Position numbers and translations under genes: made by a program | The notes under the pieces: model-generated | What the model saw: the letters and a program-made list of their open reading frames with translations, nothing else | What the model was told of the DNA's origin: nothing | Databases searched by the model: none | Source of the DNA: Ceratodon purpureus | Taxonomy: Eukaryota; Streptophyta; Bryopsida; Pseudoditrichales; Ditrichaceae | Direction: 5' to 3' | Length of the DNA stretch: 64,000 nucleotides | Assembly: GCA_014871385.1 (NCBI GenBank) | Contig: CM026423.1 | Coordinates: 23,754,906 to 23,818,905 of the forward strand | Shown here: piece by piece, positions 1 through 64,000 of the stretch | Layout of the letters: the number at the start of each line of letters is the position of its first letter | Numbering within the stretch: the first letter of the stretch is position 1

Positions 1-28
1 AAAAAATTGACAATAGTACACATCGCAT

Positions 29-57
29 AAGGGGTATTTAAGTAATTATGGACAAAA
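29..57 (+). repeat. Left terminal inverted repeat of element C
   Basis: The 29-bp end begins AAGGGGTATTTAAGTAAT and matches the reverse complement of 15819-15847 except at three positions. It is preceded by GCAT. Confidence 0.75.
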
Positions 58-265
58 CGCTCAATTATGGACTACTTTGCATCATCAGTAGACGTCCAAT
101 TCATGTGTTATCCCTCAAATTAAAAGACAAAGATGTCAAATATTATGAAAAAATGCATTCCGTTTACAAGGGATAAATCATTTGAGTGAATTTATTATAA
201 TGTTGAATAGAGGACATCCCAGTCCCACTGTCATGGCCGAATCTCTCGGCGAGTGGCTGACTGAG

Positions 266-320
266 AACCCTAAACCCTAGAAACCCTAAACCCTAGAAAC
301 CCTAAACCCTAGAAACCCTA
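266..320. repeat. Short telomere-like repeat array
   Basis: There are three and a half copies of a 16-bp unit made of CCCTAAACCCTAG plus AAA, close to the plant telomere repeat CCCTAAA. The array is only about 55 bp and lies inside element C, so it is an interstitial motif and not a chromosome end. Confidence 0.8.
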
Positions 321-610
321 TCCTTAGAAATCTATCTGTTCTAATAAAAGGAAATACTTGCTCTGCAAAATGTGGATCTGTGAAGTGAAAGCGGGTGAAG
401 GGAAGATCGTCGGCGACCCGCTGAGTGGACACGACTGCCAGGCATCTCACATTGGGGTGTCCGTCTGTGAGGACTCCGGAGTCGTCGTTTAGAATGAACA
501 GTATTCACGGTCACAACAAATGGAAGTCCTTTGTAGTCGGCTGGCCGCCGACTAGGAGAGCCAACCTCTTCCTCACTGAACCGACCTCTGGAATCTGAAA
601 TACATATAAA

Positions 611-907
611 GATGATGAGGAAATAAGTCCTAGTCCTCGTGATAAAATGATGAGTAAGCTAGTCCTAGTCGGCTATCAGCCGAGTAGGAGAGTAGGGGCT
701 ACTAGTCCTAATGATGAGTAAATAAGTCCTAGTCCTAATGATGCAAATGATGAGTAAGCTAGTCCTAGTCGGCTACCAGCCGAGTAGGAGAGTAGGGGCT
801 ACTAGTCCTAATGATGAGTAAATAAGTCCTAGTCCTAATAATGCAAATGATGAGTAGGCTAGTCCTAGTCGGCTACCAGCCGAGTAGGGGAGTAGGGGCT
901 ACTAGAC
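611..907. repeat. Three tandem copies of a 100-bp unit
   Basis: The sequence repeats with an exact 100-bp period (for example TGAGTAAGCT at 651 and 751, TGAGTAGGCT at 851). Each unit contains a small dyad TCGGCTAYCAGCCGA related to the palindrome family found throughout element C. The array is subterminal, so it may hold transposase binding sites. Confidence 0.85.
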
Positions 908-1081
908 TAGGTCGACGTTGGCAATTAGTCGTCCAGAAAACCCTAGAGAAGTGGATTACTAGAATGTTTAGCAGTTTACTAGACGAACTCGTCGGCTGTC
1001 CACTGTAGAAGAAGGTCGCATACTGTAGAAGCAGGTCGCATACTGTAGAAGTAGTCGCATATTGTCCAATATTTTGTCGTT

Positions 1082-1603
1082 ATGGTGAGGCGTGGTAGCA
1101 ATGTGAGACCACTGGGTTATCAGGAGTCACCGGCTGACCTCGAGGAGCTCCGGCCATGGTATAGAGCGGTGGTCGCCCGTTCTCGCAACACCGCCATTCC
1201 ACGTTTCAAGTACATCACACGCCTTCTGCAGCCAGGTGCGGTGTGGTTTTGGAGTATTGCTCACACCATAGAGTTGTTGGAGATCGCTGACGCTTCCGGC
1301 ATCGCCTTCCCACTGACATTCGAGGAGTCCGAGGAGTCTGAGGAGTCCGAGAGTGTTGGCAGCATTCACTTCAGCCACACAGGGGAGGTGTCAACGCAGA
1401 CCATGTCAACGGCAGGGTGGCTCCGCATTGTTGGCGAAGCATACGACAACTTGGAGGGTGCTGGAAGTCGGTGCTCTGGCCAAGATCAGTGGTGCGGAGG
1501 GAACGCAAGCCCGCAGTCCACGTATTCGTCGTTTGGATCCGTGCATCCATCCGTCGATACTGGGTGTAGTGCTGTCCGAGCCAAGTCTACTGCGAAGGAC
1601 TGA
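1082..1603 (+). CDS. Hypothetical 173-aa protein
   Basis: This open frame starts with ATG and ends with TGA. I do not recognise the protein. A run of Glu-Ser-Glu repeats lies near residues 80-92, and the C-terminal third is Ser/Gly-rich and low in complexity. It sits between the subterminal repeats of element C and the convergent DUF7869 gene, so it could be a small accessory gene of the element. The frame may also be a chance opening, because GC content is raised here and no homologue is present in elements A or B. Confidence 0.35.
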   Translation: MVRRGSNVRPLGYQESPADLEELRPWYRAVVARSRNTAIPRFKYITRLLQPGAVWFWSIAHTIELLEIADASGIAFPLTFEESEESEESESVGSIHFSHTGEVSTQTMSTAGWLRIVGEAYDNLEGAGSRCSGQDQWCGGNASPQSTYSSFGSVHPSVDTGCSAVRAKSTAKD

Positions 1604-2237
1604 TCGCTTCATGGCGTTGGCGACCATCTGCAGCTTTTTGGTTTTTTGGCTTTAGGGTGAATTACTGTGTGTTAGAACTGTCCAGCTCGTTTTCAATAGA
1701 GCTGCTTCACACACTCGGATAGTTGTAGAATTCATGGTTAGTATTTGTTACTGAGGCTTTAGGAGTAGTGGCATCTCTGATGTATACACAATACAAAGTA
1801 ACATGTAAAGGGCGGAACACTACCGTTGTACTCCGATAAGAATATAATGAAATGGATAAATATTTTTTCCCAGTTTCTCAAAGCGCATAGTGGTTCTACC
1901 AATGTTGTGGAAAGCGTCGGCGGGCAGCCGACTAGAGTAACAGTGTCCACCGTAAAAATCACAGGCCATACAATATAGACCTGCCTCACAAAGTCACCGT
2001 TCATGATGCTTATCTAACATGGTTAGAGGCATCGGCGGACAGCCGACGACCACCGAAGAAGGAAAAGTAAGGTATCAGAACAACAAATAGAAGACAAAGC
2101 GTAATACATGACTAGTATTGGGTCAATGGTAGAATACAATTCTTATTCGAAGGAATCACAGTGTTTACAATATTCAACTATAACGTTTACAGAGGAAACC
2201 ATCACTAGCTACATCTTCTACAGCTAAGATCACAATC
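1604..2237. other. Non-coding interval between convergent genes
   Basis: I see no gene here. The stretch holds two copies of palindrome family 1 (1916 and 2031), and a third starts at 2238, abutting the stop codon of the DUF7869 gene. It probably contains the 3' ends of the two convergent transcripts. Confidence 0.6.
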
Positions 2238-2253
2238 GTCGGCGGGCAGCCGA

Positions 2254-5200
2254 CTAGTCTTCCTCCTCGTCATTCCAGTTCATCGAGATTCCATGCGATT
2301 CGAAGTTTGCCATGGCAGCAATCACAACATCTTCGGGTATTAGATGGGACTTTGGGGGCCCCTCATGCGTAGTTTTCTTGGTCCTATGAGTGTATACAAC
2401 GGATTTACACTCCACCCACTCCGCAAGAGTCAACTCCCTTTCCCACCGTCTTGTCCAGCACTCTCTCGCAACCTTCTTCTTACCTTCCTTCTTGCCCTTC
2501 ATCGGAGTCCACCATTCAACCTTGAACTTACCGTAATTAGGACCAGGCTCTGTTATAACAGGCTCTATCGCCCTACCCATCCAAATGGGTAGGTGGTCTT
2601 CCTTACACGGACGACAGAAAACCCAATCGCCACGTAAAACGTCACGATATGGGTTAAACACAGACTTCGGCCTAGAGTTTTTCGGACCACAGAAAGGATA
2701 GGGCTCCACCTCATCCTCGTCACCGGGACGAATATCCGGATCCGGTATATATTCGTCCTGTGCATCGAATGTGGTGACGTGGTCCCGCTTCCAGTCTGAG
2801 ATAGGCCAAAATCCTTCCTGTAAGGTGGCGGAATTGGGGGGCAGTGGCTCGTTGACCTCCTTTAAAATTCGCTCCCAATACAGTACATATGGTAACATGT
2901 CTTGTGCGTATTTCTTATCCCGAGCCATGCCAGTTCTCCAGTACTCAATGTACTTAGATAATCCACTTTTAATGAAATTTCTCTTCTCTGAACACTCCGC
3001 TGCCCTTGCCACCTCTTTATCCGCGTTCTTCTTGCCCTCATCGACTTCAACACTACCCCATAAGTGCTTATGAGGAACCGGTTTGGGATCACCGACGGGC
3101 AAACGTGGTTTACCCTCTTTGTCTGCCCTCCACATTTTCACGGGTTTGCCAGGTGGAAGCCATGACGGATCAGTTGCACGCTTCTTGTACCTCATTACGG
3201 GCCACCCCGCATCCTCCCCATCCTCCACCACATAGAACTTAAAAAGATGCATTTCACTGTGACCTTCTATCGCATTACCCCCGTCGTGATGAAAATCAGC
3301 AACGTAACTTTTGAAGTCTGCCACTTCCTGAACAACCTCTGGAATAAAGGCAACTGTCTTCTGAGAATCCATGAATGCCTTCATAAGGTCTGCAAGGCAG
3401 TATGTGTTCTTTCGCTTAATGAGTTTCGATAGGTGACTGAAGTGGGCGTCGATGTCCTCATGTGTGTGTCCCACAATCAGGAAACCAACTGTAACTTCCT
3501 TGAATATTCGCCTCGCCGTCAGCAACGAGCAGAATGCTAGAAGAAACCGGTTCTTGTTGTCCTTCGCAGAATTGTCAAGCTGGAGATACAACTTCTTCGG
3601 CAAAGGAACAGCAGGCCTACCAGGCAGAGGTGGAGTGAGTGGCTCATCTCTAGAAGGTGGAATTGAGGGGATGCAACGTGACGATCCATGCATTAGCGCT
3701 GCAAAGAATTCATTCTGTGGCGGTGCCTCGAAGAGTGCTTTTGACTCCCGGACAGGTAGTCTCTCCAAGGCACGGAATACCCTGCACAACGAGGAGATTG
3801 TGAAATTTGGGTCTCCTGGCCACAGGGCAGTTGCATAGTGTGCGTAGGCGCCATCTCCGTGACCGTGAGTCAGCATTCCAGTACAGGAAATTGGAATTTG
3901 ACCAAGCCCTGCCGTAGCCTTCGTGATACGTTGCATGCGGGGGATCGCTGTTTTCGATGTGTCCATCTTATCATGTATGATGCATAGGAACTCAGTAGGA
4001 CTCTGTATAGATTGGGTTGTCCATCCGTAATAAATGTTGCGACAAGCTCGCTGATAGTTCAAATGCCTGGTCCTATCCTCTGTCAAGCTCTGCCACTCGT
4101 CCGACCCTCTAGGATACTTGGCAATGAGTTCAACGAGGAAGTCACACTCAGTGCACTTGGAGAAATTACTTCCTACGGCCTTGACCTCAACATTGCGGAA
4201 GTACTCCTTCCTCATGCGACTAACGGAGGACTGCGAAATCAGCTTCGCGTTGCACTGCTCATTGACCTGAATAGCACAGAGTGAGGTCGATCAGTTGGGA
4301 AGTTCGTCATCCAGTCGGCGGGCAGCCGACGATAGTAATCAGTACAATTCAGTAAACTATCCAAAGTGAAAGAAGATGAGGAGGAACTTACGGCGTTGGC
4401 CATTTCGCGTATGTGATTCCAGTTCATCGCAGACGGGAGTACTTTGAGCGCGGCCACTCTCTTCTTGCCAATGATCTGAAACTCTTTGGGCATTTGGTCG
4501 GCATTCTCATTAACGATAGTGGTCAACGTCGCGCGGGCCTGGATTGTGTGAATCTGGGGACGATGTACACCGGAATTTCCGTGACTCCCACTGACACGAC
4601 CACTTCGGGCCGCAGCCTTGTAGCTGTAGTACGCGGATTTCGATACTCCGTGAATGATATACCACGCCACTTCACATACGTCAACGTTCGCAAGAGTAAC
4701 ATAGAGCTTCCGCTTGCCGGGTACAGTATGTAAGTGCCCTTGCACAGCGAAGGACATCTCTCGCCTCGCCTGGAATGTTGTTGCGTAAAATTTACGCCGA
4801 ATACTCACAGTATCTTCCCATCTAAAAGTCTGGCAACATCGGTCCTTGCAACAGCGCTTTGAGCTCACTAAGCGGCATTCAGCAGGGACAACCATTCGAC
4901 GAAGCTTAGTGGAAGAGACGTCATCTTTTTCGCGGACTTTCCTCCGCACCGATCGATAGGCATTCTTCGGGACACCATCCAGACCATCGTCCGCGTCGGC
5001 GTCTGCTAAATTCTCGGAGCAGTAAGTAATTATATCAGAGAGAAGGTGACCCCCTTCTAACCGAGTGTGAGTCAGACGCCATCTGAGAGTTGTCATCTGC
5101 AGATGATCGTCTTCAGAGACGAAGAGAACCCCAACCTCTGTATCCCCTAGGACTTCATCATCACATGCCTCGTCCGGTAAACATACTTGAATCATTGCTC

Positions 5201-6164
5201 TACCACGGACTGATAGATCATCATTAAGAAGTTCGACATACCGATTTCTCCAGAGGTGGCGGTGAGGATAAGAAGCATCTGGAGTGGAAGGAGTACCCGA
5301 GGTCCCGGAATCCGGACCCCAACAATGATCATCTGTTTCTACGTCGGATTCCCCTTGTTTAGACACATCGTCGTCACTGCTGATATTCATTGGAGACCTA
5401 GTCCCCAGATCCTGCTCAGACGGAGCGGAGTTGCTTTCATCAATTTCTTCATCTTCGTTCCCCAAGTGAGGCTCCGTCGGCGGGCAGCCGACGGGACATG
5501 TGCCAGCCAACGCGCCGTTCACAAGTGGACAGACCTTGTATCCACTCCAAAGTACCAATCGCCCCACAGCACACCCGATCGTTAACACATCCGGTAACTC
5601 GCAGAAAGCAGGTGTTTCAGAGAATTCTGGATTGACGGACGACACTCTCACTATTAGAAAGAAGCTGTGAGGAATCAAGAACCCCTCCCACGTTCCTTTA
5701 GGAGAGCACTCCATAATGACTCCAGCGGCAACACAACGCTTTGAGCCTCCGGATTCCTCGAGGAGCGCAACTTCCATCTGCTCTGCGAGGTCCAGGAATT
5801 CTTGAACGGGCTTGACATCTTCTTCAACATCCGTCGGCGGGCAGCCGACGGCCTTGATGTCATCGTCTTCCACCTCTCCGAAAGGCCTGAGGTCGGCCGC
5901 CTCCCACAATATCATTTGTCCTAAGCAGTTGCTCAAGGACTTCGCACCCTCATCCGGAAATGGTATATTCATTTCCATGCTGTCTGAAACCTCAATCACT
6001 TTTACCACCACCACTATAGGATCAAATTCTACAACACGTTGGATCACTGCCCTGCCTGCATAATAGAGCCCAGAATGAGTAAGGGCCACGACAACGCCCT
6101 TTTTAACCTTCCACCGCCCTGATCGGCCATTCCTTAGAAACGTCTGGATCGGCTCTACTTCCAT
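2254..6164 (-). CDS. DUF7869-type protein, candidate transposase of element C (two exons)
   Basis: Two exons, 6164-4392 and 4266-2254, join in phase 0 across a 125-bp intron (donor GTAAGT, acceptor ATTCAG) that contains one palindrome; the product is about 1261 aa. The N-terminal half holds two or three SH3-like segments (G-x-A...IQ-V...LP...ILW) and a Cys cluster (CCKDRCC, about residue 438). After the splice comes a FSKCTECDFL motif, then the core LQLDNSAKDNKNR (about 818) and GHTHEDID (about 856). From memory these fit the DUF7869 family, whose Asp/Asn/His-rich core suggests an RNase H-like fold. Two palindromes (5476, 5833) lie in frame in exon 1 and encode VGCPPT. I chose the first in-frame ATG at 6164; the frame stays open upstream to about 6254 without an ATG, so an upstream exon is possible. 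The transposase role is inferred. Confidence 0.75.
4267..4391 (-). other. Intron of the DUF7869-type gene carrying a palindrome
   Basis: On the minus strand the donor is GCC|GTAAGT and the acceptor ATTCAG|GTC. The family 1 palindrome at 4314-4330 sits in the middle. Splicing restores one frame across both exons. Confidence 0.8.
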
Positions 6165-7172
6165 TGGATAAGAGATGAAGACCTCGTCGGCGGACAGCCG
6201 ACAGGGTCGACGGGAAGTGTCCCCGCCGACGGAGTAAAATGTATCCGCCGACAACGAAGACGACTCGGCGGGCAGCCGACGCGGATCCTACGACTCGGAG
6301 TGTGCACAGAAATAGCATCCGCCGACGATGACGGACACGTCCGCCGACAGAAATTGCAGGGGACCTGAGTTGAGAAGCAGTATGATGTCCCTAACCTGTC
6401 CAATCAGAGACTCCTCTCAACCGTCCAATTAGAAACGATAGACGAAGACAACAGAAACGGCAACAGAAGGTGCGGGACAGTTAAGCACATGCGGGAATAA
6501 TAACGGTCCTCTCAGGAAACGTGTGCGTCAGGAGCACTCTCAGAGGGAATCGAAAGTGCAATGACAGAAATAGAATGAAGTATGCGCATCTGACGGGGGG
6601 TTAGTTATGAATTCCCAGGAGTACAAATTGGCGCCAGAATCGAATTCAATTTTGCGCGCCTTGGACAGATCAAGATCCCATCATGGCGGCGAGATGCCCC
6701 CGCCGTCACAGAACAATGTTGGTTCATTATTACGAATTTCAACGTGGCGATTGGACAGCTGTCATATCACATGCCCAGGCCATCATGACTGGGTGACGGA
6801 TTGAAAAAAAGTCAAAAGACGTCCCATCATCATCCTACGTGGCGTGATGGGACGGATGTTAGGGATGACCATCCATGCATGGATGGTATGTACATAGCCA
6901 TACGTCATGACCCATCGGGCGTGACGATTCAGTCTCGGGAGGTGGGGGTCTGCAGGGTATACACCCGCCACTCCCGACATTTCCTCCTCATTTCCAGCCT
7001 TCTCTTTCTCAGCTCTCTTTTGTCCTCTTCTCAGCGCTCCGCAGAGGTCGCGTCGGCTGCTAGGTTTTTCTGCGTCGGCTGCTAGGGTTGAGGGCGTCGG
7101 CTCCTTCACCTGCGCGCGTCGGCTGCTGTTCGAAGGTCATCCGCCGACGGTCAAAGGCCATCCGCCGACGAC
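6165..7172. promoter_or_regulatory. Divergent promoter region of element C with a 20-bp perfect palindrome
   Basis: This interval separates the DUF7869 gene (minus) from the ParB/methyltransferase-like gene (plus). At 6868-6887 there is a perfect 20-bp palindrome centred on CCATCCATGCATGGATGG, unrelated to palindrome family 1 and suitable as a binding site for a dimeric regulator. Two family 1 copies (6186, 6264) lie next to the DUF7869 start. No clear TATA box was found. Open frames here look accidental. Confidence 0.5.
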
Positions 7173-10100
7173 ATGGCAGCCTCCGAGAGTGGGTAAGTTG
7201 TCCAGTCGGCTGTCCGCCGACGCTCCCCTTCTTGAGTCCTTCAAGTTTTCAATTTCTCGCCTGGGTTTGTCCCTCCCGTCGGCTGTCCGCCGACACCACC
7301 CCTGCTTTTGTCCTTCGTGTTTCTGTTTTCTCGCATGAGTTTGTTCCTCTCGTCGGCTGTCCGCCGACGCCACCCCTGCTTTTGTCCTTCGTGTTTCTGT
7401 TTTCTCGCATGGGTTTGTCCCTCCCGTCGGCTGTCCGCCGACGCCACCCCTTCTTTTGCCCTTCATGTTTTGTGTTCTATCGCATGGGGTTGTTCCTCCC
7501 GTCCGCTGACCGCCGACGCCACCCCTTTCTGAGTCCTTCATGTTTTGTGTTCTGTCGCATGGTGTTGTTCCTCCCGTCGGCTGACCGCCGACGCCACCCC
7601 TTTCTGAGTCCTTCATTTTTCTATTTTCTCACATGGGTTATTCCCCCCGTCGGCTGTCCGCCGATGGGGAGGGCGTGTCCATCCGCCCCGTCGGCTGTCC
7701 GCCGATGGAGTGAGAATCTGATGGTCTAATCTTGTGATTCTAATTTTGCAGGGCGAAGGTCGACTCCACCGCAAAACCGAATGGGTTACGGTGGCTCTGT
7801 GACAAGCTTGTTGATCCTGAAGTAGAAATACTCGCACGGGGCTTGAAACCGAGGGTGACATTCCTCGCTGATTCGAAGATAACGGAGTGGGGCATCACCT
7901 GGCGTGACACTCCCATGTCGCTGGGCTTCGTGACCAAAATAGGTCAGAAGCAAATGGCAGGTGGACCAAGATTTGAGATTATTGGTGCCAGGGAATGCGA
8001 CGATGAGGACAACGTGTGCTTGGTGTTTGCATCGGTTCCTGTCACGGAGGGCACACCAGTGGACTGCTTCGCGGTTGTAATTCCGGTTGAGAAGTGCATG
8101 GACGGCTTGTGCTCTAAAGAAGTACAGGATGCGGCTACTTGGGGCAGGGGCGAGAACATAGCTGTTGAACAGATACTCGACGTGATTGATACGCTCGGGG
8201 ACAAAGTGATGGAAGAGAAGACGAAGAACTTGGTTAAGCCTGCAGCAAAGAAAAGAGGCGGCCGCAAGTCTGCTGTAGAAGCGGGCACTGGTACAGTCAC
8301 CCCCGAGACCGGAGAGACACAGACGACAGGGGAGTCATCGAGAAGGAAGAAGGGAAAGGCAGCGGCTGCTGAGGGCGAGGGTGGGAAGAAGAAAGGTGGG
8401 AAGAAGGAAGAGAAGAAGCAGACCGTGGCGGAAGCTCTCATGCTCGCAAACAATCTTACTTCCAAAACAAAGGACACCGACGTCCTTGCCATGTACCAGA
8501 CGTTGGAGGAGGGACTTGGGCCCTGCTTCCCCAACGGGCAACGTGCCCTTCCTTGTCAGATTCCATATAACAGGATACACATAGCTCCCGACGAATTCAA
8601 GTACAGAGCGATATTCAGGAAGAGGCAGGATCAGATAAGTCTTTTCTACAAAGGACTTGGAGCAATCCGGAAGAAGCCCGAGCTGTACTGCCTTCCTATG
8701 AGTGGTGACCCCAGAGTAAAGGATCCAGTGACGGGCGAGATTAAGCTTAAAGGCTTGGAAGGACTTCTTCGACCTTGGATGGCCCTAAATATCAAGTATT
8801 CACTTACACTGGATGACGGCACATCTAAGCAGATACCTTGGTATGAAGATGAGGGCATCCACTGGTACATAATTGGGGGCCAGCACACGTTTGAGGCTTG
8901 TCGAGAACTGGGAGAGAAGGAACCACTGGACTCTCCTATGCGGCAGTATTACCTTAACCACGACATCATTCCTGTATATGCTGATAACAAGGATACCCTC
9001 ATTAAGGTCTCTAACGCATTAAACATCGAGGTGAAGGATAAAGTCGCCGAAGTAAGTTTCAGGTCCCAGCTGGCGAAGATGCGCGCCAAATGGATCGAGC
9101 GGGGGAGGATCGACAAGAAAGATGACTACAGCGCATGGAAGGTAATTCACATCTTCCTCTTTTCCTGTTGTTTCCATGTAGTTGAAAGTCGTCGGCGGAC
9201 AGCCGACGCTCAAGTGGTTCTCCGTATTGCAGAAGTGGGATTTATTTATCAATGTCCTTTTCTTCTTCCTTGCAGGAGTTCTGCAAGGAGTACCTCAGTC
9301 CGATTCTCGGAAAGTCCCCTACGTCGCAAACCTTCAAGTTGCCCTTAGTCTTCGTGTCTGACGAAACATACAACGAGTGGCAACTGGTGTTCGACGCCTG
9401 GGAGCAGGGGAGGATCATCGGGGAGGACGGTCTGAAACCAGGATTTCCCCCAAAGCCAGCCCGCCGGGACATAACATTCAACGACATGCAGTACGTGATC
9501 GGTCTTCGGGACCACGAATGCAAGAGGCTGGCGAAGGAAATTCTGGACCTTAAAGTGTACGTCAAGGTCACTGGGAAAGAGGTGGTTCAACGGGATGGAA
9601 CATCAGTGGAGAATTGGTGTAAGCGTGTGAAATTCGAGTATATTGTCCGGAACGAGCTCATGTGTATTTACAGGGGCTTTGCACTGAAGAAACCAGGGAC
9701 TGGGAAGCATATTGAGTGGAGCATGGATGACTGGAATTCCCTTGAAGTCGAGAAGGGGTTCAATGATACAATGGTTAGTAATATTCGGGCTGACTTGGAA
9801 GATAGTCCTGAGGGGAAGGAGTGGCTTAAGGGACGGAATCATCCGCTCACGCCGTCGCAAGGGCCAACACCGGAATTCTTCAAAGACATTGTGCAAAAGT
9901 ACTGGAAGTCGGATGTGGACCAGTCTTCGCAGTCGTCTGTACAGTTCGATGTTCGGATTGCAGAGGACCTGGGTGAAGTGTGCACAGCTCTTGACGTTCG
10001 CGGAGCATTCTCCTTCAACAAGGCGCAGTATGAGATGTTCGTGGTCTTTGGCTACGATCCAGCGGGAAAGGAGATGCCTAACATGCGACAACAACACATT

Positions 10101-11926
10101 ATAACTGTCGCTGAGAGGATTCACCGTGAGGTGGAGGAGGAGGTCATTCTGGATGGGGAGGTAGATACAATTAAGGTGAATAAGCTTGTCACCCCATCCT
10201 TGTGGCTACTCGATGCTGAGTGTAATCACACTCTTCAAGGCGTGTCAAGGCTGACGAGTAATTCGTGGACGGTTCATACTATGCAGTACTTCCCTGATAG
10301 TTCCGCCGGGTTTCAAAGGAGTTCTCTCATTGACTCTAGACCCAAGGTTCATGTGTCCGTTATGTATCCAAGAACAACGCCCGGGGATGCATGGAATACC
10401 TTCTCGGACTTCACTGGTTTGAAACGTTCGCTTCCTCCCTATGTGGACGAAGGAGAAGATCATCTTGGGGAGGATTGGTCAAATGGACACTGCCACGCTA
10501 GTTTCTCTTTCCTCCAATCTCTTCTGGAGAAAGCGATGCAGATTGAGGACGTTCGGGTGATCAATTGCTGGGGAGGGGGGAACGTCACGGCCCTCGCTCT
10601 GGTAAGTTACTGCAGTCTCTTCTGGTGCCTTCGCTGTTTGCTCACCGATCGTCGGCTGGCAGCCGACGCTGATTGAATCCTTCGTGTTTCTTGGGCAGAA
10701 GATGTCCTTAACCGTTTCGTCTTGTTCTGCTGCAGAAAAACCATTTGACTGTAATTGAGATCGTGCGTACCGAGGAAGAGAGATACGAAGCGCACTGTCG
10801 GGTTCGGAATATGACGTTCATTCCGGGCGTTTATAACGTGCCCGACCAAGCTCCAGTTCAGACCACGCAGTCTGGGGCCGGGCCGTCTGTCCCCGCCTCT
10901 GCTAGAGGCAGGACTGGCACTCTCACGGCTGCCGACTTGGGTGTGAATGCGGAGGAGGCCCATTTGGTCGGAAAGGGTGGATGTATGGGTTCGGGGAAGA
11001 CTGCGGGGGTTCGCTCACAGATTTTTCAGGACTCCGACGACGATGTCGACGAGGACCCACCAGATGTACCCGACCCAGACGTTGAAGATGAAGCTGGAGA
11101 TGGTGAGGAACAGCCAAGAAACGAGGACGACCAAGCTGAGGCTTTCATTGCAACTGGAGATGCAGAGGTAGAGGAGCGAGACAAGGAGGAATTAGACTAT
11201 GAACCAGAACCCGACGAATTACCACTGGAAGAATCGAATCCTCGTTACGTGAACCCACCGCTGTCGCAAGTTCTAGGGGAGCAAGGAACTGACTCCCTAA
11301 GCTTCGGTATTATTTCTCCTACATTTCAAGAGCAGGAGACTCCTCTCGCCGAGCCAGAACGTGATTTAGACCAGGCGGGGCGTCCAAAGAAGATGCAGGT
11401 TCCTCTAGCATCGAGGCCTGACGATGAAGTGGTTCTCCGTGTCCAGAAGACAACCCAGGAGCCTGCAGTGAGCATTGAAGGGCATGTTCCTCCTGCTGCC
11501 GTCGGCGGGCAGCCGACGGCAGACGAGCAAACCTCATCTAACCCCTTTGCCAAGACCAAGTTGACAGGGAAGTCAATCGCATTCGTCACTCAAGGTGTGA
11601 AGGGCGCAACTCGGATGATTGGCCCGGATGAGAACCCTCTGGTGAGGACACGATCAATGAAGAGAAGTAAGACCGATGGTACTGCGCAGGATTCCTCTCT
11701 TGTGGGTAACTTATCCCGTGATTCCTCAGGGGTTCAGGAAGGGGAGGAGTCCTCTGGGAAGGGCAAACGGAAGGCTGCTTCGAAGAAGACTTCCTCCAAG
11801 AAGGGCACATCTGGGGATCTGCTCATGAGTCCCAGGAATGTGGACGCTCCAGAGGACGTTCTGTCACCTCCGCGGGCATCCAAACGGGAGCCTAGGCTGA
11901 AGAAGCACAAAGGTGGAGGTCAGTGA
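7173..11926 (+). CDS. ParB-like / DNA methyltransferase-like protein of element C (four exons, 1308 aa)
   Basis: Exons 7173-7192, 7752-9141, 9276-10601 and 10736-11926 join with consistent phase; every intron begins GTAA and ends AG, and every intron contains family 1 palindromes. The protein starts MAASESG. Around residue 380 is WYIIGGQHTFEACREL, resembling the ParB GNHR/GERR box, with Thr in place of the final Arg. Lys-rich low-complexity sequence lies before it. Around 901-925, across the last splice, is a glycine-rich segment (CWGGGNVT, then HLTVIEIVRTEEERY) arranged like motif I of beta-class N6/N4 methyltransferases, but worn. The C-terminus is acidic, then Ser/Lys-rich, and includes one in-frame palindrome (11501). 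The gene is equivalent in layout to those of elements A and B, but much diverged. Activity is doubtful. Confidence 0.7.
7205..7706. repeat. Intron array of eight palindromes at about 74-bp spacing
   Basis: Inside intron 1 of the ParB-like gene, palindromes start at 7205, 7278, 7352, 7426, 7501, 7576, 7649 and 7690. The first seven are 73-75 bp apart because the whole unit (TCC-rich text, a TTTTCTCGCATGG-like stretch, then the palindrome) is tandemly repeated. The GT...AG intron removes the array from the mRNA. Regular spacing gives a dense cluster of identical candidate binding sites at the 5' end of the gene. Confidence 0.9.
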
Positions 11927-12144
11927 ATCAGGCGGTGGCCCAGTCCATCTTTTAAATGCCTGCATTGATAATTTAATGTAGTGATCGGGCTCTAGGATTG
12001 TGTTAGATGTATTTACTGCCAAATATGAAATGCCAAGTTGTACGCTTTCCCTTTTTTCAAATAATGTTGCTTGCAGGTCGGCTGTCCGCCGACCGTCATC
12101 CTAACCGTCACGTTTGTCCTCTGCTTCGTTTTCTGTCACTCCAG

Positions 12145-12914
12145 AGTCTGCGGACAAGGAAGTCCATGGAAAACTTCACGAAGATAGACCCAGTGCAGTT
12201 CTGGAGCAGGGACCTCCACCTCTGAATCCACTTCACATAGCCCCGGAACAGGCTGGTACTCAGGTACACGATCCAGTGCTGAAGTACTTTCTTGTTCTGG
12301 ATATTAACGGCCTGCTATTAGTCCAGACGAAGCAGGGTACTAGGTGGAGTACTAAACTTAGACCGGGTTTAGAGAGGTTCCTAGAGTTCTGCCTGGATAA
12401 TTTCGAGGTGGTCTTCTGGAGCTGCGTTCAGGAAAAGAGGTTTCAGATTCTGTGGAAAGCGTTGCAGCAGCGCTGTCCTCGTCTAGATGCCGAAGTGCGC
12501 TACAAGTTCGACCAGAGTTTCTGCGAGACTTGCGTACATAAGGCTAGTAGGGAGTTTTATTTGAAGAGACTCCAGACCCTCTTTGACCTCGATGACGGGC
12601 TGAAGGGGACGGGGGCGTCTTCAATTAACACTCTCTTGGTTGATGATTCCCCTTATAAGAATGTTGCAAACACTCCTTGGAACGCTGTGCACCCTACACC
12701 ATATACCTTCGAGTTGAAGGAGTCGGAAAGTAAGAGGAATTATCTGCTTGGAGAATTGATTCCTTGGCTTACCAGTTTGAAAGAATCCAAACTCCCCGTG
12801 CCCGAGTACTGCCAGAAACATTCCGAATTCGGTCAGCGTCGTCTGTTTCCGGGGGATGAAGCTTATACTCTTTTCTCTCCACACATTGATTGCCCTAAAC
12901 GAAAGAGAACATAG
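12145..12914 (+). CDS. FCP1/HAD-like terminal exon a
   Basis: This open exon follows a CACTCCAG acceptor and ends with TAG. It encodes an FCP1/SCP-type HAD domain: LVLDINGLL, then RPGLERFLEFC, FEVVFWS, and LLVDDSPYKNV near the end. In active FCP1/SCP enzymes the first motif is DLDxT; here the second Asp is Asn, so phosphatase activity is questionable, although a D-x-N-G-L-L variant occurs, as I recall, in a plant subfamily. There is no in-frame ATG before the domain, so an upstream exon is needed. A donor GAG|GTCAGT at 11919, at the end of the ParB-like gene, would join in frame (phase 1), which would fuse the two. That splice is inference. Confidence 0.65.
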
Positions 12915-13171
12915 TAGATGTAGAAACTGTTTTAGAGAGCATGCACATGATTCAGTCGGCTGCCCGCCGATGGGATCTTCATGTATTTAGACTTTTTCAG
13001 TAAATAAAGTTTTCCTCCTTTTAAATATATGAGAACGGAACTCAGTGTCGAGACTGTGTATTCTGTCGTGGGTGTCTTATTGTGTCTCCATTTGTACACT
13101 AGAGCAAGTATGAATTGTGAGCATGCGATTGATCACCCATGTTTTCTTGGAATTTGTCCTTCATTTTTCAG

Positions 13172-14269
13172 GAGTCACTGGAGGATGACGCTGGAATTAA
13201 AGTGCACCAGGGACCTTCCCTTCTTAGTATGCTCTTGGAGGAGTACCCAACATCTCCTGATGGTGATGCTCTCAGAGAAGAGTCTCCGGGAGCGGAAGCC
13301 GAGAATGAAAGTGATGGGGAGGACGAGTACGACTATCCAGTCGGCGGGCCGCCGACGCTGTCTGCTGCACATAGCTCTGGCCGGTGTGCGATGGCTTCCA
13401 CCTCGTTCGTCGAGACCAACGTCGCGATCCCGCGCACCGGTTCCCCGCGCGATGATTCCGTCAGTGTCAGCACTGATATTATTGCGCGTAATATTGAGGT
13501 ACCTCTCCAACGATACTACCTTGTCCTTGACATTAAGGGATTGCTCATCGCGGAGCACCACGGGTATATCGGTGATGACCAGAAGACAAAAATTCATATC
13601 CGGGCTAGACCAGGACTTCTTTCATTTCTAGAGTTCTGCACGGCGAATTTCGAGGTAGTCTTTTGGTCCACGGTTTCTGAAAAGGATCTCGATCGTCACT
13701 TCCAGAAGCTGTTAGCCATTCATCCTTTGCTCAGGAGCAATTACAGACGCCTTCCAGGATTCTGGTGTGATATCTCAACAAGGACTAATCCGAATGGGAA
13801 ACGGGAGTACTTGTTGAAGCGTCTGGATAGACTTTTCTGCGACACTAGGCTACTGGCTCGATCAGGTGCCACTGTCCAGAATACCCTACTGGTAGACGAC
13901 CGCCCTTATAGGAATGTACTTAATCATCCATTTAGCGCTGTCCATCCTAATTCTTTTTTCTGGGACTCTGCAGAGTGCAAAGAACCTCAACCCACCCCCA
14001 ATCCCTATTTAACTAGGGTAGTTACACCATTCCTTGCAGGACTTAAGCAGTCTGGATTGGATGTCCAGGAGTATTGTAGGAGGAATTCTAGCGTGGGGAA
14101 GCCACGTCTTTTTCCAGAATCTCGCGAATACCAGAAGTATAGGGAGGTTATTCCTTCTCATGCATGCGGGTTTGACGTCCCGGGTAATCCTGGATCTTGG
14201 TTTGTGAATTTACCTTGTCCTCCGGAGGCCCCTGGTAGTTCCATCGTCGGCGGGCAGCCGACTGATTAG
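13172..14269 (+). CDS. FCP1/HAD-like terminal exon b
   Basis: The exon begins after TTTTTCAG and ends at TAG 14267. After an acidic segment comes a second FCP1-like domain: LVLDIKGLLI, RPGLLSFLEFC, FEVVFWSTV and LLVDDRPYRNV. The first Asp is kept and the second is Lys. It is a diverged tandem copy of exon a, with the same closing pattern (EYC...RLFP). Two palindromes lie in frame, one encoding VGGPPT (13340) and one encoding VGGQPT two residues before the stop (14246). An ATG at 13139 is in frame but lies before the acceptor, so an unspliced start is an alternative. Confidence 0.6.
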   Translation, partial: ESLEDDAGIKVHQGPSLLSMLLEEYPTSPDGDALREESPGAEAENESDGEDEYDYPVGGPPTLSAAHSSGRCAMASTSFVETNVAIPRTGSPRDDSVSVSTDIIARNIEVPLQRYYLVLDIKGLLIAEHHGYIGDDQKTKIHIRARPGLLSFLEFCTANFEVVFWSTVSEKDLDRHFQKLLAIHPLLRSNYRRLPGFWCDISTRTNPNGKREYLLKRLDRLFCDTRLLARSGATVQNTLLVDDRPYRNVLNHPFSAVHPNSFFWDSAECKEPQPTPNPYLTRVVTPFLAGLKQSGLDVQEYCRRNSSVGKPRLFPESREYQKYREVIPSHACGFDVPGNPGSWFVNLPCPPEAPGSSIVGGQPTD

Positions 14270-14578
14270 AGCCTACATCAGCGGCGCCACTAGTTTTAAA
14301 AATCACATATGATACTCTGCACTCTTTAGTTTAATACGCTAAGACTGTTCCCTTTCTGAACTTCCTTGCACCACACAATTGTTTCTAGTGCTGCAATTCG
14401 GTAGTTCTTTTTGTAGATGCATGCATGACATTTCACTTGCTGCACATTTACCTTTGAGGTTTCTTCAATGCATCGTTTTGTCGGCGGGTCGCCGACGACT
14501 TTGAATGTAGTCCATTTCTTTCATATACTTCGTCCTGTTCCTTGATTTTCTTCACTGATTGCATTTCATATTCTTCAG

Positions 14579-15256
14579 GGTTCCTCGTTTTATTTCAAAT
14601 GCCTTCACGGTCCACCTCATCATGTCAAGAAATGTATTGTCCTATGCGTCAATGGCCTTCTCTGCTATGTGGATCCCAGGATAGAGGCTTTGCCATGGGA
14701 TACGCATCGGAATGTAGTGAAGCGCCCAGGTTTGAAGAAGCTTTTCGACATGCTTTTCTTGCATTTCCATGTTGGTCTGTGGTCGAAGATGCCCTTGGGA
14801 GAACTGAAGCCTTTACTCACACATATTCTGCCGGCCGGTGTAATGGAGAGGTTGTCCTTCGTGTATAGCAGAAGTGACCTTATCGACCGGGAGAATTTCC
14901 CCTGGAGTTATAAGACGTTAGGTCAAGTTTGCTCCAAGGTACAGTCTAGAAACGTCTGCAAACTAGATCAGGTGCTATTTGTGGATGTTGACCCGAGGTC
15001 ATTGAGGAGGACACCAAACTGTATGTGCTACATTCCTTGGCCTTTTCAGGGTCATCTAAACTTTCCGAACGATGACGGCGTTATACCTAACATTGCTACA
15101 GATATCCTTCCTCTGGTTTATCCCTTGCACAAGTTCGGATCTGTACCGAAGTATATGGCGCAGGCGTGTAGGCCGGGGCAAGTGCACTGGGCAATTGAAG
15201 CTGCGAGAAAGTTTGGACGTGCACGAGTGGACTGGACTGAAGTTTGCTGGGACTGA
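14579..15256 (+). CDS. FCP1/HAD-like terminal exon c (most degenerate)
   Basis: The exon starts after ATTCTTCAG and ends at TGA. It carries a third FCP1-like domain with LCVNGLL where the nucleophile Asp should be, so both catalytic Asp residues are missing, and LFVDVDP in place of LLVDDSP. RPGLKKLF and HVGLWSK still mark the fold. Like exon a it has no early in-frame Met. The series a, b, c shows progressive loss of catalytic residues with the fold retained, which suggests a binding role or decay. Confidence 0.55.
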   Translation, partial: GSSFYFKCLHGPPHHVKKCIVLCVNGLLCYVDPRIEALPWDTHRNVVKRPGLKKLFDMLFLHFHVGLWSKMPLGELKPLLTHILPAGVMERLSFVYSRSDLIDRENFPWSYKTLGQVCSKVQSRNVCKLDQVLFVDVDPRSLRRTPNCMCYIPWPFQGHLNFPNDDGVIPNIATDILPLVYPLHKFGSVPKYMAQACRPGQVHWAIEAARKFGRARVDWTEVCWD

Positions 15257-15818
15257 GTTAGGCGGACTTTTTCGCCTCCAATTTGCACTTCTTCCCTCCT
15301 CCTGACCAACAGAACACCTTCCATCGGCTGCCCGCCGACTTGGTCGACCCGTTTGTGCGGCCTTCAAATATATGATTTACTCATTGACCTTACGGCTATG
15401 CTTTCAGGGAAATAGTTTTCAGAGTAGGTTATAATGTGATAGGATTTACGTGAACTTGGTACATAGTGCTGGGTGTAGACTTAATGTTGTAGGACTTCAG
15501 GACTCAAAGTGCTACGGGACTAGTTAGTTTAGCGTGTTCTATTATCGGCGGGTCGCCGACTCTGTATTGTACATTTCATTACTTGAATCAACATGATATT
15601 CTTTAAAGTATTCATTGTAACTCTTATTCTGCATTATATGTCGCAATCTTCGGGTTCATATATCCATCACTGGCAAATTCCGCCCATGCACATCTCGATG
15701 TCTAGTTTTGCATTCCATATTCTGTGGTATTCATGTACAATGACACTGTTCATCTGTGGTCTCCATCCATCGGCGGTCCGCTGAATTCGCATTGGTCATT
15801 TTTGAATTGTGGACTTTT
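15257..15818. other. Right flank of element C, no gene seen
   Basis: The stretch holds three copies of palindrome family 1 (15323, 15544 and a worn one near 15768) and AT-rich DNA up to the right inverted repeat. It probably includes the 3' UTR of exon c. Confidence 0.6.
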
Positions 15819-15847
15819 TTTTGTCCAGAATTACCTAAATATCCCTT
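15819..15847 (-). repeat. Right terminal inverted repeat of element C
   Basis: Read on the minus strand it begins AAGGGATATTTAGGTAAT and matches the left end at 26 of 29 positions. GCAT follows at 15848-15851. Confidence 0.75.
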
Positions 15848-16084
15848 GCATGTTAGTAACATTCACATTTATAATTTCTATAGTTGAGATATACCAACAG
15901 TATATATCAGTGTTGAGCATTTTATCAACCAACATGTTGACAATGCATGCTTACGACAGTACCATATATTTACTACTCATTGTAACAACACTGCACTAGA
16001 ACTTGTTGTGTGCATCATCTATATGTTTCACATGTCTGCATTAGACACAAAAATTTCTGCACAATAAATTCTTTTGACAAGAAC

Positions 16085-16174
16085 TTAGATATCACCATCC
16101 CAAAGCTCCTCAACCGTCTTGTATGGACTCGTGGTATCATTCACCCGCATCTCATCTCCTTGGAGTAGACAATG
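16085..16174 (-). pseudogene. Last exon of a host aldo-keto reductase gene (AKR4C-like)
   Basis: On the minus strand, after the acceptor ATGCAG, the exon encodes 29 residues ending SPYKTVEELWDGDI and then TAA. That C-terminus is typical of plant AKR4C aldo-keto reductases, which are cytosolic NADPH-dependent carbonyl reductases. It joins in frame to the exon at 34311-34559, but element A (17.9 kb) now occupies the intron between them. A long-intron transcript is conceivable, but element B also breaks an upstream exon, so I call the gene interrupted. Confidence 0.8.
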
Positions 16175-16378
16175 CTGCATGTCATATTGATAAAAACAAC
16201 TAGTTTCTCCACTATTTCCAGAGTAATGTTCAATTGAAAAAGTCTAAAATTTTATAAAATCGTTAAGGAATTTAAATCATTTGCAAGTTTGATTAATTAA
16301 TCTTCAGCTTCACATGCAACTATTCATTTCTACATGACTTACAGTATATCATGTACTAGTCCAGAAAACAAGTTTATT

Positions 16379-16389
16379 CTTTCCAATCC
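16379..16389. repeat. Left target-site duplication of element A
   Basis: CTTTCCAATCC here is repeated exactly at 34281-34291. A 9-11 bp duplication is the hallmark of Mutator-like elements. Confidence 0.88.
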
Positions 16390-16465
16390 GGGCGAGACTT
16401 GTATGCGAGCGGTGAGCGGTGAGCGGAGAGCGGAGAGCAGAGATTTGGAGAGCGGAGAGCAGATA
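16390..16465 (+). repeat. Left terminal inverted repeat of element A
   Basis: The end carries the terminal GGGCGAGACTTG segment, then iterated GAGCGG[TA]GAGC units, matched in reverse complement by about 34207-34280. Confidence 0.82.
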
Positions 16466-17332
16466 ATGAGGTCTTAAATCTAAAAACAGTAATTTTTTTA
16501 CTAAAAATAAATTCTATAAATAAAAAGTGGAATATTCCAAGAATATTCCCAACATATTTCTAATTTTAGTGACCCTATTACTGTGGTCGCAGTTCCATTT
16601 TAAAAACATTTTTATCCCATTACCGTGGATTTAGATACTTTTAAAAATTATTACCCTATACCCGTGTTCCAAATCACTAGTTTCTTTTTTCTTTTTCAAC
16701 TCTAAAATGTTTTCACATTTCAATTTCCTTTTTTTTCCCTGTTTTTCTCTTGGTGTACAAACACCCTCCTTGAGTTGCCTTTCTTGATTTTCATTTTCAA
16801 CCTTTAGTTTTTATTTATATTTTTTAATTTTTTTTTAATTTTTAATTTTTATTAATTTCATTTGAATCTATTTTTGCGAACTTTCTTTACATCCATCCCT
16901 AGTTTCTTTTATCTTTTTCAACTCTAAACATGTTTTCACATTTCAATTTTCTTTTTTGGCCCTGTTTTTCTCTTGATGTACAAACACCCTCCCTGAGGTG
17001 CTTTACTTCCAACCTTTGACTTTTTTTCCTTTTTTTTTTTTTTTTTGGTCTTTATTTTTTCTTCATTTTCCTTTGATAATTCTAAACGATCTTTTAATAC
17101 TGACGCTTGTGTTTTTGCTTAATTTTTCTTTGTTTCCTTTTCAAAGCATGTACTGTGGCTTATCCAAGTCACCCCATTCAGTAGGATGAAATTCGTTAAA
17201 CATTATATTTTCCAGCTTTCAAGGGCGCCAAGCACCTACCTCATGGATATTTAAGTGGTGGCAACGGAAGGTCTCTTCCTCTTTGTTCATTCTAACCTAG
17301 AAGCAAGTTCCTTAAAGAAAGGTGTTTAGGCT
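16466..17332. promoter_or_regulatory. AT-rich subterminal region of element A with conserved motif and TATTTAA box
   Basis: GACCCTATTACTGTGG at 16571-16586 matches motifs at the other three ends of elements A and B. A T-rich segment of about 100 bp is duplicated (near 16678 and 16897). Just before the 150-aa gene, TATTTAA at 17248-17254 lies in a context (GCGCCAAGCACC...GATATTTAAG) that is conserved upstream of the homologous gene in element B. No other gene is seen. Confidence 0.6.
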
Positions 17333-17785
17333 ATGGAAGATGCTGGGGATACTGCTCTCTCACTGGATGATGTGGAAGGCCCATTTCATCCGTTTATGGA
17401 GGTTGAGGGGGAAGCTGAGGAGAATGGTTGCAATGAAGATCATACTAGAAATGGTGACTTGGATGTAGCATTAGACGTGGTAGGAGAACCATTGGCTGTT
17501 GAAGAGCCAAGTTGTCTCGTAGTACTCGAAGAGGAGCCGGTTGTGCCATTGCCACCTCATGCATATTCCAAGGTTGGGAAGATTCCACCTGGGACTTATT
17601 CTAGGGAAGCATTGCGAAGAAAGAGTGTAGCTCGTCCATTGTTGAAGCGTCCCCACCTACGACAAGTGCCAAGAGGGGAACGAACTATGAACGTGGATGT
17701 AGCTTGTCCTGTAGTACAGCTGGAGGTTGGTAATTATACTGAAAATGCAAGTGGGATACCAAAACGTATTAAGTTCAAAGAATAA
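17333..17785 (+). CDS. Conserved 150-aa acidic transposon protein (A copy)
   Basis: The ATG is preceded by a conserved TATTTAA box about 80 bp upstream. The N-terminal half is very acidic; the C-terminal half is basic and contains PHAYSKVGKIP, GTYSRE, PLLKR and VACPVVQ, ending PKRIKFKE. The same order of blocks is present in element B (48279-48731). Conservation of the C-terminal blocks while the rest diverged suggests selection at protein level. I do not recognise the family. Its place next to the transposase at the element's end suggests an accessory transposition factor, like MURB of maize MuDR in position only. Confidence 0.75.
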   Translation: MEDAGDTALSLDDVEGPFHPFMEVEGEAEENGCNEDHTRNGDLDVALDVVGEPLAVEEPSCLVVLEEEPVVPLPPHAYSKVGKIPPGTYSREALRRKSVARPLLKRPHLRQVPRGERTMNVDVACPVVQLEVGNYTENASGIPKRIKFKE

Positions 17786-18046
17786 AATAGTTATTAATAA
17801 GTATTGATGGCATTAATACAGTGCAACTGTTAGTGGATAGAAAGAACAGAAGGCACTTGTCCAATGCAAAAGCTATTGTTATACAATGTAATAAATGTGA
17901 ATGACAAAACCTTTATATTGGAATAAGCAATACGAGATTTGTAGTGCTGACTCAGTACAAGGAAAAATTCAATCACAAAAGACATAGCCTCACCCTAAAC
18001 CACCGTCCACTAGGTGAATACCTGTCCAGAAAAAGTACTCTCATTA

Positions 18047-21000
18047 CTATTTCTTTGCCAAAGGGTGAGTCAAGATTCCACTCTCTAGGACTATCTTGAC
18101 CTCGTTGAAACTAAAGGTGGGCGCATGGATGAAAAGATCGGCGTCCGGGTCACGATTGCAGACCTTTAATAGAATGTAATAAAGGTGCTTGCAATAAGAG
18201 AATTGCGTCCGTCCTCTGAACTTCGTCATGGTCTTTCTGAATGCAGGGCAAGTGCAAGCTGGGTAGGAGCTGATGGTGATGTGGTACTGTGTGATGGCTG
18301 GAGCAACGCCGGAATCTAGCCCGATGATGCAACCATGGCCTGGGTGAGGTATCATAGTGACAGAGCGTAGGCGAGCTTTGAGGGAGTCGGATGAGCCCAT
18401 TGAGAGGCGCTGCGCCGGATTCGGACGAGTGGCAGTGCGTTTCACCATCTTGCCGTCTCTCTTACCAGGGTAGCGGTCAGCTTCAACAGGAACAGGTACG
18501 GATCTCAGATTTGCAGGAGGCGGGGCAGCAGAGAAGAGGCGTCTGGGGGAGACGGGGATCTTCATCGGGAGTTGAAACCCTGCCGCTTCAAGTGCTCGAA
18601 TTTCCGTGAGGTTTAGGTTTGTACCTAGCTTCACCGGCCAAACCTCTGGAATCGGAGGCATCTCTTGGTCCTTAGAGTATTTGGCAACCCACTTGCGTCT
18701 CGTACCCTTTACACACCTCTCGATGTCGTCGGAGCAGAAGAAGAACTCTGTCTTCTCAGCTATGTTTCTGCGAAAGTTGGTCCAGATTCCGGTGTAGGTA
18801 GGTGCTGCAGTTGAATTAGCACCCCTTACAATCCTCTCGGTACACTTCTTTTTCGTAACTGCTCTCTGTGCCCAGCAGCACTTGGCGGAAGTCTTGAGCA
18901 GTCTCGAAATGTGCCACTCCTTGACATTTACCCTGGTTTCTTCAACTGCATTGACATGTCGAACCCCCTTCTCGTTCACAGGTGATGATGGGGTATCCTG
19001 GGATGTTGCTGCCGTAGGTTGAACTTCAACTACCTCGGTCTCATCTTCGATGTCATCTTCCACTATGACAGGCATCGCCATGGTGCGAGCCCTGACATTG
19101 CGTCCTGAACCTTTAGGACGAGAATAGTTTACCTTGTCCGGACGATGTGATTCTTCTTCAGCTCCAATGGGAAGGTCTGCCTTTCGTTTAATAGACCCAA
19201 ACACTTCTTCTCCTGGCATGTGAGGTAGTCTTGTGCAGAACTCATGTGCACCGGGCATCTCCAACATCGCATCCTCTAGAAGTATGGGGTTTCCTGTCTG
19301 CTTTGCCCTGCGTTCAGCGTTCCTTAGCTTGAGTTCCTTCTTCGATGGTCCCGTGCCGCCCACGTCACCTTTGAGGAACTGATAAAAGTTGACGACCTGT
19401 AGAAATGCACGGACAAAGTCGTCCACAGTAGCAACATACAAATCCTGGCCATTGTTCCCTGAAGCTTGGAGCCATTTGTTGTGGACAGTTTCGGCCAGGT
19501 TGCATGAAGGCATCTCTGAAAATTCTTCTTCTGTAAATTTCTGCAAGGGGGGCACACAAAGTTTTAGAATTGATAAATCAACCTTGACGAGAGAGCTTAA
19601 TTTGAAGAAGTATGAGAATCAGTTACATAGAAAATATTGTACCTGGGTCATGAAGCCTCCCCACTGTCGAATACGGTAATGCCAGAATGCGAGCCAAAGC
19701 TCGAGCTTGTTCAAGGCCTTCTCCGACACTACTCCAGCGGATACCCACCAAGCGCGCAGGGCGTTATACAAGGTATTCGCTTCTTCCATACTCTGCGCTT
19801 TTCTGTATTGGTGACACATTTTCTTGTGCTGTTCCCACAACTCCTCGGGAATGTGCTTCTCCGTGTGATTGACCATGGATTGTGTCCAATGGAACAGGCA
19901 AGTTCTCTCTCTGTCCACCATCGGGTCCTCCTTATTGCCATTTCCATACACAACTCGAACTGCGTTCCAGTTGGCTTGAGCGCTGTCCGCCATGAAGCCC
20001 TTAAAGTTTGGTGCCTTGACGCCATTCCTTTCCATGACCAGGTTGAGGTTTTGCCAAAAAAGAATTTGGGCTTGGCTATCCTCGGACTGCATGTCACATG
20101 TGGCAATCGTCATGACACGGCAGTAGGTCGAGTCGTACACGTGGCAGGCCATCGTGGTCCAGTACTTTACTCTTTTCACATGATCAAACATGACCCATGC
20201 ATTCTGCAGATCTTCACCGGGCTGCATTCTTCTCACCAAGTCGACGCCACTTCCTGGTCCAACTTCAGACATCTTGAAGAGGAACACCTTGTCAAGATCA
20301 GCCCCTTGCCCTAGAAACTTGTTCTCTTGGACATAGGCCCATAGACTGATACCACGGAGCTTGGTGATGGCGTCCATAACGCCGTACCTTCTCAGCAGCC
20401 TGAATGTCATCACCTTGTTGCGGATATTTGGGGAAGCCATGTCCTTGCACCGGTCAAGTACGGGAACAAGCTCCTCCATCGTCAGTTTCCTCGGGGGTGC
20501 ATCTTCAGGCTGAAGAAGATAACTGCCAATCAGGACCTTGCTCGCCTCCAACACGACGGCACTCTTCTTAGCTCCAGGAGTATTCTCAACTTGTTCCTCG
20601 ATCAGGCTATTGATCTCTGTCTTAGAGTCCCTATAGTCCCCTACCTTGACTGGGTGATCATGAGTCCCAACATGGATACATGCCCTAGTCTGATTTAGTT
20701 TCCCATAAACATAATAAATCTTAGCTCTACATGTAGCAATACATGCAGGAGGTTCCTTACATACCTTGCAGAACAGTGTTGAACTTGTTGGGGGTGGCTG
20801 ACCCACCAGAAACGCTTGAAGGGTACATCCTTCAAACTCCGTCTCGTTGACCTTGGCGATTCGAGGCTGACGGTTCAGAAAGTCACAGTCTTTGTTGTTG
20901 CATCGCAGCCAACCAGCGCAGATTGAGTAGCGAAACGAAAGGCCAACGTCGTTAGTGATGTTGGTGGTCTTTGTCTTGGTCCAGACATGGCCATCATAAC

Positions 21001-21769
21001 GCTTGTCCATTCCTTGCATTGCCTTGGCCTGCAACTTTGCAGGTCCTTTAACAACTGGGGGAAGCTCAAAAACTACTGGACCGTCGAACACAGCAGGCAA
21101 GTACTCAACCTTCTCGTGTCTCACTCTTGAATAATCTATTTTTTTGAGAATGTTTTTCTTTCCTAGTCTCTCCGCAAGTTTTCTAATAAGCGGAATTACA
21201 CTAACAGTCTCCTCTTCTACGGATTGGGAGGTACTGGCACATTTCTCTGGAAGTGTAGTTGGCATGCTAGATTCTACAGCCTGTCTTGGAACATCAGGTG
21301 ATGCTCTCACAGGACTAGTCTCCTCGTCTGAGGAAAGGGATATGACAGGCGTCACAGCAGGAGTATCTAAGCCAGGCTCTACCTTCACCTTGACATCACG
21401 AGGCAGCGGAGTCTGAATAGTACAAGTAGATGACCGACGAGGAGTTAGAATCTCAGTGGACGCCTGCATGTGGGACTCTGTGAGACCATAAACTCTGTAC
21501 CTACCAGGATAAAGGTTCCAGAACCTGTTATCATCATCATCTTTCTCAGAAACCTGATCTTGGGTATGTGTGATCTCATGAGTCTCATCGTCATAAATCT
21601 CTTCCTCAATACTAACAGTGTCCTCTCTGAAGTGAAATCTAAGGCTCAGGCGTTGTGCCGTCACAAGTGCCAAGCCATCCTCATCTACACGTACTGTAAG
21701 TGGAATTCCTACACCGTGTGCTCTGAGCACGGCCATGCCTAACACTCTGTCTGCAGGGAGATGTGCCAT
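18047..21769 (-). CDS. Mutator-like transposase with SWIM zinc finger (two exons, about 1206 aa)
   Basis: Exons 21769-19643 and 19540-18047 join in phase 0 (CAG|GTACAA...TTGCAG|AAA). After an acidic N-terminal region, Cys pairs (WLRCNNKDC, CKVC) and a GTHDHP motif near residue 368 look like a WRKY-GCM1-type DNA-binding zinc finger. The DDE core follows: MACHVYDSTYCRVMTIATCD (about 543) and FMADSAQANWNAVR (about 591). Near residue 1134 CTC...YCKH fits a SWIM finger. The order zinc finger, DDE, SWIM is usual for MULE transposases; the length is above average. No internal stop is present. The start chosen is the first in-frame ATG (MAHLPADRV). The gene is divergent from the ParB-like gene, sharing a 500-bp region. 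Confidence 0.88.
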
Positions 21770-22273
21770 CGCAGGAAGGGAGGATAGCACTTGAGTAAAG
21801 AATTTGAAATTCTAGAATGAGAGGAATGTTGCTTCGATTGTCATCAATTTATGCAATAGTGTAACTGTCAGGACCCACCTAATTTTCAAAAAATACATCA
21901 ATGAACGAATGTAGTTCGTTAGGTTATCTGGCATGAAAATTATTTTTAACATGTAGCCGCCCATTCTAATCGGGACATCATGCTAAGAAGTCTACTTGCT
22001 CACCAAATTCTCTAAGATTAGGATTAGCCGTCTTTCCAAGCGTAAAGTAGACGAATGTTTTGAATATAGAATGAATCATTAATTCTAACTATTTAGTGGT
22101 TTATTTTAAGGACTACTAGTGGGCCTAGAGCAACTTAGGTCAAGTTCAAAGCATTCTGGGTTTATATACCTTTAGCAAGCTACAATGTAAGTCTTTAGAG
22201 CTGAGGTCCGAGGGCTGGTACTTAGTCAGAGTGTCAATGAGGTTCGCACTTTTGGTTCTGGTTTTAAAGTGAC
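21770..22273. promoter_or_regulatory. Divergent promoter region of element A
   Basis: The interval separates the transposase gene (minus) from the ParB/methyltransferase gene (plus). TATATA at 22163-22168 lies 106 bp before the plus-strand ATG and is a reasonable TATA box. I see no gene here. Confidence 0.5.
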
Positions 22274-25200
22274 ATGCAGACAGAGACCAAGAAGAAGAGA
22301 AGGCGCAGGACTACGCATTATAGCAATCCTAAGGCATTGGCTAGTAGTAGGATGGCAAAGCTTAGAAAACTTAGTGAGAGGTTTGAAAAGAGTGGAATAA
22401 CTAGAGTGCTTGAGTTTCAAGAGACGCCTGTCCTTGTGGGTCGAGAAACAATACAGAACACGAGACAGTACGAGCGTCGTGGAAGGAACGCTAGGACTGT
22501 GCAGTCTGGGAAGAGTGTGACAAACGAGACTGAGGTGAGTTCAGTGAATTGCTTCAGGTTTGTCCACATTGTTTGTGTTTTGTTTTGCCTTAGTGAATGT
22601 TTTAAATTGTTATTGTGACTAATGAAACGATGGATACCTTGATTAATCGTGGAAGCCATTTCAAAGAGATTACTTAGAAGTTAAGGATGCCAAATCACTG
22701 TCGTAGGTAGTAAGGCACCGGCATTTATTAAAGGGGCAAGTCACGTCAAGCCTTACAAAGATAATGTTTTATTGAAAAAATATGATTCTAAACTGCGTGA
22801 ATTAGGGTCCTAGTTACAGATAAGAAAATTCAGGATGAAGTGAAACTAGATCAGCCGTAGATTCCTATGCGGCATAATTATTTTAAAACTACGCGACTTC
22901 TTACCGTGGTAGTTCAGTTTGCCGCTGCTATGAATCGTTTTCAACTGATCGTGGAAATCCATTCTGGATGATAATGGCATTAGTACTAAGTTGTAGAAAC
23001 CAAGTAGCTGTCGATCTTTGGCTGTCACATCCCTGCCGCCGCAAGCCTCCTTCATCACTTAGACTAATTTCAAAATAGAAGTACATCTCTTTTTAGGATT
23101 CGAGGTGTGGAAGCACTTGTTATTTTAGACATCTTTGGTGTTTTCTAGGGGCCGCATTCCAGTCGCAAGAAACCTGCCGATTCAGGGTCAATGGAGGTTG
23201 ATAAGGATCAGCTTGGAGGTAGCGCAATGCAGTTAGGCGATGGAGGGGACGACGGCTTTCATTCTGGCGGGGGGCATAACGAGACAATGCAATCAGGCGG
23301 GGCGAATGACGACACAATGCGATCAGGCGGGGCTGATTACAACGCTACACAATCAGGGGGCCTTGGGGGACACGGGACGCAAGACGGCGACGGTGATGAC
23401 ACTATGCAGACCGACGGGGCTGAGGAATACGAAACCGAAAGGTTGACGCAGCAGGCTACAAGCGGTAAGTCCACTTCTATTGCTCTTAGGTATCTCGGAG
23501 TGCTATTGTCTGCAAGTTTTAGGAGGTTCGAATTGCCGTGTTGTTGCCGGCAGTGACTCTGGTATAGGCACTCAATATCGTAGAAACACCCCCATATGAA
23601 GTTGGGGCGTATTTTAATATTACAAGTTTGGCATTTTGGGTCTGTGCCGGCAGCAGTTCATCTGCCGTGAATTGTCATCGGCGCCGCCGGCACCGGCACC
23701 CCGAAAGGGCTTGAGACCATGCCTGGGCCGATGCCGTTACCGGCATTCAGTTCGTGCTAGATTCATGTGCATTCATATTTTATTTTTAGGTCAAGTGCGG
23801 ATTCATGAGGGTGTGTTAGTTTTGCATAAAGTTAGGATTAAAGGAGAAGTCTTAGCAGAAGTCACGTGTTAGTCAGAGATCTTCGATTACAGAATGTGTA
23901 AAAACATGCTAATTTCTAATATGGCGATTGTGAAACATATCGTCATTAGGTTAAGGAATGAAATTTTTAGTACATAGTTCAGGGCACTGTCAACTTGACC
24001 GCGCTTAGATTGTGGTGCAATCGAGAGAGTATTGGCTTACGGTACGTGGCAGCCGGCAACGGCATCGAAATTTCTGCGTCTAGTCTAACTTACGGAAACG
24101 GACGAGAGCAATGCCGGCACCGGCATTGCTCGATGATTGCTAATGGAATGTGTTCCTGAAAGCATCAGAGCCCCCTGGGGACATCACTACCACCCGGCTT
24201 TGTTGCCGGCAACAGGTCTACGATGTGTAGATAAATGTATGACATCACGTTACTGCCGGCAACGGCAGCCATCCTTTAGTGTCCAGTCTAACTAAACGAA
24301 ACAAAGAAATGAGTTACTAAAACTTTGAACAGCTCCTTGATTCATCTTTTCCACTCGGGTTCGTTACCAGTAATAGGTGTACGAGGTTTTTTTTTCCATG
24401 CGTTCTTACATAGAAATATGCTCTGCCGGCAACGGCAGCGATACTAGTTTGAATAATATGGATTCCTTATACGACTTCAAGCATTTTCCAATGACTATAG
24501 TAGCCATCAAGTAGTTCCAATTTTGATGCTTGATTGATGTTAACAGTACTGCCGTTGACGGCATCGGTTGTTTAATGCTGGTTTATTTATTAAATGTATG
24601 ATCTTGCATCGGTCTTTGATTGCAATGCCGGCAACGGCATCGGCCCATATGACAGCATTTTTTCATGTAATTTATGGTTTTAATGGTCTAATATTGTGTT
24701 AAATTTCTATAATCGCCCTTTTGGATTAGCACAGGTCTGGTAATGAGGTCCTTCTGGGCTCTTCCGGCAACGGCAGGGGTTTTCTGGGGGGTGTGGTCCT
24801 TTTTAGTCCCAATAAAGTCCATGTGCTATCTAAGGCAGCACATACAGAGAGGTCGTCGAATGATATTTATGTCTTTCTTTAGTGCGATGCCGTTACCGGA
24901 GGTGGCCATCCCTGTGATGATGAAGTCTAGAAGGTCCATGCTGAATGCCCTGCCGTTACCGAATGAGGCCCGTCCGGAGTAGTTCGAATTTTGCTCATCC
25001 ACATCAAACAGGGGACGCCGTTGCCGGCATCGCCTTTGGAATTAGTTCATCATTGTTAAGTCAGGATTGCTAACCGCACTGCCGGCAACGGCATCGCTGT
25101 TCCTTTGAACCTATTCACTCTTGTCGAAGAATTCACTGACCATGTTGGGTGTATTATCAGGGTCGCCGCCGTTGCAGGCAGCATCTTTTGTGACATTAAT

Positions 25201-28200
25201 TGTTTTTGTGATGATGTTAATATTTCCCGTAGCCTCTGTTTAATGCACTGCCGGTGCAGGTGTTGGCCATTTTGGGCGCTTGAAATTTGATAGAACCCAC
25301 TGCTAACCGCGACGCCTTTGCCGGCATCTCCTTGTAACTAAGTCCATTTTGTGCGAGTATGCTCTTTGATTGAGCTCGATGACTTTGCTGCCGTTACCGG
25401 CTGTGACTATCTAATCCTAATGTTTTCATTTTATTGCCTTGTACATAATGATGCCGTTGACGGCATCAATTATTCAGCTGTATTTGGCTTAACAGACGCT
25501 TGACCTTTATTACCGATCCTACTAATATGGTTACCCTTTTTTTCTTTATTACTGCAGATCCAGACCCGATTCCACTAACTCGGACTGAGGTTAATTCCAA
25601 GCTTCATGATCTTGTTGGGGCCGCTACGGGCAACACTGCATCTCGATTGGACGCATTGAAGTGGGAACCGAGGTCCAAGTGCCGACTGAAGATCCCTCTA
25701 TGCAGAATGGTATCGCTTCCGGTGGTGCGACCATACCTCAAGAGTGATGTATCGCACTTGGCTTCATACTTTATTGCCAGCGGTTACATGGAAGGTAATG
25801 GCTTCTTTTATGTAGCCGCTGTCGATAACAATGGACATTCCACCGAGGTTACAAGGGAAATTACCGAGAAGTGGAGTCCTGAATGGATGCAGGTGAATGA
25901 CGAGTTTGAGAAGACACTTCAAGCAGACGAGGATTTAATTGTCTTTTCGAATATCATGTTCATGGTCTGGGATGGCAATCACCGATTGCAGGCCTGGATG
26001 CCACTCATCGACGAGTTCCACAAGGGTGACATTTCATGGCATTATTGTGTGGATAGTATCATCCTTGATCCTAAGGGAGATGTACCAGCCGTGATCTCTG
26101 TTCTTCACGATGTGAATTGGTAAGTTTCGCCCAGACATTGTTGATGTATTTAAAGGAAGATCTGAATTCTTCAAGTCTTGTGACTATCTATATTGGCCAC
26201 CTGAATCGACTCGCTTCTAATTACTTGTCTGTGGTCCATGCAGGAGAAATCAGAAGTCTCATGTGAAGGCAAACATAGTTCACAAGCTATACAGGATCCA
26301 AAGCATAGCACCTCAACCACTTTCGTACTTTGAGGGCCTTGTCTCCAGCACTGCTTTGGAAGCCGCGAAATCTAAGCAGGCAGGCCGATCGAGGACTTGG
26401 TACACGTTAACTCTTGAGTCCTTGAACGCGGTACTCCACCAGGTAAGGTTTACACAAACTTTTGAATCAATCATATTTGGTTGAAAATTTCATTAAAATT
26501 TAACAACTTATTACTCATATCGTATGTTGGTTGTCCATCTGCAGCAAGAATTAGCTGAGGCAGCTGCGACGGCGGAACGAAAATTTTACGAGAGGTTCCC
26601 TGACGAGCGAATGTGGACTAACAAGTCTGTGGACGACTGGATAAACATGGCCGTAAAGAAGGTGGAAGACAGTCAACAGTCCGAGCTTAGGAAATTACTG
26701 CCTATTGCAGACCCCGAACTCGGCCCGGAGTTTCTAAAGGAGATCAAAATTCATTACAAAAAGTATGATGATCAAGCCGAAATGCTAAAGGAGAAGCTTT
26801 GGATGTTCGCGACTTCCGCTATGCCAACTAAAATGAAGATTAAATGGCTTCAAAGGTGGAACTCTTCCGCAGCTATTCGAGAGTCGCACAAGTTCCCTAA
26901 AAGGAATTTTTCGGATGTCGTCTTTGGGGTTTGGCTCCAGAAAGCGACATGGTGGGCTCAGGTAAGTATTCGGATCCATTTTAGTTTAAAAATTTCCGGA
27001 TCCAATTTTAGCTAGATACGAATAGGATGAACTAGTAGAACTAGTAGAACTAGGGTTAATGCAAGGTGTTGTGCGGATTGTCAATGGGGCTGTAGGCGGG
27101 TTGGAACACGTGCGTAGGATGTGGGGTAATATGCGGGGTGGAATCAGTGATGGTTTGCAATTTTAATTTACTGGGTACCATATAGTATATGCGGGTGTCA
27201 AGGGAAGTAGCTCCAGGAAGGGCCGGTGAAGAATGCGAAGAACCAGCTCCAGGAAGGGCCGGTGTCCTACGAAGCACTGCCGTTGCCGGCAGTGCTCACG
27301 TAGGCACCGAAGGGTGGATGTTGACTTTCTTACAGTCAACATGGAAGGGTACCCGGGGCGAAAAGTACGCTGCCGGTGCAGGGGAACAAGCTGCCGGTGC
27401 CGGCATTGCATAAGCTGGCAGTGACGGCCCTGAAAGTTTAATGGTTTAGACCTCGTTTGTTTCGTATGATTAAAATGGTTATGGAATGATAGTGGGCGTA
27501 GAATATTGTAGTAACATTAGAAGCCTCTCTAATGTATTCCTTGATTTGATCGCAGTTGGCGGTCGAGGCTGAGGAGCTTTTTAACGGCGTCATTGAGGAT
27601 ATGGGTGTCGACATCCAGTACAACCCGGACGGGCAGGATCCAATGGAGAAAATATTTGACTATGTGGAGGCAATGCGCTGTAAGCTATGGGATACAGCAT
27701 TTTTTAGAGAATTCAAGGGACAAGATCCGGTGCACAAGAACAAGTCTGCGCAGAATCAGCCCAACTTCTATCCTGCTCTTCGAAGGGTCTTATACAGGTA
27801 TTTTAAATATGTCCTTTTCCCGAGGAAGGCCATATCGAAGGTGCCGGCATTCTTCCCAAGTTACTTGGATGTTAATGGGAGTGATTGCATGTATACACAA
27901 GCTATCATGAAGGCTTGGGACCCATGCCATTATGAGCGATGCGGTTGGTATATGGATTGCCCACCCGCTAAAACGCCATCATTCGATATTGCTCTTCGCG
28001 ATTCTTTACAGCCAGCTCTGTCCAAGCTGCCTGCCACTACTCCGACGCGACGGTCATCTGGATCTCCACAAGAATCAACTCCGAAGGGAAAGGGCGTGGC
28101 CAAACCGGGGACCTCACGTGCAGGAAAGCGCAAAGCTTCGGAAGTTGAGGACGAAGAAGATGACGAAGACATTCCAGCGCTGAACGCGGCAAACAGCAAG

Positions 28201-30442
28201 CTAGGTGAAGTGGCCGCGGAGAGAATCGCAACAGTCGCCCAGGTACCTCAAGCTAAGAAACGGGGTGGTCAAGGAACCAAAGCAGCTGAGGGGGCCGCAA
28301 AGCTTCCTGTAGCGGTGGTGCCCGATAATCGCGTGATGGATTTTACCCCACCGTCAGTAAAATCAATGTCACAATCTCACGGTTTGACATCCCCGACTGC
28401 AACGTCCGAAGTTCTAATCCTCAATGACTCTGTCCACGGGATGCTGGACTATAAAGGTAAACACGGAAAGTTTCCGGCAACCTTCGATGAGATGAATACA
28501 TTCCTAACCAAGGTATAAATTCTCACACTTCTCTTTTCCTTTAGTTCCAGTTTTTTTCATGTGACCCTGCAGTCTCTATCATGTGATCCTTATGTCCGTC
28601 CACTAGGAGCTATCCATCTCTACTCCATGCACTTCCAGCATACGGTTTAATTTCCTCTTTGTCAAACGAACTCGTCATTTCTCCATGCACTTCCTGCACT
28701 CGGTTTAATTTCTTCTACCTCAGGAATCTCCCTAGCCTTTCCCTTCACATGCCATAGGTCCCCTCCAATGATCACTGCCGGCACCGGCATTGTGACAACC
28801 AACCATCCTATGTCGGATATCCAGCCTCCCATCTTTCGCCCCCTTGGCTCTACACCCATCCCTAAAAAGCTTTGCCGGCAACGGCAGTGCCTCCTCACTT
28901 TTGAATTCCCTCCCTTCCATCCTAGTTCCCTGTAATATCCCCCTAGCCTTCGGCTATGCCCTGAAAATGGTTCATATCCCCCTCTATATAGCAGTGCCGG
29001 CAGCGGCAGAGCTTGACGCGTGTACCTTACCACTTCGAATCCGGTCTACAACCATTTGTTTGTATGCAACATTTGTAGTCTGATTCACTCTTCTTCAAGT
29101 GTATTCTCTGAGGCTTGTGTGTTTACATTGTCTTAGGTTGGTGGAAGCAAACAGTTTTACTTTCAGGGACTTCTTGTGAAAAAACCTGCCGCGGACTTCA
29201 TAATTGTCGAGTATCCGGATGGCCTTCCAGTACCTGGACTATCTAGTGCTGCCCCAAGTGTACCTGCATGGAACGCCGTGATAAAGGATTTTTTTAAGTT
29301 TATCATTGGCTTTTGTGGAGGGTATTTGCATGACGACGGAGCTCTTCTAATTTTTTATCCCGAGAGCTCGCAGATTAGGAGGGAGATTGTATCCTATCTA
29401 AAGAACAATGATCTAAGGGTCAAGGACGAGTGGACAATTATCAACTCAATGCACCTTACGCACCCCACCAATCCTACCAAATACGTAAGCTGTTGAACAG
29501 CACCACAATATTATCATTCTGTAATTTCCTTTTAGTTTAATTTGCTTAGTACTGACAGTGTTTTCCTACAATCGCAGACCCTCAAGTTCAAAGCTATTCT
29601 AATGGTTCGGTTCCTGCCATTATCTCTGAGGCAACCAAAGGAGTTAGAAATCAAGACGAATCCACGCTTTGGGAAGGTGAAGCTTGAAAAAGACGACTGC
29701 ATCAACAATGTCGTTACAGAAGATTCAGCACTCAAGGTCCAGAAGGAAGCTACACTCTGGAGAGGACCTAAAGAGAAGTCAGTATCTTTTATGGAATTGC
29801 TTATCACCGGCCTTTGCCCAGACGATGGCATAGTGATTGATCTTACCGCTGGTACAGGTAATAATTAAGTTTTATCTGCCGATTTCATTTTCAATTGTTA
29901 TCGTGTTTGTTTTTCTAGATATTTAATCTCGTTGAATGTAATAGGGGCTTCCATTCGAGCCGCTCAAAACACAGGCAGGCATATCCTAGCCCTTGAAGCT
30001 GATTCAGGACTTTTCACGGAGGTTCTTGTACCACTTCGGCCTGCCCCTCCTACCGTTACTTCGGAGGTCCCCATGCTAGATGATGATGATGAAGTGGCTC
30101 TTCCGGACGTGCATCGAATTGATCTGTGTAAGTAAGTCTTTTATGTTCTACGTTTAACATACATCTAAATTATACTTTTATATTGCAACCAGTAATTCTG
30201 AACTGTGCACTGTGTTTAATCACTGCAGTTTGAATTCAAGTAGCTCTATGGTTGGATGGGAGACACCGTCATCATCAGACCTTCAGCTACCATGCTATGC
30301 AGAAAGTGTGGCTATCCAAATGGCCGAACAAATGTCTGAAAGCTCAAGTGCCTCCTCTTCACCATTCGGGAGATTTGATCCTAGGGTCCGCATTTATTTG
30401 GATTTAAGTGCTTCAGAATGTGAAGACGAATACGACCTTTGA
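22274..30442 (+). CDS. ParB-like / N6-N4 methyltransferase-like protein of element A (ten exons, 1246 aa)
   Basis: Exons 22274-22534, 23149-23464, 25558-26119, 26244-26442, 26545-26961, 27556-28512, 29137-29484, 29578-29857, 29945-30131 and 30229-30442 join with matching phases and no stop. The N-terminus is basic (KKKRRRR), followed by Gly/Gln/Asp repeats. The ParB-like domain spans about 195-440, with MFMVWDGNHRLQAW near 331. A helical middle region and a Ser/Lys-rich linker follow. The C-terminal module has VEYPDGLPV (about 928) where motif IV (DPPY) belongs, WRGPKEKS as motif X, and DLTAGTG (about 1107) then GRHILALEAD as the SAM-binding motif I; the order IV-X-I is that of beta-class enzymes. 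SAM binding seems possible, but the lost DPPY makes catalysis doubtful. Introns hold palindrome family 2. Confidence 0.82.
23645..29010. repeat. Dispersed palindrome family 2 (TGCCG-N4-CGGCA), about 25 copies
   Basis: The core has 5-bp arms around GCAA, TTAC, TTGA, GCAC or TTGC. Clear copies start near 23732, 24052, 24112, 24254, 24424, 24550, 24626, 24761, 24888, 25017, 25080, 25389, 25452, 27279, 27392, 28776, 28873 and 28995; half or worn copies lie near 23645, 23684, 24203, 24951, 25165, 25248, 25310 and 27371. Arms often extend further, as at 24109-24130 and 27275-27296. All lie in introns 2, 5 and 6 of the ParB/methyltransferase gene, with a worn one near 30598. None is seen in elements B or C. 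Confidence 0.9.
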
Positions 30443-31886
30443 GCAATTAGGAACACAAGACGCTTCATTTTAGGATTCTTAGAATATCAGGATTATTGTA
30501 TTGGATTCTGATTAAATACTTTAGTTAGTGAGGATTCTATTTTCTAGACTTTCATTTTGGTTAAATGGAAAGTTTATTCGTTCAATTATTTTTTAAATGT
30601 CGGCAATGGCGCTGTTAAATGTTTGGAGACATTCATTGTTCTAAATCCTACCCCTATCTTAGGCTGTTACTCCTTCAACACCGCTTTCATCACCCTTACC
30701 CCTCTCTCATATATTCCATGTCCTCCCCCTTACCCCTCCCATGCGGGTACTCCCTCTCCTCAAGCTCACCACTCTCTCGCTGTCACACATTATCACTCCT
30801 ACTTCCCCTCTCCCTCCCGATTACACCCTATCTTTCCCCCTTTACTGCCCGCTCGCGTTCACTCCCCCTTCCCTCCACTCCCCCTCGCGGTTACTCCCTA
30901 TCTTTCCCCCCCTCCCCTCCCCCTCGCGGTTACTCACTCACTATTCCCCCTTACCCCTCCCCCTCGCGGTTACTCCATATCCCTTCCCCCCTCCCCTCCC
31001 CCTCGCGGTTACGCCCTCTCTTTCCCCCCCCTCCCCCTACCGTCGCGGTCACTCCCTATCCCTTCCCCCCTCCCTTTCACCTCGCGGTCTCTCCCTATCC
31101 CTCCCCCCTCCCCTCCCCCTCGCGGTCACTCCCTATCCCTCCCTACTCCCCTCTACCTCGCGGTCACTCCCTATCCTTCTACCCTCCCTTTCACCTCGAG
31201 GTCACTTCCTATCCCTCCCCCCCTCCCCTCCCCCTCGCGGTTACCCACTCACTATTCCCCCTTACCCCTCCCCCTCGCGGTTACTCCCTCTCTTTCCCCC
31301 CCCTCCCCCTACCGTCGCGGTCTCTCCCTATCCCTCCCCCCTCCCCCCCACCTCGCGGTCACTCCCTATCCCTCTACCCTCCCTTTCACCTCGCGGTCAC
31401 TCCCTATCCCTCCTCCTCCCTTCTCCCCCTCGCGGTCACTCCCTATCCCCCCCCCTTCCCATCCCCTCCCCCTCCTTATCACTTCCTATCTCTATCCCTC
31501 CTCCCCTCCCCCTTGCGGTCACTCTCTATCCCTCCCCTCTTCTCCTCCTCGCGGTCACTCCCAACCCCTCCATTACTCACTCCCTTGACGGTTATTAATT
31601 TTTATTTTCACCTTAAGATGGAATGTGAATCAGTTTTTTACTGTTTTGCTGCAATATGTAATTGTCAATAAACAGGGCAATGAAGTTCCAAAAAATATTG
31701 TAATACATTTCTACGTTCTATTAAAGCAGTAGTCACTGAATAAAAATAAATGTCTGACTATCGCTCATTACGGTTGTCCAATGTCTTCTATAAAGATTTA
31801 AAAGAAAACTAAAACACTATCCTTGTTATAGTAGCTGATAATGCTGCGGCTCCTTAGAAAATCTATGATAATATGTCGATGTCTTC
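30443..31886. repeat. C-rich minisatellite downstream of the ParB-like gene
   Basis: Between about 30700 and 31595 a 35-45 bp unit repeats, built on CTCGCGGTYACTCCCTATC followed by C-rich spacers. The repeats are open in three frames and give Pro/Ser/Leu-rich translations, which I take as artefacts. The rest of the interval is AT-rich and carries no gene. Confidence 0.8.
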
Positions 31887-33362
31887 TCAACTCTTGTTTC
31901 CTTCAACTGTTGATCGCCTGATACTATCACTAGCTGCCTTTAAGACTGCTGTGAAGCTTCTACATTCATCTTGTTGTTGACTGTTGAGCTCACCACCAAA
32001 TTGGGCAACCCAAGGCTCGGACAGATGGAGTGGGGACGATGCGAGCAGAATATCTTTGCAAATTAAGCATCGATAACTCTGCAAAAGAATCATCTCTGCT
32101 GCACATGGAGGATGCAAGAAACATCCGCAAGAAGATAATATTGCTGCTTTCCAAATAAATCCAAGCCCACAATATGCACAAGCATCTTTACCTGGATAAC
32201 CGATGGGCGGGATGGATTGAATCACTGGATATTCAAACACTCTTGGTGTTTTTAGAATCAGCATCTGCTCCCTTGCTGCCGTTACTTCCTTCTTACAGAG
32301 TTCTAACTCTTCCTTGATATCCGCCAAGACTTTAGCCTCAGTTCCCATTTGATATTCCAACTCAACAACATTCTTTCGATTTTGAGCATCTATATCCCTC
32401 ATGTATGCGAGGTCTTTGTACAACTCCTCAGACTCTGCTATGGTTTTCTTGTAAAGGTCAGTAGCACCCTCTCTACGTAGAATCTGCCTCGCCTCCTTCA
32501 GTTTAAAAGAATACTTCTCATTCAGTTCCTCTTCAACAGTCTCAAGTGATTCACCTCTCATCCTATCGAGACTAGAATTATACCTCTGTCGTATATCGTG
32601 AAGGCGATCTTCTACTGACTGAAGTGCAATCATCTTGTGCTTCTCCATTTCTAGAACTGTCTTCAGGTCACGTCCTTGTTGATCAGGCAGAGCCACAGCA
32701 GCACCTGACTGAGAGAGCTCTTTGATAATACGGCACAATCCCTCCACCTGACATCTGGTAGCGACTGGCCCGAGTTTTGATGGATTTCGAAATGCGGACT
32801 TTTGTCGCATTTGGTGTCGATCCAATGCCTCAGCGCACCAATTCACTTGCTTCCCATACACAAAAGAAGCAAAACAGGCTCTTAGAAATCCAAGGCAAAA
32901 GTAGTTGTTATGTGGGCGATTACCATACACCTTAAAGTATTGTTGTCCGAACGCCTTCAGCTGACCATCATCTTCACACCTTGAGAACTCGTACCGCCCC
33001 TTCTGCACTCCTGTCTTCCACACCGCACCTATTTCTTCATCAGATATGAAACTGTAGCACTTCGCCACATCCTTCAGATGCGGACCCTTATCACAGAGTC
33101 CTACAACACTAGTAAAAAAATCACTCCCGTATACAGCATCACGCCCCATGAGCATCGGAGCCGCAACGACCATCCGTTCACGTAGGCCCTCCTCAAAGTC
33201 CGCAAGATCGAACGGGTCACTGAACTCCTCGGTACTGAACACTTTATCACTGCTAGCTACAGTATTATCGTCACTAACATATTGGGTCTCTAATACTTGT
33301 TGCACAGAAGTGCAAGGTCTAGGTCTATGCTGCTTGGTGGACTTCTTCCTCTTTGACGTCAT
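31887..33362 (-). CDS. Coiled-coil protein with C-terminal RING-like finger (491 aa)
   Basis: The frame starts at ATG 33362 (MTSKRKKSTKQ) and ends near the element's right side. After a basic N-terminus comes an unknown globular region (about 40-220). A long predicted coiled coil follows (about 230-375), rich in Glu, Lys and Leu. At about 394-437 the pattern CAYC...CGCFLHPPC...CLIC fits a RING-type zinc finger, so an E3 ubiquitin ligase or SUMO-related role is possible. It is a single open exon with no breaks. Element B has a different gene in the same place, so this is variable cargo. A structural zinc finger without ligase activity is the main alternative. Confidence 0.7.
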   Translation of the reverse strand: MTSKRKKSTKQHRPRPCTSVQQVLETQYVSDDNTVASSDKVFSTEEFSDPFDLADFEEGLRERMVVAAPMLMGRDAVYGSDFFTSVVGLCDKGPHLKDVAKCYSFISDEEIGAVWKTGVQKGRYEFSRCEDDGQLKAFGQQYFKVYGNRPHNNYFCLGFLRACFASFVYGKQVNWCAEALDRHQMRQKSAFRNPSKLGPVATRCQVEGLCRIIKELSQSGAAVALPDQQGRDLKTVLEMEKHKMIALQSVEDRLHDIRQRYNSSLDRMRGESLETVEEELNEKYSFKLKEARQILRREGATDLYKKTIAESEELYKDLAYMRDIDAQNRKNVVELEYQMGTEAKVLADIKEELELCKKEVTAAREQMLILKTPRVFEYPVIQSIPPIGYPGKDACAYCGLGFIWKAAILSSCGCFLHPPCAAEMILLQSYRCLICKDILLASSPLHLSEPWVAQFGGELNSQQQDECRSFTAVLKAASDSIRRSTVEGNKS

Positions 33363-34280
33363 CTGTTCTCCAACTCTCCCCTCAAAGTGTATCAACTGTT
33401 GCCTTCAGCTTTTCTGAACAAGCAAAACTAACATACTCACATTTCACTGCTACTCAAAGTAGATGGACTGTTCAAAGAAAAACCGAGAAAACACAAGAAG
33501 TATAACAAGGAGACAAGTAGGTGTGAGTAAACAAGGAGTATAACCCAAGTTGGAATGGATGAACTGAGCTTAGAGAACATGCGCCCAAGAAGTAATGATA
33601 GCCGATGATGTTCAAATCCGCAATTCACATGCCCATATTAAATTTTCACATTATGAATGTGTGAAAACATTGATTTATAGAAGGTACCTTAATTAGAACT
33701 AGAAATCAAAGTCATTAGGATTTGGACCGACCGGACCTGAACAGTCATGAGCTAAGTACATATTAGCTTGGAGTACAATGAAACGCGCTAAGACGTTGGA
33801 ACCCATGCTATACATGTATTGGTCTACTCCACTAATTTCTGATTCAATGAACCTCTACTTAGACTTGTGCCTTACATTTAATTTTTCTTAATGTTATTCA
33901 CTGTTCTCGCCGTATCAGATAACAGTGAAAAAACATGAATTCCTGTTGTCAATCGGGATGGTTTACGAAGCACAAAAAGAAAAAGGATTAAAAAAAGCGC
34001 AGGAGGTCTATAAACAAACATGACGTCATCATGACATCAGCCCTAATTTTACAAAAAGAATCTAAATTTTCATAAATAAACTAGTTATATATAATTATTC
34101 CCACGGAATTACATACACTTAGTTCATAAAATCTAAAAATAGAACTATAAATTTAGTATATATCCACGGTAATAGGGTACATACTTTTTCAAAATACTAG
34201 ATGACATGTCAAATCTCTGCTCTCTAATTGCCGCTATCTGCTCTCCGCTCTCCGCTCACCGCTCGCATGCTAACTTTCCC
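33363..34280. promoter_or_regulatory. Right subterminal region and TIR of element A
   Basis: CCACGGTAATAGGGTA at 34164-34179 is the reverse complement of the shared subterminal motif. TGACGTCATCATGACATCA at 34021 contains a perfect TGACGTCA (bZIP-type site) and recurs in element B near 35070. Repeats of GCTCTCCGCTC end the element at 34280. No further gene is seen. Confidence 0.65.
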
Positions 34281-34291
34281 CTTTCCAATCC
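34281..34291. repeat. Right target-site duplication of element A
   Basis: CTTTCCAATCC is identical to 16379-16389. Confidence 0.88.
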
Positions 34292-34310
34292 ATTTGAATC
34301 AGTGGCATAC

Positions 34311-34559
34311 CTGTTTGATCTTAGCAAATTCATCAAGATCGTCTTCAGAGATTTCGAGGTCAAAAAGCTCAATGTTGGATGCAAGCCTGTCTGCGTGAGT
34401 ACTCTTTGGCAGCAACCTGTGACCTTGTTGGATATTCCAGCGAAGAGCAATCTGTGCTGGTGACCTTTTGTACTTCTCAGCCATCTTTGTAAACGTTAAC
34501 AGTTCCAGAACATTGATGTCTGCAGACAGACTGTTCGACGAACCAATTGGAGAATACGC
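34311..34559 (-). pseudogene. Aldo-keto reductase exon between elements A and B
   Basis: On the minus strand, acceptor AATGCAG and donor CAG|GTATGC bound 83 codons starting AYSPIGSS. They include SPAQIALRW and LPKSTHADR, the latter being the NADPH-binding region of aldo-keto reductases. It continues in frame from the exon at 34779-34841 and into the exon at 16085-16174. The fit to plant AKR4C proteins is good along its whole length. The exon is intact, but the gene is interrupted on both sides. Confidence 0.88.
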
Positions 34560-34778
34560 CTGCATTGACATGGGATCATTATGGTGAAGATTAGAAAGAT
34601 ACCAACAAGATATGTGAATGAGATTGTTGCAGAGGCTTTCTTGAACATATTGTCATTTCAAACTTCAGAAACATATCACATGATGACATTTAGAAACAAA
34701 AATCGGAAGCTAGGTAAGGATATTGATCGGACAAGATGTAGAAATAAAATCGATTGTGGTGAATGTGTGTGAACTTAC

Positions 34779-34841
34779 TGTCAAGTGAATACCCTCATAT
34801 TTCAAGTAAAGCCATAAATTCTTTTGCTGCCAGAGAGGGTG
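34779..34841 (-). pseudogene. Aldo-keto reductase exon, 3' part, cut by element B
   Basis: The minus strand encodes a piece ending in KYEGIHLT before the donor ACA|GTAAGT; this is the segment just before AYSPIGSS in aldo-keto reductases. Its 5' edge is the target duplication of element B (34833-34841, GAGAGGGTG). The other half of the exon is at 49666-49703, with a frame that fits exactly when one duplication copy is ignored. Confidence 0.85.
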
Positions 34842-35403
34842 GGGGGAAAGTTCGTATGTGAGCGGAGAGCGGAGAGCACAGAATGGAGAGCACAAAAATG
34901 ACAATTAGCCAAATTTTCAAAAGCAAAGTAGACCCTATAACCGTGGAAAATTACTAAAATAAGGCATGATTTTGTTACTTTTTTTAGGAGAAGAGTATAT
35001 TACCGTGGAATTCAAGATTTAGGCTCTTAAGAATTTCTTACGTTTGTTTTCTGAGTTACAAATTAGGGCTGATGTCATGATGACGTCATGCATACAATCT
35101 TTTAGATTTGGTCCCTTATTGGATCTAGATACGAATATTCTTGCATGATGTTTTCAGATAATATAGATAATTCTAGGAATAAGAAAACTCGAAACCAGCA
35201 AAAAGAAATGGTCTTAAAAGTTCGTGGAATATTTCAAAGTTCGTGTACAATAATGGAGTAGCTGAAACCAAGATGTACACCAAGTCAGACTGCTTGTCTT
35301 CGTCGAAGAATTCTCCATCTTTAGATGAGACCATTCCTAGCTTAAGTGTCAAGCATCAATCTATATAAACCTTAGCAGACGTCCTTGAAGTTGTATTAGC
35401 TCA
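34842..35403. promoter_or_regulatory. Left subterminal region of element B with TATA box
   Basis: GACCCTATAACCGTGG at 34931-34946 is the shared subterminal motif. The block AAATTAGGGCTGATGTCA followed by TGATGACGTCATG (about 35060-35090) is the reverse complement of the block at the right end of element A. TATATAA at 35362-35368 lies about 36 bp before the next ATG and is a good TATA box. Confidence 0.65.
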
Positions 35404-35967
35404 ATGATTTCTGTAGAACTTAAGCTTGTTCTTGCTAGGGAGTTGTTTGAAGGTATGGGAGATTCATTTGAGGTCGTTGCCTGTGTAACGATTTTACAGG
35501 ATTTGCTTAAGCGGATGGCGGATGGGCCTAACCCCTGGGATCATCTAGGTAGTAGTGCAACGCAAGGTTGGACTCCTCCGACTGTTATCACATTTGAAGG
35601 CGTCGAGAACGCTCGTGCTGTGTTGAAGAGTTGGAAGCGTGAGATTGACAGCAGTCCTGAATACGCATGCCTTCGGCTAGCGAGGTGGGATTACTCTTCG
35701 TATGAGGGTCGCCATTGGAGTCCGAAGGACGAATACAAAGTTAATCGGTTCAACATCAACTGGAGTGTTTTTAGGAGTTCTTGGACACTTGCAAATCCAA
35801 TTAACAATGAGAGGTTAGAGGCAACGTTCCTTGGAGAACTTAGTTGCGTTGAGTTAGATCATATGAGGTCATTGCTACTTGCCAACGGGAATCTGGTCTT
35901 GGATGTGCCGGAAGGAGAGAAAATTTCTCCGAGAGATGGTATCATGATCTCTCCCAAGAATAGGTAA
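35404..35967 (+). CDS. Hypothetical 187-aa protein of element B
   Basis: The single-exon frame starts with ATG behind a TATATAA box and ends with TAA. The protein is Trp-rich (GPNPWDHLG, LARWDYSSYEGRHWSP, NINWSVFRSSW), globular, with no signal peptide or membrane segment. I do not recognise it. It occupies the position held by the RING protein in element A, but I see no similarity between the two. It could be an accessory or cargo gene. It is open although the transposase of B is dead. Confidence 0.6.
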   Translation: MISVELKLVLARELFEGMGDSFEVVACVTILQDLLKRMADGPNPWDHLGSSATQGWTPPTVITFEGVENARAVLKSWKREIDSSPEYACLRLARWDYSSYEGRHWSPKDEYKVNRFNINWSVFRSSWTLANPINNERLEATFLGELSCVELDHMRSLLLANGNLVLDVPEGEKISPRDGIMISPKNR

Positions 35968-36277
35968 CATGGCTATGGGTTAGGGTGAGATTTTGAATGA
36001 TTAAGACAGTAATTAAAACAATATATATATATTGTGAGCATTTCAGTTGTAACATTTCATTGTTCATGTTACATGTACATTTCATTGTTCATGTTACATG
36101 TTGAGCATTACAGATGTGACATTTCATCCTTTACATACACGGATACGAACTGCAAATGAGAATCATAACAAGTTTAGGGTGTTCGCAGTAGAGTAGACGA
36201 AGTAATATGCAATAAAATTCCAATTAAATCAAATCAAATCAGATGAAAACAATGATAGAGCGATGCCTCTTTCAGAC
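35968..36277. other. Short non-coding interval with a 25-bp direct repeat
   Basis: An AT-rich gap lies between convergent genes. ACATTTCATTGTTCATG is repeated in tandem near 36053 and 36076. Nothing else is seen. Confidence 0.6.
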
Positions 36278-39200
36278 TCACAACATGCTACAATCGCTAC
36301 TTCCACTCTCAGAACTAGATGACTCTGAGTCTCCTTCTACAGCCTCTTCATCGACGAATACAAGGGCCCTGGGATCAAAAGTATTTGGCCGACTAGGAAC
36401 ATATGTAAGGGCTCCAGATTGAAACGCCTGTGCTAAGCCCTCTGCATAATCCGGAAGTACATAAGGCTGAGTCGGACTGGAATGAAGACGCCACGATGGA
36501 ATGGACACGGGCCTTGGCCTACGTGGCGGTGTTGCCGCAACAGCTCTGCAAGAGAAAATCAGGAGTGATAAGTATAAGTGGGTGAAGATGGAATCAGTAA
36601 AGAAGCAAAGAAAACTAGCGAAGAGAAATAAAGAAGAACTTACAGTACTTATCTCGTCTTGCTCTCTTTGGAGGTGCGTCTTCAATTACTGCCGGTCGAG
36701 GATGCTTTGGAGGGCCCATGGCGGATGCCGTAGCCATGTACGGTTTGAGAAGGGCGTTGAATATGCCTTCGTCCTCCTCACAAGCTATAATATGACGACC
36801 TATACTCTGGCAAGCCTTGAGGGAGGCACCTGAAAACACGTAGCACAAGAAAGATGTCAGTCCTTGTGGAGAAAATCAGAGGATTGGAAATGCAGAAACT
36901 GTTAATGAAGGATTACCTGTTCCTGCCGTCCACTCGAAGACTATGTCACCGGGCTTGGTCATCTCCTCAATGATGCCCTGCATCATCTCAGGGGCTTTCT
37001 CCCTTGGGCCTCTCCACGGCACCTCCCCATTCATGTGCTGCGATTCTACGTCGGTGAAGTTGAGAATGGCATCACTCTCATTAATGTGGAGGTCGTTGTA
37101 TACGACATCGGATTTCTTCGTTTGAAAAGAAAACTTGGATGGAGGATAGCCACCACGAATGAAGACGCGCACGTAGAATCGAAGAGACTGCGGAACACCA
37201 AAATATGTGAGTGTAATTAATAGGAAAACTTAGTAGAATGCAAAGACAAGCAATGATTATGATGTACATACCAAGGAGCCGGGCATCGTAGGGTGAGCCA
37301 AGCCTAGTGCATTGAAGCCCCACCAGTCTCGGTGCTGCACGAAGCCATCAACAGTAGCCACTTCAGAAATCTTCGAAGTCAGATCTTGGTCGTTGTTGTG
37401 GATGATGCAGAGAGCACCATCATACTGCAAGAAATGTCTTGCAAATTCGAAGAGTTCCTCCAAATACTCCTTACCATGTTTGTTCCAAGATGGAGTGATG
37501 TAGGAGGGATTGGATATCGTAGGGACCGGAAGATTCTCAGGGATGTCGGCAATGATCAAGTTGAATCGGGCAAGTGATTGTGCTCTATGCATCTTGGCGG
37601 AACTCGGTTCTCGCGGCCTGCTCCAAACTTGAGTAAGGAAGGAAAAAAGAGTTAGACACTAAAAGATTTACAGGAATGTACGTATTGAAGGCAAAGCACT
37701 AAGAAACAGATCATACCATTTGAACGATGTCTAGAGCCTTGTTCCATTCGTGATCGCCACCCACGTTAGAGAGCTGCTTGTGTTGAAGCAGAACCAAATC
37801 CATAGAGGAGTTGATGACATAAACCTGTAAGGAATTTGGAGTTCCAGCGGAAGAGGTAGTTTGCGGAAATTGCTTGGTTTTCCTCTGCTCAAGGAGACTT
37901 CTGGTGATCTTGGAAGCACTGATCGAGGAAGGAGCCGGCGAAGAAGTTGAAGAAGGCTTCGTAACGACATTACCTGGAGAGGGCTCAGGTGCCTGTTGCC
38001 CTGGTGCGGAAGACTCCGCATCGGTTTGCTGTGATGCCTCTGACTGAGAACGCAGAGATTTCAGCCGCCTTCCTCTCCCTCTCTTCGGTGGAGGAGCAGA
38101 AGATTGATCCTGCTCACCTTCCCGACCTTCTGCATCATCCAAGGAGTCGTCGACCACAACCTCACCCTTATCGTGTAGTATCTTCACGTCCGCCTCCGAG
38201 TCAATAGTGAAACCACCAATACAATCAAGATACCAGCATCCAGCATCCAAGTGAGTAGCTTTGTACCTTTTCAACTGCTGGGGAGAATACATACACTGGT
38301 CCAAGTTTCTCGAAGTCCAAGCACTGAAGTACTTGGGGAGTTGCTGGACCGTGATGGCCCCTTTCAATAGAAGCTCTTGCTTGAAGTATCTAAGGAAAGA
38401 GATTTAGATGGTTAGTATATGAAAGAAGTAGAATGAAAATTATGAAATGGAAATGCGATTAAGTTAGGTAACGTACCGGTAAGTAACCCGCTTGACAACT
38501 TGAGCGGTTCCAGGGAATTTAGCAAAGTTGGACTTCTTGTCGAAGGGCTTCTCAGCCTTCTTTCCAATGAACGTAGGGAAGGCCTTGTCCCACAGCAGAA
38601 TACGTGAACTCTCGACACAATCGCCCGGCTGTTGGACATCAGGAAATGCCTTCCAATTAATATCGAGATTTTCTGCCTTGCATATGTCCTCAACTCCGTT
38701 GGCGACGGCTTCCTCCAACTGTAATACAGAATTTCATATCAGTAGCAACGAGAAAGAATTCTATGAGATAATAAAGGAACATGGAATTAGAAAGGTTTTA
38801 TTATGAAACTTACCCCAGCCCAGAATGAAGCTTTGTTCAACCATGGGTCGAAGTCGGTGTCCTTGAATTCAGGTGGCAGAAATCTGTAAGACATTCGAGA
38901 ACTCGGAGATGAGTTCCACCACCGTAACCAACGAGCCTTGAATTTGGCCTCAACGGCCGCTAGAACAATCTTCTGAAGCTTATCGAGTGACATCTCAGGT
39001 TTATTGTTGTCACTGAAATGGCGATTGATCTGCAAGAAGCACCGAAGTTTTAAAAAGTATTAATACAGAAATTATTGAAGTCATACAAAATAATTAAGTG
39101 AATAATGATTTGGGAGTCACCTCATTGAGGAAGTCGTCACCGTTCTTGGGATTTGCAATGGCCAAGTACTTGGTAAAGTCCTTCTTCTTGATGGCTTCGA

Positions 39201-40318
39201 CCATTCTATCTGATGCCTCATTCATGACATCCCAAACCGCACTTGCAGACTGCTCATCCTCGGGTGTGTTGTTGCGGTACGCCGTGGCTGCTTCATCGGA
39301 GGCCACAGCGATTTCCCGCTGTAGAAAGATAATTAAAACTTAGGAAATTCCATAATTATTGAATTATAATGAGCAAAGAGAGAGAGGAGGTAGGACTTAC
39401 TCGGTACAAAAATGCGATGAAAACTTTAGTTGTCAAGGGAAACCACGAGGGATTAGGGGGCTTGTTCTTCAAACATGCATCAAATTCTTGAGGACTGAGG
39501 AGGTCTCTAAATTCCTCCAGCTTCATCATTCCAAATGAGCGGATTCGAAAGAGTTTTGCAGGGAGATTACTCTTGACGTGGTCATTCTCAGTCGACCTGG
39601 AAGCAAAAAAAAAACATAAGATGAATAATACAGATTCGATAGGATTACGAATGAAAGAACAGGAAAGAAAACACAAGTCCATACCAGTTGATGTCATGCA
39701 TTGCGTGAAGAAGATTGCCAACATGGCCGCGAGGGTCGAGTACTATGCAGTGCGCGGATATGTGCCATGACGGGTCCTCTGCATGGTGCTTGTTGATATG
39801 ACGAAGCCATGCTGAGAGGCGATGGTTACCTTCCCATACAAAGAACATCTTCCCGAGAATTGCGACCACTCTTCGTCTCCGTGAATCTCATATTCAAAAG
39901 CATCATTCGCGTCCCTCCATAATGGGCTCCAACTGGCCATGACCTCATCCGTAACATCTCTTGTCTGCTCTTTATTGTTGTACATAGAGATGTACATGAC
40001 GCGGTCCCCATCTCTATATCCCTTAACAAACTCCCGCTCCAAATGCTGTACCCCCATTTCGCCCACTGGTCTAACCTTGGCCATTGGAATCATCCTGCAT
40101 AGGGGCACCAACATTCGGGACTTCTGCGATGGCTTGATCCTGAGGTTGTTGATGACGGCTATAGAGTCGACCTTGTGTTGTGTGCGATGTTGCAATTCCC
40201 CTTCTCTAGCACTCTTCAAGTTTATCGGACAAGATGGTTTGACCAACACATCCTGTGATTGAGTAACCTGCCAAAAGATGTGCAAATTAACAATAGAATC
40301 GCAATGAACGAAAGTCAT
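36278..40318 (-). pseudogene. ParB-like / N6-N4 methyltransferase-like gene of element B (one-base frameshift)
   Basis: About ten exons on the minus strand match those of element A in order and intron position. The first ParB exon is 40267-39685 and contains MFFVWEGNHRLSAW. A single missing base near 39870, just before this motif, shifts the frame; with one base added the exon length also gives the phase-2 intron seen in A (after HDINW). The C-terminal module has LIIADIPENLPV at the motif IV position, PWRGPREKA as motif X, and FEWTAGTG (about 36920) followed by GRHIIACEED as motif I. The intron inside TAGTG-G is in the same place as in A. The end reads FDPRALVFVDEE, like FDPRVRIYLD in A. Apart from the frameshift the exons look open. 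Confidence 0.78.
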
Positions 40319-40602
40319 ACAAAGAAGACAAGTATATAAAAGAAAATAACAATATAAATTTATATTGTTAACTCTTTTGTAACAACCAAAATTATCATCT
40401 GAGCTTGCTAGAACTATCTACGTGATCCACGACTATAGTACTCCTTAGACTTTCTACAGTTCCAGTGACGGCGCCTCCTCCAAAATCGCCTGGTCTGTTG
40501 GACAGGGCACGGCAGAATTGCCGGAAGGGCAAAGACCACATGGGTTGGCCTCCTCACTCTAATAGGCGAGGAAGGAGAGGGTGGAGACATAGGTGGTGAG
40601 CC

Positions 40603-43600
40603 CTATGGAGGGGACGTGGGCATGTAGCCCGGGGAGGTAGGCTCATACACTGGGGATGTAGGCATGTACATTGGAGAGGTAGGCATGTACTGTGGAGAGT
40701 GGACCTCCAGAGGTCCACTTTCCACACCTACAGGGTTTGTTACATCACAGGTACAATAGTGCTGATCAAATGAATCCGATAGATCGGAAACATTGATCAC
40801 AGAAATGGGGGAAGTGGCGGACATCTCAGGAGCATCGGATGATACCTATAGTAGAAGAAATGAAGTGAGGGTTAAATTTTACTTTTATAGGAGTAGTAAA
40901 CACTGAATACTAGATGCACAATTGAACTATATAAATCTGTGAAATTCATGGTCATTGTAAAACGAATGAAATACCTCAGTTTCTACTGGCGTCGGGTCTT
41001 GACGTTCGCTCCCCAAATTATCTTCCTCGGGTTCCTAATTCATAAACAAAGTAATGAATATTAGAAAGAACAGCCACCATGAAGACTTAAGTTTCACTTA
41101 TTCCAACTAATTAAAAAACAAACCGAACCATCAGAAGGCTCCCGTAGGGGTGAGCCTCTGCCAATTTCATTATTGAACAAATTAAAAAGCTTCACACACA
41201 TTACACAATATCACCACTTGGCCCCATTTGCAATTGCCGACAAAGGCTTGGGGCGGGGCAATAATCAAAAATTAAAAAAAATTAAAAGACTGCAAATATT
41301 CATAGCAGCAGCAGTAGGGAAGTGAAGCCATCAAACAGCGCACACATTGATCCATATAATAACTTGGCCCCATTTGAGAATCTAAGCTCCCGGCCTCTGT
41401 CGTTGCCGACAAAGGCTTGGGGCGTTGCAATAACGAAAAATAAAAATAAATTAAAATCTTACAAATATTCAAAGCAGCAGCAGCAGCAGCAGGGAAGGGA
41501 AGCCATCAAACAACGCACACATTGATCCATATAAAAACTTGGCCCCATTTGAGAGTCTAAGCTCTCGGCCTCTGTCGTTGCCGACAAAGGCTTGGGGCGG
41601 GGCAATAATCAAAAATTTAAAAAAATAAAAAGACTTCAAATATTCATTGAGTAGCCCCATTGAGTAGCCGAAGCGTCCATTGACAGACGCATGCACATAA
41701 AAGAACTTCCGAAGCCAAGCTCCTCGACCTCTAACTCTCAACACTGCACCAGCGGACTACAGCCGACTCGACCGCCTCCAACATACACAACAACACTAAA
41801 TAAAATAAAACGGAGCTACTCTAGCAACCGTCTGCACAACCACTGCCGAGATCTCTAACCGAATAGTCCTTTAGCCAGCAACTTCACAACACGGACAACG
41901 TCACATTCCTTCACACTCCTGCCTACCAAATCAGTTGCACCTCGACGTCAAACTATTCTACCCATCACAGCCACAGCTTCGCTCAAGAACCAACTCCCGA
42001 ACAACCACCAATCACCATAAATCACTAAGCAGCCACCAACTTCCATTGGCCGGGAATTCGATCTCTCACCCACAGCAATCCCAAGAGCAAGCGACCAGGC
42101 AAGCGACTAGCCCAAGCAGCAGCAGCAGAGAAGATAACCCCAACACCGATCACCCAACACCCATCTCAACTCTCGCGCCCCACCCAGACTCTCGTAGCAT
42201 CCTCGCATTCTAACCTGAATTCAGACCCTACCCAAACCGCAACCCACAAACAAAACCCCCACCCCAACTCTCGCACCTCCACCCCAACTCGCAGCATCCA
42301 CTAATTCCAACCTGAATTCAACAAGTGCCCAAGCCGCAACCCACAAACCAACATCTTCCAGAAACAAACAAACCCGCAGCTCCCACAAAGAATCCAAATC
42401 CGCATCCCCCATCCTCCACGAAATTCAATCAGCAAGTAGTACCTCGTCGTCGTCTTCAGAATCACGCTCCTCCTGCAGACGTCGACGTCGAGGCACAACC
42501 TCCACTTCCGAATCCCGCCCACCTCCTGCAGAGTCGTCAACCGTCCCATCGAATCCCACTCCTCCATCATCGACGTGAAGATTCTCCACCACCAAATCCC
42601 CGCCTAAGTTCTCTCGCCCAGCGCCTCCTGCAGATTCGCCACCCGCCTCCATGATCGCCGCTCGTACTCTCCTGGCACACCCACGAAGTTCCTCGCCTTC
42701 CTCACTCTCAACTCGAAATCTCTGTGTGAGCAACTCTCAGGGTCAAGTCGACTACCAAGGCAAACAAGGTGTACTGTGAGATCTCGAAATCTCAAAAAAC
42801 CCTATCTCCATGGCAGTGTGAACTACATGCCGTATCAAAGTCAATTCATGGAGCTCGTTTGACTTTTGACAAGCAATAAATATTATATTCATCAAATTCA
42901 CCTGAACTAAACGATGTGGAAGTAGACCGCTCGCGGCCCAGACTCAGTGCGGGATGTCCTTGTCTAATTTAATGCCTACAGATTTTTTACGGGTTCTCAC
43001 CCGCTCTCAACAATAACTTGCAAACAAAAAGCACCCCAACTAATTACTCATCATTGGAATTAACATGGAATGTAGAACGGATATTTACAGTCTCACTCGT
43101 CTGCAATTACATAAACATTTAAGTCATATCTCTACCTCTCCCTTTAAGTCCTTGTTTATTTTGATTCATTGATATTATAACTTTAATATTTTTTTAAAAA
43201 CAGTGCTTAATGAAACCTAAATCTATACACGCAAACACATATGGCATTTGTTTAGACAGTGTAGTACTCTAACCTGTTCAGAGAGACAGTCGTTGTTGGA
43301 TTGTGAATGCATCTCCCTTGAGCGAGAATCCTTCTTCCCAAACGAAGGCTGCGGGGACTCTACTCTTTGACTACAATTAAAGACTAATTCTTCCGTCATG
43401 GCCTCACCTGCAACTCCAATTAAGTGTACCTCCTCTTCCTGATTTTGATTCTCAACAAAGGTGTTCTCTAAAAACTCTTGCTTCTCCTCCACTATAGACT
43501 CTAGAATGAGTTTACGAATGCTAGAAACCTTCAAAGCTACAGGCAGACCTGCTCCTCTCCTTTTCACGGGTGCACTCAAATGATCACCTTTAACACCTAC

Positions 43601-43732
43601 CTTCTTAAGTGATGCTCTCCTCTTTCTAGCTCTTCTATTCGTAAAATCAGTGCTGCCAGGAATCCTTCTCTGTTTAGGAGTGACATAGGTCGAGGGAGAT
43701 GGCCCTTCACTCTGCTTCATGTGTCTAACCAC
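40603..43732 (-). CDS. Basic protein with RNA polymerase II CTD-like heptads (three exons, about 253 aa)
   Basis: Exons 43732-43274, 41034-40975 and 40845-40603 join in phase 0 (CAG|GTTAGA, ATTAG|GAA, GAG|GTATTT, CTATAG|GTA). The first exon is basic and Ser-rich (TNRRARKRRASLKK). The last ends with four heptads Y-[ME]-P-T-S-P-[MVGP] just before TAG, matching the Pol II CTD repeat YSPTSPS at Y1, P3, T4, S5 and P6. In element A the equivalent region is the N-terminus of the ParB/methyltransferase protein, so this may be the front of the same gene cut off by a nonsense codon; the frame stays open and Ser/Pro-rich after the TAG. Which case holds needs transcripts. Confidence 0.5.
40606..40689 (-). 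repeat. Coding repeat: four CTD-like heptads
   Basis: Four 21-bp units encode Y-x-P-T-S-P-x without interruption. Positions 2 and 7 vary (Met or Glu; Met, Val, Gly or Pro). The DNA units are near-identical, so the array may be recent. Confidence 0.85.
41217..41650. repeat. Three tandem copies of a 146-175 bp unit in an intron of element B
   Basis: The unit contains CTTGGCCCCATTTG, GTTGCCGACAAAGGCTTGG and an AGC-rich microsatellite (GCA repeats). Copies start near 41217, 41363 and 41538. It lies in the 2.2-kb intron of the heptad protein gene. Confidence 0.8.
41651..43273. other. Intron sequence, C/A-rich, no gene recognised
   Basis: The DNA is rich in CCA, CAA and AGC motifs and is open in several frames with low-complexity Pro/Thr/Gln or Ser/Arg translations. 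I see no domain, TIR or TSD. It may be a captured promoter or UTR fragment or another inserted repeat. Confidence 0.5.
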
Positions 43733-44340
43733 AGGAAGGACACTCTCACAAAAAGACTCTCTGGAGAACTTCTTAGCAGCTTAAATACCTATAACGTACA
43801 ACTATTTTGTTACAACCCTAAGTTGATATACAATCTTAACCACTGACACATTGTCTACCCTCTTCACATTCAGAGTACCAATAACAAGTCTATATTGAAG
43901 TAAAGTTTAAAATATCAACCTTCAAATATAAATGAGAAATCCTAGCACCCTATAATTTAAAAAATTTGAATCAAGTGCTTCAATGCATGCCCCTTTTTAT
44001 ATTCATTGTTTTCAATGTAGAATTTAAAAGACGGCTCATTCTAATCTTATAATACATCATCACAAATAGAATCCGCTTCACGATTCAAATTATTAAAGTA
44101 GAGTTCTAAATATCTTACCTGATAAACTTAGACCTGCAAAAAGTGGCATTGTAATTAGATAGCGCCGTCTCTCCTAAATCATACATTCGTTACGTTACAG
44201 GATGAATCATTCTCCAGCTGTTCACACGGACATTCCAAACTGAATAAAATGATCAACAGCGATGCGTCATTCCTCTCACTTCGCTCTCGTGATACCGCTT
44301 TGCTAATACACTCTCTCTTCTCCTCTTTCCGCCTGCAAAA
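43733..44340. promoter_or_regulatory. Divergent promoter region of element B
   Basis: The interval separates the heptad protein (minus) from the transposase pseudogene (plus) and corresponds to 21770-22273 in element A. It is AT-rich and holds no gene. Confidence 0.45.
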
Positions 44341-47300
44341 ATGGGGATGGTCTGTCTGTATGCCCAAGGCATAGGCATCCCTCTTAGGTTTCGCGTAGAT
44401 GACAATGGTCTAGCTACAGTTTCCTCTCTTCGCCTAAGTCTCAGATTCCATTTCCGTGAGGATACCATCAGTATAGAGTAGGAGATTTTCGATGACGTTA
44501 CTACCGAGGTTACCCACACCCTCGGGCAACCTTCAGTGAGAGATGAGAATAATATGTTGCAGTGGAGACTTTTCCTTGGATCATATAGAGTCTACGATCA
44601 TACTGATTCTCTGATGGCTGCATCCACTGAGATCCTCACCCCCCGTCGCTCTTCTACTTGAACAATTCAGACTCCCTTACCTCGTGATGTCAAGGTCAAA
44701 GTCCAGCCCGGTACTGAGACATCAGACATAGAGAAACCTCCTCCTCTGACAATCATTTCTCTCTCTTTTGATGACGAAGTCAGTCCCGTCAAGTTGGTGC
44801 CTAAGGTCCACGCTGATGCTCCTCCTTCCAACGTCTCTCCTCCATTGTCCCAGGTTACAGTTAGCATTGTTCTGCTCCTTCAACGGCTTGCAAAGGCCCA
44901 GGGGCAAAAAACATTTTGAAGAACATAGACTATTCCACTATTAGACACGAGAGAGTAGAGTACTTGCCTGCGAAGTTTGATGGTCCCGTTCTTTTTGAGT
45001 TGCCCCCAGCAGCTGCAGGATCCTCTAAGCTCGCCGCCAAGTATATGCAGGGAATGGACAAACGATACGACGGACACTTGTGGACCAAGACCATCACAAC
45101 AAACATCAAAAACGACTTCGGACTCTCTTTTCAAAGTTCCACCTGCGTCGGATGGCTGCGCTGCACCAACGAGGAGTGTGACTTCCTAAAGCATGTTCCC
45201 AAGATCTTTGAGGTTAACGAGACTGAGTTTGTAGGATGTACCCTCCAAGCTTTTCTCATGGATGAGCCGCCTCCATCTGATTCCACGCTAGTGTGCAAGG
45301 TATGTAAAGAACCTCCATCATGTGTAGCTACATGCGAGGCTAAGATTTATTACGTTGTGGGCAAAGCAAATCAGACTAGAGCTTGTATTCACATAGGAAC
45401 ACATGATCATCCAGTGAAAGTTGGAGACTACAGAGACTCTAAAGCAGAGATAAGTAGCTTAATAGAAGAGCAGGTAGAGATGAACAACAAAGCAACAAAG
45501 AGCGCCGTTGTCCTGGAGGCAAGCAAACACCTCATCGGGAGCTATCTGCTACAGCCCGAGGATGCACCACGGTCCACTGAGGAAGCTGACGATGGAGGAG
45601 CTGGTTCCTGTTCTGGATCGATGCAAAGACATGGCGTCACCAAACATCCGCAACAAAGTCGCCACCTTCAAAAAATTCAGAAGGTACGGAATCATGGACG
45701 GTATCACCAAGCTCCGTGGAAATAGTCTGTGGGCGTATGTCCAAGAGAATAAGTTTCCTGGTCAGAGAGCTATGCGTGACAAAGTCTTCGTCTTCAAGAT
45801 GTCGGAGGTCGGGCCGGGAAGTGGTGTCGACTTGGTCAGCCGAATGCAAGGTGGAGGAGATTTGGAGAACGCATGGATCATGTTCGACCATGTAAAACGT
45901 GTCAAAGACAAGTCGACGATGGCGTGCCATGTGTACAACGCCACCTACTGCCGCGTGATGACAATCGCCAGTTGCGACATGCAGTCCGAGGACACGCAGG
46001 CCCAGCTCGTCTTCTGGAAAAACCTGAACCTGGTCATGGAGATCAATGGCGTTGCAGCGCCGAACTTCAAGGGGTTCATGGCGGATAACGCACAGGCGAA
46101 TTGGAATGCAGTGCGAATCCTTTACGGCAATGGCAACAAAGAGGACCCAATGGAGGACCGGGAGAGGTCGTGCTTGTTCCACTGGACACAAAACATAGTG
46201 GCGTATACGCAGAAGCACTTCCTCGAAGAACTCTGGGAACAGGACAAGAAGATGTGCACTCAGTAAAAGAATGCGACCAGCATGGCAGAGGCGGACACTC
46301 TGTATCACGCATTGCGAGTATGGTGGGCTTCCACCGAGGTCGTTGGCGAAAGCGGACTCATCAAACTCGATCAGTGGATTTCATTCTGGCACCACCGCTT
46401 CCGCCAGTGGGGGGGATTCATGACCACGGTATGATTTCCGCACTCTGTTTTCATGTTTTTGATACTGCTTTCCTATCTCTAACCTACAAAACTCTAATCC
46501 GTGAATCTAACGTCACCTACTGTCTATAGTGCAGAAATTCACGGAAGAAGAACTCACAGAGATGCCGACGTGTAACCTCGCCGAAACAATTCATAACAAG
46601 TGGCTCGAAGCTTCAAGAAACAACGGGAACGACCTCTACGTTGCTACTGTGGACGATTTCGTTCGGGCTTTTCTACAAGTTGTTAACTACTACCAGATCC
46701 TCAAAGGTGACGTCGGCTGAACAGGACCATCGAAGAAGGACTTGAGGCTTCGGATGGCGGAACACAACGCGAAGAAATGGGAAAATCTTAAACTGCTCGA
46801 AGACCCCATGCTCGGTATGCCAGGAGCGGATGAGTTCTGCACCCGTCAGCCTATCATGTCTGGAGCGGAAGTGTTTGGTCCACAGAAGCGAAAAGCCGAC
46901 ATTCCCATCGGAGCTGACGAGGAGTCTCATCACCCGGACAAGACAAACTTCTCACGCCCGAGAGGCCCAAGACGTGCCGTCAGAGCTCGATCTATGCAGA
47001 TGCCCGTCATTGTGGAAGACGACTCCGAACATGACACCGAGGTAGAAGGTACCAAATCTCCTGCCCAGGAAGTTGATTCCGCTTTACCTTCACTTGTGAA
47101 CAAGGGCGCCATTCGCCATGTCAACGCGGTTGAAGAAACCGAGGTCAATGTGAAGGAGTGGCACATTTCGAGACTTCACAAACTTTCTGCGTAGTGGTGC
47201 TGGGCCCAAAGAGCTGAAACGAAAAAGAAGTGCACTGAGAGAATTATAAAGGGTCACCATTGCACAGCTGCCCCAACCTACACTGGGCTTTGGACTAACT

Positions 47301-48027
47301 ATCGCAGGAACACAGTTGAGAAGACCGAGTTCTTCTTCTGCTCCGACGATATACTACGCTGCGTGAAAGGTTCTAAGCGCAAATGGATAGCACACTACTC
47401 AAAGGACCTGGAATTCCCTTCCATTCCAGAGGTCTGGCCAGTGAAACTAGGTACTAACCTCAAACTTACCAAGATTCTTGCCGTCGAAGCAGCAGGCTTT
47501 CAACTTCCGCCGAAAAAGTCGGTCTCCTCAAGACGCCTCTTCTCCTCTGTCCGCCACCTGTAAATCTCAGCTCGGTGCCAGTCCCTGCAGACGCTGACCG
47601 CTAGCCAGGCAAGAGAGACAGCAAGATGGTGACGCGCACTGCGACTCGTCCCAATCCGGCGCAGCGACTCTCCACGGTCTCCTCCGAGTCCCTCAAAGCG
47701 AGCCTCCGTTCCGTCACCATGATACCTGAGCCGGGCCACGGTTGCATCATTGGGCTGGATTCGGGCGTCGCTCCACACATCACACGGTACCAGATTACCA
47801 TCAGTTCTTACCCTGGTTGCACTTGCCCAGCATTCAAGAAGACGATGACTACGTTCCGAGGTAGGACTCAGTTCACGTATTGTAAGCATCTATACTATAT
47901 ACTCTTGAAGGTCTGCAACCGTGATCCCGAAGCCGAGCTTTTCATCCATGCGCCTACCTTTAGCTTCAACGAGGTCAAGCTACTCCTAGAGAGTGGAATC
48001 TTAGTTTACCCCTTGGCGAAGAAGTAG
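44341..48027 (+). pseudogene. Degenerate Mutator-like transposase of element B
   Basis: The sequence parallels the transposase of element A from the N-terminus (RVDDNGLATV, SLRFHFREDT, EILTPRRSST) through the zinc finger (GTHDHPVKVGDYRDSK), the DDE core (MACHVYNATYCRVM, FMADNAQANWNAVR) to the SWIM finger (CTC...YCKH). It is broken by stops near 44479 (TAG), 44659 (TGA), 46264 (TAA), 46718 (TGA) and 47192 (TAG), and by frameshifts near 44910 and 45580. The intron seen in A is kept near 46430-46530. It is clearly inactive, but is useful for comparison with A. Confidence 0.88.
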
Positions 48028-48278
48028 GTAGCCTTTCTACTTTAGAACTCCCATTTCCACAATGGCCATTGATCACGTAGTGAATGATTTTAGTAATATC
48101 CCATGTACTAAGTCAGCAATACAGAAGCTGTATTGACTTTTTCATTATAAAGGCTTTGTCGTTCACATTGATTGCATTCTATTTCAAAACATTCGATCTT
48201 GAACAAGTGCACTATATATCTCGTATCCCCTGACATGTACCCTTTATTACAGCAAACATATACTTGTTATTAGATGTC

Positions 48279-48731
48279 CTAATCTTCGAACCTAACACGT
48301 TTAGGGTTGCCCACTACACGATCAGCAGGACTGCCAGCCTCTGACTGTACTACAGGACAAACTACATTCGCATTCACTTTCGTTCCCACACTTGGAGCGT
48401 GTCCTTGGTATGAACGTTTCAGCAATGGCCCACCTCCACGCCTCCGATACACTGATTCCCTGGAATAGGTTCCCCTTGGGATCTTTCCAACCTTGGAGTA
48501 TGCATGTGGTTGCAAAGGCACATCTGCGTCCTCCTCTAGCACTATGATATCATCCGATTTTTCTGAACGTAGAGGATCAGCTCTTACATCCGGTTGTACG
48601 TCAACATCCGTTGTCAAAGGTCGCCCTACGCTATTGGCCATCACGTCTTCTTCGTCCTCCACCTCAACATATGGTTGAAATGGACAAACATTGTCAGCGA
48701 GTGAAACAACAATATCTCTGACGTCTTCCAT
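48279..48731 (-). CDS. Conserved 150-aa acidic transposon protein (B copy)
   Basis: The frame is fully open from ATG to TAG and has exactly the same length as its homologue at 17333-17785. Shared blocks are the N-terminal MED, PHAYSKVGKIP, GTYSRE, PLLKR, VCPVVQ and PKRVRFED at the end. The upstream TTAAATA (48810-48816 on the plus strand, TATTTAA on the coding strand) and the nearby CACCAAGCATC are also shared with element A. It remains intact although the neighbouring transposase is dead, which may mean trans-mobilised survival, selection or simple chance. Confidence 0.73.
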   Translation of the reverse strand: MEDVRDIVVSLADNVCPFQPYVEVEDEEDVMANSVGRPLTTDVDVQPDVRADPLRSEKSDDIIVLEEDADVPLQPHAYSKVGKIPRGTYSRESVYRRRGGGPLLKRSYQGHAPSVGTKVNANVVCPVVQSEAGSPADRVVGNPKRVRFED

Positions 48732-48816
48732 AACCGCTGTCCCGCACTACGGAAAAGAGCTTCACAAAACACCAACATAAAAGAGGAAGAGACATTCCAT
48801 AATCTTATCTTAAATA

Positions 48817-49665
48817 TCGTTGAAGAAGATGCTTGGTGCCCTTGAAAATCGGCTTTTCATTCATTTAAAAGTTGTCATCCTCCTAAATAGAATGGAAAAG
48901 GATGGGGTTGAGCTGAAGTCATTTAGCATTTATAATTTTTTTTTTTAAAAAAAGAAAAAAAATGAAATCAGAAAAGCAAAAAAAAAAAAAAAAAAAAACA
49001 TTTATTAAAAATGAAAATAAAAATGATAAAAGTAAACAAAAGCAAAAAAAAATATTAAGGTTGAAAATAATATGAAGGAGATTAAGAAAATGAAAGAGAA
49101 AATAAAATGAAAGGACTCTTTTGACCTCTTTAACAAGATAGATAGAATATACGAAGTTAATAAAAAATACAAGACAATTTAAAAAAATAAAAGAAATAAA
49201 AAAGTTCAAAGGCATGTAGACTATGGCGGATGATTTCTAGCAATGTTAAGTAAATGTTACAATATTGAATGTTACTTGATCCCTCTTAAGAGGTTCAATA
49301 CCAATACATTTTAAGCAGTAATTTGCATATAAATGTGAGGAGATAAGGGGAATTAATGTTTGCCTGAACTAGTTAGAAGGAGCTGGAGCATAGTAATTGG
49401 TGCACGTAAAAAAATTAATCACCAAGAAAAGAGAAAACGAACTACAAATTCAATGAAAATATTGTAATTAGTCCACGGTTATAGGGTCAATTAAATTACT
49501 AAAATAAGTAACTTTCTAGAAATATACAGAGAATATTCGAATCTTCTATTTTTATATTTTATTTTTAGTAAAAAAAGTGTTATTTTTAGGTTCAGTCCCC
49601 CAATCTGTGCTCTCCGCTTTCCAAATCTACGCTCACCGCTCTCCGCTCACGTACAAGCTATGTCC
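48817..49665. promoter_or_regulatory. AT-rich right subterminal region and TIR of element B
   Basis: The region mirrors the left subterminal region of element A: A/T homopolymer-rich DNA, then CCACGGTTATAGGGTC at 49473-49488, then GCTCTCCGC and GCTCACCGCTCTCCGCTC near 49609-49649. No gene is seen; the translations are Phe/Leu or Lys/Asn homopolymers. Confidence 0.65.
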
Positions 49666-49703
49666 GAGAGGCTGGCATTCCTCCTGGTTCACAGCAGGCC
49701 TCA
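49666..49703 (-). pseudogene. Aldo-keto reductase exon, 5' part, cut by element B
   Basis: On the minus strand it encodes RPAVNQEECQPL, the PAVNQVECHP motif of aldo-keto reductases, after a GTAAG acceptor (phase 1); an alternative acceptor CCCATCAG lies 5 bp upstream but would put a stop in frame. The 9-bp target duplication is its last nine coding bases. I found no upstream aldo-keto reductase exon in the rest of the window. Confidence 0.8.
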
Positions 49704-51387
49704 CTTACCTGATGGGAAAAAAAAAAGTGCGAGACGCAAATTCGCCACGAACTTACAAAAACCCTGATTAGAAATTTGTCCACCGAAGGACCTGCAAATT
49801 TGCAAATCGACAGCAAGAGAGAAGCAAACACTTTGCAATCGTAGCCGACCACCAAAGCGCCCAAATCGAGAACAAAAGCTCTGCCGAGGCTCTGAAGGCG
49901 GTCGTTGATGAAATACACACAAGCAGCGGGAGAAACAGCTACCTGGAAAGCTGGGCTACCCTTTGCAGGGTTAAAGATGCTCCAAACGTCTAGCAGGAAG
50001 ACGAGAGCAGCGCGTACGAAATTCACAGCAATGAAATTCACAGCAAGCGGTGCCAATACATGTCCAAAAACGAAACCTGCCGCCTCTAGCACCTCTCCAA
50101 CTCCACAGTCCTATATAACCAAAACCCAACACAATCTGATTGGCACAGTCTGTTGCAAATTCTCTGATTGTCTGAGATTTCCGATAACCCAACAAAATCT
50201 GATTGCAATCACAAACTGATAGCAAATTCTTCACAATCTGTCGGGAGAGAGACGATGCAAGAGATGAAGGGAGAAGGAATTTCTTGGAGGTGGATTTACA
50301 ATTCATTGATGGATGGTGGGGATTCGATGGATCCAACGGAGGTGCACAATCGGGCCCAAGTTTCATCTTCCGGCCACGGAAAACCTTGGCCCGATTGCAC
50401 CACTTAGGCCCAAAGATTTGGCACCAAAATACTGCCACATAAGCTGCCATGTAGGATATGGTGATGCTTGGGACGGACCCTAGTATAAAACCCTTGGGCC
50501 CGATTTGGGAGAATGGAGCAATCCTATTGGTTGAAAAGTGGAGAGTTCGAGCCGGCCCTCAATCGGGACCCATGTGTAAACTAGGCCTTAGATGTGTTTC
50601 CAGTGCAGCATAGCTTACCAAGCATTTACTCTGAGTGTACAATACGGTCCCAGGCAATATGTCTTGCAATCCCACTTTCAAACCTCACACTAAAACATTT
50701 ATCACACTCACCTCACACTAAAACATTTGTCACTCTCACTACAACGCGATGTTGACCATGAAATTTTGCATGTACCACCACTTGGACAATAAGTACTTTT
50801 GGGCCAAATCTGGTATGTTAGAAATGAACGGTTTTATAAAATAAAGCTAATTTGCTAAATTTTGGGCCTTTGTTAAAAAAGATTCATATATGGTATCCAA
50901 TCGCTGCCATGAATCCATATTTTTGTTAAAAGATAGAAGTCGTAATGAGGAACAATATGGTGTTATAAAAATAATGGTCTTCCTAGGTATTTTTGTGTCT
51001 AGATGTAATTTTATTTATTTATTTTTTAAAAAAAAGGTTAAATTTTAGTTTAATTATACAATAAAGTAATTTTCTACTTTTCTCACTTTTTTTGTAATAC
51101 TATGTTTTCATAGTAAGGAATAACTTGGTATTGCTAAAAGATGAGAAAAAATGTAACCCATATTTAAATAATTCTACAATTTTTAAAGTCCAGAATTTGT
51201 AGTCAGCTCATCCGCCGACAAATTGACTGTACTAGTAAATAACTTAAAATCGTTGAAAATTTAAATACAAACTAAGATAAATACTATAAAATAAGGCATC
51301 ACCCAAACATCCCACGTGAGAGCTTAGGAGCCGCAGACAAGGTGTCTACAGAGCTCTTGCACCTTGTTATCACACATTCACACGCAT
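49704..51387. other. Interval without a recognised gene, with a small inverted repeat
   Basis: Near 50338-50405, GTGCACAATCGGGCCCAAG faces CTTGGCCCGATTGCACCAC, an inverted pair about 65 bp across, and related CAATCGGG motifs recur to 50570. TATATA near 50113 could be a minus-strand TATA box. The rest is AT-rich. Upstream exons of the aldo-keto reductase gene were sought here and not found. Confidence 0.5.
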
Positions 51388-52102
51388 TGTTACGTCACAT
51401 GTCACGGTCAGCACTGGAGTCTCGGGCGACATCCTCGGCATCAGACTTCCAGTGCCTGCGGCCTCCAAGGACGGCAACTAGAGTATAAAAGTCTAGGTCA
51501 TTAGTCACAGTCGCTCTCTCTCAATCAGACGCTGAACCTTGAGTTAGGTTTCTGATCCTCTCTAAGGCCTCGGCCCTAAGCAGGCTCTATTTTGTACTTC
51601 CTGAACTCTATTCTCCTTGGACGACCTTTAATACCAGACGATGACTTGATAAACCACACTGTGCTATGAATTGCTTGCTCTTTCTTTGTTCTGTGAATGC
51701 CCACTTCTTCCCTTAAAACCCTCATCTGTTCTTCTTCCTGGCTCACCTCGCTCTGACTATATTAAAGCTCCCCCTTCCTCCAACACCGCTGCCTTCGCTG
51801 ACTGCGTGGGACACCAAGGATCCTGAGGCTGTGTCACTCTTCCTATCTCTAAGATTCTAAGTCCTCTTCACTCCCCTTTGCCTTCCCCAAAGTCTAAAGA
51901 CACCACGGTCACCCTGCCTCCTCGACTGTCGAACCCTAAGCGGTTGACTGTCCACCTCCGTTGATACCCGACAGGCAAACTCCGGGTATCTCCGCCCCTA
52001 CCCGTCTCTCGACATAGACATCAACCGGACCTGATTACAGAGGCCGGTTAAGTATTTATTTTCCTTGGCTCAATTCTCTCCATCCACGAACCACAGCTAA
52101 CA
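51388..52102 (+). repeat. 5' LTR
   Basis: The 715-bp LTR begins TGTTACGTCACATGTC and ends ACAGCTAACA. TATAAAA at 51484-51490 is the likely promoter TATA box. Confidence 0.93.
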
Positions 52103-52105
52103 TTT

Positions 52106-52122
52106 TGGCGACCATGCTGGGG
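52106..52122 (+). other. Primer binding site
   Basis: TGGCGACCATGCTGGGG starts three bases after the LTR. It resembles the TGGCG-type primer sites of plant Ty3/gypsy elements. Which tRNA is used was not determined. Confidence 0.5.
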
Positions 52123-52229
52123 AGGCTTCACAGGTTCCAGGAGAAATGTTACGGTCAGCCACGCTTCCTCAAGGCAATCCCACGGCAGCAACGTCTCACA
52201 GCCTAGGGATTCATGACAGCCATACCTAG

Positions 52230-52633
52230 CTGCCAACAATTCAATATCCTGTATTCGACGACACTGGCGACCCTGACTGGCACATTAGAAGATTTGAAGT
52301 CATATCCAGAACAAACGGTGTCACCAACCCATCAGACTTACAGAATATTTTCAGAACCACATTGCAAGGAAACCACATAAATTGGTATATTGATTTCGAA
52401 TCAGACCATCCCCATTCCACCTGGGAAGAAAAAGAGGCTAGCTTCTTGCAAAAATTTCCGAAATTAAAGACTAGTTCAGAAATCCTCAGAGCATTAGGTA
52501 GCATTACTCAAGGAAAAGAGGAACCTGTGGATAAATTCTATGATAGATTTAAGCAACTGGCGGATAAACTAAACCAGAAACCAGAAGAAGACTACTTGTG
52601 TGAATGGTTCAAAAAGGGGTTAGTGCCATGGAT
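52230..52633 (+). pseudogene. gag, N-terminal part
   Basis: The frame encodes a retrotransposon gag domain (DPDWHIRRFE, GNHINWYIDFE, WEEKEASFLQKF, EEPVDKFYDRFKQLADK). An in-frame TAG at 52227 precedes the part shown, so the true start is uncertain. The hAT-like insertion cuts it at 52634; the frame resumes at 55937 after the 8-bp duplication. Confidence 0.8.
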
Positions 52634-52859
52634 CAGGGTTGTTCATGAGACATAAGGACCGGTCCGTCCGTCCGGTCCGCTCGTCCATCCGTTAAGGGTC
52701 AGGGAAGGTCCGTTTGACCAAGACTTACGGTTGACCATCCAAATGGTGAAATGGGAGTTACCTTGGCCACCTAGGATGCCAAGCGTCTAACATGTCACCA
52801 AATATTCCACATATAGAGTTGACACGGGGGATGACGTGGCTAAGAGGAAGGGCGCCAAC

Positions 52860-53350
52860 GCCTTGGGGGGACGGGGGGGGGGGGGGGGCGCGAGCATCTT
52901 GGAGGGGGGGCGCAAGCTTCTAGGGGTGGGGGGGGGAGGGGGGGGGCGCAAGCTTCTAAGGAGAGAGGGGGCAGCGCTTCTAGGAGGGGGGGGGGGGGGC
53001 GAGCTTCTAAGGGGGGGGGGGAGGGGGGCGCGAGCTTCTGACGGGGGGGGGGGGGGGGGGGGAAGGCGAGCTTCTAAGGGATGGCGCCGGGAGCTTCTAG
53101 GAAGGGCGCGAGCTTTTGAAGGGGGGGGGGGGGCAAGCGCTTCAAGGAGGGGGGGCCAACAATTCTAGGAGGGATGGGGGGGGGGCCAGAGCTTCTTGGA
53201 GGGATGGGGGGGGGCCAGAGCTTCTTGGAGGGGGGGGGGCGCAAGCTTCTTGGAGGGGGGCGCGAGCTTCTAAGGGGGGCTAGAGCTTCTGGGAGGGGGG
53301 GCCAGAGCTTCTTGGAAGGGAGGCCAGAGCTTCCGGGAGGGGGGGGCGCG
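52860..53350. repeat. G-rich minisatellite arm
   Basis: Units of GCGCGAGCTTCTAGGA or GCCAGAGCTTCTTGGA are separated by long G runs. Glycine-rich translations are artefacts. The inverse C-rich array lies at 55080-55690. Long G runs can form quadruplexes and are prone to sequencing error. Confidence 0.85.
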
Positions 53351-53942
53351 AGGTTATGGGTTTAAGGTGATTCTGGAGAACGGGGCATACAATTGATATT
53401 TTATTTTTTTCCGTTCCATTACAAAAATAGCAATAAAATTTTATTCTCCACAAGAGTACATAGCCGTCAAAAAAAGATTTATTACGATTTTGCAAACGTG
53501 TAAACAAAGCCATATAGGCAATCAAAATGTTACATATGCAATTCACTATGGTACTACAATGTGCCTCTAAAACAACTATCGGGAGCTTTGAAGTTGTAAG
53601 GGGAACTCATCAAATCATCCACAACTCTTGCAAGTGATAGCCTCATCGTGGGGTCTTTGTTAAGCAAGCCATTCAACTTTGTTGAGAATGCAATCATTGA
53701 CATTGTATCCTTGAAGAGGTATGGGCATTGTTCGTCCCTCCATATCATCTTTGCCAAATAGCCTACCGAAAATGCATTAGATTGCTCCATCCTGATTCCT
53801 GGAACTCTAAATTTTATATTATAATCCCCTTTCTCTTCCAATATAAATGTTTCATCTCTTAATGTTTTGTGCATACTTCCCTCTGTAATGATTCATTTAT
53901 TTATTTCTCTTCCAACCTTGTTCCACTCTATACTATTTTTTA
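53280..53942 (-). repeat. Left arm of a 663-bp near-perfect inverted duplication
   Basis: The segment matches 54491-55153 in reverse complement without any gap; I noticed only a couple of substitutions. It contains a protein-kinase-like fragment on the minus strand (53554-53874) with FSVGYLAKMIW and LLNKDPTMRLSLARVVDDL. Confidence 0.9.
53554..53874 (-). pseudogene. Captured protein-kinase C-terminal fragment (left copy)
   Basis: The 106-aa frame begins MHKTLRDETF. FSVGYLAKMIW and LLNKDPTMRLSLARVVDDLM fit kinase subdomains IX to XI (the region with the conserved Arg and the dP..R motif). No ATP-binding or catalytic loop is present, so it is a captured fragment and not a working kinase. The right copy at 54559-54879 differs by one residue near position 16 (Gly against Arg). 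Confidence 0.6.
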
Positions 53943-54490
53943 TTTTTTTATCTCTTCCATTTATTTTTTAACATAAAATGAAAAATAAATGGAAGAGATG
54001 GAAATAGATCGAACTTTAATATTGAAAAATAAATGGAAGAGATGGAAATAGATCGAACTTTAATATTGAAAAACAAAAGGAAAAATATAAAATTAAGAGT
54101 ATAGACTGGAAGAAGGTCGCAAGAGAAATAAATAATTATGAAAGGAAGTATGCCAGAAACAACAATGAATTAACATAGAATTAAAAACATTTAGATAATT
54201 AATTGATTTAGTACGGAAGAAACAAACAATGCTCTAACATAGAATTAGAAATAAATGGTAGAGATTAAAAAAAAAAAAAAAAAAAAAAAAACATTAAAAT
54301 CAGAAGAGAAAGGGATAATATAAAATCAATAGCATGGGATGGAAGAAGGTTGGAAGAGAAATAAAAATTTGAATAATTAATCAATTTAGTACAGAAGAAA
54401 CAAACAATGCTCTAATATAAAATTAAAAATAAATGTAAGAGTTAAAAAAAAAAACAAATATTAATATTGAAAGATAAAGGGAAAAAAAAG
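53943..54490. repeat. AT-rich spacer of the fold-back element
   Basis: The loop holds tandem copies of AAATGGAAGAGATGGAAAT (near 53984 and 54034) and repeats of GAAACAAACAATGCTCTAA. Poly-A runs occur near 54270. There is no gene. Confidence 0.75.
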
Positions 54491-55153
54491 TAAAAAATAG
54501 TATAGAGTGGAACAAGGTTGGAAGAGAAATAAATAAATGAATCATTACAGAGGGAAGTATGCACAAAACATTAAGAGATGAAACATTTATATTGGAAGAG
54601 AAAAGGGATTATAATATAAAATTTAGAGTTCCAGGAATCAGGATGGAGCAATCTAATGCATTTTCGGTAGGCTATTTGGCAAAGATGATATGGAGGGACG
54701 AACAATGCCCATACCTCTTCAAGGATACAATGTCAATGATTGCATTCTCAACAAAGTTGAATGGCTTGCTTAACAAAGACCCCACGATGAGGCTATCACT
54801 TGCAAGAGTTGTGGATGATTTGATGAGTTCCCCTTACAACTTCAAAGCTCCCGATAGTTGTTTTAGAGGCACATTGTAGTACCATAGTGAATTGCATATG
54901 TAACATTTTGATTGCCTATATGGCTTTGTTTACACGTTTGCAAAATCGTAATAAATCTTTTTTTGACGGCTATGTACTCTTGTGGAGAATAAAATTTTAT
55001 TGCTATTTTTGTAATGGAACGGAAAAAAATAAAATATCAATTGTATGCCCCGTTCTCCAGAATCACCTTAAACCCATAACCTCGCGCCTCCCCCTCCCGG
55101 AAGCTCTGGCCTCCCTTCCAAGAAGCTCTGGCCCCCCCTCCCAGAAGCTCTAG
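54491..55153 (+). repeat. Right arm of the 663-bp inverted duplication
   Basis: It is the gap-free reverse complement of 53280-53942. Confidence 0.9.
54559..54879 (+). pseudogene. Captured protein-kinase C-terminal fragment (right copy)
   Basis: It is the inverted twin of the fragment at 53554-53874, with the same 106-residue frame and one noticed residue change. Both frames are open, which fits a recent duplication or gene conversion between the arms. Confidence 0.6.
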
Positions 55154-55760
55154 CCCCCCTTAGAAGCTCGCGCCCCCCTCCAAGAAGCTTGCGCCCCCCC
55201 CCCCCTCCAAGAAACTCTGGCCCCCCCCATCCCTCCTAGAAGCGTTGGCCCCCCCTCCTTGAAGCGCTTGCCCCCCCCCCTCAGAAGCTCGCCCCCCCCC
55301 CCCTCCTGAACCTGCGCGCGCCCCCCCCCCCCCCCCTTAGAAGCTCGCGCCCCCCCCGCCCCCTCAGAAGCTCGCGCCCCCCCTAAAAGCACTCGCCCCC
55401 CCCCCCCTCCTAGAAGCACTTGCCCCCCCCCATCCCTTCTAGAAGCGCTGGCCCCCCCCCCCTCCTTGAAGCGCTTGCCCCCATCCCCCCTTCCCTCCCT
55501 TAGAAGCTCGCGCCCCCCCTAGAAGCACTCGCCCCCTCCCCCCCCCCTCCTAGATGCACTTGCCCCCCTCCCCCCTAGAAGCTCGCGCCCCCCCCCCCCC
55601 CCCCTAGAAGCTTGCGCCCCCCCCCCCCCCCCCCCTGAACCCGCTCGCGCCCCCCCTTGAACCCGCTCGCGCCCCCCCCTGTACCCGCTCTTGCCCCCCT
55701 ACACATGCTGGCACCCCTTTTGCATATGTGGAATTCCCCGTCATCGTTTGTTGTCCATGT
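55154..55760. repeat. C-rich minisatellite arm
   Basis: Units of TAGAAGCTCGCGCCCCCC and CTTGAAGCGCTTGCCCC are separated by C runs; this is the inverse of the left G-rich arm. There is no gene. Confidence 0.85.
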
Positions 55761-55936
55761 CATCAATATGTTTTCCCTATAGGTAAGTTGTAAAAAAAAA
55801 AAACTAACTTAGTAATTTTCCTTCTCCCCTCAATGTCCGATTATGTCCGGGGACCGACCGGTCCGTCCGTCCGTCCGTCCGTCCATGTCCGGAAATTTTG
55901 CCCATGTCCGTCCCATAAGACAACCCTGCCATGGAT

Positions 55937-57224
55937 ACAGCAAGGCATTGTCATCCGCGGGGTCAAAACACTCGAAGACATCCTCGCAGCCGCAAATGAC
56001 ATCAGCTGAAAACTTGGGGCCCTCCAGAAGTTACAAACTCCGTTGTTACCACTACCGGTATTCCGAACAGACACCAGAGTCGCCGCAGCACCATGCAACA
56101 CATGCGGCAAAGTACATCCAGGTTGATGTTGGTTCGCCAACAACACTCCACGCACAGACGAAGGATGACGACCAAGACCCACCGCTGCTGCCATGCAGGC
56201 CGAGGAGATCGGGGTCGACGCATTCCAAGCAAGTAGGAATGATGCGTGCTGGGAATGTGGGTCCTTGCACCATAGCCGTGGTCAGTGCCCAGTCTTATGT
56301 CAGCGATGGGCTGCTGCAGCTTCACAGCCATCAGAAATCCCGGGGGCGGCCCAGCCACCAAGGAGGGGAGGTGTAACCATCAGCGAAATTCCGGGTGCGG
56401 AGGCAAAAATAGCGGCCATTACCACTGCTGCGGTGACCACAAGATCCAAAGCCCTTCCGGTTGACAAATACAGTGACCATGTCATAGAACCAAGAAAACC
56501 ATTTCCGGCTGATCATTGGGAAAGATTGTATCAGATCAGACGCAATTTGCAAGACGAATTAGAAACACCACTTACTCCCGATATACAGCACATCGTGGAC
56601 AACACTAATGTGACGATCACGATGTCTAAGCTAATACAGCTGAGTCCCAAATTACAGAAATACCTCCAACAGGCAGCCTTACCCGCACCACCCAAGGAGC
56701 CAATGACCGTCGAAGTCAATACTACGACATTAGATCCGGATGCCGCGGTCATCCGCATGCAGTTGGGACAATTCGAACTAACCAATGTTTTGGTCGATGG
56801 CGGCTCGGGAGTCAATGTCATGAGCAATCAGCTCCGAGAGAACCTGGGTCTACCCCTGCCAAAGGCCGCCCAGTTCATACTCCGAATGGCCAATGACGCT
56901 TTGGTAACGCCTCTAGGAATATTATCGTCCGTAGCAATCACCACCCACGGCGTAACAACACCGGCAACGTTTGTAATAATCTCCATGCCAGAACGTAGCA
57001 ATTTTCCGGTCATCCTAGGACGCCCTTGGCTGCGAGATATGAATGCTATACATGACTGGTCAAGGAACCAAATCCCGATTCACCACCATGGAAAAACAAT
57101 GGTAATCCCAGTAGATAGGTGTGTCACTCGTGCCAAGGCAGATCAGATTTGGAACCATGCAGGTACTAACTGGCTCCATGGACTCTCCCACGAACCAAGC
57201 CCTAGTATTCCAAGCCGACCCTGA
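55937..57224 (+). pseudogene. gag C-terminus with zinc knuckles, and protease
   Basis: The frame continues gag and has stops at 56007, 56124 and 56166 (all TGA). CNTCGKVHPG and CWECGSLHHSRGQC are zinc knuckles that bind RNA in nucleocapsid. The retropepsin motif VLVDGGSGVNVM (near 56790) gives the active-site Asp, and VILGRPWLRDM follows near 57013. After 57121 the reverse transcriptase continues in another frame. Confidence 0.85.
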
Positions 57225-58440
57225 TCTGGTTCCACTCGCGGAAATCCATCTTGCCAGTTTGGTCCCTGAACAAGACACATTAGACATTCCTGCTCATTTC
57301 ACTCAAGAAATCAAGGAAACCGTCATAGTTGACGCACCACCCGCTGCTCAGACATTAAGAAATCAGACCGTCAACGGGTGGTCGTATGGAGCCAAGGATA
57401 AAGTAGAACTAGTTAATTTAGGGACGACTGACGAACCCAAGTACCTCAAAATCAACGCCGAGGCACCAGCAGACATCAAAAGGGCCACCATCGAACTCTT
57501 CCATGAGTACCATGACATTTTTGCATGGGGGCATGAGGACTTAAGGGGGATTCCTCGCACCCTGGCAGAACACACCATAGACCTGGTGCCGAATGCCCAC
57601 CCTGTCCAACAACGACGTTATCGTATGAATCCAAATTACGCAACCAGAGTAAAAGCCAAACTGGACAAGTTATTAAAAGCTAAATTCATATCCCCGATTG
57701 ATTCCGCCCCCTGGTTGTCCCCTATGGTAATTATACCCAAGAAAAACGGTACGTTACGAATATGTGTTGACTTCAGAAAACTCAACGCAGCAACTCGAAA
57801 AGACCACTACCCGTTGCCATACATGGAGGAAATAATCGACAAGGTCGCCGGCCACAAAATGTATTCGTTTTTAGATTGTTTTTCAGGATACTATCAGGTC
57901 GCCATGGCCAACCAAGACAAAAGTAAAACTGCCTTCTCCACAGAATGGGGACCATATCAATTCGAAAGGATGCCATTTGGTGCGAAGAATGCTCCCATGA
58001 CATTTCAGCGCGTTATGGAGCTCATTTTTTGACCCTACCTGAAAAGGTTTTTTCGGATTTACCTGGATGACGGCACCGTCTATGGCGCCCAGCAAGACCA
58101 TGTCTCCCACTTAAGACAGATTTTCGATGCCTGCAGGGCCAACGGTGTCAGCCTTAACGCCGACAAATGTATGTTCTTGTTCTTCGCAGGCATCATACTA
58201 GGTTACATTGTGTGTAAATATGGGAACCTACCTGACCCCGAAAAAATACAGGATATCCTGAACATGACGCCGCCGGTCAACCAAAAGGGCGTTCAGCGTC
58301 TACTAGGACTCTCACAGTTCAATAGAATCTACATCGAGAAATTGGCTCACATCACAGCGCCAATCACGGCCCCTAACCATGCACGGTATTCTTACCCACA
58401 AGACTGGACCCCTGCCGCCCAAGAAGCACTTGACAAGATT
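57225..58440 (+). pseudogene. Reverse transcriptase
   Basis: The sequence has ICVDFRKLNAATRKD, YSFLDCFSGYYQV, FERMPFGAKNAP and the catalytic YLDD (near 58057), the expected order for a Ty3/gypsy polymerase. A TGA at 58030 and a frameshift at 58441 break it. The frame before the TGA starts at about 57121, overlapping the protease frame. Confidence 0.9.
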
Positions 58441-58441
58441 T

Positions 58442-59290
58442 AACCGGGCATATTCTAATGCACCAATTCTGATCGCGCCAGACTGGACCAAACCATTTCA
58501 CGTCCACACCGACACGTCAAACATAGCCGTCGGCGTCATGCTCGCCCAATGACTCAATGGCAAACATGATCAACCTGTTGCTTATGCCAGTCGATTGTTA
58601 AATCCAGCATAAACACCATATTCGTTATATCGAGACTTTTCAAAGTCTCAATTTAATGCTTGACTATAGCTTTTTCATTGATTTCTTGATTGATTCTATA
58701 TTTGTCAAAAACTTTTTGACTATATATGGGAAGATTATCCTCGAGTCGAGGATAATCTATAATTAGAAAGTCAAAAAAAAGTTCAAATTGTCTAAAAACA
58801 ATTGCTGAAATTGCAGGCAATAAGTCTCAAAGTTCTGAAATTGTCTCAAAATAACGAATATGGTCATCATAAAGGAACTACTCAACAACCGAACGGGAAG
58901 CCCTGGCCATGATTTATACAGTAAAGAAATTCAGACATTATCTTCTAGGGAATCGGTTTAGGTTCATTGTAGACCACCACAGTTTATCCTATTTAGTTAA
59001 CCAACCCTTAGTTACGGGGCGCGTCGCCCGTTCGATTATGATCCTGCTTGAGTACGATTTTGAGGTAGTATACGTACCTGGCAAGCGACATATTGTCGCT
59101 GATTATCTCTCCAGGGATACCACGGCCACCGACGACGGCATAGATGATTCATTTAATGATCCCTATATTCAGTCGGCCACGTTAACCACCGAGGACGCCA
59201 TGGACTGGCGCTACCCATACATACAGTATTTAACTACAGGTACGCTACCTGCAGATATCACCGGCACCCGCCGAATCAGTTTTGTTTGAA
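58442..59290 (+). pseudogene. RNase H domain, split by a fold-back element
   Basis: APDWTKPFHVHTD and AVGVMLAQ mark the start of RNase H; a TGA at 58550 and the insertion at 58615-58864 interrupt it. EREALAMIYTVKKFRHYLLG, FIVDHHSL and VPGKRHIVADYLSRD follow after the insertion. TGA at 59287 ends this frame. Confidence 0.85.
58615..58864. mobile_element. 250-bp fold-back (MITE-like) element in RNase H
   Basis: The ends are perfect 14-bp inverted repeats starting ACCATATTCGTTAT. The interior has a second perfect hairpin (GATTATCCTCGA against its inverse, 58733-58757). CATAAA occurs on both sides (58608-58613 and 58868-58873), within 1-3 bases of the ends, and may be the target duplication. The surrounding RNase H frame is recognisable on both sides. 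Confidence 0.75.
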
Positions 59291-60204
59291 ACACATTACC
59301 TTACACCGTCGTCCAGGGACAGCTATACCGCCAAGGCCCTGATGGTGAGACTCGAATCTGCGTAGCCAAAGACAGACAAGAGGAGATCATGGCTCACCTC
59401 CACGATGGTCCAGCTGGGGGACACCAAGGCCCCGATACGACCATTAAAAAGATTCTCCAGGCTAAATACTGGTGGCCCACATTATACAAGGATGTTCATC
59501 AGTATATCAAGCAGTGCCACGCCTGCCAAGTCTCCACGACTAACTTCCAGTACCTAGGAAAAGTGCCCCTGAAATCAATTCTACCATTGGGTCCGTTTTT
59601 ACGCTAGGGCCTCGACTTCATAGGCCCAATCAGACCAATCACCAAGCACGGATTTCGCTATATTTTAGCCGCCACGGATTACACCACCAAGTAGGTCGAG
59701 GCAAAACCTCTACGCACCAACACTACCGTGGTTACGGCCAACTTCATCTACGAGCACATAATAACCAGGTTCGGCTGCCTCTTGGAGATCATGTCCGACC
59801 AGTGAAGCCATTTCGTCAAGGCCGTCATTGACGAACTCATCGACAACCACGTGATAAAACACCGAACCAGTACAATTTATTATCCCCAAGGAAATGGGTA
59901 GGCCGAGTCAACTAACAAAACCTTGATCAATATGATGCGTCGTTTCATTCATGCTAACAAAATGGACTGGGACACGTATCTCCCTGTAGCTTTGTGGGCT
60001 TACAGAGTGGCTACTAAAACTGCCACTCAGGCCAGCCCTTTGGAGTTAGTCTACGGCACCCAGCCACTACTCCCAACGGAATACATCGCCTCTACCTTCA
60101 AAACGCTGCTGCCCCGGGACTATACGCCACACATGCCACCATTGTCAATGCCACAAAGCTCAAACATTATCACACCACAACATCCCAACCAGCACCAACA
60201 TTAA
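59291..60204 (+). pseudogene. Integrase
   Basis: The HHCC zinc finger (HLHDGPAGGHQG...CHACQ) and the DDE core (GLDFIGPI, ATDYTTK, YYPQGNG, AES) are clear. Stops at 59605 (TAG), 59692 (TAG), 59803 (TGA) and 59898 (TAG) break it. Several sit where a Trp, Gly or Gln codon is usual, so they are single substitutions. Confidence 0.88.
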
Positions 60205-60746
60205 GTCTGGGTGAGATCTCTAACATCATAGACGCCGAAGCAAGCCAAGAGGAAGAACTGGAGAAATCAGATCAGTAGGACACCATGACCTCCAATCTTA
60301 GCCACCATGGCGACCCAAACAACCAACCTCCCTTGGATCCTCAGGATAGCTACCCAGAGGTAAGTATCAGTCTAATCCAAGTTTTTCAATTGCCCCTACA
60401 GTCTAGGAAGCCCCAGGGATCTCAGGGCCATCAGGGTGACAAGACAGCATGCCATCACATCTCGCGCCGCCTTGATCGGCCACAGCCGCCACCATCATTG
60501 CTGGGCTCCCCATCTCATCCATGTCGGCCCCCGCCGCCAGCACCCATCTGCCAGTCCCCTCCAAGGGCACTCCATCACCTCCATGGCTTCTCCCTACCTC
60601 TCCCATCACTTCAGCCCCCACAGCACCCTGCTGCCTTAGCCTTCTCCACCACACGCCCCCTCCATTGCGCATTCTGCTCCACACTTCCTCCTGTTTCCCC
60701 TTGTTGTCCGCAGCTTTCTCTCTAGCCGCACACCACGGACATCGCC

Positions 60747-62921
60747 ATGGCTTCAAAGCCTCGGAAACCAGCTCCTCCTTACACTGTCCCGCAACAGATC
60801 CTGGATTGGAAGCGCCGGGCCGATATGGTGTGGACGACAAAGACAGGCCTGGTGAAATACTGGACTCTTATGGCGGGGAAGACAGACATGGCGCTATGCA
60901 GGGAGTTTGTCCAATCCATGCGGGAGAGGAGTGAAGACGAGCCTTACCCCTCCGGATATGTCAATGGCGTTCTGGTCCAGTATTCGAGCCTCTACCTCCA
61001 CGCGTTTTCCGGCTAGGACGGCACCGGCGTCACCGAGTGGAGTCCCGCGTGCTTGCATCCGCGACCCAACCTCCAAGCGCTGGTACACAATACTCCCCTC
61101 CGTGCTGATAATTTCTACGATGTCTTCGTCCTAGGCAAGGTCCTCCCGGAGCCTTGGTTCTCGCGGATCCGTGGTATCTTCAGTCAGGTGTTTTTCAAAA
61201 ACAACTGCAATGTTATCACCCCGGACCAGCTTACGCTATTATTCATGGCCGACATTGGAGAGAAGATCAACTGGGGACTCCTCGTGGACGAAAACTTCAG
61301 AGTCCAACTGCGTGGTCATCGCCGAGCGCCATATTATGAGAGCCCCATAGGACCGTTCCATACTGCTTACATCCAGCACTACTTGTCTTATCATCGACGC
61401 CACAACTGTGCTCCGGCTGTAGGGACATTCTTGGACGTCCAGCGAGACCTGGCTGCAGCACCTCCCGCCACACTTGCGCTCCCTCCACCGGGTCCAAGCC
61501 ACAAGCGCCCTCGCATTGCGGAGCTGGAAAATGAGGGGGCAGTAGCACGAGACACAACATGGGGACCTCGCACCAAGGCACTGGCGGATATCATGGACGA
61601 CCTTTTGCGATTCACACACGAAACAGAGCAAGAGAAGGACAAGCTAGCCGCGGCATACAAGGAACAGGAGGAACGTACCAGAAGAAGGACGGCCCAAGCT
61701 CTTCAAAACGCTCAGGCACAGGCAGACAAGGTCTTGGAGTCCACGAAGACAGAGTATCGCCAGCAGCTCGATGAAGCCCAAGCAACACTCACCAACCTCC
61801 GAAATCGTGTCACCAATCTGGAACTGGAGGTCAGCAACACACACGAGTAGGTGGATATATTAGCCAGGGAGAAGTCAAACGCAGAAGAAAAGGCTCAGAG
61901 GCTAGAACAACTAAACAAAGAGTACCTGGCACGATGTAAGTCCTTGACGACCGAGCAAGCTCCGCCCACGAACCAGCCCACACATGCTGAGTACGAAAAA
62001 TTGCGCCTGGGACAGCTCGCGGTGGACCAGGCTAGAGAGAATTTCGAGGTCAACAAGGTGGGGTGGATCCACACCGCCACACACACCATAGCCTCCATTG
62101 CATACCGGATGTTACGAGCACAACCTCCAACAGAAGACCAGCCCCCGATGGACTTCCTCAACATCTGTATCGATGACGCCATGGCTGCCCTAGAGTTGGA
62201 GCAATCGGACAATGAATGGGAAGGTATGGAGCTGGAGGGCTTAGAAAATCTGGCACCTGTAGCGAGTATGGAGAAAGGAAAAGGGGAATACCAGTCTCCA
62301 CCACGGATGGAATTCCCACGGCCTTCGGAGCTTGGACAGGGATCTGACACGACACCTCTCACAGCAGCCACGATCCCCTCTCACGACCCAGCCGAGCACG
62401 TTGACATCCCAGAGCACCTCACGGACACCGAGGAGACGTCCCAGCTTTCACCACGCCCCCCTGCATCGCCCCTGGATGAGCCAAATCCGCATACAACCCC
62501 GGTAAATTCCCGATCCCAGTCTATTAGAATTCACAAGGAAGCATTGAAACGTATAGAAGCAGAATTCGACCTAGAGGAACCAGCTAGTGATGAAAGTGAG
62601 GCGGAGGGAGAATTGGAAACAGCGATAGCTCAGGTGAAGAAGTACTTCCAGGAGAATTCAGACTTAGCTTCCAAATACGCGGACCCCAAGGCTGATCACG
62701 TCCAATGCCCTGCCTGTAAGAAGGTTTTAGGGAAAACAGTTTTTGATGTCTATCAACATTCCATAACTTCCCGCGCAAAGCGTAGTCTAATCCATCAAGG
62801 TGTGGCTGCAGCTATAGCCAACCTCTACGGAGGCCACGCTCCACCCCGGCACCAGACACAGCTTCCTCGAGAAACTACACGCCCCGACAGGAGGCCCGCG
62901 CATCGGAGGTCCCCGGCGTGA
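60747..62921 (+). pseudogene. Extra ORF downstream of integrase, coiled coil with C-terminal Cys/His motif
   Basis: One frame of about 725 codons runs from ATG 60747 to TGA 62921 and is broken only by TAG at 61014 and 61848. The first part is globular (PYTVPQQILDWKRRADMVW, LTLLFMADIGEKINWG). The middle is a long Glu/Gln/Ala coiled coil (about 61590-61990). Near the end CPACKKVLGKTVFDVYQH is C2H2-like. Some plant Ty3/gypsy lineages have extra 3' ORFs, but I do not recognise this one. A captured host gene is the alternative. Confidence 0.6.
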
Positions 62922-62970
62922 CACCCCAGGCAATCTAGGGACAGATTGCACTCAAACAAGGATGGCAAAA

Positions 62971-63685
62971 TGTTACGTCACACGTCACGGTCAGCACTGG
63001 AGTCTCGGGCGACATCCTCGGCATCAGACTTCCAGTGCCTGCGGCCTCCAAGGACGGCAACTAGAGTATAAAAGTCTAGGTCATTAGTCACAGTCGCTCT
63101 CTCTCAATCAGACGCTGAACCTTGAGTTAGGTTTCTGATCCTCTCTAAGGCCTCGGCCCTAAGCAGGCTCTATTTTGTACTTCCTGAACTCTATTCTCCT
63201 TGGACGACCTTTAATACCAGACGATGACTTGATAAACCACACTGTGCTATGAATTGCTTGCTCTTTCTTTGTTCTGTGAATGCCCACTTCTTCCCTTAAA
63301 ACCCTCATCTGTTCTTCTTCCTGGCTCACCTCGCTCTGACTATATTAAAGCTCCCCCTTCCTCCAACACCGCTGCCTTCGCTGACTGCGTGGGACACCAA
63401 GGATCCTGAGGCTGTGTCACTCTTCCTATCTCTAAGATTCTAAGTCCTCTTCACTCCCCTTTGCCTTCCCCAAAGTCTAAAGACACCACGGTCACCCTGC
63501 CTCCTCGACTGTCGAACCCTAAGCGGTTGACTGTCCACCTCCGTTGATACCCGACAGGCAAACTCCGGGTATCTCCGCCCCTACCCGTCTCTCGACATAG
63601 ACATCAACCGGACCTGATTACAGAGGCCGGTTAAGTATTTATTTTCCTTGGCTCAATTCTCTCCATCCACAAACCACAGCTAACA
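62971..63685 (+). repeat. 3' LTR
   Basis: The 715-bp LTR differs from the 5' copy at two noticed sites (a C/T near the start and a G/A near the end). TATAAAA lies at 63067-63073. Confidence 0.93.
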
Positions 63686-64000
63686 CACATACACACAAAG
63701 AAGACAACAAAAAGCAACGAAATGAAACGGAATAGATATCACATGAGTCACCAAAGCAAATAGACTTCTAAAAACCCTAAACCTGATCACTCGACAAAGG
63801 CTGCGTACACTCCATCCTGCGATCACCCCTCCAAGTATCGTCTCGTGTGTAAGTGCTCTGGTTTGGAGTTGTGTGACTTAACAGAATTCACCAAAGTGCA
63901 TACTCACAGTATCATCACCGCGGGAACGAAGTCCAGAACAAGCAACATGACACTATTTGCGATTCTTTCCAAACCAGATTTATAGGTAAAAACTCTAAAT
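63686..64000. other. Right flank, no gene seen
   Basis: AT-rich sequence follows the 3' LTR, starting CACAT, the possible target duplication. No coding region is recognised, and it could be host intron or intergenic DNA. Confidence 0.5.

Follow-up and report, generated by a model that had tools for sequence, protein, structure and literature searches.

Transposons with a DNA-modification-type gene as cargo are known from fungi, where KDZ elements carry TET/JBP genes; these differ from the elements described here in enzyme fold and transposon type, and we know of no element-specific tags in them. Sequence-specific anti-silencing has been described for the Arabidopsis VANDAL elements, which are MULEs (PMC5735166, PMC10398659). 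According to these reports, the VANC motifs are arrayed in tandem in introns and other noncoding DNA and are particular to one family (PMC5735166; PMC10398659), and VANC diverges faster than VANA (PMC5735166). In bacteria and phages, fusion proteins are found in which a ParB-type box is followed by a beta-class adenine-type methyltransferase (phage proteins L009-L017; Bce_0392, as cited in PMC5512222).

Here we describe three transposons, elements A, B and C, in a 64,000-nucleotide stretch of Ceratodon purpureus DNA (the window). As reported for VANC (PMC5735166), an extra gene, here called the cargo gene, stands beside the transposase, arrays of a short family-specific motif lie upstream and in introns, and the accessory protein outpaces the transposase in divergence. 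VANC has DUF1985/DUF287, whereas the cargo proteins have a ParB box plus, in A and B, a methyltransferase; DUF1985 gave no Pfam match in the pieces of these proteins scanned. The VANC motif is YAGTATTAY, which the main text of PMC5735166 does not describe as palindromic, whereas the tags here are palindromes of 14-17 bp, and a similar set-up is also seen here in a DUF7869 element. The cargo proteins of A and B share with the ParB-methylase fusions the order of box and methyltransferase, but the cargo is intron-rich, with products of ~1000 aa in which the ParB domain is undetectable, and it has [DE]xPDG where 8 of 9 phage proteins have DPPY. A search of the literature open without subscription returned no paper that describes a transposon with a ParB/methyltransferase cargo.

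Three elements with a divergent gene layout

The features of the window are as follows.

Element C (15.8 kb), 29-15847: GCAT 4-bp duplication on both sides; imperfect terminal repeat of ~29 bp
C transposase, 2254-6287, minus strand: two ORFs (2254-4290, with DUF7869; 4239-6287); PF25273, E 5.1e-44
C palindrome array, 7205-7706: 8 sites (≤1 mismatch), mostly at 73-75 bp spacing, between transposase and cargo
C cargo gene, 7752-9141, 9276-10601 and 10736-~11925, plus strand: 3 exons, 1301 aa, open; GGQHTFEA box
C phosphatase-like ORFs (NIF/FCP type), 12105-12914, 13133-14269 and 14546-15256, plus strand: PF03031, E 2.7e-13, 4.1e-9 and 2.2e-5
Element A (17.9 kb), 16390-34281: 10-bp target duplication TTTCCAATCC at 16380-16389 and 34282-34291
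A transposase, 18047-21811, minus strand: two long ORFs (18047-19618; 19619-21811); homologues, weak fold matches
A palindrome array, 23539-25465: 16 sites resembling TGCCGTTGCCGGCA, with ≤2 mismatches; the ParB-box exon lies downstream
A cargo gene core, 25558-30440, plus strand: 8 exons, 1043 aa, open; DGNHRLQA box in exon 1, methyltransferase in exons 5-7
Element B (14.8 kb), 34843-49665: flanks GAGAGGGTGG / GAGAGGCTGG, 9/10 matching; decayed copy
B cargo gene, 36278-40267, minus strand: WEGNHR box; methyltransferase domain above the Pfam cut-off
B array, 41234-41661: two TGTCG-TTGC-CGACA palindromes in a ~175-bp repeat; the cargo gene lies downstream
B transposase, 44865-48027, plus strand: broken by stops and frame changes

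The original prediction was of three bounded transposons of two types, and ends and target duplications could be located for all three. Terminal-repeat scores were 84 for A and 63 for B, against maxima of 34 and 39 in 200 shuffles, in windows offset by a few to ~20 bases from the final ends; the terminal repeat of C is marginal by this test, since it scored 40 against a maximum of 37. The Mutator-like label given to A and B rests on their 10-bp duplications, within the 8-11 bp range of such elements, and on their long terminal repeats, but a MULE transposase domain had no Pfam match in either. The label also draws on a SWIM-like CxC...CxH pattern, seen by eye, and on weak PB1- and GCM-like fold matches of the A/B-type transposase, none with E ≤ 0.001 (model pLDDT 56). 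The second ORF of the A transposase has 67 homologues among 7,998 candidates scored. The C transposase is of a different type, as had been claimed, with its match to DUF7869 (PF25273). No relative was found in viral scans with the C transposase, the A/B-type transposases, the ParB pair or C exon 2, nor in a prokaryote-genome scan with the A/B-type transposases. The DxD motif in the phosphatase-like ORFs of C appears altered by eye.

By ORF and site coordinates, all three elements have divergent transposase and cargo genes with a palindrome cluster in between. The cargo gene is large and intron-bearing in each, and all three have the anticipated G[NQ]H[RT] box, with provisional start codons in the A, B and C models; in B the frame shifts directly before the GNHR box, and a probable exon further upstream contains a TAG. 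The A and B cargo proteins are homologous and 28% identical, while their transposases are 65-86% identical in seven of nine segments (62% and 43% in the other two), so that in this one pair the cargo is the more divergent. The C cargo protein has no significant similarity to those of A and B, and the case for a shared function therefore rests on layout and tags. Among candidates drawn from 5.8 billion proteins, no relative with E ≤ 0.01 was found for the cargo of A (7,994 candidates) or C (6,694 candidates).

ParB-type box and methyltransferase domain

All three cargo proteins had been proposed to combine a ParB-type box with a beta-class methyltransferase. The box gained some support in C, where it scored 26.5 against phage ParB domains (maximum of 200 shuffles, 19.7) and the whole protein 27.6 (22.1 in 60 shuffles). 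In A and B the box is the best-placed match to these domains, but its score does not rise above shuffles, 3 of 200 equalling it; a 33-copy profile of the A/B type scored 21.5 at the box, with 1 of 150 shuffles higher. A ParB domain as such did not hold up, PF02195 having no match in the cargo pieces scanned or in the genome, in a scan whose control gives signal in 10 of 14 genomes, and PDB profiles gave nothing credible for ParB. A single-sequence fold of the A ParB-box exon had a pLDDT of 36 and was unusable. Judged from sequence, the ParB assignment in A and B is a short DGNHRLQA-type box without a domain match, and in C the box is the sole supported feature of the two. A palindrome cluster adjoining a gene with a ParB-type box is plasmid-like, and might suggest a role in partition or replication, with the palindromes as parS-like sites. 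Besides the missing PF02195 match, however, no ParA was among the Pfam matches of the ORFs scanned, and a chromosomal transposon has no need of partition, which leaves this reading very improbable.

The methyltransferase claim stood for two of the elements. The B cargo matches the C-terminal third of the PF01555 profile at 33.0 bits (cut-off 26.7; E 7.6e-8); that of A falls under the cut-off (22.8 bits, E 1e-4) but is supported, aligning along the domain. Both have PDB profile matches to DpnA, RsrI and CcrM and align to the phage ParB-methylases over 182 (A) and 195 (B) profile columns, the match spanning motifs IV to I, and the A/B domain is a methyltransferase homologue. The C cargo was rejected as a methyltransferase, with no signal in any PF01555 or profile comparison run.

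The canonical motif IV, (D/N/S)PP(Y/F/W), is absent from A and B. In its place, 23 of 24 copies read have a conserved [DE]xPDG (one departs), and B reads DIPE. A dead enzyme was considered and dropped, because the variant is conserved in the family and occurs in two phage contigs, whose methyltransferases (PF01555, 91 and 89 bits) have a comparable DIPDN. Such conservation, which means that motif IV is not decaying, would also suit a cargo protein with DNA-methyltransferase activity that puts its mark on the palindromes itself, for example for element protection, regulation of transposition or as a self label. Self-methylation could draw on the A/B domain and on the phage DIPDN; against it stand the substitution of DPPY, the retrieval of the phage examples with a pattern derived from A and B, and the lack of a detectable methyltransferase in C. 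We regard it as unlikely.

Palindromic tags and their family specificity

Two features that the original prediction did not include, the family-specific arrays of palindromes and the divergent arrangement common to all three elements, are a better indication of function than the domains. Element C contains 19 exact copies of GTCGGC-N5-GCCGAC and element A 13 of TGCCG-N4-CGGCA, each with none elsewhere in the window; a stricter C pattern gave none in 100 shuffles. C sites with 0, 1 and 2 arm mismatches number 19, 11 and 2, followed by background, so there is little decayed tail. Each C cargo intron has one palindrome, and 7 of the 30 C sites fall in coding ORFs. The two long introns of the A cargo hold five further palindromes, while B has two tags only, within one tandem repeat. 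Past the core, the palindromes extend at best marginally in A (best P 0.08), and of eight flank positions in C a single one gave a signal (P 0.005); we claim no extension. A scan of viral contigs with the C palindrome gave eight matches.

The palindromes could instead be read by the transposase, as binding or transposition-enhancer sites, with the cargo serving some unrelated role. Subterminal repeats bound by transposase are found in many DNA transposons, and in C some sites do lie close to the two ends (536-868, 15323-15544). In A, however, all sites with ≤2 mismatches are confined to 23539-29008, far from the ends, and in A-type copies, read on the cargo side, tags crowd the 5' side of the cargo. 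This reading is rather improbable.

A whole-genome search had been proposed, and further copies are abundant, box-exon and C-exon copies running into the hundreds: in a genome of 362 Mb, the A box exon occurs at least 150 times (1,872 candidates) and C cargo exon 2 at least 95 times (430 candidates). Among 40 A-type copies read (A included), 30 of them the closest ones, 39 have an A tag within 1.5 kb upstream; 36 have two or more, three a single tag and one none. The 60 kb upstream hold 267 tags, the 22 kb of box exons none and the 45 kb downstream 42; when each copy was shuffled 60 times, no arm exceeded 2. Common tags are partly due to descent. A tags were absent from 43 kb of ten C-type loci, and C tags from the A-type loci read.

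The arms of the A-type tags are fixed, and some lineages have centres of their own: three copies have TTAA at 25 of their 28 tags, two have GCAC/GTGC at all 13, and most other groups examined have mixed centres. Copies as divergent as 60% protein identity still have the arms intact, even as tag positions and centres change. The ten C copies, being 98-100% alike, count as little more than one; they have three sites in common with intact arms, two of them with varying centres, and the site at locus position 4301 (window 12077) is present in C itself and absent from the other nine.

Another reading needs no protein to recognize the tags: they could be short repeats, selfish or driven by hairpins, that multiply inside each family. 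Their location in introns, linkers and tandem arrays and their ability to fold back would fit this. Arm retention despite turnover of positions and centres, the lack of tags common to both families in the DNA read, and box exons free of sites all argue against this, and we give it a low probability.

The A box exon is under purifying selection. Median dN/dS was 0.07 over the 54 of 528 pairs with dS between 0.05 and 1.0, with medians of 0.16, 0.07 and 0.06 at dS 0.05-0.2, 0.2-0.5 and 0.5-1.0; seven of the 40 copies, six with in-frame stops plus L025, for which there was no compelling reason, were excluded from alignment and dN/dS.

A possible self-recognition system

We propose that the product of the cargo gene is a self-recognition factor, most likely for anti-silencing with a VANC-like logic, and put the chances of this at about even. 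The cargo protein, with its ParB-like box and, in A and B, its beta-class methyltransferase-like domain, would bind the palindromic tags, which are concentrated in the regulatory DNA of the element (its introns and the stretch that separates the divergent transposase and cargo), and would thereby recognize copies of its own family. The most probable outcome would be that this regulatory DNA is kept free of host silencing marks, such that transposase and cargo are expressed, as with Arabidopsis VANC. Tag binding, any catalysis and anti-silencing by the cargo protein are what we infer from sequence, and the transposase could be an alternative reader of the palindromes. In a bolder form, which we consider doubtful, two unrelated transposon classes would each have acquired a large bacterial-type recognition gene reading family-private parS-like tags, now in hundreds of copies, and the conserved non-canonical [DE]xPDG methyltransferase of the A/B branch would write or read a DNA mark at these tags that counters host silencing.

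If true, two transposon types with hundreds of gene copies would hold a second sequence-specific anti-silencing system, built on a protein chassis unrelated to the first. It would show co-evolution of transposon and host through private DNA tags, and would provide many natural protein-tag pairs from which a recognition code and the function of the [DE]xPDG methyltransferase might be derived.

Three adjacent transposons and their genes

Elements A, B and C adjoin one another within the window (C3:23754906-23818905 of a 362.5-Mb genome in 151 contigs), and the original prediction of three transposons side by side is borne out by the duplications at their ends.

Transposons of the window
29-15847, element C, 4-bp duplication at its ends
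16390-34281, element A, perfect 10-bp duplication at its ends
34843-49665, element B, duplication matching at 9 of 10 positions

The transposases of A and B share 65-86% amino-acid identity in seven of nine aligned segments and 62% and 43% in the remaining two. Of 7,998 database candidates scored, 67 are homologous to them. The C transposase is of the DUF7869 type. In all three elements, the transposase and the cargo, a large intron-bearing gene, are divergently oriented, and their coordinates place the main palindrome cluster between the two. The cargo reading frames are open in A (core) and C, the start codons of both being provisional. Element B is decayed, with stops or frame changes in both genes.

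Several other features were observed. A small ORF of ~150 aa without a Pfam match, common by eye to A (17330-17785, +) and B (48279-48746, -), lies near the transposase end and is divergent from the transposase. A also has a 505-aa ORF (31887-33404, -) with, by eye, a RING-like cysteine/histidine tail and no Pfam match above the cut-off. In B, a probable exon upstream of the cargo gene (40606-40689, -) encodes four heptads, YMPTSPM YMPTSPV YEPTSPG YMPTSPP, resembling the RNA polymerase II tail; by eye, their common residues vary at third codon positions only, and an in-frame TAG follows. Element C carries three NIF/FCP-type phosphatase-like ORFs (12105-15256) with DIN, DIK and CVN, by eye, in place of the DxD catalytic motif. 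Between A and B lies an aldo/keto reductase exon (34299-34652, -; PF00248, 33.9 bits), which is probably host DNA. An LTR retroelement (51388-63270) with identical 300-bp LTRs and a reverse transcriptase domain holds a 727-bp inverted repeat (99%; 53230-53956 and 54477-55203) between G-rich and C-rich repeat arrays.

The cargo proteins and their genome copies

The homologous cargo proteins of A and B agree at 262 of 937 aligned columns (28% identity, E 8e-99), with 40% identity in the box region. Their C-terminal module is a predicted beta-class DNA methyltransferase, as originally proposed. The methyltransferase profile scores 33.0 bits for B (cut-off 26.7) and 22.8 bits, under the cut-off, for A, and PDB profile matches include DpnA (6e-7), RsrI (6e-4) and CcrM (0.006). 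A profile built from nine phage ParB-methylases detects both A and B (E 8e-8 and 3e-7 in a three-sequence search; 182 and 195 aligned columns), A scoring 48 against at most 28 across 60 shuffles. Motif IV is not DPPY, reading DIPE in B and EYPD in A; [DE]xPDG is retained there in 23 of 24 genome copies, A included (49-100% identity; exception L075). A similar DIPDN occurs in two phage-contig methyltransferases with full PF01555 matches. These were retrieved by a pattern derived from A/B, and thus show that the variant exists, not how frequent it is. The A/B domain may methylate, read or merely grip DNA.

Phage-contig methyltransferases with DIPDN at motif IV, otherwise intact non-DPPY variants
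L021, 4947-5651
L022, 4464-5213

Of the proposed ParB homology, the conserved box stood (DGNHRLQA in A/B, GGQHTFEA in C) and the domain did not, PF02195 having no match in the scanned cargo pieces or in the 362.5-Mb genome. The N-terminal "ParB" part of the A/B cargo comes down to the box. Profile comparison of the A/B box with ParB gives borderline scores; the C box is better supported (26.5 against a maximum of 19.7 in 200 shuffles). Few stretches are better conserved across 33 A-type copies than DGNHRLQA, whose H is substituted in two. The methyltransferase claimed for the C cargo found no support in comparisons with the methyltransferase and phage ParB-methylase profiles, and C is linked to the A/B cargo by architecture, not sequence.

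Further cargo copies occur across the genome: at least 150 scored copies of the A box exon among 1,872 candidates, mostly with open frames, at least 150 of the A methyltransferase exon among 1,716, and at least 95 of C exon 2 among 430 (91-100% identical). Going by the 150 scored methyltransferase-exon copies, at least 35 of 40 A-type copies carry this exon in the same orientation, 2.5-4.6 kb downstream. For the box exon, the 54 usable pairs out of 528 give a median dN/dS of 0.07.

Palindromes private to each family

Each family has a private palindrome. That of C, GTCGGC-N5-GCCGAC, has 19 exact sites in the window and 30 at no more than one arm mismatch, every one inside C; a stricter pattern (18 sites) was found zero times in 100 window shuffles. 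Eight form an array directly upstream of the cargo gene and one lies in each of both cargo introns. Seven of the 30 are inside ORFs; cargo exons 1 and 2 contain no site. The A palindrome, TGCCG-N4-CGGCA, has 13 exact sites. At no more than two mismatches to TGCCGTTGCCGGCA there are 21: a group of 16 shortly before the box exon, and five in the two long introns, with none within the eight modelled cargo exons. The B palindrome, TGTCG-TTGC-CGACA (two sites, one tandem repeat), is a symmetrically altered A palindrome.

The A tag was followed in 40 A-type copies, A included (the 30 best among those scored and 10 picked at 60-70% identity). Within 1.5 kb upstream, 39 of the 40 have at least one exact site and 36 at least two. 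Among 5-base arms, TGCCG is the sole commonest in 33 copies; it shares first place, with one site, in L025, L051 and L069, comes second to ACTGC in L068, L070 and L071, and is missing from L067. In the upstream arrays of L068, L070 and L071, ACTGC-N4-GCAGT dominates alongside TGCCG palindromes and is possibly a shifted tag. In total, upstream DNA (60 kb) holds 267 tags and downstream DNA (45 kb, from 30 copies) 42, and none falls in the box exons (22 kb) or in 43 kb covering ten C-type loci; the C motif, present 31 times across those C-type loci, is absent from the A-type loci read. The arms of the A tag are constant. Among six groups tabulated for centres (15 copies), three have their own uniform or near-uniform centre (TTAA 25/28, GCAC 13/13, GCAA 8/8) and three are mixed. 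Ten C copies have three common sites with intact arms and centres varying at two, but since these copies are 98-100% alike the shared sites are weak evidence; a fourth site is in C alone.

A putative recogniser of its own family

Among systems known to work, VANC of the Arabidopsis VANDAL elements is the closest. As described in two reports (PMC5735166; PMC10398659), VANC21 binds YAGTATTAY motifs, dense in VANDAL21 only and located mainly in noncoding DNA, which form tandem repeats upstream and in introns; it causes DNA methylation to be lost across the whole element, and it varies far more than the transposase does. At the sequence level the same signs are seen here, with a different protein and with palindromic tags. 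Private palindromes in the element's own control region, together with a methyltransferase-like domain and a recognition-type box that is conserved, suggest that the cargo protein is probably a recogniser of its own transposon family, which would identify own-family elements via the palindromes clustered in that control region.
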